From the NCBI GenBank assembly GCA_964036195.1, contig OZ038455.1:15331855-15395854 (forward strand): a stretch of 64,000 nt of DNA, written 5' to 3'. The notes beneath the pieces are model-generated. The model was given only the letters and a program-made list of their open reading frames with translations, searched no databases and was not told the origin of the DNA. The position numbers and the translations under genes are program-made. This document shows, one piece after another, positions 1-64,000 of the stretch. How positions within the stretch are numbered: position 1 is the stretch's first letter; each line of letters opens with the position of its first letter. Origin of the DNA: Sphaerolaimus hirsutus (lineage: Eukaryota > Nematoda > Chromadorea > Monhysterida > Sphaerolaimidae).

Positions 1-176
1 AGTATGTGCAGAATCCTACCATAATTTTATGAATAAAATCTTGTGATCAATTTCTTTATAATTTTTTCCATAGCAAGAACGAAATATTATGATGAAAAAA
101 CTGCATAATTTTTGGTTTGTTATTCAGATGTGTTATGGTAGTTTTCCATACTTAGAGTGATGTCCGCCGAGTAAAC
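1..176. repeat. Small TA-flanked MITE (MITE-S), cut by the window edge
   Basis: This is a short palindromic element whose right end reads TGTCCGCCGAGTA. Its interior (AATCCTACCATAA, then ACGAAATATTATGATGAAAA, then GTTATGGTAG) recurs at 8330-8515, 14513-14702, 17859-18024 and 61471-61664. Full copies are about 165-195 bp with TATACTCGGCGG-type termini. It has no coding capacity and its superfamily is not known to me. Confidence 0.75.
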
Positions 177-228
177 CTCAATTACCGTGGCACCATCTGT
201 GTGTGTAACTTATTCTGTGGCACCATCT

Positions 229-380
229 GGCGCCTGGCGCCATTATTTCGAATGGCGCCATGGCATCCTTTATGCTTGGCGCTATATTTCTCCTGTGTAA
301 ATTTGGCGCCTGGCGCCATTATTTCGAACGGCGCCATTGCATCCTTGGTGCTTGGCGCCATTTTTCTTTGGTGCAAATTT
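229..380. repeat. Two tandem 76-bp GGCGCC-rich units
   Basis: Units at 229-304 and 305-380 both begin GGCGCCTGGCGCCATTATTT and differ at a few positions. The GGCGCC words resemble the body of the hAT elements at 5549-7871 and 31539-32738, so this may be a remnant of that family. Open frames here on both strands are by-products of the repeat. Confidence 0.7.
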
Positions 381-1155
381 GGGTCCCAGCACCACTGCTT
401 TGGATTGCGTCAGAAATGGCGCCAAGATGCGAGGATGAGAGATTTTTTTTTTTATATACAAGTGCCGTATCTGATGAATGATATCATTCAGATAGTATTT
501 ACCTGAATACCTGAATGATACCACACACTCATTTCTAGCCAGTACTTATCTATGCCCTTAATTGTGGGGTGCTGCAGATGAGTAGCATGAGAAATTGATG
601 GTACCTATCAGGTTTAGATGCTGGTGGCTGGTGGCAAACACAAAGAACCCACAACAGTATGCATGCAATTTGCTTTGTTTGCCTGCCACTGCCATGAGTG
701 AACAAGCAGGTGAACACAATGATTCACCAGCACAGTGACACATGAAAATAACATTTGAAGACGGCTTTTTCAATTTTCTTTCTGTGTCATAATGTTGTAA
801 CTCACCCCCACCGACAATACTCTCATCTGTTTTTGGGAGGTTAGATAGTGACAATGCAAATTGCATAATGCAAACGCAAATTGCATACATACTCTTGTGG
901 GTTGTTTGTGTTTGCTGTCCACGTTGTCTTCATCTAAACCTGCTGCCATAAATACCCAGTGCTACTTCCCCCACCTGCTATTAATGTACACCCCCCAATT
1001 AAAAACATAGATGAGTAGCGAGTAGAAGTAGATAGGCGGCGGGTCTAGATGAGTAGTGGGTCTAGATGACTACCAGCACAGGGTCGGTCGACCCATTGCC
1101 CATAAGGATTGGTTATCGTTCAGAGAGGTTATTACACTTTGAAATTTTTCAGGAC
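381..1155. other. Stretch without recognisable gene
   Basis: I see no exon-like, RNA or delimited mobile feature here. The composition is moderately AT-rich and the short open frames have no family resemblance. Confidence 0.5.
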
Positions 1156-1262
1156 TACAACAACGGCAATGACAATGACGACAACAACAACAACAACCAA
1201 AGCAACAAAAACAACAAGAGAAACAACAAAAACAATAAAAACAACAACGACAGCAACAAGAA
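1156..1262 (+). repeat. AAC/CAA-rich microsatellite
   Basis: This is a degenerate run of AAC and CAA trinucleotides with interspersed GACAATGAC. It opens a spurious asparagine-rich frame. Confidence 0.85.
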
Positions 1263-1330
1263 CACCGCCTCAGAAGGAGAATCTTTGATAACTTTTTTCT
1301 ACCTCAACCATTCGGAGTGGGTGTACTCCA

Positions 1331-1427
1331 TAGTTGTTAAAACGTGTTTACTTTTACTCAATAGATATGTATCCTCGAGTACAGAGTAAATACATTTATG
1401 TTTCCCTCGAAAAAGTTCCTGTACTTG
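1331..1427. repeat. Fragment of the CAGAGTTGTTAAAA hAT family (hAT-c)
   Basis: It starts at TAGTTGTTAAAACG and contains the family words TTTACTTTTACTC and GAGTACAGAGTAAATAC. The same family is delimited at 44211-44955. Only one end is visible here. Confidence 0.55.
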
Positions 1428-1558
1428 CTTTTACATAAATATAATCTTTGAAAATATTCGATCACAGAAAACGTATTTCTGATATAGGTCTATAGGCTTC
1501 TTTTTCGAGGCATGGAAAGCAGAAAGGGGTGAAAATGCTAAAAATAGCCAAAATTGGG

Positions 1559-1975
1559 TACCGTATTTCCTTGAATAACCTCCACCTCCAATTGACCCCC
1601 TCGAAATAGCCCCAGGTCTGAGGCACCTGAGGAAATCATAAACTTCCCCCGCAAAATACTCAACCCAAATTGAGTATAAAGGGAAAACAAATGACAAACC
1701 GCAGTTTGTGATAAATACATTGGAACAAGAACGCATGTTTAAAACGATGAATGAGTTGTATTAGGAACCTTTTACAGCCATTATATACTTATATACCTGG
1801 TATGTAAATAGACACCTATAAATAGCTGTTATTATTGAATTTTGCTACATCTGAGTGTGTGGAATTTCAAAAAATTCCTGGCGAAAAATACCCCCCCCCC
1901 CTCTCGAATAAGCTCCCCTCGAATTAACCTCTCAAAATTTGCTGGCAAAATGATTCAACCCCCTGGATGTTTTCC
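1559..1975. mobile_element. MITE-1 copy, degraded right end
   Basis: The left end TACCGTATTTCCTTGAATA matches the family terminus. The middle has the family core (TTGAGTATAAAGGG, ACAAACCGCAGTTTGTGAT, then TTCCTGGCGAAAAATA). The right terminus has decayed near CCCCCTGGATG. Confidence 0.7.
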
Positions 1976-2226
1976 AATGAAACATAGTATCATCTATCGC
2001 CAAAAAGCTGAAAACAGGTGAACATGAAGGTGAAAATAAGTGATCTTGACTCTTGAGTGACAATTTGTGCAAAATTTCTAAAAATTATTCATTTAAACGT
2101 TTCTTGGGGAAAAAGTATTTTACTCATGTTTACAAGTAAAAAAATATGTTTATGTTTTCTGTTTGAATATAAATACTTTTCATTTACTTTAGCTTCCAAA
2201 TGTTTTTACATTTTCTTTGCTGCCCT

Positions 2227-4056
2227 TAGCATTCAAAAAATAACCCATGATTTATATTTTCGAAAATCACAATAAATATAAATAACCCGTGATATATATA
2301 TATATTTATATTTTTTCCAAATTCTGAGTGATATATTTATACATATTTTTTTAATTTGAAAAAAAATCACTGAGAAAATCACTCATACTTGATACATTGT
2401 GGTGCAATGATTGCGCTTTATGACTAAAACATGCAATCTGTGCAAGAGAAATTTGCAGGGATTTTCTCCAGAAAATCTCTCTGTTCATGTAGAGCATTAT
2501 TGGGTTAAAATTGTATTTGAAGCAGGTATTTATTGTTAGCCTACACACACTAGTTTTCACCCTGACTTTTTTGAAAACTGAAATGGCCAAAAATGGTGAC
2601 ATGTTTCCATCAAGTTTTCCACTACTGAATGCTATATACCATATTTCCTCGAAATACCTCCTGTTGAGAAATACCCCCCTCAAAATGGGCACTATGAACT
2701 TATAAACCCCCCCCCCCTGTTGCAAAATACGCCCTTAAAATGGGCACTATGAACTTATAACCCCCGCCCTCTTTTAATACCCCACCCTAATTCTGAATAG
2801 CAAACATAATGCAGTTTGTGATCCGTGAAACGCAGAATGTTAAAAACAATGATTGTGTGATGTTAGAACTGGTTATATACTGTTTACATACATAGATAAG
2901 TCCATAGAGTGTTATAAATGGCGGTTTTTGTTGCTTTTTTTATGTTTGTGTACATTTCAAACAACAAGTTAGTAATGGGATTTGAAAAAGTTCTGGCAAA
3001 ATGATAAACCCCCCGCCCTCGAAATACCCCTCTCATTTGACCCCCCTCAAAATTTCCACTCTAAAAAATAAACCCCCCAGGGGGTGATTCGAGGAAATAC
3101 AGTATGTTCAGTTTTCACATATTGCATGAATTTTGGTGGGATGGTGTTGGCAAATCACTAGTTTTATCACAACTCAAACTCAAATGATGGCAAATGGTGA
3201 CATCACTATCAATTAGTTTTCATTTTGTATGTGACAAAAATGTAAACTGTTTTAGCAACTTTTTATTTATGTCATCCTGCTATGTATTCTATGGTTATGT
3301 TTTAGGTATAAAGCATCTCTCTATCTTTTAACATACTTTTCTGAAATAAAACATGACTTTAAATCAAAAAAATTCCAGGTTGATGTGATCAAAAATTTTC
3401 TACAGTGATTGCAAGCTCAGTTTACCATTTTTGAAAACTGATGATGCTTGGTGACATGCAACAATGTTGGCTGTTGTCAAATATTGAGAACAACTGTGGA
3501 AAACTGTCACAATGGTGTCACCAGAGCCACTAGTGTCATCACAATGTTGCCAAAATGTAGCCATGTGCCCAAAAATGAGTTTTCACAGCACATCACCAAT
3601 GAAAAAGTGCTGAGCATGAGCACCTATTTAGTCAACGTCCATTGCCACAACCAGGCGCTATAGGTTGAGAGCTAAATATGTGCAGTGCAAAATATTTTTG
3701 AACTTTTCATTGAGGTTGAACTGAAGGTTGAATTTTTCTGTGATATTTGCTTGGTGTTTTCACTTGTAAGATACTGTATAAATGAATACTGCTTGTGGAA
3801 TGATTATAAATGGACTGTGGTATCTTAGAGTAAATTTTTTGTGCTTGCAAATGGTAAATAAGGCCCAGAATATTGCTTAAAATTGAAATAAAGCGCAAGT
3901 GATTTTTTGAGATTTTTTTTGAGCTGAGAGTTATTTTTTCAGTAATTTAATTATATTTTCTGGAGACCTAGAGTGATTTACATATATGTTTTTTCCAATA
4001 TTGGAGTGATATATTTATATATATTTTCCAAAAAAATGTGATTTTTTTGAATGCTA
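2227..4056. mobile_element. hAT-type non-autonomous element, TSD GCTGCCCT
   Basis: The ends are TAGCATTCAAAAAA and TTTTTTTGAATGCTA, an inverted pair. A perfect 8-bp target duplication, GCTGCCCT, lies at 2219-2226 and 4057-4064. An 8-bp TSD with a TAG-type terminus is diagnostic of the hAT superfamily. The subterminal body reiterates words of the type GAGTGATATATTTATA. A MITE-1 copy is nested at 2637-3104. No transposase is visible. Confidence 0.85.
2637..3104. mobile_element. MITE-1 copy nested in hAT element
   Basis: Inverted termini TACCATATTTCCTCGAAATA and TTCGAGGAAATACAGTA enclose the family core, with runs of the word CTCGAAATACCCC. TA lies on both sides. Confidence 0.8.
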
Positions 4057-4128
4057 GCTGCCCTGCCCTTTAATGTAACAAAACGTAACGGTATTTTGAA
4101 AAAACATAAACATAGGTGTGATGATAAA

Positions 4129-4528
4129 TACCGTATTACCTTAAAATACCCGCAGTGAGTTTATTTTGCAGTGTGGAAATTTTGAGGGGGTATTTCGAGG
4201 GGCTTATTCTTGGGTGCTGTTATTTTCATTTCATGAAATTTTCATTTTCAATTTTCGAGAAATTAACATGAAATGTCATAGTAATTGATAAGGTATTTGC
4301 ATACCCAAAACGTAATAAATGTGACCAAATAGGATTTGTTTTCGGACATATTCTTGATCCTTACACAGACAAATATAAATATGTATAGCCGCGATGTGAA
4401 TTCGCAACAACATTGCATACATGATGTACCTTATTCGAGATTGGGGGTATTTCGAGGGGGGTATTTTTCCCTCAGCTCGCTCAGACATAGGGGGTAATTC
4501 AAGTGGGGTATTTTGAGGAAATACGATA
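4129..4528. mobile_element. MITE-1 copy (variant core)
   Basis: It runs from TACCGTATTACCTTAAAATA to TTTTGAGGAAATACGATA. The core (CATACCCAAAACGTAAT, GACCAAATAGGATTTG) is shared with the copy at 32071-32412 and differs from the common core, so at least two internal sequences travel under the same ends. Confidence 0.75.
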
Positions 4529-4535
4529 ACCGGAA

Positions 4536-4985
4536 TACCGTATTACCTCGAAATACCCCCAGGGGGTTTATTATTTCGCCAGCAAAATTTGAGGGGGGAT
4601 AATTCGAGGGGAGGGTTTATTCGAGGGGGGGGGGTCCATTATTTCGCCAGAAATTTTCGGAAATTCCCCATACGCATAGGTAAAAAAATCGAACAATCAC
4701 ATAGATTTATATGTGTTTATAGGCATATATTACTGTATATACACAAAAACCCTTCCCTAACGTCACTTAATCATTGTGTTCGTCACTTAATCGTCACTTT
4801 TTACGTGTATCTGCATAGTGCAGATCACAAACTGCGGTATTTGTCATGTACGTTCACGTTACACTCAATTTTAGGGGGGTATTTCGAGGGGGGGGGGGTT
4901 TATTATTTCCTCAGCCGAAATTTAGGGGGGGTATTTCGAGGGGGGGGTTAATTCAATGGGGGGGATAATTCGAGGTAATACGGTA
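4536..4985. mobile_element. MITE-1 copy
   Basis: It runs from TACCGTATTACCTCGAAATA to TAATTCGAGGTAATACGGTA. It lies only a few bases from the preceding copy. It is close in sequence to the copy at 29891-30321. Confidence 0.85.
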
Positions 4986-5540
4986 CATGGTTATATTCGG
5001 AAAACATAATTGTTTTCACAACTCTACAATCGGTTTTGCTTACCTCATTGCATTCTATTCAATGCTTGCAACCCAAAAAAACTTGCAGAAAATCTTTCAG
5101 CAGAAGGAATGCATTCAGCTATCTGTGCATTTAATTTTAGTACGTTTACACACAGTAATAGCAGTTAATTAACAGACAAATCTAATTAATAATTTTTGTC
5201 AGTTTTCACTATGATATTTGTAATGTTTGCCTTTGTTTACTGTCACCAACGTCCAACAGTGTCACCAAAAATTGGACAAATTTAAAAATAAAATACATTT
5301 TTGCAAATTTTTTTCAAATGTTGTGGCGTGTGACCCACCACTAAATAAAGAAAAAGATTCAGTATATAAAGGAGGAGATGTGCCCACAACCCCAAAACAC
5401 AGTTGGGAGGGCAGGGGCCAGTGCCGCAAGTCGATAGGTAACTCTTGACTTGACTTTGCACATGACTTTTAACTGAATTCTTGACTTTGTCAGTTCCGCA
5501 AGTGACGAAGTCACGAATGAAGTGAAAAGTTGAGAGCAAA
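4986..5540. other. Stretch without recognisable gene
   Basis: AT-rich DNA that ends in the target sequence of the next hAT insertion. No coding or RNA signal is recognised. Confidence 0.5.
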
Positions 5541-5548
5541 GTCAAGAG

Positions 5549-7871
5549 TAGTGATGGAAAAGCGCCATGGCGCTGGCGCCTGGCGCTAGCGCCAAAGCAA
5601 AAAAGCGCCATGGCGCTTTTGGCGCTTGGCGCTAAAATGCTCTGGCGCCATTGGCGCCGGGATCTGAGAAAGCGCCATGGCGCTTTTGGCGCTTGGCGCC
5701 ATTTTCTTGTGGCGCTATTGGCGCCTGGCGCCAGCATGTTTAATGGCGCCAAAAAAGCGCCAACAATAATTATAAAACTTTTTATAATACAGATAAATCG
5801 ACACTCTATTGATCGATTACTTAAGAGATGCTTACATTTCGATAATGAGAAAACGTTTTTTGTTTCCTCAAAAATGTACCCGGTTACACATTTATCAACT
5901 TCCAAATGTTGATAACGGCAACAAGAATTTAAGAAAATATCATTTTATGTTGCTTCCAAATGCGCTGCCAACAATGCATGCTCAATTGATTTGCGCGCTG
6001 TCTAAATATTGGAACGTTTATAATGCTTAATAAAGTGTAATTTTTTGTATAAGCTTATAAAGCCCCTGCTTTCGACGTCATTATGTTTATTCTACCACTG
6101 ACCTATCCACAACAGGCATTTTGACTGGGACCAGATAGCATCCAGAAAGAAGTCCAGTAAACAAGTGCACATACAGACTTCTTGAGCCTGATAAAATTTT
6201 TGTTCCAAGCCCCTGTGAAATTTGCATTTGATTTCTGTGTACACCCTAAAATCTTAAAGTGTTACCTATGTTGTTCAAAATTGCTCAACATTTAGTCACA
6301 ATTCCATCTTTTTATCCCCTTGAAATAAATACACCCAGGTCTGAGTGAGCTGGGAAATTTACCCTAACGTAACGCAGTCAAACAATGACTGAGTTACGTT
6401 AGGACAGGTCTTATAAAATAGTATAAACACCTTCCCGGTCACGTCCGGCAGCCACTTTTTGATTTTACTTCTTATATCCTATCCCCAGTTCTAGGGCGCC
6501 CCCGAGGCTGAAACTTGGGGGAGATATTGTCGCAACCCCCCTCTACGTCGCATGAATTGGGGGGGTCGCGGCGACCCCTCTCAGGGGGGTCGCCCTAACT
6601 GCAATTATTTTTGTGGCTTTTTTGGTGTCCCACAGCCGGTCCGGCACCCGCTGATTTCTGAGCTGTGGGAGGGGTATAAATCTAAAATTTTGGGGATGTG
6701 TTACCAACACCACTCTACTACTATACACTATTCAATAATGTGAGATTAATGTGAAAAATTTCTCAAAAATTCGCTTATTACCTAAAAAACACCACTCCCC
6801 AATAGATGGATGACAAAAAATTTACTTTTTGGAACTTTTTTATTAGACACTTGAAGAGCTGGTTTACGATACTTTAGAGGGAAGGGTTTAATTTATCAAG
6901 TTATGTAAAGAACCATACCTCTAAAATGCCTGCATTGCAAAATTTACTTAGGGCGAATTTTATTACATCATAATGACATCATCGCAGGAACAAAAATTTA
7001 CAAAATTTACACTTTGAAATTCCCCCCAAGTAAATTTTGCAATGCAGGCATTTTAGAGGTATGGTTCTTTACATAACTTGAAAGATCAAACCATTCCTTT
7101 TAAAGCATTGTAAACCAGCTCTTCAAGTGTCTAATAAAAAAGTTCCAAAAAGTGAATTTTTTTGTCATCCATCTATTGGGGAGTGGTGTTTTTTAGAGAA
7201 GAAGCGAATTTTTGAGAAATTTTTCACAATAATCTCACATTATTGAATAGTGTATAGTAGGGGAGTGGTGTTAGTAACACATCCCCAAAATTTTAGATTT
7301 ATACCCCTCCCACAGCTCAGTAAACAGCGGGTGCCGGACCTGCTGTGGGACACCAAAAAGCCACAAAAAATTTGCACTTAGGGCGACCCACCCTGACAGG
7401 GGTCGCCGCGACCCCCCCCCCAATTCATGCAAAGTAGAGGGGGGTTGCGCCAATATCTACCCCAAGTTTCAGCCTCGGGGGCGCCGTAGAACTGGTGATA
7501 GGATATAAGAACTAAAATAAAAAAATGGCTGCCGGACGTGACCGGGAAGGTGTTTATGTATATTTTGTCGCTTATAATTACGTTTCTGTTGTCATAGCAT
7601 CTTTCTACGTCTGAATCAGGGGTCTGCAGGACTTTGATCTTCTCGAGGGTTGGGTCGATAGCAAATCACACCTCTCCAGGCATAATTAGGTGAAAAATCT
7701 GTTTGGGCCACCGGGCTGCATAATATTTACAAAAGGCGTTTTGACTTTGGCGCCATTGGCGCTTGCCGCCATAATCTCCTGGCGCCATTGGCGCTTGGCG
7801 CCGTGTTCCCGAAAAGCGCCATGGCGCTTTTGGCGCTTGGCGCTAAAAGCCTGGCGCTTTTTCCATCACTA
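5549..7871. mobile_element. hAT-type GCGCC element, TSD GTCAAGAG
   Basis: The termini TAGTGATGGAAAAGCGCC and GGCGCTTTTTCCATCACTA are inverted repeats flanked by a perfect 8-bp duplication GTCAAGAG (5541-5548, 7872-7879). Both subterminal zones (about 5560-5765 and 7745-7865) are filled with overlapping AGCGCCATGGCGCTTTTGGC words. The centre holds AT-rich sequence and the fold-back element at 6423-7557. A second member sits in intron 1 of the second cuticlin gene (31539-32738). No intact transposase was recognised. Confidence 0.88.
6423..7557. mobile_element. Fold-back element A (long inverted repeat), nested
   Basis: The two halves are inverted copies almost from end to end: AACACCTTCCCGGTCACG on the left pairs with CGTGACCGGGAAGGTGTT on the right. 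The subterminal landmarks GAGGCTGAAACTTGGGG and GGTCGCGGCGACCCC appear in both arms. TA lies just outside AACACC on the left and GGTGTT on the right. Each arm consists of modules of about 200 bp, also seen at 28404-29868 and 54770-59443. Confidence 0.8.
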
Positions 7872-7879
7872 GTCAAGAG

Positions 7880-8329
7880 TAAAGCACTTGTCAACTTGCG
7901 GGACTGGCACTGCCCTTCTTTTAGAATAAATATCGTCAATACATTGTTTCATTCCAAAAGTGCATGCATGATCCTGAAGAGCTGACGGGAATACCCATAC
8001 ACATAAAAGTAATAAAAAAATTTGTTTGTGAAATTGCAAACAATACCCATTTATGTATTTGTCATGTTGTTTCTATTCATAAAGTCATTGAATTGGTATG
8101 TTGCATCAATCTGATGCAATCAAACCCTCAAAATCTTACACAGTTACAGATCGGTCTCGGTCACTCCTTTTGTAATCACAGGTTCGTTCCGTAACAAACA
8201 CCAACAAAAATGATTTTTTTTACTCAATTGCCCATCTAATACAAAGCGAAGGCTTATCATAAGTTTGACAAAAATAAATCAAATTGTTCTTCGACCGAAT
8301 GTTCTTTGCACAAGTGAAATTGATGTAGC
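7880..8329. other. Stretch without recognisable gene
   Basis: Sequence resuming after the hAT insertion. I recognise no exon, RNA gene or repeat boundary. Confidence 0.45.
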
Positions 8330-8515
8330 TATACTCGGCGGAACGCAAAGTATGCGCAGAATCCTACGATAATATAATGAATGAAATATTCTGATAAATT
8401 CCATAATTAATTATTCCATAGAAAAACGAAATTATATGATGAAAAGACTGTATAATTATTAGTTCATTATTCAGATGGGTTATGGTAAGTTTCCATACTA
8501 TGTCCGCCGAGCATA
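8330..8515. mobile_element. MITE-S copy
   Basis: TATACTCGGCGG at the left and CCGCCGAGCATA at the right form the inverted ends. The core AATCCTACGATAATATAATG and GGGTTATGGTAAG matches the other four copies. Confidence 0.8.
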
Positions 8516-8843
8516 CGCAGCACGCGTTATACACGTACATATTTACTTAAACCCTATATAATTGTCAACGTTGATGACAATCTTTGGAGAATACTTCCTG
8601 TGTTTGTAGTATTCAAAAATGTGCGTTTGTGTTTTTGCGTTTTCTTCTTCTAAAAACCTCGATATACGCTGTTTTTGTTTCTTTTTTGTCAGCAAACTGT
8701 TGGGATTTTTCGGTCCTGATATTCGTGTCCTATTATTAGTGTTGATGTTGATATTTATTTCAAGTATTGGTTGATAAACAAACATTTGATTGAACAGGAT
8801 TGTACACACTGAATAACCTTTGTGAAAAACGCAAGAAGCTTGC

Positions 8844-10078
8844 ACAGCTGTTAAAAGGTATTTACGTTCACTCGATAAATACGTGTACTCGGGTACTGCC
8901 TAAATACGTTTACTCACTTACTCGTGTACTTTTTGAAAGTACGTGAGTACAGAAAACGTAACTATCTCAGGTAGCCTTTTTCAAGTGATAATGGGAAAAA
9001 GATAGCAAAAACCTCAAATTAGGGGAAATTATCAAAAATAGCTAACAAAATCGGCAAATTAACACATAAACAAGTGAATTTAAGGGTGATAACGTTTGGA
9101 AAATAGTGGTTTTGAGCACATATTGGGGCAAAATTTCTCAAAAATACACACTTTAACATTCTCTGGGAACAAAAGTAATATAGTCACGTTCAGGGTTGGC
9201 AAAATCCCAGAAAAAAAATAAAAATAAAATAGAAAATTGGAGAATAAAATAAAATAAAATAAAATGGAAAATTTATAAAATAAAAATACAATTTTACTAA
9301 AATTCAAATTTTAGTAAATTTTTACAAAAACTTGAGTGTCTGCAAAATTCTATCAAAGGTTTTCTATCATGTTGCTTAAGATTATAGCTGCCAATTTGAA
9401 GAACTGGTGCATTATTGTTGTTTTCATTGTTGCGATTGAAAAATATTTTTGCTCAAAGTTGCAAATTTTCACTGCAAATTTTCAAATTTTGCCCATTTTC
9501 TTTGCTCCATATCTTGAAAAAGCCTATGTACTGAACCCTGCAAACCCTCCCCGCCCCCCAAAATACAAATCGCAAACATACAAATTTTTTGCTATCTTCC
9601 CTCAGGAGGAGCAATTAGCTACACATCTATCAGGCCCCTGTGACGGTCATCCCCTGTTAGCTACATACCTATGTCGCAACCCGTGTCAGGTCTACCTACA
9701 TTAAAAAATTTTGTATTCATCTTCATGCTTCTAGTGTGCACGTTGTTTTATGGCCTTGCAACCAAGATACCGATTTTTTGTAAAATTTTTGTAAAATATT
9801 TGTAAAAGTTTTGTAAAATGGTTTCATTTTATTTTATAAATGACATTCAGAATAAAATAAAATATAAAAAAATGAAACATGAATAAAATAAAATACAATT
9901 TTAATAAAAATAAAATACAATTTTAGTAAAAATTTTTTTACTAAAACCAACCATGCACGTTTACCCATAAGTAAAAGTAACAAAATACTTTACGTTTTCT
10001 GTACTCAGCGGTGAGTAAAAATAAATACTTGACAGTTATGTTTACTTTCAAAAATGTTCAGTACTTTTAACAACTCTG
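8844..10078. mobile_element. hAT-c family element with nested AAAATA hAT
   Basis: The left end CAGCTGTTAAAAGG and the right end CTTTTAACAACTCTG are inverted family termini. The body repeats TACTCGTGTACT and TACGTTTACTC words. A clear TSD is not visible here (AGCTTGCA against GAAACTTC), but the family shows 8-bp TSDs at 44211-44955. Confidence 0.65.
9191..9953. mobile_element. hAT-type element with AAAATAAAAT body
   Basis: The ends are CAGGGTTGGCAAAATCC and TTTACTAAAACCAACCA. The flanks GTCACGTT (left) and TGCACGTT (right) form an imperfect 8-bp duplication. Both subterminal zones are reiterations of AAAATAAAATA. It is nested in the preceding element, at nearly the same internal position where a different hAT sits in the second cuticlin gene. 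Confidence 0.6.
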
Positions 10079-10555
10079 GAAACTTCAGTTGTGTTTCGCG
10101 TTTTCACATTTTCCAAACATGAAATAATCTGAATTTTGAATTTTCCGGAATTTTCTATTTTCTGTGTGTTTCTACTCAAAATTAAACGCACGAACTCACA
10201 ATTATGTGTTTCAAAAAATGTATTTTGTTATCATTTCTTGTCGAGCATCAACGCATAATGAAGAATCAATCATTGGAAAAAATAAAACGTTTGCATCGGT
10301 GTCGAATTTTCATCAAAATGGTAGCTTGAGATTGCTGTTGTAGCTACCGAGTTTGAAATATATTACGTGGTGCCGATTCTGCTACATCATATTCTATAAA
10401 AGACAAGAAAATTGTTAAGTGATATGCAACTGACGAATAAATTTTTCATTGAACTTCTTCATGAAAATACTTGCAAATTGACTACTTTTTTCCTCACATA
10501 CAACTCATCCAGTTTTCATTGTAAATTTTCCGCCGGCTGCTGCAACTTACCGACA
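10079..10555. other. Upstream flank of first cuticlin gene
   Basis: AT-rich sequence unique within the window. It precedes the conserved promoter block, which begins near TTGGTAATGCGGGCAATTAG. No feature is recognised in it. Confidence 0.5.
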
Positions 10556-10671
10556 TAATTCGGTTGGTAATGCGGGCAATTAGCTCGCCGCGTCGATCGC
10601 GAATGTGGAAATTACGCTAAAAATCAACGCCGGAAGCAATCGCCGTCCGAAAAACGCTAATCAACTGCGAA

Positions 10672-10679
10672 TATAAATA
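10672..10679 (+). promoter_or_regulatory. TATA box, first cuticlin gene
   Basis: TATAAATA lies 77 bp before the ATG. The surrounding block, about 190 bp from GGTAATGCGGGCAATTAG to the ATG, is nearly identical in front of the other two complete copies, which supports a functional core promoter. The likely start of transcription is about 25-30 bp downstream. Confidence 0.8.
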
Positions 10680-10755
10680 GCCGCCCGCCGCGTTTCCCAA
10701 CATCACTTCGCTTGCTTTCTACCCCCATCTACTTTTATCAAGAGTTTCCGCCAGC

Positions 10756-13212
10756 ATGCTGAAGCTGTTCGTGGTGTTGCTGGCGCTGGGGTGCGCGTGG
10801 GCCATCCCCGTGGACAACGGCGTGGAGGGCGACCCCGAGATCGAGTGCGGCCCCGACCGCATCCAGATCACCTTCAACACGCAGAACAACTTCGAGGGAC
10901 ACGTCTACGTCAAGGTCAGTCTCGTTGGGCACCCCCCCCCACTCATGACTACAAAGTGACACCGCTGCGACTTTGTGACACCAACTACCCGCCCTTAGCA
11001 CACGAACATTTCACCAATGCACCTTTTTGTCTCTCAAATTTTTTTCAAAATATTAGCATCGCAGTTTCAAAGTGAGTGAGCTGCGGCCACTTTTCAGCAC
11101 CTGAACGGAAAGTTGCGATGCTTGTAGTGAATGAGAATGTGACAAAGTTTCGAAAAATGCTTGCCAATTACCACTGGAGCGTTTCTACTATAAATACGGA
11201 TACTCGATCACTGCGTAAAAACGTTAACGTTTTCTCCCGAAAAAATACTGGAACTCATATACTCGCGTACTTTTTGAGAGTACGCGAGTACAGAAAACGT
11301 ATTTCAAACAGGCTTTTTAATAGACTTTATCAAGACATAAATGAAGAAAAAAAACGAGAGAAAAGTCAAAAATAGGTCCAAAATATCCAAAAATAGGCAT
11401 CACATTAACAAGTGAATTTGATGGTTAAAAAGTTCAAAAATTAGTTATTTTGAGCGAAAATCGTGACAAAATTTCTCCATAATACCCACTTTTACCTTTT
11501 CCGAGGACAAAAGTAATTTACCGTATTTCCTCGAAATACCCCCCCCCCTCGAAATACCCCACTCGTTCTACCCACCCCCCCCCCCTCTCGGGACCACTAT
11601 GAAACAATCACCCCTCCCTCGAAATACCCCCCCCAATTGAGTGTAAAAAAAATGCACACCCTTTTGTCTCATCAATAAATTGTCTACGGTGGCTAACTTT
11701 GCAGCTAAATCGACTCATAGTTTTCTTAAAATATCACCATCACAGTTTCAAAGTGAGTGAGCTGCAGCCACTTGTTAGTACCTGAACGAAAAATTGTAGT
11801 GCTTGTAGTAGAATGTAGGTGACAAGTTCCGATGAAAGTACGTGCCGGTGAACAGGGGAGCGTCTGTGTCGCAGGGACTGTACGACCAGGCGGACCAGGG
11901 CTGCCGGCAGTCGGGCGACGGGCAGCGGGCGGTCGGCTCCATCGAGCTGCCCTTCGACACGTGCAACGTGGCCCGCGAGCGGTCGCTCGAGCCCAAGGGC
12001 GTCTTCGTGCGCACCACGGTCGTGATCAACTTCCACCCGCGCTTCCTGACCAAGGTCGACCGCGCCTACACCATCCAGTGCTTCTACATGGAGGCGGACA
12101 AGACTGTCAGCACCGAGATCGAAGTCAGGTCGGTGCACACGCATTCACATGCAGTCACATGCATCCACTCCACCCAATGCATGTTCACCCGCCAACAACC
12201 CCCCCCCCCCTCGCAGCATGATCACCACCGGCTTCCAGACGCAGTTCGTGCCCATGCCCGTGTGCCGCTACGAGATCCTGGAGAGTGACGCCGACGGCGC
12301 CGCCATCGTGCAGTACGCGCTCATCGGCCAGGCCGTGTACCACAAGTGGACCTGCGACACCGAGACCAGTGCGTTAGCAGTGCACATGCACATGCACTTG
12401 CACATACACATGCACTGAGTGCACATGCGCACACGCTCGCCCCTCGCAGTCGACACCTTCTGCATGGTCGTCTACGGGTGCTACGTGGACGACGGCGCCG
12501 GCGACAGACTGGACCTGATCGACGGCGACGGCTGCGCCCTGGACAGGTACTTGGTCGGCAACCTCGACTACCCCGCCGACCTGATGGCCGGCAAGGAGGT
12601 GCACGTGTTCAAGTACGCCGACCGGCCCCAGCTGTACTTCACCTGCCAGATCCAGATCACCGTCAAGGTCAGTCTGGGTGACACTGGCGATTGAGTGACA
12701 ACCGAGTGACCACTGCCCACTGAGCACCGAGTGACCACTGAGCACCGAGTGACACTGAGCACCGAGTGACCACTCAGCACCTACATCCACTCGCAGGAAC
12801 CGAATGGCGAGTGCGCGCGTCCCGACTGCGCCGAGCCGGACGGCCGCGGTGATGGAGATGGCCGCCCCGCGCGCAGACAGAGGCGCTCCACCAACGACGT
12901 GGGCAGCGTCGACGTGTCCAGCCACGTGGAGACCCTCGACATCAACGACCAGGTGCGTTGGCTCCGTGCCAGGGTGGTGTGATTGTGATTGACGTGGCAT
13001 GGCAATGTGCCGCGCAGACGCCGGCGCTGCCCAAGGAGCTGCAGTTCCGGGCGCCGGCGCCGCGCTTCCTGCACGAGCCGGTGGTGCTGCGCGCCGAGTC
13101 GAGCGGCGTGTGCTTGTCGCCCGTCACGCTGTCCGTCGGCCTGCTCGCGCTGCTGGTGGCCGTCGCCGCCGCGGGCGCCTTCGCCGCCGTCAAAGTCGCC
13201 GGCCGCAAGTGA
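10756..13212 (+). CDS. CUT-1-type cuticlin, ZP-domain protein (copy 1)
   Basis: Cuticlins are structural proteins of the insoluble nematode cuticle; the zona pellucida (ZP) domain polymerises after secretion and proteolytic release. Six exons are read at 10756-10914, 11875-12128, 12217-12368, 12450-12667, 12797-12952 and 13018-13212, all with GT-AG introns and consistent phases, giving 377 residues. Residues 1-16 are a signal peptide ending CAWA. The ZP region begins at IECGPDRI (Cys31) and runs to about residue 261 with family motifs ELPFDTCNVAR, IQCFYMEADKTVST, VYHKWTCDTE and FKYADRPQLYFTCQI. RRQRR at 287-291 is a furin-type site. A membrane helix lies at 349-371 with a short basic tail. 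The ATG chosen is the first after the TATA box and opens the signal peptide. Exons are much more GC-rich than the surroundings. The family call is firm; the exact orthologue is not. Confidence 0.93.
10915..11874 (+). other. Intron 1 of copy 1, with internal duplication and MITE fragment
   Basis: The intron holds two diverged direct copies of a segment containing CAGTTTCAAAGTGAGTGAGC (around 11060 and 11743). Between them lie part of a hAT-c element (about 11185-11520) and a truncated MITE-1 (11519-11640, beginning TACCGTATTTCCTCGAAATA). This makes it structurally different from intron 1 of copies 2 and 3, although introns 2-5 are nearly the same. Confidence 0.7.
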
Positions 13213-13369
13213 ACCCATGCGAACCTGAACGCCCTCGCCGCCGCGCAAGCGGTGCTAAAAGTTTTACACTAGTTCTAGATCTTAGATAGTCATAGTTCTC
13301 TGTTCCGGCTATCCAAAATGAGATTTCATGTTGATGTGAATATTCTCGGTGATTTGTACAGTACATTTG

Positions 13370-13375
13370 AATAAA
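13370..13375 (+). terminator. Polyadenylation signal, copy 1
   Basis: AATAAA lies about 158 bp after the stop codon and is conserved at the equivalent place in copy 2. Copy 4 reads AATAAC there, and copy 3 has a different 3' end. Confidence 0.7.
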
Positions 13376-14023
13376 TGTAAACAGATACCTATGCAGGAAG
13401 ATGTCTCACATCATTTCTTCATACGCATCGACTGAAACTTTTTCTTTGCCAATCTTCTGGAGCAACCCTCATTTTTTGCATTTCTTTCCACCATGTGCAA
13501 ATATAGCTCAGTGTTGTGCAACTTTATTTTTGTCTTTAGATAAACATTCACTCATTCAGGACCAAATTCGATATTCGATTAGCAGTGCAATATTGTTGAC
13601 TCCAAGAGTTGTGTTGTTGTGTCATTTCGGAGAGTTTGAGTAAAAACTACACACAATGTATGATTTATGCATGATTCAGATGTTGAAATGAACAAACATC
13701 AACTGACATAAACGTTCCCAATAACATATCAACTTAATGAATGAGTTATTTAACAGAAATATGAAAATGCAAACCCATAAAGTGACAGAGAAAATTTCTG
13801 ATTATACACAACGTATTTCCTCGAAATACCCCGCTCAAAATGGACAATATCAATTCATAAACCCCCTCTTGAAATACCCCCCAAGTAAAGTGTATAGAGG
13901 ACGTAAATGACAAAAGCTGCGGAGTGTGTTCCGGGAAACGCAAAACACATACATATTAGAAACAATGACTGTGTTATGTTAGAACAGGGTTTATACCGTC
14001 TATGCACTGAAATGAGTCTATAG

Positions 14024-15258
14024 TAACGATGGCAAAAAAAGATTCGAAAATTCGAAAACATTTTCGAATTTTCGAATTTTTCCGGAATTTTCGAATTTTT
14101 ATTTCACCCCTAGAAAAAACACTTAAAAATCGATTTATTTTTCAAAAAATTCGAAAATTCGAAAATTCAAAAATTCGAAAATACTTTTCGAATTTTTCAG
14201 GCAATTCAAGGCACTCTTAAGTTCAACGTACTAAATACAATGAAAATTGATACGCGGTGCTTATGAAAAAGCGAAACAAAACCGAAAAAAGGTCCAAAAA
14301 CGTTGAAATGTAAACTGCCCCATAAAATGTGAAATGTCATGCAAAGTGTCAACAGTTATGAAAATGCCCTGGAAAAATGGCAAACATATTTGCCATTTTC
14401 CACAGCATTTCCATGACTTTAGACACTTTGCATAACATTTGACATTTCACAGAGCATTTTACAGGTGTCTGGGACTGCACATATTTATAAGTAAAAGAGA
14501 TGTGATCAAAGATATACTCCAGCGACATTACACTTTATAATGAAACCTAGCATATCCCATCTGAATGAAAGAACAAACATAAAATTTTGTCATCATATTA
14601 ATCAAATTGCTTTGATAAATATGATGAAAATTTTTTTGTTTGTTCTTTTATTCAGATGGGTTATGGTAGATTTCATTGTAGGTGTAATGTCGCTGGAGTA
14701 TAAGAGTGGTTTTGAGTATTGGTTTGAGAAGTACCATATTTCGTGCAGTTAGCACTGTAAGCACTGAGTACGCTCAGTGTGCTATACTCGGGCGAAATTA
14801 CACCCTACATTTTTCTGGTGGTAACACTCCATCATGACGTCATAACCGCAGTCCGCAGTGAACTTACGGCTGACTGAACTGGTTCGGAGTCAGGATGAAA
14901 TGGAGTGCAGTGGTGAATCAGTTCACAAGTTTTCAGTTGGCTGTCTGCCAGCCAAAGATATAAATCATATCTATTTGTAGATTAGCACGTCTGCCGAGTA
15001 TAGCCACTTCCAAAACAGTCCAAATTCTGTGTTTAAAGCTTCAGATTCAATATTTTTCCAAAAAAATTCGAAAATTATTTGAAAAAATTCGAAAAATGGC
15101 CAAAAAAATTCGAAAATTGCCAAAAAAGATTCGAAAATTCGAAAATTAAATTCGAAATTCGAAAATTAATTTCAGGAAAAATTCGAAAATTCGAAAATTC
15201 ATTTGGGAAAAAACACTTAAAAATTTAAATATTTTTTTTGGAGGGTTTGCCATCGTTA
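14024..15258. mobile_element. hAT-type TTCGAAAA element, TSD GTCTATAG
   Basis: The ends TAACGATGGCAAA and TTTGCCATCGTTA are inverted. The 8-bp TSD GTCTATAG is perfect (14016-14023, 15259-15266). The body near both ends is a chain of GATTCGAAAATTCGAAAA words, and a MITE-S copy lies inside (14513-14702). The paralogous site at 35039-35060 reads GAGTCTATAGAGTC without the insert, so this copy arrived after the cuticlin locus was duplicated, or was precisely lost from the other. Confidence 0.92.
14513..14702. mobile_element. MITE-S relative inside hAT element
   Basis: Inverted ends TATACTCCAGCGACATTACA and TGTAATGTCGCTGGAGTATA enclose CCCATCTGAATGAAAGAAC and its complement. It is a diverged member of the MITE-S family. 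Confidence 0.7.
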
Positions 15259-15541
15259 GTCTATAGAGTCTTATACATACATGCGGTTTTGTTGCATTTT
15301 CCGATGTCTGTGTACGTTGCAAACAACAACTTAGTACTGGGATTTCAAAAAATTTCTGGCGAAATAATAACTGGCGAATTATTAACTAATTTCTGGCGAA
15401 AACTTGTTACGTTCAAAATTTTGAATTCAGAAAACGTTCCCGCTTTGTATTTATTCAGATCCAGACGACGCTTGGATGGCATCATGCCAAAAAACTCAAC
15501 TACACTTTGACGGGGGTTTGAAGTGTGCGGGCACAATTGAA

Positions 15542-16609
15542 TACCGTATTTCCTCGAAATACCCCCGGGGGGTTTATTGTATCAGAGTGAGAATTTTGAG
15601 GGGGGGTTAAACGAGGGGGGGGGTATTTCGAGGGGGGGGGTTTATTATTTCGCCAGAAATTTTTTGAAATCCCAGTACTAAAATGTCGTCTGAAACGTAC
15701 GCAGACGTCGAAAAATGCGACAAAAATCGCCATTTATAAGACTCTAAAGACATTTATAAGTGTGTAGACGTACAAACACTGTTCTCACATAACAGAGTCA
15801 TCGTTTTTAACGTGTGTTCTGCACAACGATGGAAAAAACACAGAAATTGAACACAGAAACTCATTGAGTTTCTGTGTTTTTGTTTTACACAGAAACACGG
15901 AAACTCATAAATTTTGAAAAACTCAAAACTCAAATGAGTTTTTTTTTGGAGAACACAGAAACACAGAAACACGGAAACACAAGATAATAATAATAATAAG
16001 ATAAGCATCTATAGTATGTAAATATGTACATAATGTATTCATATTTTATAATGGTACAAAGAAGAAATTAAAGATGGCATGCACATCTCATGGTGGATTT
16101 GACAATTTAAGTTTCGACATTTAAGTATACCTTATTACCTTGAATACCCCCCCCTTGAATTAACTCCCCTCAAAATGGACTGGTGAAATATCCAGATCGA
16201 AATGCTGTAAATCAAAATTTGGGGGGGGGGAAACTCAAATTTTTTGGAAAAAACTTGAGTTTTTTTGAAAAAAACTCGAGTTTTTTTGAAAAAACTCAAA
16301 TAACTCGAGTTTTTACAAAAAACACAGAAATAAAAACAGAGTTACTCAATTTTTTTACAAGAAAAAAACTCAAAACACAGGTATTCATTTTTGAAAAACT
16401 CAAAACACAGAAAGTGTTTTTTTTCGTTGGTTCTGCATTGTCGGGATGACAAACCGCAGCCTTTGTCATTTACGTTATCTATACACTAAATTTGGGGGGG
16501 GGGTATTTCGAGGGGGGGGGTTTATAAGTTCATAGTGTCCATTTTGAGGGGGGGTATTTCGAGGGGGGGGGGGTATTTCGAGGGGGGGGTATTTCGAGGA
16601 AATACGGTA
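15542..16609. mobile_element. MITE-1 copy split by a second hAT insertion
   Basis: It runs from TACCGTATTTCCTCGAAATA to TTTCGAGGAAATACGGTA. Without the 606-bp insert it would be about 450 bp and collinear, in inverse orientation, with the full copy at 60846-61298. Confidence 0.88.
15824..16429. mobile_element. hAT-type ACACAGAAAC element, TSD GTTCTGCA
   Basis: The ends are CAACGATGGAAAA and TTTTTTTTCGTTG, with a perfect 8-bp TSD GTTCTGCA (15816-15823, 16430-16437). The body reiterates ACACAGAAACAC and AAACTCAAA words. A piece of a MITE-1-like sequence is nested around 16130-16230. Confidence 0.9.
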
Positions 16610-17138
16610 GTTTCATTCCGTATATGCGTAAGCACGAGTCACCAAAACAGAGTTCTACGGGTTGGATACAGCGTGCATGATATGACATCATGCGGATTAG
16701 CACCCTTTTCGGCCGCGCCATTTCGGCCGTGGACATTTCGGCCGCGCCGTTTCGGCCGGAGGACACTTCGGACGTGGCCATTTCGGCCGTGGACAGCTCG
16801 GCCGCGAGCCATTTTGGACGTGGACATTTCGGCCGCAAAAATATATATGTGGCAACATAATCCCTCACGCGTGTGGCAACGGTAATGAACTCGAACAGAC
16901 GCACAAACAAAAAATATGCCACAGCACACTGCACTTGACTATGCGGCAAGCTTTAATATGCCAGACGCAATTAAGTTTCAACCTGGGCATGCACGCAATT
17001 TGAGTATGGCATCTAAATCAAAGGGCGCGGTGTGGATTATTCCCATGGATCGCCCATGCTTGTGTTTGCATTTTGTATCAATAGAAAAGTTCGCTGGCCT
17101 TCACATATTCATTTGGTCTTCATTGTCATCAATTTGAA

Positions 17139-19734
17139 ATGGCTGAAATAGAAGTTTTGAAGTCAAATCGCAATGGTATTGTGATTGTTCATGAAAGCCA
17201 TGTCTATTCCAAAAAAGAAGCGCTGGCCAGTGGACGTATCAGCTGGCGCTGCACTGACCGGAGCTGCAAAGCTGTCATTTGGACTAAACCAGACTACACC
17301 GACCTTATCATCAGAAGAGTGCACGATCACCTGGCCGATCCGACGAAAGTTGCCCTATTAAAGTTGAGTGAATTAGATTTTTGAGTTTGATTTTCAGTTC
17401 GATTTGAGTTTGATTTTTGAGTGTGAATATTCATGTATTTATTTGCAAATCAAAATATCAATTTGCATGTCTTCATATTGATTAGCAAATCAAAATTTCG
17501 ATTTTCAAAAAATTACCAATCTTTAACAAAAATATATTATTGTAAAAATATTTTTTATCATCGGTAAGTTACACCATTACATTCATGCATTCAATGGTTT
17601 TCAGGCTCGCAATTTGGCAAACGAGCAGGCTGCACAAACTGCTGCATCGGGACTACCGCGATCATCGACATGGTGCGCCGCGCAATACCGGCACACGCGG
17701 AAGGGCAGTCGCAATCCCGCCAAGCAATGATCAAGCAAATTAATCGGAAAAGGTACATGTATTTTTTTATTATTTTTTTTTCTATTTATTTCCAGTTCTG
17801 GCTCTGATATTTTGTTTCCAATGCTAATAAAGAGCATTCAAAAATTAGTGGTTTTATTTATACACTTAGTACGGAACCTACCATAACCCATCTGAATAAT
17901 GAACCAAAAATTATAAAGTTTTCATCAAAATATTTCGTTTTTACTACGGAATAATAAATTATGATGTTTATCACAAGATTTTATTAATAAAATTATGGTA
18001 GATACTTTGTGGTCAGCGAGTATACCAGAACTGGAACAGCAAATAGCATTTCATTATTGGAATTGCAGTTCCAGTATTTTTTCGAAAAGCATTGGAAAAT
18101 TCTGGAGCGCTTTAATAGTGGTAAATACTATTAAATAAAAACTTATTAATTATGAATCGCATAATGAATACTAATAATGAATCGCATTATTAGCATTTGA
18201 AAACAAGTTTAAAAAATAAAATAAAAATGCAGGTGCAACGCTGGGGGAATTCTGCATCCAAAGCCACACAACTTGGCTGAGTTGGGTGAACTGCCCGAAA
18301 AGTACACATTTTATGAGCGGGAGCCTGGCAATAGTGAAAAGTGGTTGATATATGACAGTGGTGCCAATAAGTCAAACAGAATGTTCATTTTTTCAACAAA
18401 AAGGAATTTGAACATTCTTGGCAATGCTGCTGATATAAAAGTGGATGGCACATTTGACTGTGTGCCAAATATTTTCCGCAACCAGAGTGACAGTGCACAG
18501 CTGTACACAGTGCACAGCACTTACTTTGTGCTTACTCAGGGAATCATTCTGGGTATTCACACTGGTATTGGGAATACCCACACTGAAATTTATATATAGT
18601 CCATGTATTCCATTTGCAGCAATCGGTAGAGGCTGCCAATGGTATCGTGTCATGGTGTCCAAAGTCTGTCATGATGGACTTTGAATATGGTGCATTCAAT
18701 GCTGTCCATGAGGTGTTTGGCAGTGATGTAGACAGAAGTGGCTGCTTTTTTCACCTGCAGCAGAATGGACAGAAGAAAATTTCAGTAAGTACTGTAGCAC
18801 CTGTAGTTTCACCTGTATTCTCTACTTGAGTACTTCAAAAAGTATACATAAAAGTGAGTACCAAAACTTTTTTGGAGGAAACATAAACATATTTACTCTG
18901 TACTCGAGTATACGTAGTTATCAAGAAAAAGTAAACACATTTTGACAACTATGGTGCCATGCAACACAGACTCTGTATGGTGATGATGGCACACCATTCA
19001 AAACAATGCTTGCCAACAATGGCGAGCTGGATCAGTGGGCGCGGTGCATTCCAGCTACTGCATTTGTGCCAGTCGAGTACCTTCTCGAGGCGTGGAATGA
19101 CCTGATGAATGAGCTGCCGGAATGCAGGTATTTGTTTGTAAGATGTTTTTGCACTGGGGAGTTATTTGAATGTAAAATGTATTTATATGTAAAAGCGAGT
19201 ATTTCTAAGAAATTTTGGCACTATTTTAACTCAAATTGACAATATGTTTTCATCGAGTAAACGTAAATACATTTTAATGAGTGGAAATAATTTTGAAATT
19301 ATATTCTCAGGCCGTTGGAGGCTTACGCGCGCTGGTTCGAGGAAAATTATATTGGCGTGCGGGCTGGGGCTCGGTGGCGCAAGCCACTTTTTGAACATGG
19401 CTGGTGGAACCAGTACCTGCGCATGGCACAGGGGTTGCCTCGTTCAAACAACGAGGTGGAGGTGTGGCACCGCAGCCTTAACCAGAAAATAAATGGCAGT
19501 CACCCTTCCATTTGGACGTTGCTTAGGACTTTGAGTGATGTTCAAAAAAGCAGTGACACTGATATGACGCGTTTTGAGACAGGTGCTCTCCCTAGGAAAA
19601 AGTGTCCCTTTTATGGTAGCATTACTAATAAGCTCACCCATCTGGTGCTAAATTATGGCCAAGATGACAAAAATAATGTGCAGTATTTGAGAGCAATTGC
19701 CACCAGTTATAGTTTTAAGGGTCATAAATTGTAG
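17139..19734 (+). pseudogene. FLYWCH-MULE transposase, probably decayed
   Basis: This is the transposase of the surrounding MULE. Exon 1 (17139 to about 17363) encodes a FLYWCH-type C2H2 finger (SWRCTDRSCKAVI and HDHLADP). Exon 2 (about 17605-17752) encodes a linker; exon 3 (from 18233) has HPKPHNLAELGELPEKY, DGTFDCVPNIF with the first catalytic Asp, QLYTVH, then MMDFEYGAFNAV with the second Asp and CFFHLQQN. Exon 5 (18969-19127) and exon 6 (19310-19734) carry RSNNEVEVWHRSLNQ with the catalytic Glu and HPSIWTLLR. Signs of decay: the expected donor after LLK reads AAGTTGAGT, where AAGGTGAGT would be canonical; exon 2 appears to lose one base near 17650; and a frame slip lies in TATATATA near 18595. 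A MITE-S sits in intron 2. The family call is secure; the exon borders are inferred. Confidence 0.85.
17859..18024. mobile_element. MITE-S copy within transposase intron
   Basis: Its inner arms ACGGAACCTACCATAACCC and AAAATTATGGTAGATAC match the family. It lies between transposase exons 2 and 3, so it entered after the MULE or moved with it. Confidence 0.75.
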
Positions 19735-20525
19735 GTGCACATTTATATTATTTTTTAAATTATTTAAAAATTTTATCTGATTTGGTGACTATTCTGTTGG
19801 TTATTTATTATGTTGTTAAAAATGAGAGTGAATGCTTGTATTTAGGTAAATTTTTATGGTGTATTTGGGTAAATATTTACAGTGTGTTTACATAAACACG
19901 TGTGGTAATTATGTATATGAATATTATAGGGGTTATCTTTTACATCGTTGAAAAATGACATTGAACTGCTTATATTTAGATAAGTATTTGTGGTGCATTA
20001 AGGTAAATATTTATGGTGAATTTGGGTAAATATTTACAGTGTATTTATGTAAATATGTATGGTATTTATGGCTTACCTAACAGCGAGAAAATTCGTTAAT
20101 AAATAGATTATCTAACAGTTTGCTGCTTACACAAATAAACAATGCAACACAAATAATAAACACCCTACATGATTGATTGGATTCCTCGCTGCAACACCTG
20201 TTCCTATAAAAAACACAATGCAACACAATTACCTAACAAACTACATCGTCTGGAGCGCCTGTTACTACCCCATCAATGTGTCATAAATATTTATGAGCGT
20301 CAAGTGTCCATTACCAATGTGCCGCATATATATTTTTGCGGCCGAAATGTCCACGTCCAAAATGGCTCGCGGCCGAGCTGTCCACGGCCGAAATGGCCAC
20401 GTCCGAAGTGTCCTCCGGCCGAAACGGCGCGGCCGAAATGTCCACGGCCGAAATGGCGCGGCCGAAATGGGCCCCTACCCATCATGCGACTCATTGTATA
20501 GTATCATGTCTGCCGACTATACACG

Positions 20526-21560
20526 CGTGGTTCCCATTGGAAGCGAGAGACGTGCCAACGACTTCTTTACGCATGCCATCTATGAACCTCTGATCCGTTG
20601 TCTACATGCCAAACGAGGTACATGGCAACAGGCACAGGCCCGTTTGAAGCAGCCCGACACCCATTTCACCATCACAGTCAATCCCACTTTAGGCTGAGAT
20701 GAAGTTGTATGAAAAAATTTTCCATCATAAACTCAGGTTATTTTTTCATGGTCTTTCATTTGTATTTACCGTAAATCCTCAAATAACTTTCCGGGGAGTT
20801 ATTTTTTCTCAGAATTTTTTGAGGGGGTACTTTTGCGCGTGGGGAGTTATTCAAGGGGAGGAGTTACAGCTACACATAGACCAGTTTGTGTGGCTATCTA
20901 CGTCTTTATATCCAAATATATCCTGTTTGTACACATTTATTACCGGTTTTAGGTACGAAAATGCCTTATGATTTATGCCTTATGAAAATTTCTGATGAAA
21001 TAATACCCCCTCCCCTCGAATTTTGTTGGCAAAAAAATAAACCCCCATGGGGGTATTTCGAGGTAATACGGTAAGCATAAAACTGCGTGCATAAGAACGT
21101 AAATACGTCGCCGTCGTAGGAAAACCATTCTTATTTATGAGTTTATCGTTGACGCTGCACTGCATTTGCATTCGGTGAATGACACGATGCATTTGGGGCA
21201 TCGATCAGAGGGGGTAGTTATTCGAAGGGGGGAGTTATTTTTTCCTCACGCTCACAACAGGAAGGCGTTACTCGAGGGGGGACTTATTCGTGGATCTATG
21301 GTATGTCTCCATTTTTTATTAAACCTAATTTGGAAGGGTGCGGTTTTACAAAAATTCACTTTTTCTGTACAAAATCTGACCCCCGTTTTGCGTGGATTTG
21401 GAATTTACAAACATAGAAACTCAAAATTTCCTTCTATACATAAATACATCTGAAAATGTCATCTTCCTACTAAAATAATTGATCAAACTTTAAAGTAATC
21501 ATTTTTAGCTGTTTTGTTTTTTCAAAATTCATCACTTTTGTTTGACATCTAAACATATAA
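20526..21560 (+). repeat. Duplicated segment, partner at 37876-38880
   Basis: From ACACGCGTGGTTCCCATTGG onward the two regions are alike for about 1 kb, including the composite MITE in each. The short open frame here (…RLKQPDTHFTITVNPTLG) is repeat-derived; its tail ACCATCACAGTCAATCCCAC belongs to the repeat family also seen at 41-44 kb. Confidence 0.75.
20767..21303. mobile_element. Composite MITE-2/MITE-1
   Basis: The left end TACCGTAAATCCTCAAATAA is a MITE-2 terminus. A MITE-1 terminus, TTTCGAGGTAATACGGTA, closes at 21073, and a MITE-2-like end (TTATTCGTGGATCTATGGTA) follows at 21303. The body repeats GGGGAGTTATTCGAGGGG. The same composite is at 38085-38618. Confidence 0.7.
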
Positions 21561-21607
21561 ATATGTTTGTGAATGAATTGCGTGCAAAGTACGCCTAATG
21601 TAAAAGA

Positions 21608-22056
21608 CTAGCAGGATTCTCTCCGACCTTCGGTCGGGTTTTGTGGTTCTCTACAATTAATACCATTGGAGAAAATATGATACTTTAGTCAAGTTTGCCC
21701 ACATGCTAGGCATGTGTTTTGAAATGCGGTATGTAATCTACCAACAATAACAAGACCAATACCAAAGATGCAATGTTTTGGAATGGATTTTTGTAAACTT
21801 CTGTAAAATGGTTGGGCATGAAACTCGGTAGTAAAATGTAGACAGTTTGCGATTTGGTATGATGGTGTGCAGTGTGCATTCTGTGTGGTATAGGTTTTGT
21901 GATATGATAGTGTGGTTTTTGCAAGGTGTCAAACTTTGTTGTAATCTTCAATTGGTTACATTTGTGCTTTGCTGTTCTTTTTGTGTTTGTAAATCCTTGT
22001 GGTATAAATTGTAGAGAACCACAAAACCCAACTGAAGGTTGGAGAGAATCCTGCTA
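21608..22056. mobile_element. Inverted-repeat element with CTAGCAGGATTCTC ends
   Basis: The left arm CTAGCAGGATTCTCTCCGAC through GGTTCTCTACAATTAATACC pairs with the right arm ending GGAGAGAATCCTGCTATAG, about 55 bp each with a few mismatches. The interior (TGCTAGGCATGTGTTTTGAA) resembles the centre of the palindrome at 53166-54188, so both belong to one family. Confidence 0.75.
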
Positions 22057-22084
22057 TAGGTACCCACTACTCAGAGGCTTGCAA

Positions 22085-22970
22085 AAACTGACACCCCAAT
22101 GGGGACCCCCCTCCAAATGGCACCCCCTGGGGGACCTCCCAAAAGTGGCACCCCCTGGGAACCGCCCAAAACTGGGACCCCCTAGGGCCCCACAAATATG
22201 GCACCCCCTGAGGACCACCAAAAAATGGCACCCCTTAGGGACCCCCCAAAAATGGCACCCCCTTGGGACCCCCCAAAAATAGCACCCCCTGGGGACCCCC
22301 CAAACATGGCACCCCCTAGGAACCCCCACAAAAATGGCACCCCCTGGGGACCCACCCAAAGTTGGCTCCCCCTGGGGACTCTACAAAACCCAACTGAAGG
22401 TTGGAGAGAATCCTGCTATAGGTACCCACTTCTCAGAGGCTTGCAAAAACTGACACCCCAGTGGGGACCCCCCTCCAAATGGCACCCCCCGGGGAACCCC
22501 CCAAAAGTGGCACCCCCTGGGAACCGCCCAAAAATGGGACCCCCTAGGGCCCCAGAAATATGGCACCCCCTGAGGACCACCAAAAAATGGCACCCCTTAG
22601 GGACCCCCCAAAAATGGCACCCCCTTGGGACCCCCCAAAAATAACACCCCCTAGGAACCCCCACAAAAATGGCACCCCCTGGGGACCCACCCAAAGTTGG
22701 CTCCCCTTGGGGACTCTCCAAAAATGGCACCCCCCTGGGGACCCCCCCCCCCCCAAAATGGCACCCCCTATGGACCCCCCCCGCAAAAAAAAATATAGCA
22801 CCCCCTGAGGACCACCAAAAAATGGCACCCCTGGGGACCACCCAAAAAATGGCATCCCATGTGGACCCCCTTGAAATGGCACCCCCATATGTACCTCCAG
22901 AAAATGGCACCCCCTGGAGACCCCCCAAAAATGGCACCCCATGGGGACCCCCTCTAAATCCTGTAAACAC
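22085..22970. repeat. Minisatellite, GGCACCCCCTGGGGAC unit
   Basis: Units of about 30-33 bp read approximately AAAAATGGCACCCCCTGGGG with a CCCCC spacer. A block of about 360 bp, including a copy of the AACTGAAGGTTGGAGAGAAT end of the upstream element, is repeated (starting near 22022 and 22385). Long open frames on both strands are a consequence of the repeat, not genes. Confidence 0.9.
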
Positions 22971-25440
22971 AGCCCCTAGTTTGGAAACTCCTGTAAACTC
23001 AGCCCCTAATTTGGAAAATGGTATGAATATTTCAAAAAATCACTATCATCAATCCACAAATGCATCAATTCACAATTTTCAATTTTTTAGCCCCAGGGGT
23101 TAGACTTAAAAAGTTATGGTAATGTAGAGTAGAAATGGAGTGCACATTTCAAATCACTGCAATAAAAAACCCACAAATGCATCATTTCACAAATTGAAAG
23201 TTTTTGTGCCCAGGGGTTCATTATCAGGGTTTTAGTAATGTGGTGTCAAAATGGAGTGCATATTTGAAATCGCTACAATCAGAAACCCACAAACACATCA
23301 TTTTATGATTTGAAAATTTTTGGCCCTGGGGGTTCATTTTCAGGGTTATGGTAATGTAGTGTCAGAATGAAGTGCATATTTCAAATCAAGGCAATCAAAA
23401 AGCCACAAATGCATCATTTCACAATTTCTAATTTATTAGCCCCATGGGTTCAATTTAAGGCTTACAGTAATGTAGAGTTGAAATTGAGTCATTTCAAATC
23501 AGTGCAATTAGAAACCTGCAAAATGCATCATTTCACAATAAGAAATTTTTGGGTCTAGGGGTTCAATTTCAGGGTTTTAGTAATGTAGTGTCAAAATGGA
23601 GTGCATATTTGAAATCGCTACAATCAGAAACCCACAAATGCATCATTTTATGATTTGAAAGTTTTTGGCTTAGGGGGTTCATTTTTATGGTTATGGTAAT
23701 GTAGTGTCAAAATGAAGTGCATATTTCAAATGAGTGAAATCAGAAACCTGAAAATTTATGATTTCACAGATTGAAAGTTTTTGGCTCCAGAGGTTCATTT
23801 TCAGGGTTATGGTTATGTAGTTTTCAGGGTTATGTAGTGTCAAAATGAATTGCATATTTCAAATCAGTGCAATTAGAAACCCACATCAAATCATTTCACA
23901 ATTTCTAATTTTTTTAGCCCTGGGAATATTTGAAATTGCTACACTCAGAAACCCACAAATCCATCATTTTATGGTTTGAAAGTTTTTGGCCCAGGGGGTT
24001 CATTTTTAGGGTTATGGTAATGTAGTGTCAAAATGAAGTGCATATTTCAAATGAGTGCTATCAGAAACCCGAAAATGCATCATTTCTCAAATTGAAAGTA
24101 TTTGGCCCCATGGGTTCATTTTTAGGGTTATGGTAATGTAGTGTCAAAATGGAGTGCATATATCAAATTGGTGCAATCAGAGACCCAAATTTGAAATCAG
24201 TGCAATCAGAAACCCAAAAATGAATGATTTCACAAATTGAAATTTTTTGGCTCCAGAGGTTCATTTTCAGGGTTATGGTTATGTAGTTTTCAGGGTTATG
24301 TAGTGTCAAAACAGAGTGCATATTTCAAATCAGTGCAATTAGAAACCCACATTGCATCATTTCACAATTTCTAATTTTTTAAGCCCTGGGCATATTTGAA
24401 ATTGCTACACTCAGAAACCCACAAATCCATCATTTTATGGTTTGAAAGTTTTTGGCCCAGGGGGTTCATTTTAGGGTTATGGTAATGTAGTGTCAAAATG
24501 AAGTGCATATTTCAAATGAGTGCTATCAGAAACCAAAAAATGCATCATTTCTCAAATTGAAAGTATTTGGCCCCATGGGTTCATTTTTAGGGTTATGGTA
24601 ATGTAGTGTCAAAATGGAGTGCATATATCAAATTGGTGCAATCAGAGACCCAAATTTGAAATCAGTGCAATCAGAAACCCAAAAATGAAATGATTTCACA
24701 AATTGAAATTTTTTGGCTCCAGAGGTTCATTTTCAGGGTTATGGTTATGTAGTTTTCAGGATTATGTAGTGTCAAAACAGAGTGCATATTTCAAATCAGT
24801 GCAATTAGAAACCCACATTGGATCATTTCACAATTTCTAATTTTTTAAGCCCTGGGCATATTTGAAATTGCTACACTCAGAAACCCACAAATCCATCATT
24901 TTATGGTTTGAAAGTTTTTGGCCCAGGGGGTTCATTTTAGGGTTATGGTAATGTAGTGTCAAAATGAAGTGCATATTTCAAATGAGTGCTATCAGAAACC
25001 CGAAAATGCATCATTTCTCAAATTGAAAGTATTTGGCCCCATGGGTTCATTTTTAGGGTTATGGTAATGTAGTGTCAAAATGGAGTGCATATATCAAATT
25101 GGTGCAATCAGAGACCCAAATTTGAAATCAGTGCAATCAGAAACCCAAAATTACATCATTTCACAAATTGAAAGTTTTTGGCCCCAGTGGTTCATTTTCA
25201 GGGTTATGGTAATGTAGTGTCAAAATGGAGTGCATTATATATCAAATCAGTGCAATTAGAAACCCACAATGCATCATTTGACAATTTGAAAGTTTTGGCC
25301 CCATTTTGGGTTCAATTTCAGGGTTATTGTAATGTACTGTCAGAGTGGAGTGCATATTTCAAATCATTGTAATCAGTAACCCACAAATGCATTATATCAC
25401 AATTTATATTTTTTAGCCCCGGGGGCCTCACTTAAGGATT
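22971..25440. repeat. 116-bp satellite with 466-bp higher-order repeat
   Basis: About twenty diverged units of roughly 116 bp contain GGTTATGGTAATGTAGTGTC, then GAGTGCATATTTCAAATCAG, then GAAACCCACAAATGCATCA. From about 23.8 to 25.2 kb, a four-unit block recurs with a period of 466 bp: the variant AGTTTTCAGG lies near 23819, 24285 and 24751. GGTAATGTAGTGTCAAAA also occurs in the palindrome at 53166-54188. Confidence 0.92.
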
Positions 25441-25650
25441 ATGGTAATGTTATTGTTAACTCCCATAAACTCAGCCCCTAATTTGGCAAACACCCATCAA
25501 CTCAACTCCCATAAACTCGGCCTCTAATTTGTGAACTTGTGTCAACAGCCCCTTATTTTTAAACTTCTGTCAACTCAACCCTAATTTATAAACACCCATC
25601 AACTCAACCCTGAATTGTAAACTCAGCCCCTAAAAACTCAAGTCAACCCC
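25440..25650 (-). repeat. AACTCAGCCCCTAATTTG minisatellite, left arm
   Basis: Repeats of CCCATAAACTCAGCCCCTAA and variants. This is the complement of the GGGTGCTGAGTTTA repeat at 26414-27470. Confidence 0.8.
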
Positions 25651-25739
25651 CTATACATGTGCAATTGCATTCTTGGGAAGCAACTTTGCCATCTACTAAC
25701 CCTGTTTGTCAAGATTGTGGATCGTGTTTGTAAAGGGCA

Positions 25740-25960
25740 TTTGTACTAATAAATAGTGACTGCATTGTGTGCAAAAACACACACGAATTGGGCACAATGA
25801 GGCCTGCGATTGTGCCTCCTATCTTTTGCATTGAAGCATCCTTAGCGTGCAGTTCTCTCGAAATTGTATAGGTGGAGATAGGAGGCACAATCACACGCTT
25901 CATTTTGCCCGCTTCGTGTGTGTTTTTACACACAATGCAGTCACTATTTATTAGCACAAG
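25740..25960. mobile_element. Short palindromic element
   Basis: Arms of about 100 bp (TTGTACTAATAAATAGTGAC left, GTCACTATTTATTAGCACAA right) are inverted and both contain the word AGGAGGCACAATC or its complement. It would fold into one hairpin. It is probably a MITE; no TSD is resolved. Confidence 0.7.
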
Positions 25961-25988
25961 TTGTGCGTTATTTCTCAAGTGCGCGAAT

Positions 25989-26413
25989 TACTGTATTACC
26001 TCGAATTATCCCCCCTTGAATTAACCCCCCCCCCTTGAAATACCCCCCCCTAAAATTCGGCTGAGGAAATAATAACCCCCCCAACTTAAAATACCCCCCT
26101 AAAATTGAGTGTAAAGAGAATGTACATGACAAATACTGTAGTTTGTGATCTGTACAATGCAGAACACATGTAAAAGTGATGGCTAAGTGACGTTAGGGAA
26201 GGGTTTATGTGTATATACAGTTATATATGCCTATAAACACATATACATCTACGTAATTGTTAGATTTTTTTACGTCTGCGTATGGGGAATTTCCAAAAAT
26301 TTCTGGCGAAATAAAAGACCCCCCCTTGAATAAACCCCCCTTGAATTATTCCCCCCTCAAATTTTGCTGTTGAAATAATAAACCCCCTGGGGGTATTTCG
26401 GGGTAATACGGTA
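25989..26413. mobile_element. MITE-1 copy in minisatellite field
   Basis: Termini TACTGTATTACCTCGAATTA and TTTCGGGGTAATACGGTA are inverted, and TA lies on each side. It is in inverse orientation to the close relatives at 4536-4985 and 29891-30321. Confidence 0.85.
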
Positions 26414-27470
26414 CATGAGTTTACATATTATGGGTTTAACATGAGTTTATTTGGGGTGCTGAGTTTACAAGAGTTTACAAATTAGGGAGTTTACAGATTA
26501 GGGGGTGTTTGATTTGAGTTTTTTTAGGGTACTGAGTTTATGTGATTTGACATATTAGGGGTTTAACTTGAGTTTATTTAGGGTGCTGAATTTACATGGG
26601 TTTACAGATTATTGGTTTAACATGAGTTTATTTGGGGTGCTGAGTTTACAAGACTTTACAAATTAGGGAGTTTACAGATTAGGGGGTGTTTGATTTGAGT
26701 TTTTTAGGGTGCTGAGTTTATGTGATTTGACATATTAGGGGTTTGACTTGGGTTTATTTAGGGTGCTGAGTTTATGGGAGTTTTCAGATTATGGGTTTAA
26801 CTTGAGTTGATTTTGGGTGCTGTGTTCACATGAGTTTACAAATTAGGGAGTCAACAAATTAGGAAGGATTGACTTGAGTTTATTTAGTGTGCTAAATTTA
26901 GACGAGTTTACAAATTAGGGGGTTTACAGATTAGGGGGTGTTTGATTTGAGTTTTTGAGGGTGCTGTGATTTGACATATTAGGCATTTGACTTGAGTTTA
27001 TTTAGGGTGCTGAATTTACAGGAGTTCACATATTAGGGGGTGTTTGACTTGAGTTTATTCAGGGTGCTGAGTTAATGGGAGTTTACAGATTATGGGTTTG
27101 ACTTGAGTTGATTTAGGGTGCTGTGTTCAACTGAGTTTACAAATTCAAGAGTTTTCACATTACAGGGTGATTGACTTGAGTTTATCTAGGGTTCTGAATT
27201 TACAGGAGTTTACTGATTATGGGTTTAACTTGAGTTTATTTAGGGTGCTGAGTTTATGAGCTTACAAATTAGGGAGTTTACAGATTATGTGGTGATTGAC
27301 CCGAGTTTATTCAGGGTAATGAGTTTACATGATTAACCATATTAGGGGTTTGACTTGAGTTTATTTAGGGTGCTGAATTTACAGGAGTTTACAGATTATG
27401 GGTTTAACTTGAGTTTATTTAGGGTGCTGAGTTTACGTGAGTTTACAAATTATGGAGTTTACTGTTTCAT
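26414..27470 (+). repeat. GGGTGCTGAGTTTA minisatellite, right arm
   Basis: Degenerate units of about 60 bp: TTGAGTTTATTTAGGGTGCT, GAGTTTACAAATTAGGG, GAGTTTACAGATTATGGG. A longer period of about 185 bp is visible near the start (ACATGAGTTTA phrases). It is inverted with respect to 25440-25650. Confidence 0.88.
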
Positions 27471-27476
27471 GTTTAG

Positions 27477-27960
27477 TGTAAAATAATTGATCAAACCTAA
27501 AAGTAATCATTTTTACCTGTTTTGTTTTTTCAAAATTCATCACTTTTGTTTGACATTATCTATCAATACAGTATTTTGGATTTAAAAAAATGTTTAAGAG
27601 ATTAATTTGCCCATACAAACAAACTCCATCAAACTTTTTTTCTCACTGAAAATCATGGCTACAATTTTAAAACTGGCGCCTAATTTTCAGTTTGTAATTG
27701 AGAGCTTTGACTAAAATTTAAAAAAAATGATGCCAGCACTTTTTATCTACAGCAGTTTGAAACACCCGTGTCACCATAACAGACAAGCCCACTATGCCAA
27801 TGGCTCATTTAAATTTTTTTGAAAAAATTCCCAACATAAACTTAGGTTATTTTGTCATGGTCTTTCATTTGTTTATCTTGTTTTGTTGTTAAACATAATT
27901 TGACAGGGTGCTGTCATACAAAAATGCATTTTTTCAGCAATTGTAACAAGCATGGTCATG
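27477..27960. repeat. Copy of family-E repeat module
   Basis: It contains CAAAATTCATCACTTTTGTT and GACATTATCTATCAATACAG. The same module occurs at 38640-39083, 39517-40165 and in each arm of the palindrome at 41729-44980. Here CACCATAACAGACAAG is an empty site for the insertion at 39084-39513. Confidence 0.85.
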
Positions 27961-27986
27961 CAATATGAAAAAATTATTTGTACCTA

Positions 27987-28405
27987 TTATTTATATCCTC
28001 AAATAAGTCCCTCTCTCGAACAACTCCCCCCTCTCGATTAAGTTCCCCCTCTTGTGAGTGTGAGGAAACAACAACTCCCCCCTCTAATAACTCCCCCCCC
28101 ACTTTGATGGATAGAAACATTTCACATTTACAAATACGTTTTATGTATTTAATATGTAAATATATTTATGTAATATCTTGCAGCTAGAGTTCACTAACAT
28201 TGTTTTCACTGCTTGAATTGTGAATTTTGTATTCCTACAAATCATTTATGTTACAAAATTTACCCGATTTGTGCAGTAAATTTATCATACATTTTACTGG
28301 AAATACTGACGAAAACATAACTCCCCCCTCGAATCACTTCCCCCGAAAAAACTTCTGACGAAAATTAACTCCCCAGGGGACTTATTCGAGGATATATTTA
28401 CGGTA
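27987..28405. mobile_element. MITE-2 copy
   Basis: The right end is GACTTATTCGAGGATATATT and ACGGTA; the left end is near TATCCTCAAATAAGTCC. The body repeats CGAATAACTCCCCCC words. It lacks the 440-bp insertion present in the close relative at 40528-41408. Confidence 0.75.
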
Positions 28406-29868
28406 TATAAACACCTTCCCAGACAAGTTCACCACCCATTTTTTTATTTCACTTCGAATGCAATATCTCTGTCCATTGGGGTGTTATAAAGCTGAAACTT
28501 TGTATATAAATAAAATCTTGTAAGACTCCCCAACAATGGGGGAGGTGCGGCGACTCACTACAGGGTGGGTCACCCTATATGCAACAATTTTTTTGGCGTT
28601 TTTGGTGTCCCAAACAAGTTCACCACCCACTTGATTGGCTACACTACAAGAGCCATATCTCCAGCTGTGATGGTGATATAAAGCTGAAATTTGGGGGATG
28701 TCTTGCCAACAACTCCCTTCACGATCCACCAGTGGGGCGGCTGCCAACAACCCACTAAAGCATGGGTCACTGCATATAAAGTGAACCATTTTTTAAAAAC
28801 AGTCCAAGTGTCCCAAAACAAGTTCATCACGCAACTGCATTAAAAAAATGTTGCAACAACATACCTAATATAAAAATGAATCGGGTTGGAACACTATTTC
28901 AGCCAAAAAAATTTCAGTAGGGCACCCACCCTGTCCCATAAACAGCCGACTGAAAATTTCACTTTAAACCAATTTTTTGTATCACACTTAAAAAGTTGGT
29001 TTACAAAGTTCACTAGGGGAGGGTCTAAGGTTCAAAGTTATGTAAACTACATAACCTCTAAAATGCTTCCATAAGAAAATTTACTTGGGGTGAATTCTAT
29101 GATGTCAAAATGATGTCATCTCAGGAAGAAAATTTGACAAAATTTTCACTTTTTCATTCACCCCAAAAAATTTTTGGAATGGAACCATTTTAGAGGTTAT
29201 GTTGTTTACATAAATTTGAACCTGTGACCCTCCCCTAGTGAACTTTGTAAACCAACTTTTTAAGTGTGACACAAAAAAATTGGTTTAAAGTGAAATTTTC
29301 AACCTACTATTTATGGGACAGGGTGGGTGCCCTACTGAAAAAAAATTTTAATGAGCAGAACTAGGGTTCATTTCTGATTCAATTTTATATCAGGTATGTT
29401 CTCACAACATTTTTTTATAATGCAGTTCAGTGGCGAACTTGTTTGGGACACTTGGGTTGTTCTTAAACAAATTATCAAATTTATATGCAGTGACCCATGC
29501 TTTAGTGGGTCGTCGGCAGCCGCCCCACTGGTGTATTGTGAGGGGGGTTGTTGGCAAGACATCCCTCAAATTTCAGCTTTCTACCGCCCTCACAGCTGGA
29601 GATATAGCCTTCAAAGTGTAGCTAATCAAGTGGGTGGTGAACTTATTGGGACACCAAAAACGCCACAAAAATTTTTTGCATATGGGGCGACCCACCCTGT
29701 AGTGCGTCGCTGCACCTTCCCCCATTGTTGGGGAGTACCGGGGTCTTACAACTTAATATAAACAAAGTTTCAGCCTTATAACACCCCCATGGACGGAGAT
29801 ATTGCATTCGAAGTGAAATAAAAAAATGGGTGGTGAACTTGTCATAAAAAAATGGGTGGTTTATATAG
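28404..29868. mobile_element. Fold-back element B
   Basis: The left arm TATAAACACCTTCCCAGACA runs through repeated modules; the right arm is the inverse and ends AAATGGGTGGTTTATA. Each arm has two or three modules of about 210 bp starting CAAGTTCACCACCCA and containing CCATATCTCCAGCTGTGATG and GGTGTCCCAAACAAG. TA lies outside both ends. It is related in layout to fold-backs A and C. Confidence 0.8.
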
Positions 29869-29890
29869 AAGGAAATTTTGATTTCCTATA

Positions 29891-30321
29891 TACCGTATTA
29901 CCTCGAAATACCCCCAGGGGGTTTATTATTTCGGCAGCAAAATTTGAGGGGGGGATAATTCGAGGGGGCGGTTTATTCGAGGAGGGGGTCTATTATTTCG
30001 CCAGAAATTTTCGGAAATTCCCCATACGCAGACGTAGAAAAATCGAACAATCACATAGATTTATATGTGTTCATAGGCATATATTACTGTATATACACAA
30101 GAACCCTTCCCTACCGTCACTTAATCATCAGTTTTAACGTGTGTTCTGCATAGTACAGATCACAAACTGCGGTATTTGTCATGTACGTTCACGTTACACT
30201 CAATTTTAGGGGGGGGGGGGTATTTCGAGGGGGGGGGGTATTATTTCCTCAGCCGAAATTTAGGGGAGGTATTTCGAGGGGGAGGTTAATTCAAGGGGGG
30301 ATAATTCGAGGTAATACGGTA
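29891..30321. mobile_element. MITE-1 copy with proven TA target duplication
   Basis: The element from CCGTATTACCTCGAAATAC to GTAATACGG (29893-30319) sits between two TA dinucleotides. The paralogous sequence upstream of the third cuticlin gene (about 45145) reads TTTCCTATATATGTAGATT with one TA and no insert. This shows that the family duplicates TA on insertion. Confidence 0.93.
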
Positions 30322-30680
30322 TGTAGATTTCAAATCCACGATAAATAACGCAATTTTTTGTGCTTTGGCAGTTCTGGGCATGTTTGGTTCTTAGGGAAAG
30401 TGAGTCCTAAATACGTGGATTACACGAGTTGACAGAATGCATTCATACAATGTATAAAATGCAAGTTCTGATGTGGTCTGAACTGAACTGAAGTGAAAAT
30501 CTGTCGTTACCGGTTGTCGTTGTCGCTACAGCTATTTCAGCAGGCGCCTTCATTATAATTCGCTTGGTAATGCGGGCAATTAGCAGTACCGAAGTCGCCG
30601 CGTCGATCGCGAATGTGGAAATTACGCTAAAAGTCAACGCCGGAAGCAATCGCCGTCCGAAAAACGCTAATCAACTGCGA
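30322..30680 (+). promoter_or_regulatory. Duplicated 5' flank of cuticlin copy 2
   Basis: The block from TGTAGATTTC to the TATA box matches 45153-45534 in front of copy 3 (shared phrases GGCATGTTTGGTTCTTAGGG, GAATGCATTCATACAATG, GGTCTGAACTGAACTGAAG). Only its last 120 bp or so is shared with copy 1. Confidence 0.75.
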
Positions 30681-30681
30681 A

Positions 30682-30689
30682 TATAAATA
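30682..30689 (+). promoter_or_regulatory. TATA box, cuticlin copy 2
   Basis: TATAAATA lies 78 bp before the ATG in the conserved promoter block. Confidence 0.8.
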
Positions 30690-30766
30690 GCCGCCCGCCG
30701 CGTTTCCCAACATCACTTCGCTTGCTTTCTACCGCCCATCTACTTTTATCAAGAGTTTCCGCCAGC

Positions 30767-33700
30767 ATGCTGAAGCTGTTCGTGGTGCTGCTGGCGCTGG
30801 GGTGCGCGTGGGCCATCCCCGTGGACAACGGCGTGGAGGGCGACCCCGAGATCGAGTGCGGCCCCGACCGCATCCAGATCACCTTCAACACGCAGAACAA
30901 CTTCGAGGGACACGTCTACGTCAAGGTCAGCTCAGCTGGGCACCCCCCCCCCCCACTCATGACTACAAAGTGACACCGCTGCGACTTTGTGACATCAACT
31001 ACCCGCCCTTAGCACACGAACATTTCACCAATGCACCTTTTTGTCTCCCCAAGAAAGTGTCTGTGATCGCCCTGTCCTAGTTTGTTCTAGTTTTTCAAAA
31101 TATCAGCATCGCAGTTTCAAAGTGAGTGAGCTGCGGCCACTTTTCAGCACCTGAACGGAAGATTGTGGTGCTTTAGTGAGTGAGAATGTGACAAAGTTTC
31201 GAAAAATGCTTGCCGATTACCACGGGAGCGTTTCCGGTACTCACTTACCGGTACTCACTTACTCGCGTACTTTTTGAAAGTACGCGAGTACAGAAAACGT
31301 ATTCCAAACAGGCTTTTTAATAGGCTTTATTAAGGCATAAAGGAAACAAAAGGAGAGGAAAATTAAAAATAGGTTCAAAATAGCATTAAATAGGCATAAA
31401 CACATTCACTAGTGAATTTGATGGTGGAAAAGCTAAAAAATTAGTTATTTTGAGTGAAAATTGTGACAAAATTTCTCAAAAATACCCACTTTTACATTTT
31501 CCGGGGACAAAAATAATTTATTCATGTTTATTCATGAGTAGTGATGTAAAAGCGCCATGGCGCTGGCGCCTGGCGCTAGCGCCAAAGCAGAAAGCGCCAT
31601 GGCGCTTTTGGCGCTTGGCGCCTTTTTGCTGTGGCGCCATTGGCGCTTGGCGCTGTGCTACCGAAAAGCGCCATGGCGCTTTTGGCGCTTGGCGCTATGA
31701 TGTTGTGGCGCCATTGGCGCTTGGCGCTAGTGTTTTATAAAGCGCCAAAAAAGCGCCAAGTAGTACAAAAAATAATCATTTTTCTTATGTAAAAAGACCT
31801 TGCCTGCATGAGTTACATAAGTAAATGTGTTACTGTAAGTGTGTTACAGGAAGAACAAACCCTCTATCTGCTTATTTTGTAAACCATATCCATGCTATTG
31901 CAAGGATATTCAAAACTTTAACCAAAAAATGGGCCTACACGCACTAGTTTTCAAAGACATTTTATGTCAACTGGTTTTCATCCCAATTCAAGGCTTGATG
32001 ACGAGCGTTCAAATGCATAGTGTTGCATTATATTGCAAATGAAGTTGTATTGATGCTGTGGTATGAAGTACCTTCCATATTTCCTCGAAATACAGCCAGG
32101 GGGTTTATTTTTTCAGGGTGCAAATTTTGAGGGGAGTTTCGAGGGGTGCTTGTTCGGGGGGAATTTTTATGAAGGGTCGTAGTGAAGTATAGTTTTTTGT
32201 ACCCAAAACGTAATTAGATAACCAAATAGGATATATTTTGTTCATATTACCATAGTTCGTTCCATAAACAATGCCATGTATAGCTGCGATGTAAATTCGC
32301 AGCTATAAATGTATCATGTTCATTGGATACATGATCTACCTTATTCCAGACGGGGTGTATTTCGAGGGGGGGGGGGTTAATTGAAGGGGGGTACTTCGAG
32401 GAAAAATAGTATATGTGTATACAATACTGGATAGTGTTACTTGTCAAGCAAGCTTTGAATTGGGATGGGAACCAGTTGACAAACAAATAGATAGCACTGC
32501 CATTGCATCGCTGCACTTTATACAGCAAATTTTGTTGGCGCTGGCGCTATTGGCGCTTGGCGCCATCATCCCGTGGCGCCATCACCGCTTGGCGCCATGG
32601 TCTAGAAAAGAGCCATGGCGCTTTTGGCGCTTGGCGCTATTTTGCTGTGGCGCCATTGGCGCTTGGCGCTTGCATGCCAAAAGCGCCATGGCGCTTTTGG
32701 CGCTTGGCGCCAAAAGTCTGGCGCTTTTTACATCACTACTCATGAGTAAAAGTAAAAAATAAATACTTTACGTTTTCTGTACTCACCTGTGAGTAAAAAA
32801 TAAATATTTTATGCTTACGTTTACTTTTGAAAATGTCAGTACTTTTAACAACTCTGGTTTCGTGTCGCAGGGACTGTACGACCAGGCGGACCAGGGCTGC
32901 CGGCAGTCGGGCGACGGGCAGCGGGCGGTCGGCTCCATCGAACTGCCCTTCGACACGTGCAACGTGGCCCGCGAGCGGTCGCTCGAGCCCAAGGGCGTCT
33001 TCGTGCGCACCACGGTCGTGATCAACTTCCACCCGCACTTCCTGACCAAGGTCGACCGCGCCTACACCATCCAGTGCTTCTACATGGAGGCGGACAAGAC
33101 TGTCAGCACCGAGATCGAAGTCAGGTCGGTGCACACGCATTCACATGCAGTCACATGCATCCACTACATGCCCAATGCATGTGCACGCAAACAACCCCCC
33201 CCCCCCTCGCAGCATGATCACCACCGGCTTCCAGACGCAGTTCGTGCCCATGCCCGTGTGCCGCTACGAGATCCTGGAGAGTGACGCCGACGGCGCCGCC
33301 ATCGTGCAGTACGCGCTCATCGGCCAGGCCGTGTACCACAAGTGGACCTGCGACACCGAGACCAGTGCGTTAGCAGTGCACATGCACATGCACTTGCACT
33401 TGCAATTGCACATGCACATGCACATGCACTTGCACTTGCACATGCACATGCACTGAGTGCACATGCGCACACGCTCGCCCCTCGCAGTCGACACCTTCTG
33501 CATGGTCGTCTACGGGTGCTACGTGGACGACGGCGCCGGCGACAGACTGGACCTGATCGACGGCGACGGCTGCGCCCTGGACAGGTACTTGGTCGGCAAC
33601 CTCGACTACCCCGCCGACCTGATGGCCGGCAAGGAGGTGCACGTGTTCAAGTACGCCGACCGGCCCCAGCTGTACTTCACCTGCCAGATCCAGATCACCG

Positions 33701-34250
33701 TCAAGGTCAGTCTGGGTGACACTGGCGATTGAGTGACAACCGAGTGACCACTGCCCACTGAGCACCGAGTGACCACTGAGCACCGAGTGACACTGAGCAC
33801 CGAGTGACCACTCAGCACCTACATCCACTCGCAGGAACCGAATGGCGAGTGCGCGCGTCCCGACTGCGCCGAGCCGGACGGCCGCGGTGATGGAGATGGC
33901 CGCCCCGCGCGCAGACAGAGGCGCTCCACCAACGACGTGGGCAGCGTCGACGTGTCCAGCCACGTGGAGACCCTCGACATCAACGACCAGGTGCGTTGGC
34001 TCCGTGCCAGGGTGGTGTGATTGTGATTGACGTGGCATGGCAATGTGCCGCGCAGACGCCGGCGCTGCCCAAGGAGCTGCAGTTCCGGGCGCCGGCGCCG
34101 CGCTTCCTGCACGAGCCGGTGGTGCTGCGCGCCGAGTCGAGCGGCGTGTGCTTGTCGCCCGTCACGCTGTCCGTCGGCCTGCTCGCGCTGCTGGTGGCCG
34201 TCGCCGCCGCGGGCGCCTTCGCCGCCGTCAAAGTCGCTGGCCGCAAGTGA
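30767..34250 (+). CDS. CUT-1-type cuticlin, ZP-domain protein (copy 2)
   Basis: Exons are read at 30767-30925, 32871-33124, 33213-33364, 33488-33705, 33835-33990 and 34056-34250. The 377-residue product equals copy 1 except for histidine in place of arginine at residue 109 (base 33037); other exon differences I see are silent. Signal peptide, ZP domain, RRQRR site and C-terminal helix are all intact, so it is likely functional. Intron 1 is 1945 bp because it contains a 1200-bp hAT insertion. Intron 3 is 42 bp longer than in the other copies through expansion of a TGCACA-type hexanucleotide. An in-frame TTG upstream is ignored because ATG 30767 starts the signal peptide. Confidence 0.93.
31539..32738. 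mobile_element. hAT-type GCGCC element in intron 1 of copy 2
   Basis: Termini TAGTGATGTAAAAGCGCC and GGCGCTTTTTACATCACTA match the element at 5549-7871. The flanks TTCATGAG and CTCATGAG are an 8-bp TSD with one change. Copy 3 intron 1 near 46132 (TTCATGTTTACTCAAGATTA) lacks it. A MITE-1 variant is nested at 32071-32412. Confidence 0.88.
32071..32412. mobile_element. MITE-1 variant nested in hAT element
   Basis: It runs from CCATATTTCCTCGAAATACA to ACTTCGAGGAAAAATAGTA and has the ACCCAAAACGTAATTAGATA core shared with 4129-4528. Confidence 0.7.
33365..33487 (+). repeat. Expanded hexanucleotide repeat in intron 3 of copy 2
   Basis: CACATGCACTTGCA-type repeats fill the intron. It is 123 bp here and 81 bp in the other three copies, so it is a ready-made length marker for telling the loci apart. 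Confidence 0.85.
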
Positions 34251-34407
34251 ACCCATGCGAACCTGAACGCCCTCGCCGCCGCGCAAGCGGTGCTAAAAGT
34301 TTTACACTAGTTCTAGATCTTAGATAGTCATAGTTCTCTGTTCCGGCTATCCAAAATGAGATTTCATGTTGATGTGAATATTCTCGGTGATTTGTACAGT
34401 ACATTTG

Positions 34408-34413
34408 AATAAA
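34408..34413 (+). terminator. Polyadenylation signal, copy 2
   Basis: AATAAA at the same distance from the stop codon as in copy 1. Confidence 0.7.
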
Positions 34414-34842
34414 TGTAAACAGATATGCAGGAAGATGTCTCACATCATTTCTTCATACGCATCGACTGAAACTTTTTCTTTGCCAATCTTCTGGAGCAAC
34501 CCTCATTTTTTGCATTTCTTTCCACCGTGTGCAAATATAGCTCAGTGTTGTGCAACTTTATTTTTATCTTTAGATAAACATTCACTCATTCAGGACCAAA
34601 TTCGATATTCGATTAGCAGTGCAATATTGTTGACTCCAAGAGTTGTGTTGTTGTGTCATTTCGGAGAGTTTGAGTAAAAACTACACACAATGTATGATTT
34701 ATGCATGATTCAGATGTTGAAATGAACAAACATCAACTGACATAAACGTTCCCAATAACATATCAACTTAATAAATGAGTTATTTAACAGAAATATGAAA
34801 ATGCAAACCCAAAAACTGACAGAGAAAATTTCTGATTATACA

Positions 34843-35248
34843 CAACGTATTTCCTCGAAATACCCCGCTCAAAATGGACAATATCAATTCATAAACCCCC
34901 TCTTGAAATACCCCCCAAATATAGTGTATAGAGGACGTAAATGACAAAAGCTGCGGTGTGTGTTCCGGGAAACGCAAAACACACATAAAAAACAATGACT
35001 GTGTTATGTTAGAACAGGGTTTATACCGTCTATGCACTGAAATGAGTCTATAGAGTCTTATACTTTACATGGCGGTTTTGTTGCATTTTCCGATGTCTGT
35101 GTACGTTACAAACAACAACTTAGTACTGGGATTTCAAAAAAATTCTGGCGAAATAATAACTCCTCTCGAAATACCCCCACCCCTCTTTTTACCCCCTGAG
35201 AATTTCTATTCTGAAAAAACCCGGGGGGTAATTCGTGGAAATACGGTA
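34843..35248. mobile_element. MITE-1 copy, uninterrupted homologue of 13811-15375
   Basis: It begins CGTATTTCCTCGAAATACCC and ends ATTCGTGGAAATACGGTA. It contains GAGTCTATAGAGTCTTATAC, the empty site for the hAT at 14024-15258. Confidence 0.88.
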
Positions 35249-35960
35249 GGTAAGCTAAGTCAACAACCGATGAAATTACGCTTGAATCTGAGAATCCCAT
35301 GGCTTCCACCAGTCTGCCCACAAAATACCCACAACAGTTAAAAACAGATCCACAAACATTTTATTAGTATCACATTCAACGATGGTAAGTTCTCGAAAAA
35401 CACTATCTGTATTTTGTTTCTGTGTTTTTGCAAAGATTCAATTTTTTTTCTTCTAAAAACACAAATTTTTTCAGTCAAAACTCAAGTTTTTTTCTTAAAA
35501 AAGTTGTCAAATTTCCACAACAGTCTACAAAATCAGAAGTATGTTTGTCCACAACATAACCATCAACGAAATGTCCAAAGCGACAATTTATTTACGCAGT
35601 ATGGCAAAATACTTCAATGGATGTGCACTGTGTGGGAGGTTGTGAAATTGATTTGCACTGCATCTATACTCACACATGCATATCCATTGAAGCCTTCGGG
35701 GTATCTGAACTTCTTACCCGTGGCCGTGGACGCAAAGCTGTTCATTTTTATATTTATCCACATTTTTTTCCATTGCATATGTTTCTTTTGCATTTTTCAA
35801 GGGGGGTAATAAAATTGATTTGATTTGAAAGTGAATGCAATATATTTAAAATGAAATTTGTGGGTTACATAGATAAATATATCTATTTCCCTTGTTCATC
35901 CCACATTGCAAGTATCATTGGTCACCATGTAAACACATATTTACGGTGGTTCGCACGGGC
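35249..35960. other. Intergenic stretch with hAT-like remnant
   Basis: CAACGATGGTAAG near 35379, followed by AAAAACAC and TTTCTGTGTTTTTG words, looks like one end of the ACACAGAAAC hAT family. From 35570 to 35800 an open frame exists but I recognise no protein in it. Confidence 0.45.
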
Positions 35961-37138
35961 TAACGATGGCAAAAAAAGATTCGAAAATTCGAAAACATTT
36001 TCGAATTTTCGAATTTTTTCAGAATTTTCGAATTTTTATTTTACCCCTAGAAAAAACACTTAAAAATCGATTTATTTTTAAAAAAATTCGAAAATTCAAA
36101 AATAGTTTTTGAATTTTTTAGGAAATTCAAGGCAACAAAACACACCGTTAAGTTCAACGTACTAAATAAATCGACAATTGATACGCGGCGCATATGGAAA
36201 AGCGAAATGTAACAAAAAAAATGTTGAAATGTCATCCACGGCGGAAGAGGCGGACTTTGACATATCCGTTTTTATACTGTATTTCCTCGAAATATCCCCC
36301 CTCGAAATACCCCCCTCAAAATTCACACTATTAATTTATTAACCCCCCTCGAAATACCCCCCCCCCAATTTGGTGTATAGAGAATGTAATGCAGTTTGTG
36401 ATCTGGGAAACACAGAACACACATTAAAAACAATGACTGTGTTGTGTAGAACAGGGTTTGTACCATCTGCGTACTTATATAAGTATAAAGAGTCTTAAAA
36501 AAGACGGTTTTTGTTGCATTTTTTGACATCTGTGATTCTTGACTACAAACAACAATTTATACTGGGATTTCGAAAAATTTCTGGCAAAATTATACACCCC
36601 CCTTCGAAATACCCACCCTCGTTTAACCCCCCCCCCCCTCCCCCCAAGTTTCAACACTGAAAAAATAATAAGGTATTTGATGCCAATTTTGTATTTTATG
36701 CTGATATTTTATTTGACACCAATTTTAAAATTGTTGTTTTTATTGCCTTCGCTCTGTTGGTGAATTAAATGTATCAATGTGTGAATTAAATGAAGAAGCA
36801 GCACACTGGTTTGCATAACTCCTTACACCATTTTTAATGCTAATTTATGGTAAAAATAAGGTTATAACAACTGAGCAGAACATGAAGACAGTCCAAATTC
36901 TGTGTTTAAAGCTTCAGATTCAATATTTTTCCAAAAAGATTCGAAAATTATTTGAAAAAATTCGAAAACTAGCCAAAAAAATTCGAAAATTGCCAAAAAA
37001 GATTCGAAAATTCGAAATTCGAAAATTAAATTCGAAATTCGAAAATTATTTTGAAGAAAAATTCGAAAATTCGAAAATTCACTTAAGAAAAAATACTTAA
37101 AAATTTAAATACTTTTTTTCGACTGTTTGCCATCGTTA
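35961..37138. mobile_element. Second hAT-type TTCGAAAA element
   Basis: Ends TAACGATGGCAAAAAAAG and TGTTTGCCATCGTTA match those at 14024-15258. The flanks GCACGGGC and CACGGGGC are a slightly eroded duplication. The body carries chains of AAATTCGAAAATTCG, and a degraded MITE-1 (about 36275-36670) is nested inside, at a place different from the MITE-S in the other copy. Confidence 0.82.
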
Positions 37139-37870
37139 CACGGGGCACAGCAGCGCTATGTATTCGCTGACATTCAAAAAATACACAAATATGAACTAAA
37201 TACATGTGTACACATGGCTTAAATAATGACACAAAATTTGTACTATGTACTCATGGCTTAAATAATGACACAGTGGGGTGAAATAATGACACACTTTGGG
37301 TGACGAGTTGAATGATTGGCTGCGGCTTACGAGACGAGGTACTTTGGCTTAAATCTTGATGCACTTTGGCTTACGAGACGATGGGTTACGAGTCGCTGTG
37401 GTTAAATAATGGGTTTCCCTCGTGGACGCTGGCACGCTGAGTACACTCAAAGTGATGGGGAATAATAATGAGAATAATGATAAATTTTGTCACACCAGAA
37501 CAAACTGAACAGAAGAAAAATATTTTTTCTTCTCAAATCATCACGTTCAATTGCCAAAACCCATGTCAGCTCATCAGAAACTGTCGGTTTACCGTAATAG
37601 CAGAGCAGGGGTCTCCAAGGAGGGCGGGGGGGGGGGGGCGCTACAGAAATTAACAAAACACAGAGAAATTGCACAGAAATTGAAGAAAAAACACAGAAAT
37701 TGAACTCAGAAACTCATTGCGTTTCTGTATTTTTGTTTTACTCAGAAACATAGCAACTCACAAATTTTGAAAAACTCAGATACAGAGATACATGTTGCCG
37801 CAAATTCGATTACTTAGACAAGAACGCTCCGAGATTTCCATCCATCAATTGACATGTTGACATAAATCAC
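37139..37870. other. Degenerate repeat with GGCTTAAATAATGACAC words
   Basis: Between 37200 and 37410 the phrase GGCTTAAATAATGACAC and TTTGGCTTACGAGACGA recur, resembling the self-repeating bodies of the other elements. From 37640 to 37790 ACACAGAAATTG words suggest another hAT remnant. No gene is seen. Confidence 0.55.
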
Positions 37871-37875
37871 CCTAC

Positions 37876-38880
37876 ACGCGTGGTTCCCATTGGAAGCGAG
37901 AGACGTGCCAACGACTTCTTTACGCTCCGTTGTCTACATGCCAAACGGTTTACATGGCAACAGGCACAGGCCCGTTTGAAGCAGCCCGACACCCATTTCA
38001 CCATCACAGTCAATCCCACTTTAGGCTGAGATGAAGTTGTATGAAAATTTTTACCATCATAAACTCAGGTCTTTCATTTGTATTTACCGTAAAATCCTCA
38101 AATAAGTCTCCGGGGAGTTATTTTTTCTCAGAATTTTTTGAGGGGGGACTTTTTTGCGTATTGAGTTATTAGAAGGAAGGAGTTACAGCTACACATAGAC
38201 CAGTTTGTGTGGCTATCTACGTTTTTATATCCAAATATATCCTGTTTGTACACATTTATTACCGGTTTTAGGTACGAAAATGCCTACTTTTTGTGCCTTA
38301 TGAAAATTTCTGATGAAATAATACCCCCTCCCCCTCGAATTTTGCTGGCGAAAAAATAAACCCCCATGGGGGTATTTCGAGGTAATACGGTAAGCATAAA
38401 ACTGCGTGCATAAGAACGTAAATACGTCGCCGTGGGGAAACCATTCTTTTTTATGAGTTTATCGTTGACGCTGCAATGCATTTGCATTCGGTGACTGACA
38501 CGATGCATTTGGGGCATCGATCAGAGGGGGTAGTTATTCGAAGGGGGGAGTTATTTTTTCCTCACGCTCACAACAGGGAGGCGTTATTCGAGGGGGACTT
38601 ATTCGAGGATTTATGGTATGTTTCCATTTTTTATTAAACCTAATTTGGAAGGGTGCGGTTTTACAAAAATTCATTTTTTTCTGTATAAAATCTGACCCCT
38701 TTTTTGCGTGGATTTGGAATTAACAAACATAGAAACTCAAAATTTCCTTCTATACATACATCTGAAAATGTCATCTTCCTACTAAAATAATTGATCAAAC
38801 TTAAAAGTAATCATTTTTGGCTGTTTTGTTTTTTCAAAATTCATCACTTTTGCTTGACATTATCTATCAATACAGTATTT
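37876..38880 (+). repeat. Duplicated segment, partner at 20526-21560
   Basis: It is collinear with the earlier copy from GTGGTTCCCATTGGAAGCGA onward, with small deletions (for example the part coding for the THAIYEPL phrase is missing). Confidence 0.75.
38085..38618. mobile_element. Composite MITE-2/MITE-1, second copy
   Basis: The layout is the same as at 20767-21303: a TACCGTAAAATCCTCAAATA start, a MITE-1 end at 38392, and a GAGGATTTATGGTA end. Confidence 0.7.
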
Positions 38881-39083
38881 TGGATTTAAAAAAATGTTAT
38901 GGAGATTCATTTGCCCATACAAACAAACTCCATCAAACTTTTTTCTCACTGAAAATCATGGCTAGAATTTTGAAACTGGCGCCTAATTTTCAGTTTGTAA
39001 TTGAGAGCTTTGAAAAACTAAAATTAAAAAATGAGGCCTGCACTTTTTATCCACAGCAGTTTGAAACACCCGTGTCACCATAA
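38640..39083. repeat. Family-E repeat module
   Basis: It matches 27477-27785 and the arms at 41729-44980; it includes GACATTATCTATCAATACAG and GCACTTTTTATCCACAGCAG. It is interrupted at 39084 and resumes at 39517. Confidence 0.8.
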
Positions 39084-39513
39084 TGCTGCGATTACAGCTC
39101 AGGCGTAAAATAGACCGGGTGTAAAATTGAATTTTGGGCGTAAAATTAATTACAGGTGAATGGATAAAGATATGGCGTTGTAATTTCAGTCAAAGAAAGC
39201 ACACATGCAGATGTTGCTTGTGTCAAAAGCTCATCAGTTTATTGTAATTGTGCTAGAAGTAATGAATTTTGGCACAAATTTTTTTAATTATACGCAACTT
39301 CTAGCGCATAATTGACAAAATTGTGCTAAAATTCATAACTCCCAGTACAATAAAAATAAACTCATGAGCTCTGGGCACAAGAAACATATGCATCTTACTT
39401 ATCTTTGACTGAAATAACAATATCATATCTTTATCCATTCATCTGTAATAAATTTTATGCCGAAAATCAATTTTACCCCTGGTCAATTTTACGCCTGAGC
39501 TGTAATCGCAGCA
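39084..39513. mobile_element. PIF/Harbinger-like MITE, TSD TAA
   Basis: The ends TGCTGCGATTACAGCTCAGG and CCTGAGCTGTAATCGCAGCA are perfect inverses, and the whole element is a long inverted repeat with arms of about 200 bp. TAA is duplicated at both sides (39081-39083, 39514-39516). The family-E copy at 27771-27785 reads ACCATAACAGACAAG with a single TAA. A 3-bp TWA-type TSD is typical of PIF/Harbinger elements. Confidence 0.88.
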
Positions 39514-39516
39514 TAA

Positions 39517-40165
39517 CAGACAAGCGCACTCTGCCGATGGCTCTTGTGAAGTTTTATGAAAAATTCCCAACATAAACTTAGGTTATTTTGTCATGGTCTT
39601 TCATTTCTTTATCTTGATTTGTTGTTAAACATAATTGACAGGGTGATGTCAAACAAAAATGCATTTTTCCAGCAATTATAACAAGCATGGTCATGCAATA
39701 TGAAAAAATCATTTGTACCAGTAGCTATGTGTTCTGACTAGAGATGGAAAAAAAACTTTTTTTCAATGACCTGGTTTTTTAAACCGCCCCCCAATTTTTA
39801 ACAAAAAAATGGTTTTTTCAAAACAATTTTTTTCAAAAGCTCCCATATATGGTTATGAGTGAACATATACAGGTATATCATAATATGCAATTGAGCACAG
39901 TTTTTGTGAAGTTTTCTAAGCTCTCAATTACACTGAAATGAAACTTTGGCACCATTTTCGAAATTTCGGCCATGATTTTCAGTAAGAAAAAAATGAAGTT
40001 TGTTTGTATGTGCCAATTAATCTCCAAAACTATTTTTTTTAATCCAAAATACTACCTATATTGATAGATAATGTAAAACAAAAGTTATGAATTTTCAAAC
40101 AAAACAGCCAAAAACAATGATGTTTGAGTTTAGTCAATTTTTTTAGTAGGAAGATGACATTTTCG
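39517..40165. repeat. Family-E module, mostly inverted
   Basis: 39750-39870 begins TAGAGATGGAAAAA and holds words like TTTTTTCAAAACAA, another hAT-like end. From 39900 the family-E sequence runs in inverse orientation (TTGATAGATAATGT, GTAGGAAGATGACATTTTCG). Confidence 0.65.
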
Positions 40166-40527
40166 GATTACCGTATATCCTACTATAACATGTTCTGACC
40201 GGTACAGTATAAATATTTGCTAATTGACCCTATCGCTTATTATACAATCAAAAATCTCACTTATTGTTTAAAAAAAGTCTCATTTGCAATTGGTGCTAGA
40301 TCTGTTACATATTTAGTAGTTAAATTCCTAGGCCTTGGTATCGTTATCTGTATTATTATTATTGTATGCCGTGCCCTCGATAACTTAAAATCGCTTTTGT
40401 AACTGTCTAATATAATGTTTGTAAACTGTACCTGTCGTATGTTCAGAAAATAGAAACTTTTTCTTTTGTATACTGTGGATATCCATGACTCGCTTAGCCA
40501 CCAGTGATATTGTTGATGAAATGTAAA

Positions 40528-41408
40528 TGAAAAAATCCTCGAATAACTCCCCCTCTCGCACAACCCCCCCTCTCGATTAAGTCCCCCCTCTTGTGAATGT
40601 GAGGAAACAACAACTCCCCCCCTCGAATAACTCCCCCCCACTTTGATGGATAGAAACATTTCACATTTACAAATACGTTTTATGTATTTAATATGTAAAT
40701 ATATGTAATATCTTGCAGCTAGAGTTCACTAACATTGTTTTCACTGCTTGAATTGTAAATTTTGTATTCCTACAAATCATTTACCGTAAATTTTCTAATT
40801 CGGCGACAGTATTCCAATAATACGACATATCCAATAGTGCGACAGGTTTGGACACGTTGTGTGAGAATAACGCGACACTCTCCAATAGTATGACACTCTT
40901 CAATAGTGCGACACCTGAGAAAAAAAATGAAAAACAACGTAACGATGTCGCAATCTGCGGAAGCCGCGGATTCTGCGCTTTTGGTTCACAAGAGTTGCTG
41001 GGCAGTTCGCAAGAGCGCCAGCCGCGTCACAACCGCCACTATTTACCATGTTTATTGCTTTACTATGTCATGCTCACGTTTGAGTTATGTGGACAGTGAC
41101 GTTGTTGATTTGATGAAAAATATAATATGACACTCTCTATTAATGTGACATCTCCAATAGTACGACACCTAAAAATGTGCTGAAAAAAATAATACGACTG
41201 TCGGATTATTAGAGAATTTACGGTATGTTACCAAATTTACCCAAGTTGTGCAATAAATTTATCATACATTTTACTGGAAATACTGATGAAAAAATAACTC
41301 CCTCCCCCCTCGAATCACTCCCCCCTCGCGAATAACCCCCCCCCCCCCCCTCAAAAACTTCTGACAAAAAAATAACTCCCCGGGGGACTTATTCGAGGAT
41401 ATACGGTA
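40528..41408. mobile_element. MITE-2 copy split by MITE-4
   Basis: It begins near AAATCCTCGAATAACTCCCC and ends ATTCGAGGATATACGGTA. It is collinear with 27987-28405 except for the insert at 40784-41223. Confidence 0.8.
40784..41223. mobile_element. MITE-4, CCGTAAATT ends, TSD TA
   Basis: Left CCGTAAATTTTCTAATTCGG and right ATTATTAGAGAATTTACGG are inverted ends between two TA dinucleotides. The empty relative at about 28242-28255 reads AAATCATTTATGTTAC. The body repeats CCAATAGTGCGACAC and variants. A 73-codon open frame inside has no recognisable homology. Confidence 0.88.
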
Positions 41409-41420
41409 TATGTAATGTTA

Positions 41421-41565
41421 AAGGGCATTGCCGCCGCAGCATGTCAGCCCATAATAGTGAGGAGCCCAGCCGCCTCTGTAGTCTAGTGGTTAGGGCACTC
41501 GTGTTCTATACGAGAGGTGCGGGTTCGATTCCCGCCTGAGGCAAGTGCAATTTTGCACTCTTTCT
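41421..41565 (+). repeat. tRNA cassette, first copy
   Basis: The duplicated unit of about 145 bp runs from AAGGGCATTGCCGCCGCAGC, through the tRNA, to a hairpin GTGCAATTTTGCAC and CTCTTTCT. The other copy is 44978-45122. Similarity stops abruptly at both edges. Confidence 0.85.
41472..41543 (+). tRNA. tRNA-Arg (TCT), first copy
   Basis: The 72-nt sequence folds as a cloverleaf. Its acceptor stem GCCTCTG/CTGAGGC has one T-T mismatch. The anticodon stem CTCGT/ACGAG is perfect with loop GTTCTAT, giving anticodon TCT. The T arm GCGGG/CCCGC encloses TTCGATT. The A box TAGTCTAGTGG and B box GGTTCGATTCC fit RNA polymerase III promoters, and TTTT lies within about 11 nt of the end. No intron is needed. 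The mismatch and an all-repeat neighbourhood leave a small chance that it is a retroposed copy. Confidence 0.85.
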
Positions 41566-41728
41566 GGTGCCGCGACCGTGGATCATACGACGACGCCTGA
41601 CCATCACACATGGCTGGCCGAGTGTGGTCCGAACACAGGTATGACATAAACAGCACGGACCCCGATCCGTAGCTTACCCCTACATCAACACGATGTCAGG
41701 GATGACATCTCCGCAACGCCGCGAGGTG

Positions 41729-44700
41729 TTAAGACTCGGTTCGCGTAAGAAGCAAACCTGTGGAAGCACAAAAATTTTTTTTGCATTTTTTGTCGTGAAT
41801 TTGGAATCTACATATATATCCGAAAATGTCATCTTCCTACTGAAAAAATTGATCAAAGTGAAAAACTTGATGGAAAAACCAACACCCATATCACCATCAC
41901 AGAAAATCCTACTCTGAAGACTCAGATGAAGTTGTATTTATGAAATAAGTTTTTATCATAAACTTGAGTTATTTTTTCATGGTCTCATTTGTATATCGCC
42001 ATTATTTATTCAACATTATTTGGAAGGGTGCTGTCATACAAAAATGCACTTTTTATGTACAAAATTTAGACCCCCTATTTTATCGTGGATTTGAAATCTA
42101 CAAACATAGAAACTCAAAAGTTTCTTCCATACATATATCCGAAAACATCATCTCCCTACTGAAAAAATTGATCAAAGTCAAAAGTCATCATTTTTTGGGC
42201 TGTTTTTTTAGAAATTCATAACTTTTGCTTGACATTACCTATCAATAAAATATTTTGGATTTTTATTAAGATAGTTTTGGAGATTAATTGGTCCATACAA
42301 ACAAACTTCAGCAAACTTTGTTTTCTCGCTGAAAATGATGGCTGAAATTTTTAAAATGGACCATAATTTTCGGTTTGTAATTTAGAGCTTAGCTTTTTTT
42401 ACAAAAACTGTGCTAAATTGTATAGTTTATGATAAAAAAATAAAATCTAAAAATCAGGCCTGCACTTTTTTCCAGAACAGATTGAAACCCCAGTGTCACC
42501 ATCACATACAATCCCATTCTGAAGACTCAGATGAAGTTTTATTAAAAAAGTTTCCATCATAACCTTAGGTTATTTTTCCATGGTCTTTCATTTGTATGTC
42601 TCCATTTTTTATGAAACACCATGTGGAAGGCTGCTGTCATTCAAAAATGCACTTTTTCTGCAGTTATCACAAGCGTGGTCAAGCAATATCTAAAAATAGT
42701 TCAATTTGTACCAGTAACTATGTGTTCTGACAGTGTCTTTTAGCTGGCCATTTGTTTGTTTGTTTTGCAGTGAACACTTTGGATGAAATGTGACCAATAA
42801 AAGTGCACTATGGAGGAACAAACAATTGTTCAAATGTTGATAGCATTCTAATGGTAAGCAGAAATGAAAAATCACCACACGGCCAGCTAAAGGACACTAC
42901 CAGTGCACTCAGTTACTGGTACAAATGAACTGTTTTTGGATATTGCACAACCATGCTTGTCATAATTGCGGAAAAAGTGCATTTTTGTATGACAGCACCC
43001 TTCCAAATTGTATTTCATAAGAAATGGAGACATACAAAGACCATGGAAAAATAACCTAAGGTTATGATGGAAACTTTTTTTATAAAACTTCATCTGAGTC
43101 TTCAGAATGGGATTGTATGTGACGCTGACATGGGTGTTTCAAACTGTTCTGGAAAAAAGTGCAGGCCAAGTCTTTAGATTTTCTGTTTTTAACATAATCT
43201 ATACAATTTAGCACAGTTTTTGTAAAAAAAGCTAAGCTCTCAATTACAAACTGAAAATTTGGGTCCATTTTCAAAATTTCAGTCAATATTTTCAGTGAGA
43301 AAAAAAATTTGCTGAAGTTTGTTTGTATGGACCAATTAATCTCCAAAACTATCTTAACAAAAATCCAAAATATTATATTGAAAGGTAATGTCAAGCAAAA
43401 GTTATGAATTTCCAAAAAAACAGCCCAAAAATGATGACTTTTGACTTTGATCATTTTTTTTCAGTAGGAAGATGATGTTTTCGGATATATGTATGGAAAA
43501 AACTTTTGAGTTTCTATGTTTGTAGATTCCAACTCCATGATAAAATGGGGGGTCTAAATTTTGTACAAAAAAGTGCATTTTTGTATGACAGCACCCTTCC
43601 AAATTATGTTAAATAAAAAAGGAGATATACAAATGAAAGGTCATGAAAAAATAACTCAAGTTTATGATAAAAACTTTTTTCATACAACTTCATCTGAGTC
43701 TTCAGAGTGGGATTTTCTGTGATGGTGAAATGGGTGTCAGGCTGCTTCAAACTGTTCTGGAAAAAAAGTGCAGACATAGTTTTTAGATTTTATTTTTTCA
43801 TCATAAACTATGCAATTGAGGACAGTTTTTGTATAAAAAAAGCTAAGCTCTCAATTACAAACTGAAAATTTGGGTCCATTTTCAAAATTTCAGCCATCAT
43901 TTTCAGTGAGAAAAAAAATTTGCTGAAGTTTGTTTGTATGGGCCAAAAAATCTTCAAAACTATCTTGATAAAAATCCAAAATATTATATTGATAGCTCAT
44001 GTCAAGCAAAAGTTATGAATTTCCAAAAAAAACAGCCCAAAAAATGATGACTTTTGACTTTGATCAATTTTTTCAGTAGGAAGATGAAATTTTCGGATAT
44101 ATGTATGGAAGAAACTTTTGAGTTTCTATATATGTAGATTCCAAATCCATGATAAAAAACGCAAAAAAAAATTTTGTGCTTTCACAGGTTTGGGCATGTT
44201 TGGTTCTCAGCAGAGTTGCGAAAGTGTATTTACACTTAACCGAAATACCCGGGTAAATGGGTATTTATATTTACACTTACACTTACACTTTCATAAACTA
44301 CCCATACACTTTTTTTACACTTACCTGGGCAAAATACCCGGGTACAGAAAGTGTATTTTTTTTCAGCTTTTGGGAAAGCATAAAAACAGGGACATGTACA
44401 AAAAAATGCATTGAATGTACCTAGAAACTATGGCAAATGTACAAACTAGCCATTGATCTACAACCTTTGATCAGTACTCATGGTATTCTACAGTTTCATC
44501 ATACTTTTGTAAAAAGGACAAGATCAATGGAAATTCACCAGCTGGACACAAAGTCAACTTTTGCATTGACATTTGCCGCATGTCCATTCTTGCATTTAAG
44601 CAGTGTGTATCTCATTGCTTAATCAGTAAAATAGCAACACTGAAAAAGTGCCATTACTAGGGAACTTCATACCACTACAGTATTTGTTACAGTCTGAAAT

Positions 44701-44980
44701 GTTTCATAAAAGACCGTAAAGGGTGAAATAATGCATGAAAATGATAAATAAATTGATCTAAAGGTGAGAACAGCGGTGTTTTCTAATGCTCAACAGTGAG
44801 AGCTCTTTCTAAAAAAAACTTTTTTACACTTACACTTTTTTTACACTTTATTAGGTATTTTTAAAATACCTTACACTTTTGGTATCCATACTAAAAATTT
44901 GGAAAGTGTATTTACACTTACACTTTCCAAAAATACCGGTATTTTAACAACTCTGGTTCTTAGGGAAATCGAGTCTTAAG
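41729..44980. mobile_element. Large family-E palindrome with TTAA-flanked ends
   Basis: The left end TTAAGACTCGGTTCGCGTAA pairs with the right end GAAATCGAGTCTTAA. Arms of about 1.1-1.2 kb meet near 42.8 kb (TAGCTGGCC, GGCCAGCTA). Each arm contains two tandem family-E modules with GTAGGAAGATGA or its inverse. A hAT is inserted in the right arm (44211-44955). TTAA at both extremities is compatible with a piggyBac-type target, but this is weak evidence. Confidence 0.7.
44211..44955. mobile_element. hAT-c element with TACACTTACACTT body, TSD GTTCTNAG
   Basis: The ends are CAGAGTTGCGAAAGTG and TATTTTAACAACTCTG. The flanks GTTCTCAG (44203-44210) and GTTCTTAG (44956-44963) are an 8-bp duplication with one change. 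The uninserted phrase CATGTTTGGTTCTTAGGG occurs near 30388 and 45217. It defines the termini and TSD length of the hAT-c family. Confidence 0.87.
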
Positions 44981-45122
44981 GGCATTGCCGCCGCAGCATG
45001 TCAGCCCATAACAGTGAAGAGCCCAGCCGCCTCTGTAGTCAAGTGGTTAGGGCACTCGTGTTCTATACGAGAGGTGCGGGTTCGATTCCCGCCTGAGGCA
45101 AGTGCAATTTTGCACTCTTTCT
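44978..45122 (+). repeat. tRNA cassette, second copy
   Basis: Same unit as 41421-41565, abutting the end of the palindrome on one side and the 5' flank of cuticlin copy 3 on the other. Confidence 0.85.
45029..45100 (+). tRNA. tRNA-Arg (TCT), second copy
   Basis: It is identical to the first copy except for TAGTCAAGTGG in place of TAGTCTAGTGG, which still fits the A box. Anticodon loop, T arm and the downstream TTTT are unchanged. Confidence 0.83.
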
Positions 45123-45534
45123 ATAACGAAGGAAATTTTGATTTCCTATATATGTAGATTCCGAATCCACAATAAATAACGCAATTTTTTTGTGCTTTGG
45201 CAGTTTGGGGCATGTTTGGTTCTTAGGGAAAGCGAGTCCTAAATACCTGGATTACACGAGTTGACAGAATGCATTCATACAATGAATAAAATGCAAGTTC
45301 TGAGGTGGTCTGAACTGAACTGAAGTGAAATCTGTCGTTACCGCCTGTCATTGTCGCTACCGCTGCTATGTGAATACATCTTTACAACTTCAGCAGGCGC
45401 CTTCATGAAAACTCGCTTGGTAATGCGGGCAATTAGCAGCACCGAAGTCGCCGCGTCGATCGCGAATGTGGAAATTACGCTAAAAGTCAACGCCGGAAGC
45501 AATCGCCGTCCGAAAAACGCTAATCAACTGCGAA

Positions 45535-45542
45535 TATAAATA
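45535..45542 (+). promoter_or_regulatory. TATA box, cuticlin copy 3
   Basis: TATAAATA lies 78 bp before the ATG in the conserved promoter block. Confidence 0.8.
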
Positions 45543-45619
45543 GCCGCCCGCCGCGTTTCCCAACATCACTTCGCTTGCTTTCTACCGCCCATCTACTTTT
45601 ATCAAGAGTTTCCGCCAGC

Positions 45620-47631
45620 ATGCTGAAGCTGTTCGTGGTGCTGCTGGCGCTGGGGTGCGCGTGGGCCATCCCCGTGGACAACGGCGTGGAGGGCGACCCC
45701 GAGATCGAGTGCGGCCCCGACCGCATCCAGATCACCTTCAACACGCAGAACAACTTCGAGGGACACGTCTACGTCAAGGTCAGCCTCGTTGGGCACCCCC
45801 CCCCCCACTCATGACTACAAAGTGACACCGCTGCGACTTTGTGACATCAACTACCCGCCCTTAGCACACGAACATTTCACCAATGCACCTTTTTGTGTCT
45901 AAAAGTACAGAAAACGTATTTCAAACAGGCTTTTTATAGACTTTATCAAGACATAAATGAAACAAAACGAGAGAAAAGTTAAAAATAGGTCCAAAATATC
46001 CAAAAATAGGCATCACATTAACAAGTGAATTTGATGGTTAAAAAGTTCAAAAATCAGTTATTTTGAGCGCAAATCGTGACAAAATTTCTCAAAAAAACAC
46101 TTTAACTTTATCCGAGGACAAAAGTTATTTATTCATGTTTACTCAAGATTAAAAGTAAAACATAAATACTTTAAGTTTTCTGTACTCACCTGTGAGTAAA
46201 AAAATATTTTATGTTTATGTTTACTTTTGAAAAAGTTCAGTACTTTTAACAACTCTGGTTTCGTGTCGCAGGGACTGTACGACCAGGCGGACCAGGGCTG
46301 CCGGCAGTCGGGCGACGGGCAGCGGGCGGTCGGCTCCATCGAGCTGCCCTTCGACACGTGCAACGTGGCCCGCGAGCGGTCGCTCGAGCCCAAGGGCGTC
46401 TTCGTGCGCACCACGGTCGTGATCAACTTCCACCCGCGCTTCCTGACCAAGGTCGACCGCGCCTACACCATCCAGTGCTTCTACATGGAGGCGGACAAGA
46501 CTGTCAGCACCGAGATCGAAGTCAGGTCGGTGCACACGCATTCACATGCAGTCACATGCATCCACTCCACCCAATGCATGTTCACCCGCCAACAACCCCC
46601 CCCCCTCGCAGCATGATCACCACCGGCTTCCAGACGCAGTTCGTGCCCATGCCCGTGTGCCGCTACGAGATCCTGGAGAGTGACGCCGACGGCGCCGCCA
46701 TCGTGCAGTACGCGCTCATCGGCCAGGCCGTGTACCACAAGTGGACCTGCGACACCGAGACCAGTGCGTTAGCAGTGCACATGCACATGCACTTGCACAT
46801 GCACATGCACTGAGTGCACATGCGCACACGCTCGCCCCTCGCAGTCGACACCTTCTGCATGGTCGTCTACGGGTGCTACGTGGACGACGGCGCGGGCGAC
46901 AGACTGGACCTGATCGACGGCGACGGCTGCGCCTTGGACAGGTACTTGGTCGGCAACCTCGACTACCCCGCCGACCTGATGGCCGGCAAGGAGGTGCACG
47001 TGTTCAAGTACGCCGACCGGCCCCAGCTGTACTTCACCTGCCAGATCCAGATCACCGTCAAGGTCAGTCTGGGTGACACTGGTGATTGTGTGACCACCGA
47101 GTAACCATTGTCCACTGAGCACCGAGTGACCACTGCCCACTGAGCACCGAGTGACCACTGAGCACCGAGTGACACTGAGCACCGAGTGACACTGAGCACC
47201 GCTTCCCACTCGCAGGAACCGAATGGCGAGTGCGCGCGTCCCGACTGCGCCGAGCCGGACGGCCGCGGTGATGGAGATGGCCGCCCCGCGCGCAGACAGA
47301 GGCGCTCCACCAACGACGTGGGCAGCGTCGACGTGTCCAGCCACGTGGAGACCCTCGACATCAACGACCAGGTGCGTTGGCTCCGTGCCAGGGTGGTGTG
47401 ATTGTGATTGACGTGGCATGGCAATGTGCCGCGCAGACGCCGGCGCTGCCCAAGGAGCTGCAGTTCCGGGCGCCGGCGCCGCGCTTCCTGCACGAGCCGG
47501 TGGTGCTGCGCGCCGAGTCGAGCGGCGTGTGCTTGTCGCCCGTCACGCTGTCCGTCGGCCTGCTCGCGCTGCTGGTGGCCGTCGCCGCCGCGGGCGCCTT
47601 CGCCGCCGTCAAAGTCGCCGGCCGCAAGTGA
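45620..47631 (+). CDS. CUT-1-type cuticlin, ZP-domain protein (copy 3)
   Basis: Exons are read at 45620-45778, 46272-46525, 46612-46763, 46845-47062, 47216-47371 and 47437-47631, giving 377 residues identical to copy 1 as far as I can read. Intron 1 is the shortest of the complete genes (493 bp) and ends with a hAT-c terminus (TTTTAACAACTCTG) only 14 nt before the splice acceptor; copy 2 has the same arrangement. Intron 4 is 153 bp, as in copy 4, against 129 bp in copies 1 and 2. The sequence after the stop codon is unlike the other three, so the 3' untranslated region was exchanged at the stop codon. All domains are intact. Confidence 0.93.
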
Positions 47632-47852
47632 ACTCTCCATGGGATTCTCATGTAAATTATATTTATAGTACGTATTTATATTTAGTACGTACCTACATGA
47701 AACGCCGACATCGTTGAATCGGTGAAATATAACAATGTGTTATAATTTCTCTGTTTTTGCATTAAAGCAACTTTTCACTCACTCAAACTTTGTCATAAGT
47801 ATGCTCGTACTAGCATTTGTATTTTCGAATATTTGACATCAACGAGAATCTG

Positions 47853-47858
47853 AATAAA
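47853..47858 (+). terminator. Candidate polyadenylation signal, copy 3
   Basis: AATAAA lies about 220 bp after the stop; an ATTAAA variant lies nearer, at about 47761. Either could serve the replaced 3' end. Confidence 0.5.
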
Positions 47859-47894
47859 ATGGATGTACACTCACTCTGACCCTGAGTTGTTAAA

Positions 47895-48251
47895 TACCCC
47901 AAATCCTCGAATAAGACCCCAGGGGAGTTATTTTTTCGTCAGAAAACTTGGACTCGAATCATTGCAGATACAGCCTGTCAACTAATGTTATTCAGGTATT
48001 AAACTGTACACAGCAACAAAACGTTGTGTAAATATAAGCTGCATTCACATCATGTATTTATCTGCTGTCGCTGCCGTTGGCTAATATTTTTATGTATTTT
48101 GTATTGTATCCTTTTCATACACATGGGGAGTTATTCAGGAGGGGGAGTTATTCAAGGGGGGAGTTATTTTTTCCTCACCTCGCCAACAGGGGGGAGTTAT
48201 TCAAGGGGGGAGTTATTCGAGGGGGGGGGTCTTATTCGAGGATTTGCGGTA
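47895..48251. mobile_element. MITE-2 copy
   Basis: It runs from AAATCCTCGAATAAGACCCC to TTATTCGAGGATTTGCGGTA. The right half repeats GGGGAGTTATTCAAGG. The extreme left terminus is eroded. Confidence 0.75.
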
Positions 48252-48329
48252 ACTGGATCCTAATGATCTTAATGAAATACTGCATTATCCACTACTTTGC
48301 GATGCATTTTCTGCATTTGATGTTATCAC

Positions 48330-48594
48330 CAGAGTTGTTAAAAGTACTGAATTTTTTTAAACGTAAACGTAAACGTGAAGTCTTTTTTTACTCACCCCTG
48401 AGTACAGAAAACGTAAAGTATTTTTTTACTTTTACACTAAGTAAAAGGTATACTTTTACACTGCGTAAAACATGAGTAAAATACTTTTTTCCAGAGAAAA
48501 CGTAAAAATGGGCAGTTTTTCTTACCGAAAACGTAATAGTGAGTATTTTTCTCACATAAAAAATCAGTATATTTTCAATTTTTAATCTGATATA
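48330..48594. mobile_element. Left part of a hAT-c element
   Basis: CAGAGTTGTTAAAAGTACTG starts the element. The body repeats AAACGTAAACGTAAA and TTTTTTACTTTTACAC. It is interrupted at 48595 by the mariner-like MITE and its far end is not resolved. Confidence 0.65.
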
Positions 48595-49511
48595 CATGGT
48601 CGGGCTGAAAAGTCCCCGGGCAGTGCTCGCCATTCGCGCTAGGGGTAAGCTACGGTTATAAAATTTCAACACGTTAATATATCAAGTGCTCTGAGTTTTC
48701 ACCCAAAATTTCACCCCTCTAGCTCCACCCACTGCGGAACTGTGGGGGTTACAATTTCGGTCATTTTGTACTGATGTACAAATGGTGCTCTAGCTCAATG
48801 CTGCTTTAAGTTGTGATCATGAAACTATGGCTAGTGTAAGCCACCAGTGTTGGCAATGTGCTGATAGTATTCAACACTTTCATCAACATCATTGCTATTA
48901 AGGTAATATTAATATGCAGATCAGGGTGATGTGCAAGAAACGTGGGAACTGTGATGGATGTTTTTGGTGATCATCTGAGATCATGTTGTATTGCAGTGAT
49001 TTTAATGTTGTTTTGAAATGTGCAGTAAATTATTATGTCAATTTAATTTCATTTGTGTTTCATTACTAATCTGTAGTGGACACATTACCTGTGTTCAACA
49101 GCAGTGTGCATAAAAAACGCCTCCTGTATTAACCTGTATTGACCAACCGTAGAGGCAGAATGATGAATTTGGTAGTGAGAGTAGTGACAGTAATGGCAAT
49201 ATGGACTAGGCTTATGATATCATAGCTAATGTTGTTTAGTGCTGGCACATTGCCAACACTGGTGGCTTACACTAGCCAAAGTTTCATGATCACAACTTAA
49301 AGCAGAGTTGAGTTAGAGCACCATTTGTACATCAGTACAAAATGACCGAAATTGTAACCCCCACAGTTCCGTAATGGGTGGAGCTAGAGGGGTGAAATTT
49401 TGGGTGAAAACTCAGAGCACTTGATATATTAACGTGTTGAAATTTTATAACCGTAGCTCACCCCTAGCGCGAATGGCGAGCACTGCCCGGGGACTTTTCA
49501 GCCCGACCATG
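48595..49511. mobile_element. Mariner-like MITE, TSD TA
   Basis: The termini CATGGTCGGGCTGAAAAGTC and GACTTTTCAGCCCGACCATG are inverted inside TA dinucleotides (48593-48594, 49512-49513). The arms are about 260 bp. The terminal core GGCTGAAAAGTCCCCGGG resembles the inverted repeats of irritans-type mariners such as Himar1. No transposase is present. A 5'-truncated relative is at 58735-59411. Confidence 0.85.
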
Positions 49512-49513
49512 TA

Positions 49514-51139
49514 CATCAAAGATATGTTTTCTCTCCTGATCAGTATTTCTTAGGATAATGTTTTATCAATCAATCAAATAGGTTTACTTGACTCAGACCA
49601 CAAAAGCCAAATGCAAGTAAAATACACACTGCATACCCAACGACTACTCCTAGTTGCGGTCCTAATAGGTGAGTTTTGTCGCGCCTTTAAACACAGGTGG
49701 TGATGGGAAATAACGAGAAAAACACCTAAACTACTTACAACCCTACAGCAAAGCAAGCGGCAGACAACATTGCCAGTAACACCGAAGAATAAAACACTCT
49801 AGTACCCCACGATCCGGGTTTGACTGCTCCGAAAAGAAATGAAAACGTATTTGAGCAAAATAATGTGATTTATGATTTATGACAATTTATGATTGTCACT
49901 TTCTGCTTGGAAAAATGACATTTTCTGTCCCCTTAAATAACGTTTTCTGTACTCGCGTACTTTCAAAAAGTGAGTACCGGTATTTGGCAGTTCAGTCTGA
50001 TAAACGGTGAAGTGATTTTTGTTATTTTATGTGTGCGCCGTGGAGATAACAGATGAAGTTGAGCATTGAGAAAACAAATCTCAAACAAACAAACAAAACA
50101 AAACTCCATCAGTCATCAGATAAGTACACTAGACTCGGCACTCGCACCACTCGCCCATCGACCCCAGCATAGTTGTTAAAACGTATTTACATTTACTCAA
50201 TAAATACGTTTACGTTTCCTCCCGAAAAAAATACCGGTATTAACATACTCGCGTACTTTTTGAAAGTAAACGAGTACAGAAAACGTATTTTAAGGGGACA
50301 GAAAATGTCATCTTCCATATTTACATACATACTTACATATTTCCTAAGAAATACTTATCAGGAGAGAAAAACACACATCTTTGATGTATTGCAGAGTAAA
50401 AATTGGAAAAAAACACCTGAGTTGTTAGAATAACTGAACTTTTTTTAAAGTATATGTAAATGTAAAGTATTTTTATTTTACTCATCACAAAGTATAGAAA
50501 ACGTAAAATACTTTTTTTTTACTTGTACGTACGCGTAAAAGTGGGTACTTTTCTTGTGAGTGTAGAAACGACTACTTTTCGTCATAGAATATGTAAAAAG
50601 GGCACTTTTGCATACGTGTACAGCTGTTTATGTATGTTTCTCTATAGGCAAATGATAGATACAATAGTTTTCAAGGTCTCTCTATTCTAGGAGATAAAAA
50701 TCGTCGCGACTCGTTTCCACTTCTATTGTCTCCACAACCATTTCGATTTGGTGACTATTTTTTTTTAAAGGCACTACCCCCGTGTATCAATAAACCTATA
50801 TATTTCTGATTGAACTGCACGCAAAGTATGCCACATGTAAAGTATGCCCAATGCAAAAGATAGGAGGCGCGAAGTTCATAGGGTCATTGTACCCGATTTG
50901 TGAATGATTTCACACAGAATGCGGACACTTTCAATTTGCACGTGCATCCTGTGAATAAAGGTAGATTCGTAACAGCTTCGAAAGTTACACGCTACGTTAC
51001 ACACTACACGCTACAGCCGTGACCTACTAACTCACTTGCTTTCTACTGTCTGGATTTTGCTCGTGGATTTAGCAAAATTGATGCTCGCCATAGTCAAGGC
51101 ATGCAATCTTGGGTAATGTTTACCGAACCCCCCCCCCCC
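49514..51139. other. Intergenic stretch with hAT-c fragments
   Basis: 49514-49560 is inverted at about 50338-50395 (ATCAGGAGAGAAAA, CATCTTTGATGTA). hAT-c words (GTACTCGCGTACTTTC, GTTGTTAAAACGTATTTAC) occur at 49935-50010 and 50168-50290, and another start, GAGTTGTTAGAATAACTGAA, lies at 50423. From 50650 to 51130 I recognise nothing. Confidence 0.5.
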
Positions 51140-51724
51140 TAGGGTTGGGAATTTCAAAATTTTTGGTTCCGGTTCTCGGTTCCAAAAGATTTTGGTTCGG
51201 GTATCGGTTCTCGGTTCCTGAAAATTTTCGGTTCCGGTTCTCGGTTCGCTTCTTAAACTCGGTTCCGGTTCGGTTCTCAAATGATCAAAATTTCGATTCC
51301 GGGTCATAAAATAACCGAGTATCGGGTAATAATCGGCTGAACAATAGAAAAACAATATACAAGACGGGTAATAATCTGCTGAACAATAGAAAAACAATAT
51401 AAATACAAGACAAACAATAACGTTTACATGTGTAAGTACATTGGTTGGAATCATTTTGCAAACAGATGAATTTTGCAATTCTGAACATGCACCAAGATGT
51501 TCAGCTGCTGTTTAAAGGCTTAGATGTAGGTGTTGACAAAACGCTGTTTAAAAACTTCAAGATTCCTAGAAAATTTCGGTTCTTTTGGGTATTTACTTCG
51601 GTTCCGGGTATAAGTGCCGGTTCTCAGTTCCGGTTCGGTTCTCAAGGTTGGTTCCGGTTCTCGGTTCTCGGTTCCAAAATAGTGCTCAGTTCTTGGTTCG
51701 GTTCGGTTCGGTTCCCCAACCCTA
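51140..51724. mobile_element. hAT-type GGTTCCGGTTCTC element in a C run
   Basis: The ends are TAGGGTTGGGAATTTC and TTCGGTTCCCCAACCCTA. It is flanked on both sides by runs of C, so the 8-bp TSD would be CCCCCCCC and cannot be proved. The body is a chain of GGTTCCGGTTCTCGGTTCC words on both sides of a short AT-rich centre. Confidence 0.7.
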
Positions 51725-53165
51725 CCCCCCCCCCTATTTGGACCCCTGAAAGGTGGGGTAGATATTTTGGCTCCAAAAAGCTGAAACGGAAAATGGAAAG
51801 TTGACACTAAATAATTCCATTATCGGCTGTCATTCCTGCACCCTGTAAAATGTCAAGTGTCATGCATAGTGTGAAAAGTCATCTAAAGTGCCCCGTAAAA
51901 TGTCAAACATCTGATAAAAAATAAAAGTAAGGGCATTTTACAGGGTCCAAGAGTTTTACCGTGTTCTGTCTACACACGCCACCCAACGAGGAATCGGGCG
52001 CGCAGCACATTGTGGGGAAGAATGTGACTGTGGTCATCAATACAGGTGCTGAAGATTGAACATTGTGAAAATGTGGTCAATTGAACATTATGCCAATTGA
52101 ACATTATGCGAGTATTAAAACTGTTTCTTATTGGCCAATAGAAATCTTTATTAGTCTCGACTCGATAATCACAGACATAAATATTCATGTGAACTGTGTA
52201 TGCAGTCATGTGACATTCAAGTAGAAAGTTGATGGAATTTTTCGTTCTGTTGTCGAGCAGTCTAGTAAAGGGGGTTGAGGTTATTTCCCCCTTTGAACTC
52301 TCCAGCTATTGAACCCTTTGAACTCTGTGAACTCTCCCTGTGGGTTCACTTCCCCACCCCAAAAAAGTGCCCAACTCTATCCATCTATCCAGCAGTAGAG
52401 ATGGACAAACATTGTTTTTTTTCAACGACCCCAGTTTAAAAAACGGTTTGATGCTTGCGTTTTTTTAAACAACATTTTTTATTCAAAAATCGGTTTGATG
52501 CTTGCGTTTTTTTAAACAAGGTTTTTTATTTAAAAAACAGTTTGATGCTTGCATTTTTTATTTTTTTATTTTTAAGAATGTTTTTTATTTCTAAGAAACC
52601 GGAGATGATTTTTTGGTACCATCCCCTGGACCCCCCCCCCCCCCCCGCCCAAAACAAAAATTTTTTGGAGGTATTTTTGAGAAATTTTGCCCCTATATCC
52701 AATTCAATTTCACTCACCTTCTAAACCTTGAAAAGCCGATCTATTGAAACCCTGTAACCCCAAAAAACGTTTTTAGTATTTATGCTCTGGAGGAGCAATT
52801 TACTATCTATACGAACCTCTGTGGGGGTCCAAATCCACAAGACTACTGCTGCTGTCACTTGCCTATAAATTGGGGGTGCTGATGTTTGTGTAGATGGGCA
52901 TAGGGATGGAAAACATGTTGTTTTTTCAATGACCCCATTTTTCAAACTTCAGACAAGTGGCAGTACTTTATAATGCTATGTAAATAGCAGTAGAATTACT
53001 GTGGAGCCATCAGTGATCCGATAAGCATAATAAGTATTGATTTCTACCAAAGAATAAATTGTTATATCAACTTGTTACATATATATATATATATATATAT
53101 CGCCACTCATCAATTGTTCATGACTTGAAGTGAAGTTGGGCATGGAATAGTGCTTACATAATGTT
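51725..53165. other. Intergenic stretch with simple repeats
   Basis: There are fragments with TAGAGATGGACAAAC and repeated CGGTTTGATGCTTGCG (52395-52560), reminiscent of a hAT body, and a pure (TA)11 tract at 53079-53100. At 52245-52340 TTTGAACTCT words repeat. No gene is recognised. Confidence 0.5.
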
Positions 53166-54188
53166 ACTAGCAGGATTCTCTCCGACCTTCGGTCAGGTTT
53201 ATCATGTTTTACTATACTTTAACAAATACTAATGGACACTTGTTACCACATCAATTATGAATCTCTTTGAAAATAAAGCCCGCGGGGTCCACCATCTAAT
53301 CATTTGCCAGTTTTTCCCATTGCTTTCTATTTCAGCCTATGGTAATGTAGTGTCAAAACTGGTGCATTATCTATGCCACATAATAAGACGCCATTATTCG
53401 AAATATTGTAAGCACAAGGGGTTCTTTTTAAAATTTATGGTAATGTAGTGAAACAATGCAGTGCAAATTACCATCAGCAATATCTGAAACCCCTGTAGTC
53501 ACTGTATCAAAAAACCCACATGGATCATGTCATGATTTGTCATTTGGTATTGTTATTGTTTGTATTGTTGGTACATTACATATTGCTTTTCTAAAAACAT
53601 GACTAGCATGCGGGCAAGCTGAACTATAAGATATGGAAGTTGAAAGTGGAGGTATAGAAGTCCAAAGTCAATAAAGCACTCAATTCTTTTCCATCTAACC
53701 CATACAGGGCCCGTGGTTGTATATCTTATAGTTCAGCTTGCCTGCATGCTAGCCATGTTTTAGAAAAGCAATATGTAATGTACCAACAATACAAACAATA
53801 ACAATACCAAATGACAAATCATGACATGATCCATGTGGGTTTTTTGATACAGTGACTACAGGGGTTTCTGATATTGCTGATGGTAATTTGCACTGCATCG
53901 TGTCACTACATTACCATAAATTTTAAAAAGAACCCCTTGTGCTTACAATATTTCAAATAATGGGGTCTTATTATGTGGTGTAGATAATGCACCAGTTTTG
54001 ACACGACATTACCATAGGCCGAAATAGACAGCAATGGGAAAAACTGGCAAATAATTAGATGGTGGACCCCGCGGGCTTTATTTTCAAAGGGATTCATAAT
54101 TGATGTGGCAACAAGTGTCCATTAGTATTTGTTTAAGTATAGTAAAACATTATAAACCCGACCGAAGGTCGGAGAGAATCCTGCTAGT
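53166..54188. mobile_element. Fold-back element D, near-perfect 1-kb palindrome
   Basis: ACTAGCAGGATTCTCTCCGA on the left matches the inverse at the right. The arms (each about 450 bp) mirror one another, including CCGCGGGGTCCACCATCTAA and ATTATGAATCTCTTTGAAAA. The ends equal those of the element at 21608-22056, and GGTAATGTAGTGTCAAAA links it to the 116-bp satellite. Confidence 0.88.
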
Positions 54189-54189
54189 C

Positions 54190-54769
54190 TTTAATATTCA
54201 ACGGAACCATTTCTGTAAATACACAGCAGTGTAGTCACTTTATAAATATGTCCCACATTTTTTGAATTTTCTGAAAACATTTTACGTACGCGTGCGTACG
54301 CTTTGAAAATGTACGCTTTGCATTTTTCTACCTCAGCGTAAATACATTACAAACAACGAATGTGTACTGTACCAAAAAATTCTGGCGAAATAATAACCCC
54401 CCTAAAAATACCCACCCTTGTTTACAAAATTTCCACTATGAGCACATTGCAGTGTAGTCACCTTATAAATATGTCCCACATTGAATTCACAGAAATACAT
54501 TTTCTTTACGCGTATGCTTCAAAAATGTACGCGTACATGTGCGTACGGTATTTTTTTTTTTAAAGTATATGTAAATGTATTTACCGCGTACTCGCGTACA
54601 CGTATTTTTTGAGTAAACGTACATACATTTTAACAACTTTGAAAAACACAACAATTTTTGTTTTTTTGTGAAAAATACTCACTTTTACGTTTTCTGTGAG
54701 AAAAAATACATATTTTTACGTTTTCCTTGAAAAAATACTCTATTTTTACGTTTTCTCTGGCAAAAAAGT
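54190..54769. other. MITE-1 and hAT-c fragments
   Basis: A MITE-1 fragment lies near 54365-54430 (TTCTGGCGAAATAATAACCC). hAT-c words follow (GTACGCGTACATGTGCGTAC, CATTTTAACAACTTTG, TACTCTATTTTTACGTTTTC). No gene is recognised. Confidence 0.55.
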
Positions 54770-55272
54770 AAACAGGGGACACGCCAGGTCCGGCAGCTAC
54801 ATTCTGAGTCGGTGCCGGAGGCCATATCTCCAGCTGTAGTGGGGGGATTTATTCGGAAATTTTTAGGGCATATACTCGAAACCCCCCAACTACTATGTAT
54901 GGGCTGGGGAAGGTCGGCGACCCACCTGAGTGTGGGTCGCCGTATACATGAATTTTTTTTTGTTGAAAAAATCGCTGTCCACGCGAGGTCCGGCACCCCG
55001 TGTTTTCTTTATATAATGGGCTGCCAAACTAAAGCTGTTGGGGGGAATTGATCGAAATTTTGAGGGGTGTACACGACACCCCCACTACTTTACACGGAAT
55101 GTTGATTCCTCTGGCAACCCCCCTGAGAGTGGACCGCTGGAAAATAAACAATTTTTTTATATCGGGGGGGGGGTATTTCGAGGGGGTGGGTAATTATTTC
55201 ATAGTGTCCATTTTGAGGGGGGTATTTCGAGGATATACGGTAAACAACATTGCTCTAAAAATGAACCATGGA

Positions 55273-56373
55273 TAGCATTGAAAAAATCTCTGGGAGATTT
55301 ATATTTAAAAAATCTCAGAAAATCTCAGAAAATATAAGATTTTCTGAGATTTATATTTTTTCCATGATTTTTCAGAGAGATTTAATTATATTTTCTCCTG
55401 ATTGAGAAAATCTCTGGAGAAAATCTCTGTATATTTGCCCATTTTCACCTTTAAATTCACTAATTCATGTGCTTTTTTACCAACTTTCATCTTTTTGAAC
55501 TTTATGTTTGCTTATATACCCATTTTTGGCTATTTTCCCCCTATTTGTAGTTTTCCTCCCCTTTTTCTGTTCTATGGCATGAAAGAGCCAACAAAAAAGT
55601 TATCTGAAATACATTTTCTGTACTCAAGTACTTTCAAGAAGTATACATAAAAGAGAGTACTGGTACTTTTTCAAAGGAAATTTAGATGTATTTACTTAGT
55701 ACTCAAGTATATGTATTTTTGAGTAAATGTAAATATGTTTCAACCCATGAACCATACTGAACAACTGCAGTCCCATGAAGTTCCCCGGTGCTCAAGTACA
55801 GGGCTGTACCTCAGCACCGGGTCTACATTGGCACTGGATGTTACTGCTTGTGTAATGGGTAAACTTATGTACTGGATTCTAGCTCTTTTAACAACCAAAC
55901 AGTTGACATCATTCTTTGGAAATATAGTTACCCAATTTTGGTGAAAAAATCATCTGATAAATTCTGTGGGGATCATCACCTGTAAAAGTAATGTAAACAT
56001 TCTACTATGAGGACAAACATGCCTAAACCATATTTTTGTTCATTATTCAGATAGTAAATACATGGGTAGTACAAAGTGTGTCATCAGTAGACAATATGCT
56101 GTTTTCATATGAAATTGAGAATGAAGAGGTTAGACAACACATTATGTGCTTTATATCTACTCTTAATGGTTCAAACACCTTGAAATATCGATTAAATAAT
56201 ACTTTAAGTTGAGAGATTTTATGAGATTTTTTGAACTGCAAGAGATTTTCTCAAAGATTTAATTATATTTTCGAAAATGACCCAAGAGATTTAATTATAT
56301 TTTTTTCTTGAGAGATTTTTTGAGATAATATTCAATTATATTTTCTCAAAATTGGTCGTTTTTTTCAATGCTA
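55273..56373. mobile_element. hAT-type AAAATCTCTGAGAAA element, TSD ACCATGGA
   Basis: The ends TAGCATTGAAAAAATCTC and GTTTTTTTCAATGCTA are inverted and close to those at 2227-4056. The TSD ACCATGGA is perfect (55265-55272, 56374-56381). The subterminal zones repeat AGAAAATCTC and TTTAATTATATTTTCTC. A hAT-c fragment is nested around 55605-55742. Confidence 0.9.
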
Positions 56374-56738
56374 ACCATGGAGGAGTTTGAATGCTGGTCA
56401 ATACAAAAGCTGTCCAACAACGTGAATTTTGCTCCTGCAATGATGTCGTCGATGACATCATTACAGTGAAAGTAACCAACTATAAAAGTGTGTATAAAAA
56501 TTCAACTCAAAATCGAAATTTGATCTGGAATTTGTGTATGGGTGTAAAAGATACATAAGTACCAGATAAACTATTGGTTTTAAAATTCGTTTTATAATAC
56601 ACACTTTTTACGGTGGTATAATACATTGTCCTCTAGGGGACTTTCTAATGTAATTTTTATTTTTGCTGTCCAGTGCCAAACCTGGACAGAAAGTTTAAAA
56701 AAAATTCTTGTTTTTTCTCCAGCGTTCCACTCTCAGGG

Positions 56739-58464
56739 GGCTATTTACACAGGTCCCGGCCGGGGACCAAAATTCTTTGTTGACTGGAAAAAAAAATTTC
56801 TCACCGGGGACGTTTGACCCCGGTCAGGGCCATTTCAACGTTGCCGGGGACCGGACCCCGGCAGAATTTCGATCACTATACAAAAATACAGTGATCGAAA
56901 AAAATTGAAGTGTGAATAAAATGACAGATGTTAACGGTGCTGAGCTGAAATTTTGTGTGTGTACTCAGTAAACGAAGGAGTAAACTGGTGGAAAGTATAA
57001 ATGAGAAAATCACTTTATTGTATTTTACAAATCCCACATGTAACCTGTTAGGCTCTCATCTTGTGTGAGGGTGCCCCCAAGTATTTACTATATACATGCT
57101 AGGGGGCACCCCCCTCAGGCCACCCTTGCTGCAGAAAAAAATGTTTTTCCACATTTTTTCTGGAAAATATAAATGAGAATTCATACAAATTTTTGTTCCT
57201 GAAGAAATTTATATTTTTAATATCTTTTTTTCTGGACATTTGAGACCAAAAAGTTTTTTTAACATTGGTAGATTGTAAGTATGTTCTAACTTTTCTACCC
57301 CCTCAGAACTCCCAGAAGCCCCACACAATGATGGCGTTGTTGATCAAATCCAAAAATTTTTTTGGAGAAAAACATAGGTTTGAAAAAGTGGACAATCCAC
57401 TATCCCAAGCTATTCATGGAGCACATGGGGGCCAGAATTGGCTCGCTCAGTGTCAGGGGCAACATATGGCTGCTCCTGGGCCCTGTTTTTGCACTTAAGA
57501 ATTTTTTATAGCGAACGATAAAAACAGCCCTGTGTAAAGAGGGCACTCGCGTGACAGCGTGTCCAGCACCTGCAGTGTCGTGATGCAAATTACAAAATAC
57601 TTGTGCCCATTCAATGTGGGCACTAATTATCTGATAAAAACCTGTAGGGGCCAATGGGCAATGTGCCCTGTATCTAGTGTGAGTGGGCCAGACAAATAAA
57701 GAGGTCATGTCCAGAAAATCAAAAATCACAGTTTTTTAATCACAATCACAATTTAGGTAATCACAAAGTTTAAAATCATTGTTGACATGGCTCCGTGGCA
57801 CATGTCTGTATATTGGGGGTAATTTTTGTGTGGGGGAGTGGGCAGGGGGTCAAAATATACCCCCTAATTACCAGTGGGTCAAAAGATGGCTTTGGGCAAG
57901 CCACAAGGACTATAATTTTTTGAAAAAGCACCAACACAAGTGTATTCATCACTTGTGTTGTCACCACACCAAAAAATGGCTGCACACTTCACCACAGCTA
58001 TATTTTGTGTGGTTTTTTGAAAATTCTCATTTATATTTTCCGGGAAAAAATTGGCAAAAAATCTTCATCAATCTGTAGCAGCAGAACAGGGGGGTGCCAT
58101 GGGGTGCCACTTGGCATATATGTAGGCAAATGTTGTGGGCACCCCCACAACAAATGGCAGCCATAGTGGGCTGCACGTTTTTCTGTGAGATTGTTATGAA
58201 AAATGGGGTACCTGATTTCTCATTTAAATGTGCCACCAGTTTACACACATGCCAAAATTCAGACAAATCGAAAAAAACTATACACCCCCCAAAAAAAATT
58301 TGCATCAGCGCATGTCACCGTCTCGCAAAAATTTTGGGCATGCTAATTTGGTGATAATTCACCTAATTAACATGCAAACAACCCATACATGCCAATTATT
58401 CATTTTTGAAAACAATTATTTTTTGCCGGGTCCCGGTCCCCGGCCGGGACCTGTGTAAATAGCC
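56739..58464. mobile_element. Element with 9-bp TSD CTCTCAGGG
   Basis: Perfect inverted ends of at least 28 bp begin GGCTATTTACACAGGTCCCG. The 9-bp duplication CTCTCAGGG lies at 56730-56738 and 58465-58473. The opposite arm of fold-back C (about 55110-55137) provides the empty site. TSD length suggests the MULE group, but no transposase was recognised; some words (GGGGCACCCCC, AAATTGGCA) look degenerate-repeat-like. Confidence 0.88.
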
Positions 58465-58734
58465 CTCTCAGGGGGGTTGCCAGAGGGTTCAACATTCTGT
58501 GTAAAGTAGTGGGGGGGGGGTGTTATGTACATCCCCTCAAAATTTCCATCAATTCCCCCCAACAGTTTTAGTTTGGCAGCCCGTTATATAAAGAAAACAC
58601 GGGGTGCCGGACCACGCGTGGACAGCGATTTTTTCAAAACAAATATTCAAGTGTACGGCGACCCACACTCAGGTGGGTCGCCGACATTCCTAAGCCTATA
58701 TATAGTAAATAGTTGGGGGGTTTCGAGTGAAACT

Positions 58735-59411
58735 TTGATTATGAAACTTTGGTTAGTGTAAGCCACCAGTGTTGGCAATGTGCTGATAGTATTCAACACT
58801 TTCATACACATTATTGCATAAGGTAAAATTAATATGCAGATCCGGGTAATGTGCAAGAAACGTGGGAACTACGATGGGTGTTTTTGGTGATCATCTGAGA
58901 TCATGTTGTATTGCAGTGATTTTAATGTTGTTTTGAAATGTGCAGTAAATGAATTATGAATAAAGCATTTTTTAAGAAGATCATAGAGGAAGGGGTAGTC
59001 AGTCAGGTGGCAGAGGTGCATAGACTCCAAGGGGGGCTATTTTGAGAAGGAAAGGCAGAATGCTGAATTTGATAGTGAGAGTAATAGTCACAGTAATGAC
59101 AATATTGACCAGGCTTATGATATCATAGCTAATGTTGGTTAGTGCTGGCACATTGCCACTCTGGTGGCTTACACTAGCCAAAGTTTCATGATCACAACTT
59201 AAAGCAGCATTGAGCTAGAGCACCATGTGTAAATCATTACAAAATGACCGAAATTGTAACCCACACAGTTCCGCAGTGGGTGGAGCTAGAGGGGTAAAAT
59301 TGTAGGAGAAAACTCAAAACACCTGATACATTAACCTGTCAAAATTTTATGACCATAGCTTACCCCTAGTGCGAATGGCGAGCACTGCCCGGGGACTTTT
59401 CAGCCCGACCA
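58735..59411. mobile_element. Mariner-like MITE, left end missing
   Basis: It shares GTGTAAGCCACCAGTGTTGG and the right terminus GGGGACTTTTCAGCCCGACC with 48595-49511, but the left terminal arm is lacking. Its position corresponds to a part of fold-back C that is missing from the right arm. Confidence 0.8.
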
Positions 59412-59529
59412 CGTAGGTGCCGGACCTGGCGTGTCCCCTGTTTATTTTACTCAATTTTTTTGCGGTGTAAAAGTAAAAATAAAATACTTAACGTTTACTT
59501 TTCAAAAAGTTCAATACTTTTAACAACTC

Positions 59530-59790
59530 TGGACCCCAGCTCACTCTTGACCGCTCGACCACTTGTTCGGAGCTGAATGGCTCGACCGAGCCTTTGCCAA
59601 ATCAGTTCCTGAGCGACAGGTCTCGGTGCTCAGTGAGTGTTTGCGCGCGGTGAGCGTTTGAGCGGGAGTCGAGCGGCAACTTGGCGCCGGGCGGACTTGT
59701 CTCGCTGCGCCGCTCATCGCTTATCGAGCGCCTCAGTGTTCGTCATCCGCGAGCGCTTGCTCAGTGATCACAGCGCGGATCACAACACGC
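59530..59790. other. Isolated GC-rich stretch
   Basis: This is the only markedly GC-rich non-satellite DNA outside the cuticlin genes. It has recurring GAGCG and CTCGACC words (GAGCGTTTGAGCGGGAGTCG). The short open frames have no recognisable family. It could be a first exon or promoter island of an unseen gene, or another repeat. Confidence 0.4.
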
Positions 59791-59935
59791 AGCTTTCGTC
59801 ATTTACGTTATCTTTACACTTAATTTGGAGGGGGTATTCCGAGGGGGCGGGGTTTAAAAATTCATAGTGGCCATTTTGAGGGATATTCCGAGGGTGTTTG
59901 GTATTTTGAGGGGGGTATTTCGAGGAAATACGGTT
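59791..59935. mobile_element. MITE-1, right-end fragment
   Basis: From GTCATTTACGTTATCTTTAC to TTTCGAGGAAATACGG; the left half is missing. Confidence 0.7.
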
Positions 59936-59936
59936 T

Positions 59937-60381
59937 TTATCAACAACACGTTCACTTTGCGCCACTTTTTACTTTCAATTGTGCAATAAACTATAATGTA
60001 ATGAATGAATGTTCCTACTGAATGAATGAATTACGGGACTATGGAATACGTCGGGCTTGTTGCGCTGGCCAATAAAATTGGTTGAGCCAATTGTGTTTTA
60101 GAAAACTTTCTTGTTTTTCTTCGAAAACACTTTCGGGGTTTTGATTGTCCCAAATATGAACGAATTGCCTGTGTCTTTGACCTGCCTTGCGAAAAAGTCG
60201 AGTTACACAGTGTAACTTACACTGTTTATATTTATGTCTGTGTTTTTGTGAAAACTCGTGTTGTAGCGAAAATAAATCTAGTTTTTAGAGTGAAATAATG
60301 ACGCAACGCAAATACGGTGGTTTTCTTATCAAAAATCGGTTTGATGACCCTACAGATCAAACTAAATACACAGTATCCATG
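59937..60381. other. Stretch without recognisable gene
   Basis: AT-rich DNA with no exon, RNA or delimited repeat that I can support. Confidence 0.45.
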
Positions 60382-60761
60382 TACCGTATTTCCTCGAAAC
60401 ACCCCCGAATTACCCCATGTCTGAGCAAGTTGACACAAAAATCCTCGAAATACCCCCGTCTGGAATGATGTACACAATCTATGCATTGTAAATATTTGCA
60501 TGCTGCATTGCATTAACAGTAGTTATAGCCAGATGCAATAATATTTTCTAGGTCCATATATTCCAAATATATCCTAGGTATTTGGTCACATTTATTACCA
60601 GTTTTGTGTATGTGAAAACATATTTTTGCTACGATCGTTTAGGAAAATTTATGACGAAATTATAACAACCCACGAATAAGACCCCCTCGAATTACCCCCC
60701 CACCCCTAAAGACTTGCGGGCGAAATAATGAACCCCTGGTGTGTTTGGTGGAAATACGGTA
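60382..60761. mobile_element. MITE-1 copy (variant core)
   Basis: Termini TACCGTATTTCCTCGAAACA and GGTGGAAATACGGTA, with a core different from the standard one (TATTTGGTCACATTTATTAC) but like that of 4129-4528. Confidence 0.78.
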
Positions 60762-60845
60762 AATATAGAAAGAAGACAGCAAATATCAATAGCGATTTCG
60801 AACAAGCAACAAGTTGGAGGTTACCACAAATGCTTACTTGATGCA

Positions 60846-61298
60846 TACCGTATTTCCTCGAAATACCCCCCCCCCTCGAAATACCCCCCCCCCTCGAAAT
60901 ACCCCCCCTCAAAATGGACACTATGAACTTATAAACCCCCCCCTCGAAATACCCCCCCCCCAAATTTAGTGTATAGGGAACGTAAATGACAAAGGCTGTG
61001 GTTTGTCATCCCGACAATGCAGAATACACGTTAAAAACGATGACTCTGTTATGTGAGAACAGTGTTTGTACGTCTACACACTTATAAATGTCTTTAGAGT
61101 CTTATAAATGGCGATTTTTGTTGCATTTTTCGACGTCTGCGTACGTTTCAGACTACATTTTAGTACTGGGATTTCAAAACATTTCTGGCGAAATAATAAA
61201 CCCCCCCTCGAAATACCCCCCCCCCTCGTTTAACCCCCCCTCAAAATTCTCACTCTGAAACAATAAACCCCCCGGGGGTATTTCGAGGAAATACGGTA
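60846..61298. mobile_element. MITE-1, best full-length copy
   Basis: 453 bp from TACCGTATTTCCTCGAAATA to TTTCGAGGAAATACGGTA. It contains four or more copies of CTCGAAATACCCCCC near the left end, the TATAGGGAACGTAAATGACA core, and TTCTGGCGAAATAATAAACC near the right. It is the uninterrupted inverse of 15542-16609. Confidence 0.9.
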
Positions 61299-61470
61299 GT
61301 TAAGTACACCATAAAATCTTTGTGATATTTTTACATTCCATTCCCGTATTACCGCCAACTGATTTTGGTACTTTTTTATGCCGCCTCATCAAAGTATGAT
61401 TGCACCAGACGCATCCAGACATATTTATACACTACAATCATTGTTGATTTCATTTGATTTTATACATAGG

Positions 61471-61664
61471 TATACTCGTCGTACAGCACACCTAGTATGG
61501 AAACCTACCATAATGTGATGAATAAAATCTTGTGATAAATTTCGTAATTAATCATTCCATACTAAAAACGAAATATTATGATGTGAAAACTGTATAATTT
61601 TTGGTTCATTATTCAGGTGGGTTATGATAGGTTTTCATACTAAGTGTCATGTCCGCCGAGTATA
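61471..61664. mobile_element. MITE-S, best full-length copy
   Basis: It runs from TATACTCGTCGTACAGC to GTCATGTCCGCCGAGTATA with the inner inverted pair GTATGGAAACCTACCATAAT and GTTATGATAGGTTTTCATAC. Confidence 0.82.
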
Positions 61665-61819
61665 AAGCTGATCAGAACATTTGTTTTGGTAAAATACAAT
61701 GTTGACAATGGCAATGGTTGCACAAAGATAACAGACCACAGAATATAGAGCTGTGGTCACTGCTTGGGTGACTCGATGACGTGCATACAATAACAGTTGT
61801 GAATGTTACAGATGTAAAA

Positions 61820-62220
61820 TACCGTATTTCTTCGATTTTATTGACCGCCAATGTATTGTTTCATAAGCCATTTTGGGGGGCAATGTAAACGAGCATGGCA
61901 AAGTGAATGAGCATGGCAATATATATTCCACATTGTATTTATCATGTGCATTTCTCAATTAAATATGAATGTGGGATAAGTATAATGAAAACAACACTTT
62001 GCGTTTATCATAAATTAGGTAAATATTCGTAGTAGTAGAGTTGTCAGACTACTTGAAGCAGCAAACATAAAGTTATGAATAGGATAACGCAACATCTATA
62101 TTTTCATACGCCAATGTATTCGAACATGGCAATGTATTTTTCGGATGCCCTACAGACCCGGCAATGTAAACGAGCAAGGCAATGTAAATGAACAGTCAAT
62201 AAAATCGAAGAAATACGGTA
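61820..62220. mobile_element. MITE-3, CCGTATTTCTTCGATTTT ends
   Basis: Perfect inverted ends TACCGTATTTCTTCGATTTT and AAAATCGAAGAAATACGGTA with TA outside. The body reiterates GGCAATGTAAACGAGC and AACATGGCAATGTA words. A single copy is in the window. Confidence 0.88.
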
Positions 62221-62616
62221 CTTGTAAATTGTTTATGTGTTTTCCACATTTTACTAAAAAACTGTTAAGGCATAATGATCTGTTCATGGGTCTGTTTTTC
62301 ATTGTTGTGGGTATTGTGAAGTACTGGTTTAAGCTAACGGATGTTCAGATTCGACAGTGAAATCGTCAGCTGCAGGCATCGCCTGTATGGCATATGTATC
62401 ATCAGCCATTGTTTCTTCCACTTGATGGGTTTCACATTTTTATAATTTTGTTCAATAATTCATCAATCTGCTTTATATGTTTTCTGCAACCTTTACGTCA
62501 GTTGTTCTTTGTTCATTTCAACATCTGAATCATGCATACATCATACATTGTGTGTAGTTTTTACTCAAACTCTCTGAAATGACACAACAACTCAACTCTT
62601 GGAGTCAATAATTACA

Positions 62617-62622
62617 GTTATT
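62617..62622 (-). other. Altered polyadenylation signal, copy 4
   Basis: On the minus strand this reads AATAAC where copies 1 and 2 read AATAAA, and downstream about 220 bp of the 3' flank present in the other copies is missing. Confidence 0.65.
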
Positions 62623-62783
62623 CAAATGTACTGTATTTACAAATCACCGAGAATATTCACATCAACATGAAATCTCATTTTGGATAGCCGGAACAGAGAA
62701 CTATGACTATTTAAGATCTATAACTAGTGTAAAACTTTTAGCACCGCTTGCGCGGCGGCGAGGGCGTTCAGGTTCGCATGGGT

Positions 62784-64000
62784 TCACTTGCGGCCGGCGA
62801 CTTTGACGGCGGCGAAGGCGCCCGCGGCGGCGACGGCCACCAGCAGCGCGAGCAGGCCGACGGACAGCGTGACGGGCGACAAGCACACGCCGCTCGACTC
62901 GGCGCGCAGCACCACCGGCTCGTGCAGGAAGCGCGGCGCCGGCGCCCGGAACTGCAGCTCCTTGGGCAGCGCCGGCGTCTGCGCGGCACATTGCCATGCC
63001 ACGTCAATCACAATCACACCACCCTGGCACGGAGCCAACGCACCTGGTCGTTGATGTCGAGGGTCTCCACGTGGCTGGACACGTCGACGCTGCCCACGTC
63101 GTTGGTGGAGCGCCTCTGTCTGCGCGCGGGGCGGCCATCTCCATCACCGCGGCCGTCCGGCTCGGCGCAGTCGGGACGCGCGCACTCGCCATTCGGTTCC
63201 TGCGAGTGGGAAGCGGTGCTCAGTGTCACTCGGTGCTCAGTGTCACTCGGCGCTCAGTGGTCACTCGGTGCTCAGTGGGCAGTGGTCACTCGGTGCTCAG
63301 TGGGCAGTGGTCACTCGGTGGTCACTCAATCACCAGTGCCACCCAGACTGACCTTGACGGTGATCTGGATCTGGCAGGTGAAGTACAGCTGGGGCCGGTC
63401 GGCGTACTTGAACACGTGCACCTCCTTGCCGGCCATCAGGTCGGCGGGGTAGTCGAGGTTGCCGACCAGGTACCTGTCCAGGGCGCAGCCGTCGCCGTCG
63501 ATCAGGTCCAGTCTGTCGCCCGCGCCGTCGTCCACGTAGCACCCGTAGACGACCATGCAGAAGGTGTCGACTGCGAGGGGCGAGCGTGTGCGCATGTGCA
63601 CTCAGTGCATGTGCGTGTGCAAGTGCATGTGCATGTGCACTGCTAACGCACTGGTCTCGGTGTCGCAGGTCCACTTGTGGTACACGGCCTGGCCGATGAG
63701 CGCGTACTGCACGATGGCGGCGCCGTCGGCGTCACTCTCCAGGATCTCGTAGCGGCACACGGGCATGGGCACGAACTGCGTCTGGAAGCCGGTGGTGATC
63801 ATGCTGCGAGGGGGGGGGGGTTGTTGGCGGGTGAACATGCATTGGGTGGAGTGGATGCATGTGACTGCATGTGAATGCGTGTGCACCGACCTGACTTCGA
63901 TCTCGGTGCTGACAGTCTTGTCCGCCTCCATGTAGAAGCACTGGATGGTGTAGGCGCGGTCGACCTTGGTCAGGAAGCGCGGGTGGAAGTTGATCACGAC
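62784..64000 (-). CDS. CUT-1-type cuticlin (copy 4), 5' part outside window
   Basis: On the minus strand the exons are part of exon 2 (63891-64000 and beyond), exon 3 (63652-63803), exon 4 (63353-63570), exon 5 (63044-63199) and exon 6 (62784-62978). The visible protein matches the other copies, including RRQRR and the C-terminal helix. Intron 4 (153 bp) and a silent GCG codon in exon 4 group it with copy 3, but its 3' flank is that of copies 1 and 2. It is the only inverted copy. The poly(A) signal is changed to AATAAC, so its expression may be impaired. Confidence 0.9.

Follow-up and report, generated by a model that had tools for sequence, protein, structure and literature searches.

Reiterated words near transposon ends in Sphaerolaimus hirsutus as putative family-specific transposase-binding sites

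Results

Comparison of transposons in a 64,000-nucleotide stretch of Sphaerolaimus hirsutus DNA (the window) with their relatives across the genome argues that the short words reiterated near their ends are probably selected arrays of family-specific putative transposase-binding sites. Certain sister families have altered almost every copy of the word in concert, with the intervening DNA remaining similar, which suggests, on sequence comparison, that the words are putative docking sites that evolve with the transposase. Subterminal repeats that bind transposases are known already; this variant looks new.

Word arrays lie in the ends of the elements

An earlier note had placed reiterated family-specific words in hAT elements, TA-flanked MITEs and a MULE, and they are present there. 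Repeated 8-mers exceed 200 of 200 dinucleotide shuffles in 20 of 20 hAT ends (180 bp; ten copies tested) and at both MULE ends. The exact 8-mer test is weaker for the TA copies, where 9 of 22 ends have values reached by no more than 2 of 200 shuffles; with mismatches allowed, 11 of 11 tested copies exceed 300 of 300 shuffles. Genome-wide, TTCGAAAATTCGAAAA occurs 6,611 times against 2 for the same pattern read backwards, and TACCGTATTTCCTCGAAATACCCCC 20,433 times against 0. The note had misquoted two words: neither GGCGCCATGGCGC nor CCAATAGTGCGACAC is found letter for letter in the window, which does contain near variants, e.g. AGCGCCATGGCGCT.

The note had further described element bodies made of, and completely filled by, the word. 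The words are instead concentrated in the outer 150-200 bp: in 27 hAT copies the 200-bp ends, 10.8 kb in total, contain 559 matches and the interiors, 21.6 kb in total, 56 (51.8 versus 2.6 per kb), and all 55 matches in 11 TA copies lie within 130 bp of an end. Nor are the families unrelated, as had been supposed. A TIR pattern and 8-bp TSDs are common to the hAT families, whose words are those of sibling families with related TIRs, and the TA families have in common the tip TACCGTA, or a close variant of it. The words, which are family-specific, lie just inside these short common terminal repeats. The description of the word as a usual continuation of the terminal repeat is loosely correct: in hAT copies the first match begins within or beyond the TIR, at nucleotides 11-50 counted from the left tip and 12-63 counted from the right; in TA copies the terminal copy is itself the word, and in 9 of 11 the terminal word of one end opposes the bulk of the others. 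Against a neutral simulation, words are better conserved than spacers in 6 of 9 pairs and no better in 3 of 9, the pairs sharing copies.

hAT elements and their transposase domains

The hAT elements examined, given here without strand, have the short TIR starting [CT]A and the 8-bp TSD of the superfamily, the latter exact at 2227, 5549, 14024 and 55273, with one mismatch at 31539 and 44211 and imperfect at 35961 and 9191. The word AGCGCCA or GGCGCC occupies both ends of 5549..7871 (TSD GTCAAGAG, TIR TAGTGATGGAAAA), with a second family copy at 31539..32738 (TSD TTCATGAG/CTCATGAG). The TTCGAAAA family is represented by 14024..15258 (TSD GTCTATAG, TIR TAACGATGGCAAA), which has relatives with a hAT dimerisation domain (L021, L022, L024-L026, L032 and L034), and by 35961..37138 (flanks GCACGGGC/CACGGGGC). 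The element at 44211..44955 (TSD GTTCTCAG/GTTCTTAG) carries AGTGTAA, which the note had given as TACACTT, and is the GT class of three recoded sister families. A degenerate CAGAGTTGTTAAAA-type element spans 50417..54641, flanked on both sides by AAAAACAC. Further words are AAAATCTC at 55273..56373 (TSD ACCATGGA, TIR TAGCATTGAAAAA), ACACAGAAA at 15824..16429 (TSD GTTCTGCA on both sides; 16431 taken as the end for counts), GGTTCTCGG/GGTTCCGG at 51140..51724 (TIR TAGGGTTGGGAA, TSD a run of C) and AAAATAAAAT in a hAT-like element at 9191..9955 (9956 taken as the end for counts) nested in a CAGAGTTG-type hAT at about 8843-10078. A sister element that had gone unnamed, 2227..4056 (TSD GCTGCCCT, TIR TAGCATTCAAAAA), carries mostly AATCAC and not AATCTC.

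Genome-wide, 28 hAT dimerisation-domain matches are found, 19 of them inside TIR- and TSD-bounded, word-bearing elements: nine with AAACGGAA, seven with TTCGAAAA, two of the CAGAGTTG type and one with ATATCGAA. The domain thus lies inside elements of four word families (TTCGAAAA, AAACGGAA, AAACGTAA/CAGAGTTG and ATATCGAA). Across the 28 loci the 8-bp TSD is exact at 17, has one mismatch at 2 more and is not resolved at 9, and at 22 the domain has a repeat-rich stretch on either side no more than 700 bp away, compared with 62 of 304 window stretches. No bounded domain-bearing copy was seen among these 28 loci for AGCGCCA, CCGGTGCC, ACACAGAAA, AAAATCTC, GGTTCTC, AAAATAAAAT or TACACTT, and these elements are filed as putative hAT by TIR and TSD, TACACTT also because it aligns with the AAACGTAA family. 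In GC- and GT-class elements no transposase was seen.

One full-length hAT (C3:40743-46748; TSD CCTTGGCG on both sides; dimerisation domain E=4.9e-17) has ends to which those of the window element 50417-54641 are 75% and 87% identical. It probably carries a BED finger; this match, the one such finger found in a word-bearing element, scores 19.7 bits (curated cut-off 20.6; E=9.1e-4) on two exon frames joined at a guessed splice point. Its arrays are weaker than those of short copies (38 direct and 27 inverted 7-mer matches), and its left end passed no repeat threshold. Elsewhere, six zf-BED exons cluster at C1:7.466-7.489 Mb.

Sister hAT families are recoded site by site

At each of the 12 sites that align cleanly over the two ends (one gap), the TACACTT element of the window and two relatives have AGTGTA, AGCGTA or AACGTA. 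Apart from gaps, every AC copy reads AC and every GC copy GC at these sites, and the window element reads GT at 11 of 11 aligned sites. The remaining word bases are identical (44-47 of 44-47) and the spacers 71-81% alike; the sites of alignable sister sets have changed jointly at the same bases, with spacers and order kept. Gapped sites were excluded from this count; at one of them the AC copy L052 reads AGCGTA. Among all the degenerate words in the 11 sister ends, 76 of 81 are in the copy's own class and 5 of 81 belong to another. The genome holds thousands of copies of these families. Among the matches listed genome-wide, 91 of 100 have two concordant words at one end (32.7 expected), 88 of 100 have three concordant words at the other, and in 55 of 65 elements all five are concordant. 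The AATCTC and AATCAC elements form a further sister pair.

A FLYWCH MULE with mirror-image arrays

The word CGGCCG is that of a Phantom-type MULE at 16696..20480 (plus strand), which has the 8-9-bp TSD and long TIR with tandem repeats of such elements: a 9-bp TSD (ATCATGCGG/ATCATGCGA, 8 of 9 identical), a left array of nine units of about 15 bp built on GGCCG (TTTCGGCCGTGGACA; 16703..16854, plus strand) and its mirror on the right (20320..20471, minus strand), the two 152-nt arms being 99% complementary. It has FLYWCH finger exons (E=2.1e-7) and a weak match to the MULE catalytic domain (16.9 bits against a cut-off of 27.6, single exon).

Ten MULEs fall into three FLYWCH types with three different words, and in the eight copies seen at both ends the word of the type is present at both. 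FLYWCH type and word follow one phylogeny and are not independent. Types 1 and 3 differ at bases -1 and -3 at 8 of 9 repeat ranks, and their repeats are homologous by rank, with 3' flank identity of 0.66 at the same rank versus 0.37 at others (1 of 2000 permutations). Type 2 arrays are non-uniform, with TTGT-like flanks in outer units and CGAA-like flanks in inner ones.

TA-flanked MITEs and the direction of arrays

The TA MITEs, likewise given without strand, have TA at both ends, as do Tc1/mariner-IS630 or pogo elements. The copy at 60846..61298 (TIR TACCGTATTTCCTCGAAATACCCC, word CCTCGAAATACCCC) has all its words on one strand except the terminal right one; elements with the same TIR type lie at 40782..41225 (word CCAATAGTGCGACA, with mismatches) and 61820..62220 (word GGCAATGTAAACGAGC). 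Another, at 47895..48251, carries CCTCGAATAACTCCCC, and further copies are at 25989..26413, 2637-3104, 4129-4528, 4536-4985, 29891-30321, 34843-35248 and 60382-60761. A search for a TA-lineage transposase with PF03184 gave 0 matches, likewise 0 in the control genomes. PF13358 gave 23 matches; in none of the six loci read with 1.5-kb flanks, nor in the four PF13359 loci read, is the domain flanked by a TACCGTA pair.

In hAT and TA copies the two arrays usually run in the same direction despite the inverted TIRs, and words are arranged one way in most hAT copies and all tested TA copies. The MULE is the sole clear mirror-image case among the elements tested. One-way words make the two ends unlike, which may aid the pairing of one left with one right end.

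Discussion

Selection for many putative binding sites, one of the processes that the earlier note had proposed, is favored by the placement of words near the ends, by dimerisation domains inside word-bearing elements of four word families, by a full-length hAT that has a probable BED finger and shares its ends with a window element, and by arrays recoded jointly both in sister hAT families and in MULEs with different FLYWCH domains. The transposase would bind the words, while the outermost tip would be recognized by the common catalytic machinery. The array would supply affinity and family specificity, with efficient movement only of elements whose word matches. Were the preference of the transposase to shift, selection on mobility would rewrite the sites in the elements that follow it, non-autonomous ones included, and this rewriting would separate families within one genome. 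We consider it more probable than not that families separate in this manner, a shared address being recoded: almost every word at both ends is rewritten base by base and in parallel, tracking transposase specificity, the steps (AACGTA, AGCGTA, AGTGTA, with mixed copies being rare) survive in copies numbering thousands, and the process has occurred independently in hAT and MULE elements.

The other processes that had been put forward, slippage or gap-repair amplification of ends, are not supported as the cause of the pattern, given the joint recoding and the non-mirror arrays. A mutational process common to every superfamily (replication slippage, unequal exchange or gap-repair copying of ends), with the words as by-products, could account for longer tandem units (74 bp, 92% alike, at 31591-31728; 21 and 42 bp at 15058-15157; 31 bp in the MULE), for MULE arrays that vary in length between copies (11 units on the left in C13, 7 in C9b, about 15 on the right versus 8.6 on the left in C1) and for the presence of arrays in three kinds of element, hAT, TA and MULE, and also, by visual inspection, in two DDE_Tnp_4 loci as AGTTTACTGGC. 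It is nonetheless an unlikely explanation. Slippage would not change homologous words jointly while keeping spacers and repeat rank, yet the 12 cleanly aligned hAT sites are recoded between spacers that still align and MULE types 1 and 3 keep rank identity; end-copying would yield mirror images, which most hAT and TA arrays are not. Word order and spacing are also similar between copies within the TTCGAAAA family and within the AAACGGAA family (8-14 words per 200-bp end in the latter), and few words occur in the interiors of the same elements. Arrays may initially have grown by local duplication, and slippage or related processes may have founded or lengthened them without setting the word.

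Binding of the arrays by a host protein (silencer, insulator or transcription factor) through which copies spread is very improbable. The cluster of six zf-BED exons could encode hAT-derived host proteins, but the words are family-specific and, in the MULE, matched to the FLYWCH type of the element itself, and three kinds of element would each require a separate host partner. Least probable is that the words of sister families differ by biased mutation, e.g. CpG deamination, and not by selection. The GC-to-GT step is indeed CG to TG, the two ends of the GT copy have 4 and 1 CpGs versus 13-14 and 8 in GC copies, and stray words in AC copies are, among the matches listed, mostly ATGT, as deamination predicts. 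Yet 11 of 11 sites have changed on the word strand, never from CG to CA, oppositely oriented words included; the GT copy retains CpGs outside words at 9, 31 and 40, as in L029; the AC-to-GC step and the AATCTC/AATCAC pair involve no loss of a word CpG; and the MULE changes at -1 and -3 leave the core CG intact.

The reading of the words as putative transposase-binding sites can be set beside known systems, as described in the cited sections of each source. The maize Ac transposase binds subterminal AAACGG repeats (PMC3260210). The most frequent domain-bearing family here (TIR TAGGGTGTCAAC) has this motif within its word, AAACGGAA, and is the counterpart of Ac/Ds in its 8-bp TSD, short TIR and short word repeated in the outer ~200 bp, binding being known from Ac; unlike Ac/Ds, the host is an animal with many sibling families, each with its own word. 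The Hermes BED domain binds subterminal AAG(T/C), at sites that likewise start just inside the TIR and are asymmetric between ends, an asymmetry said to matter for activity (PMC10368747). Hermes differs in its 4-bp motif, its fewer sites near the tip and the doubted role of inner sites, and recoded sister families like ours are not described in those sections. Three Hermes results from that source count against a binding array: a donor with mutated left-end putative BED sites retained about 70% activity, extra transposases bound inside the ends were called unlikely, and an element with two left ends, in which site asymmetry was restored near the tip, was not rescued.

The motifs of 4 of 4 measured hAT-encoded proteins match their own subterminal regions, and related BED/Hermes-type domains of CGGBP-type hAT N-terminal proteins prefer different 8-mers (CGG, GCGC, AT-rich) (PMC8097297); that study views the protein side in many species, ours the DNA side in one genome. 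Muta1 and Tm1 share with the window MULE a FLYWCH finger, 8-9-bp TSDs and long TIRs with 12-15-bp tandem repeats (PMC5225508, PMC3169594), and the window MULE ends, on its plus strand, with the 7 bp CCTACCC, an end motif of Tm1; the MULEs here differ in forming three sister types, each with its own word alongside its FLYWCH domain. Galileo, of the P superfamily, also has several sites per end, THAP sites lying in tandem-repeat TIRs, and its cross-subfamily binding is absent (N), weaker (K) or significant (D. ananassae) (PMC3688188); it differs in superfamily, in its direct binding data and in its long inverted repeats. The CACTA element Jozin of Chenopodium has about 20 copies of a 12-bp subterminal motif that differs between related elements, although the differences are between species and site-by-site recoding is not described in the cited section (PMC8978399). 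Convergence across superfamilies has been proposed (PMC3573991), and the tandem repeats of Foldback and Phantom were called untested as binding sites (PMC3688188).

Why families within one genome differ is the question that these elements address. The genome offers natural experiments: sister elements that can be aligned and whose words have changed as one set, copies in the thousands, and MULEs in which a DNA-binding domain is found together with its array. They make it possible to test directly how a protein co-evolves with some ten to thirty DNA sites in each element, and this co-evolution may explain how MITE families coexist in one genome without mobilizing each other.

Parallel recoding of word arrays in sister hAT families

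Three sets of CAGAGTTG-tipped hAT elements are alignable with one another across both ends, and they carry different words at the same sites. At the 12 cleanly aligned word sites (only ungapped sites with at least three matching rows were counted), set one reads AACGTA and set two AGCGTA. The element at 44211-44955 of the window reads AGTGTA at 11/11 aligned sites, the twelfth being a gap. The remaining bases of the word are identical in the three comparisons (47/47, 44/44 and 44/44), with spacer identities of 72% (199/277), 71% (183/259) and 81% (211/261). One AACGTA copy, locus L052, reads AGCGTA at a single gapped, uncounted site. Across the outer 165 bp of 11 aligned ends, 76 of 81 degenerate words are those of the element's own class.

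For one end, a degenerate pattern matches the genome exactly at 4,366 places (control, 0). Among the matches listed, which are the first on contig C1 and not a random sample, both words belong to the same class in 91 of 100, against 32.7 expected if they were independent. The pattern for the other end has 3,330 genome matches (control, 0), with three like words in 88 of the 100 among the matches listed. Also among the matches listed are 65 elements with both ends, and all five words are alike in 55 of them (21 AACGTA, 17 AGCGTA and 17 AGTGTA); the pairing went by distance and strand and may be mistaken in a few cases. Copies that combine AGTGTA with AGCGTA in one end form a mixed class, which recurs at G000:C1:816282, 2411530, 2786535, 4041821 and 8895429 (G000 being the whole genome). 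These copies could be recoding intermediates or recombinants.

The window holds a second sister pair. The element at 55273-56373 contains AATCTC 13 times and AATCAC not once; that at 2227-4056 contains AATCAC six times and AATCTC once. This pair is weaker, with recoding at 4/5 homologous word sites and poor spacers (143/260). The AGCGCCA and CCGGTGCC families were also considered as recoding cases and set aside, their alignment being too poor for counting.

Word change in MULE relatives

The Phantom-type MULE (16696-20480) carries an exon for a FLYWCH finger (E=2.1e-7), a weak MULE domain, a 9-bp target-site duplication (TSD) with one mismatch, and 152-nt arms that are 99% complementary. The PF10551 search found one MULE elsewhere in the genome and did not match that of the window. 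Judged by eye, ten FLYWCH relatives form three FLYWCH types, each with a repeat of its own of roughly 15 bp (TTTCGGCCGTGGACA, GGCCGCGGACACGAA and ATTGGCCGCGGACAA); in the eight copies read over both ends, the repeat is present at each end. In 7/7 paired relatives FLYWCH is less similar to the window copy (64-86% identity) than is the matched part of exon 5 (80-93%). The type label explains the flanks of the repeats (0.67 for same type vs 0.34 for other; 2/2000 label permutations). Since FLYWCH type and word have a common history, the result is an association and does not prove binding. Type 2 arrays are mixed, with TTGT-like flanks in the outer units and CGAA-like flanks in the inner ones; in the type 2 copy C9b the cores are mostly GTCCG.

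The repeats of types 1 and 3 are homologous by rank. Identity of the 3' flank is 0.66 at the same rank and 0.37 at other ranks (1/2000 permutations), in a contrast of clade 1 with clade 3 that used the seven arrays, out of ten, that have nine units, C2b, C13 and C9b having been dropped. Bases -1 and -3 differ at 8/9 ranks; each base of the GGCCG core differs at 0-3/9. Had the whole array been turned over, rank would have been lost; rank identity was kept. Array length varies (7-11 units on the left; about 15 on the right of copy C1), which shows that units are also gained and lost.

Word arrays are subterminal and exceed chance

The searched genome comprises 348 Mb in 762 contigs, with the window at G000:C7:15331855-15395854 (40.4% GC). 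The words named in the earlier note occur in the window, apart from two that have no exact copy there. A comparison with shuffled controls bears the repeats out: 20/20 hAT ends (180 bp each, from ten window copies) beat all 200 dinucleotide shuffles in repeated 8-mers, and both ends of the MULE exceed 200/200. Interiors of hAT elements are mostly near background; exceptions include 28 pairs in the middle of 51140-51724 and 18 pairs in one inner stretch of 2227-4056. For the TA-flanked MITEs (TA copies), at most 2/200 shuffles reach the observed value in 9/22 ends, the remaining 13/22 not being clearly above shuffles. Exact 8-mers miss the degenerate TA words, and a mismatch-tolerant count was therefore adopted; with it, 11/11 copies lie above shuffles (0/300 reaching the observed value). 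Two long word patterns occur genome-wide 6,611 and 20,433 times, vs 2 and 0 for their reversed controls.

Automatic calling of terminal inverted repeats (TIRs) and TSDs was too noisy (30 calls vs 24-42 with displaced TSDs), so elements were accepted by their TIR and TSD together, by recurrence and by reading the sequence by hand. The palindromic-TSD filter of the automatic caller also lost the elements at 31539 and 55273, both present in another TIR/TSD listing.

The earlier note's claim that the words completely fill the elements does not hold, as the arrays are subterminal. In 27 hAT copies (nine from the window and 18 from the genome) and with 11 words, the 200-bp ends (10.8 kb in total) contain 559 word matches and the interiors (21.6 kb) 56; in TA copies, 55/55 lie within 130 bp of an element end. 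These counts are partly circular for hAT and TA alike, because the words were picked from ends; the exact 8-mer shuffle test is word-free. Locus L025, which resembles L024 on the same contig, was excluded from the hAT counts of position and orientation.

Orientation was read from 7-mers of the two ends, with the outer 25 bp removed (18 in TA). Direct matches exceed inverted ones in 23/30 hAT copies and in 11/12 hAT word families, one of these being nearly tied (85:83). The exception is the TTCGAAAA family, in which 7/8 copies have more inverted than direct matches, perhaps owing to a palindromic word core. All 11 TA copies favor direct matches (mean 34.9 vs 0.5), and the MULE arrays are purely mirrored (0 direct vs 272 inverted). 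Most of these hAT and TA elements thus combine inverted tips with one-way arrays, so that their two ends differ, which is evidence against one end having been made by copying the other. For Hermes, one paper reports end asymmetry as an important requirement for activity, and restored site asymmetry near the tip as not sufficient (PMC10368747).

Domain-bearing relatives

The window hAT copies have related TIRs (for instance TAACGATGGCAAA, TAGTGATGGAAAA, CAACGATGGAAAA, TAGCATTGAAAAA, CAGAGTTGTTAAAA and TAGGGTTGGGAA) and 8-bp TSDs, most of which agree exactly or at all but one base. The hAT dimerisation domain was matched 28 times in the genome; 22 of these matches are flanked on both sides, within 700 bp, by a repeat-rich stretch, vs 62/304 window stretches. 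Presence of some repeat-rich stretch (27/28 loci) was discarded as uninformative, since 95/102 window stretches have one too. The domain lies inside a TIR/TSD-bounded element at 19/28 loci; bounds of the other nine were not recovered. The 19 belong to the word families AAACGGAA (nine), TTCGAAAA (seven, including L024 and L025, which share one small contig and look like duplicates), CAGAGTTG type (two) and ATATCGAA (one). One of them, C3:40743-46748, is full-length and has TSD CCTTGGCG on both sides. It matches the dimerisation domain with E=4.9e-17 and, weakly, a BED finger with E=9.1e-4, the latter after two frames had been joined where a splice was guessed. Identity to the window is 86.9% for its right-hand 198 bp (54444-54641) and 75.1% for its left end (50419-50701); this window relative has AAAAACAC flanking both sides.

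The zf-BED search gave eight genome matches, mostly from one gene cluster. Six zf-BED exons lie within 23 kb at G000:C1:7466186-7488779, possibly a hAT-derived host gene cluster. Two loci are nested: a CCGGTGCC-word hAT (L030:322-2361) contains a AAACGGAA hAT at 980-2108, and L036 (about 21-2354), flanked by arrays of the window MULE's word, contains another at 1020-2101.

The TA copies have in common the tip TACCGTA or near variants, and their words differ. Searches with PF03184, PF13358 and PF13359 found no transposase partner, and the copies are therefore left without a superfamily; one exact TA end had no match among the viral contigs scanned. TA elements whose tips resemble CCGTATTT, and which have repeated words, occur in fish.

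Other features of the window and genome

Four cuticlin-type genes lie at about 10756-13212, 30766-34250, 45620-47631 and 62784-64000, the last of which runs on the minus strand and is truncated at the end of the window. Their exons are near-identical though the surrounding transposons differ (CUT_N and CUT_C domains were found in the one scanned), which suggests recent duplication or conversion. The two cuticlin domains indicate an ecdysozoan host, perhaps a nematode. The genome has DDE_Tnp_4 (Harbinger-like) elements at no fewer than 163 places, L054-L057 among them; many score almost identically, likely a recent burst; the left ends of L054 and L056 read GGCCCCACGCACACTAGTTTACTGGC, with AGTTTACTGGC repeated. 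Two tRNA-Arg(TCT)-like genes (41472-41543 and 45029-45100) sit inside longer repeats with common flanks, perhaps a tRNA-derived SINE. Long inverted repeats, with arms of 235-431 nt that are 83-96% complementary, occupy 53166-54188, 48588-49518, 42314-43310, 28538-29722 and 6607-7371; inverted repeats likewise surround the domain at the DDE_3 loci L041-L045. Satellite-like tandem arrays (22082-25450 and 26412-27460) have 27-, 116-, 466- and 54-bp units.

Explanation and novelty

The arrays are likely transposase docking sites, by analogy with the biochemistry of hAT elements (Ac, Hermes and CGGBP-type domains) and of Galileo, and with how Muta1 and Tm1 are built. The word AAACGGAA includes AAACGG, the hexamer that the Ac transposase is known to bind (PMC3260210). 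Recruitment of extra transposase by inner sites is doubted in the Hermes paper (PMC10368747). Conservation of words above spacers goes beyond neutral simulation in 6/9 pairs (at most 1/60 simulations), with no excess in 3/9; the pairs share copies. Deamination alone does not explain the word differences of the hAT sister sets, as 11/11 changes affect the word strand and CpGs have been retained beyond the words. Slippage may have given rise to the arrays, not to the word itself.

Differing words are not new, since CACTA elements that are related yet differ in their subterminal motifs have already been described (PMC8978399). No description of site-by-site parallel recoding was found in the literature searched, most subscription journals lying outside the search. 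What looks new is an array re-written as a set with its frame kept, in two superfamilies of one genome. The word is most likely set by something acting on the sites together, in the simplest case selection for a match to the transposase.
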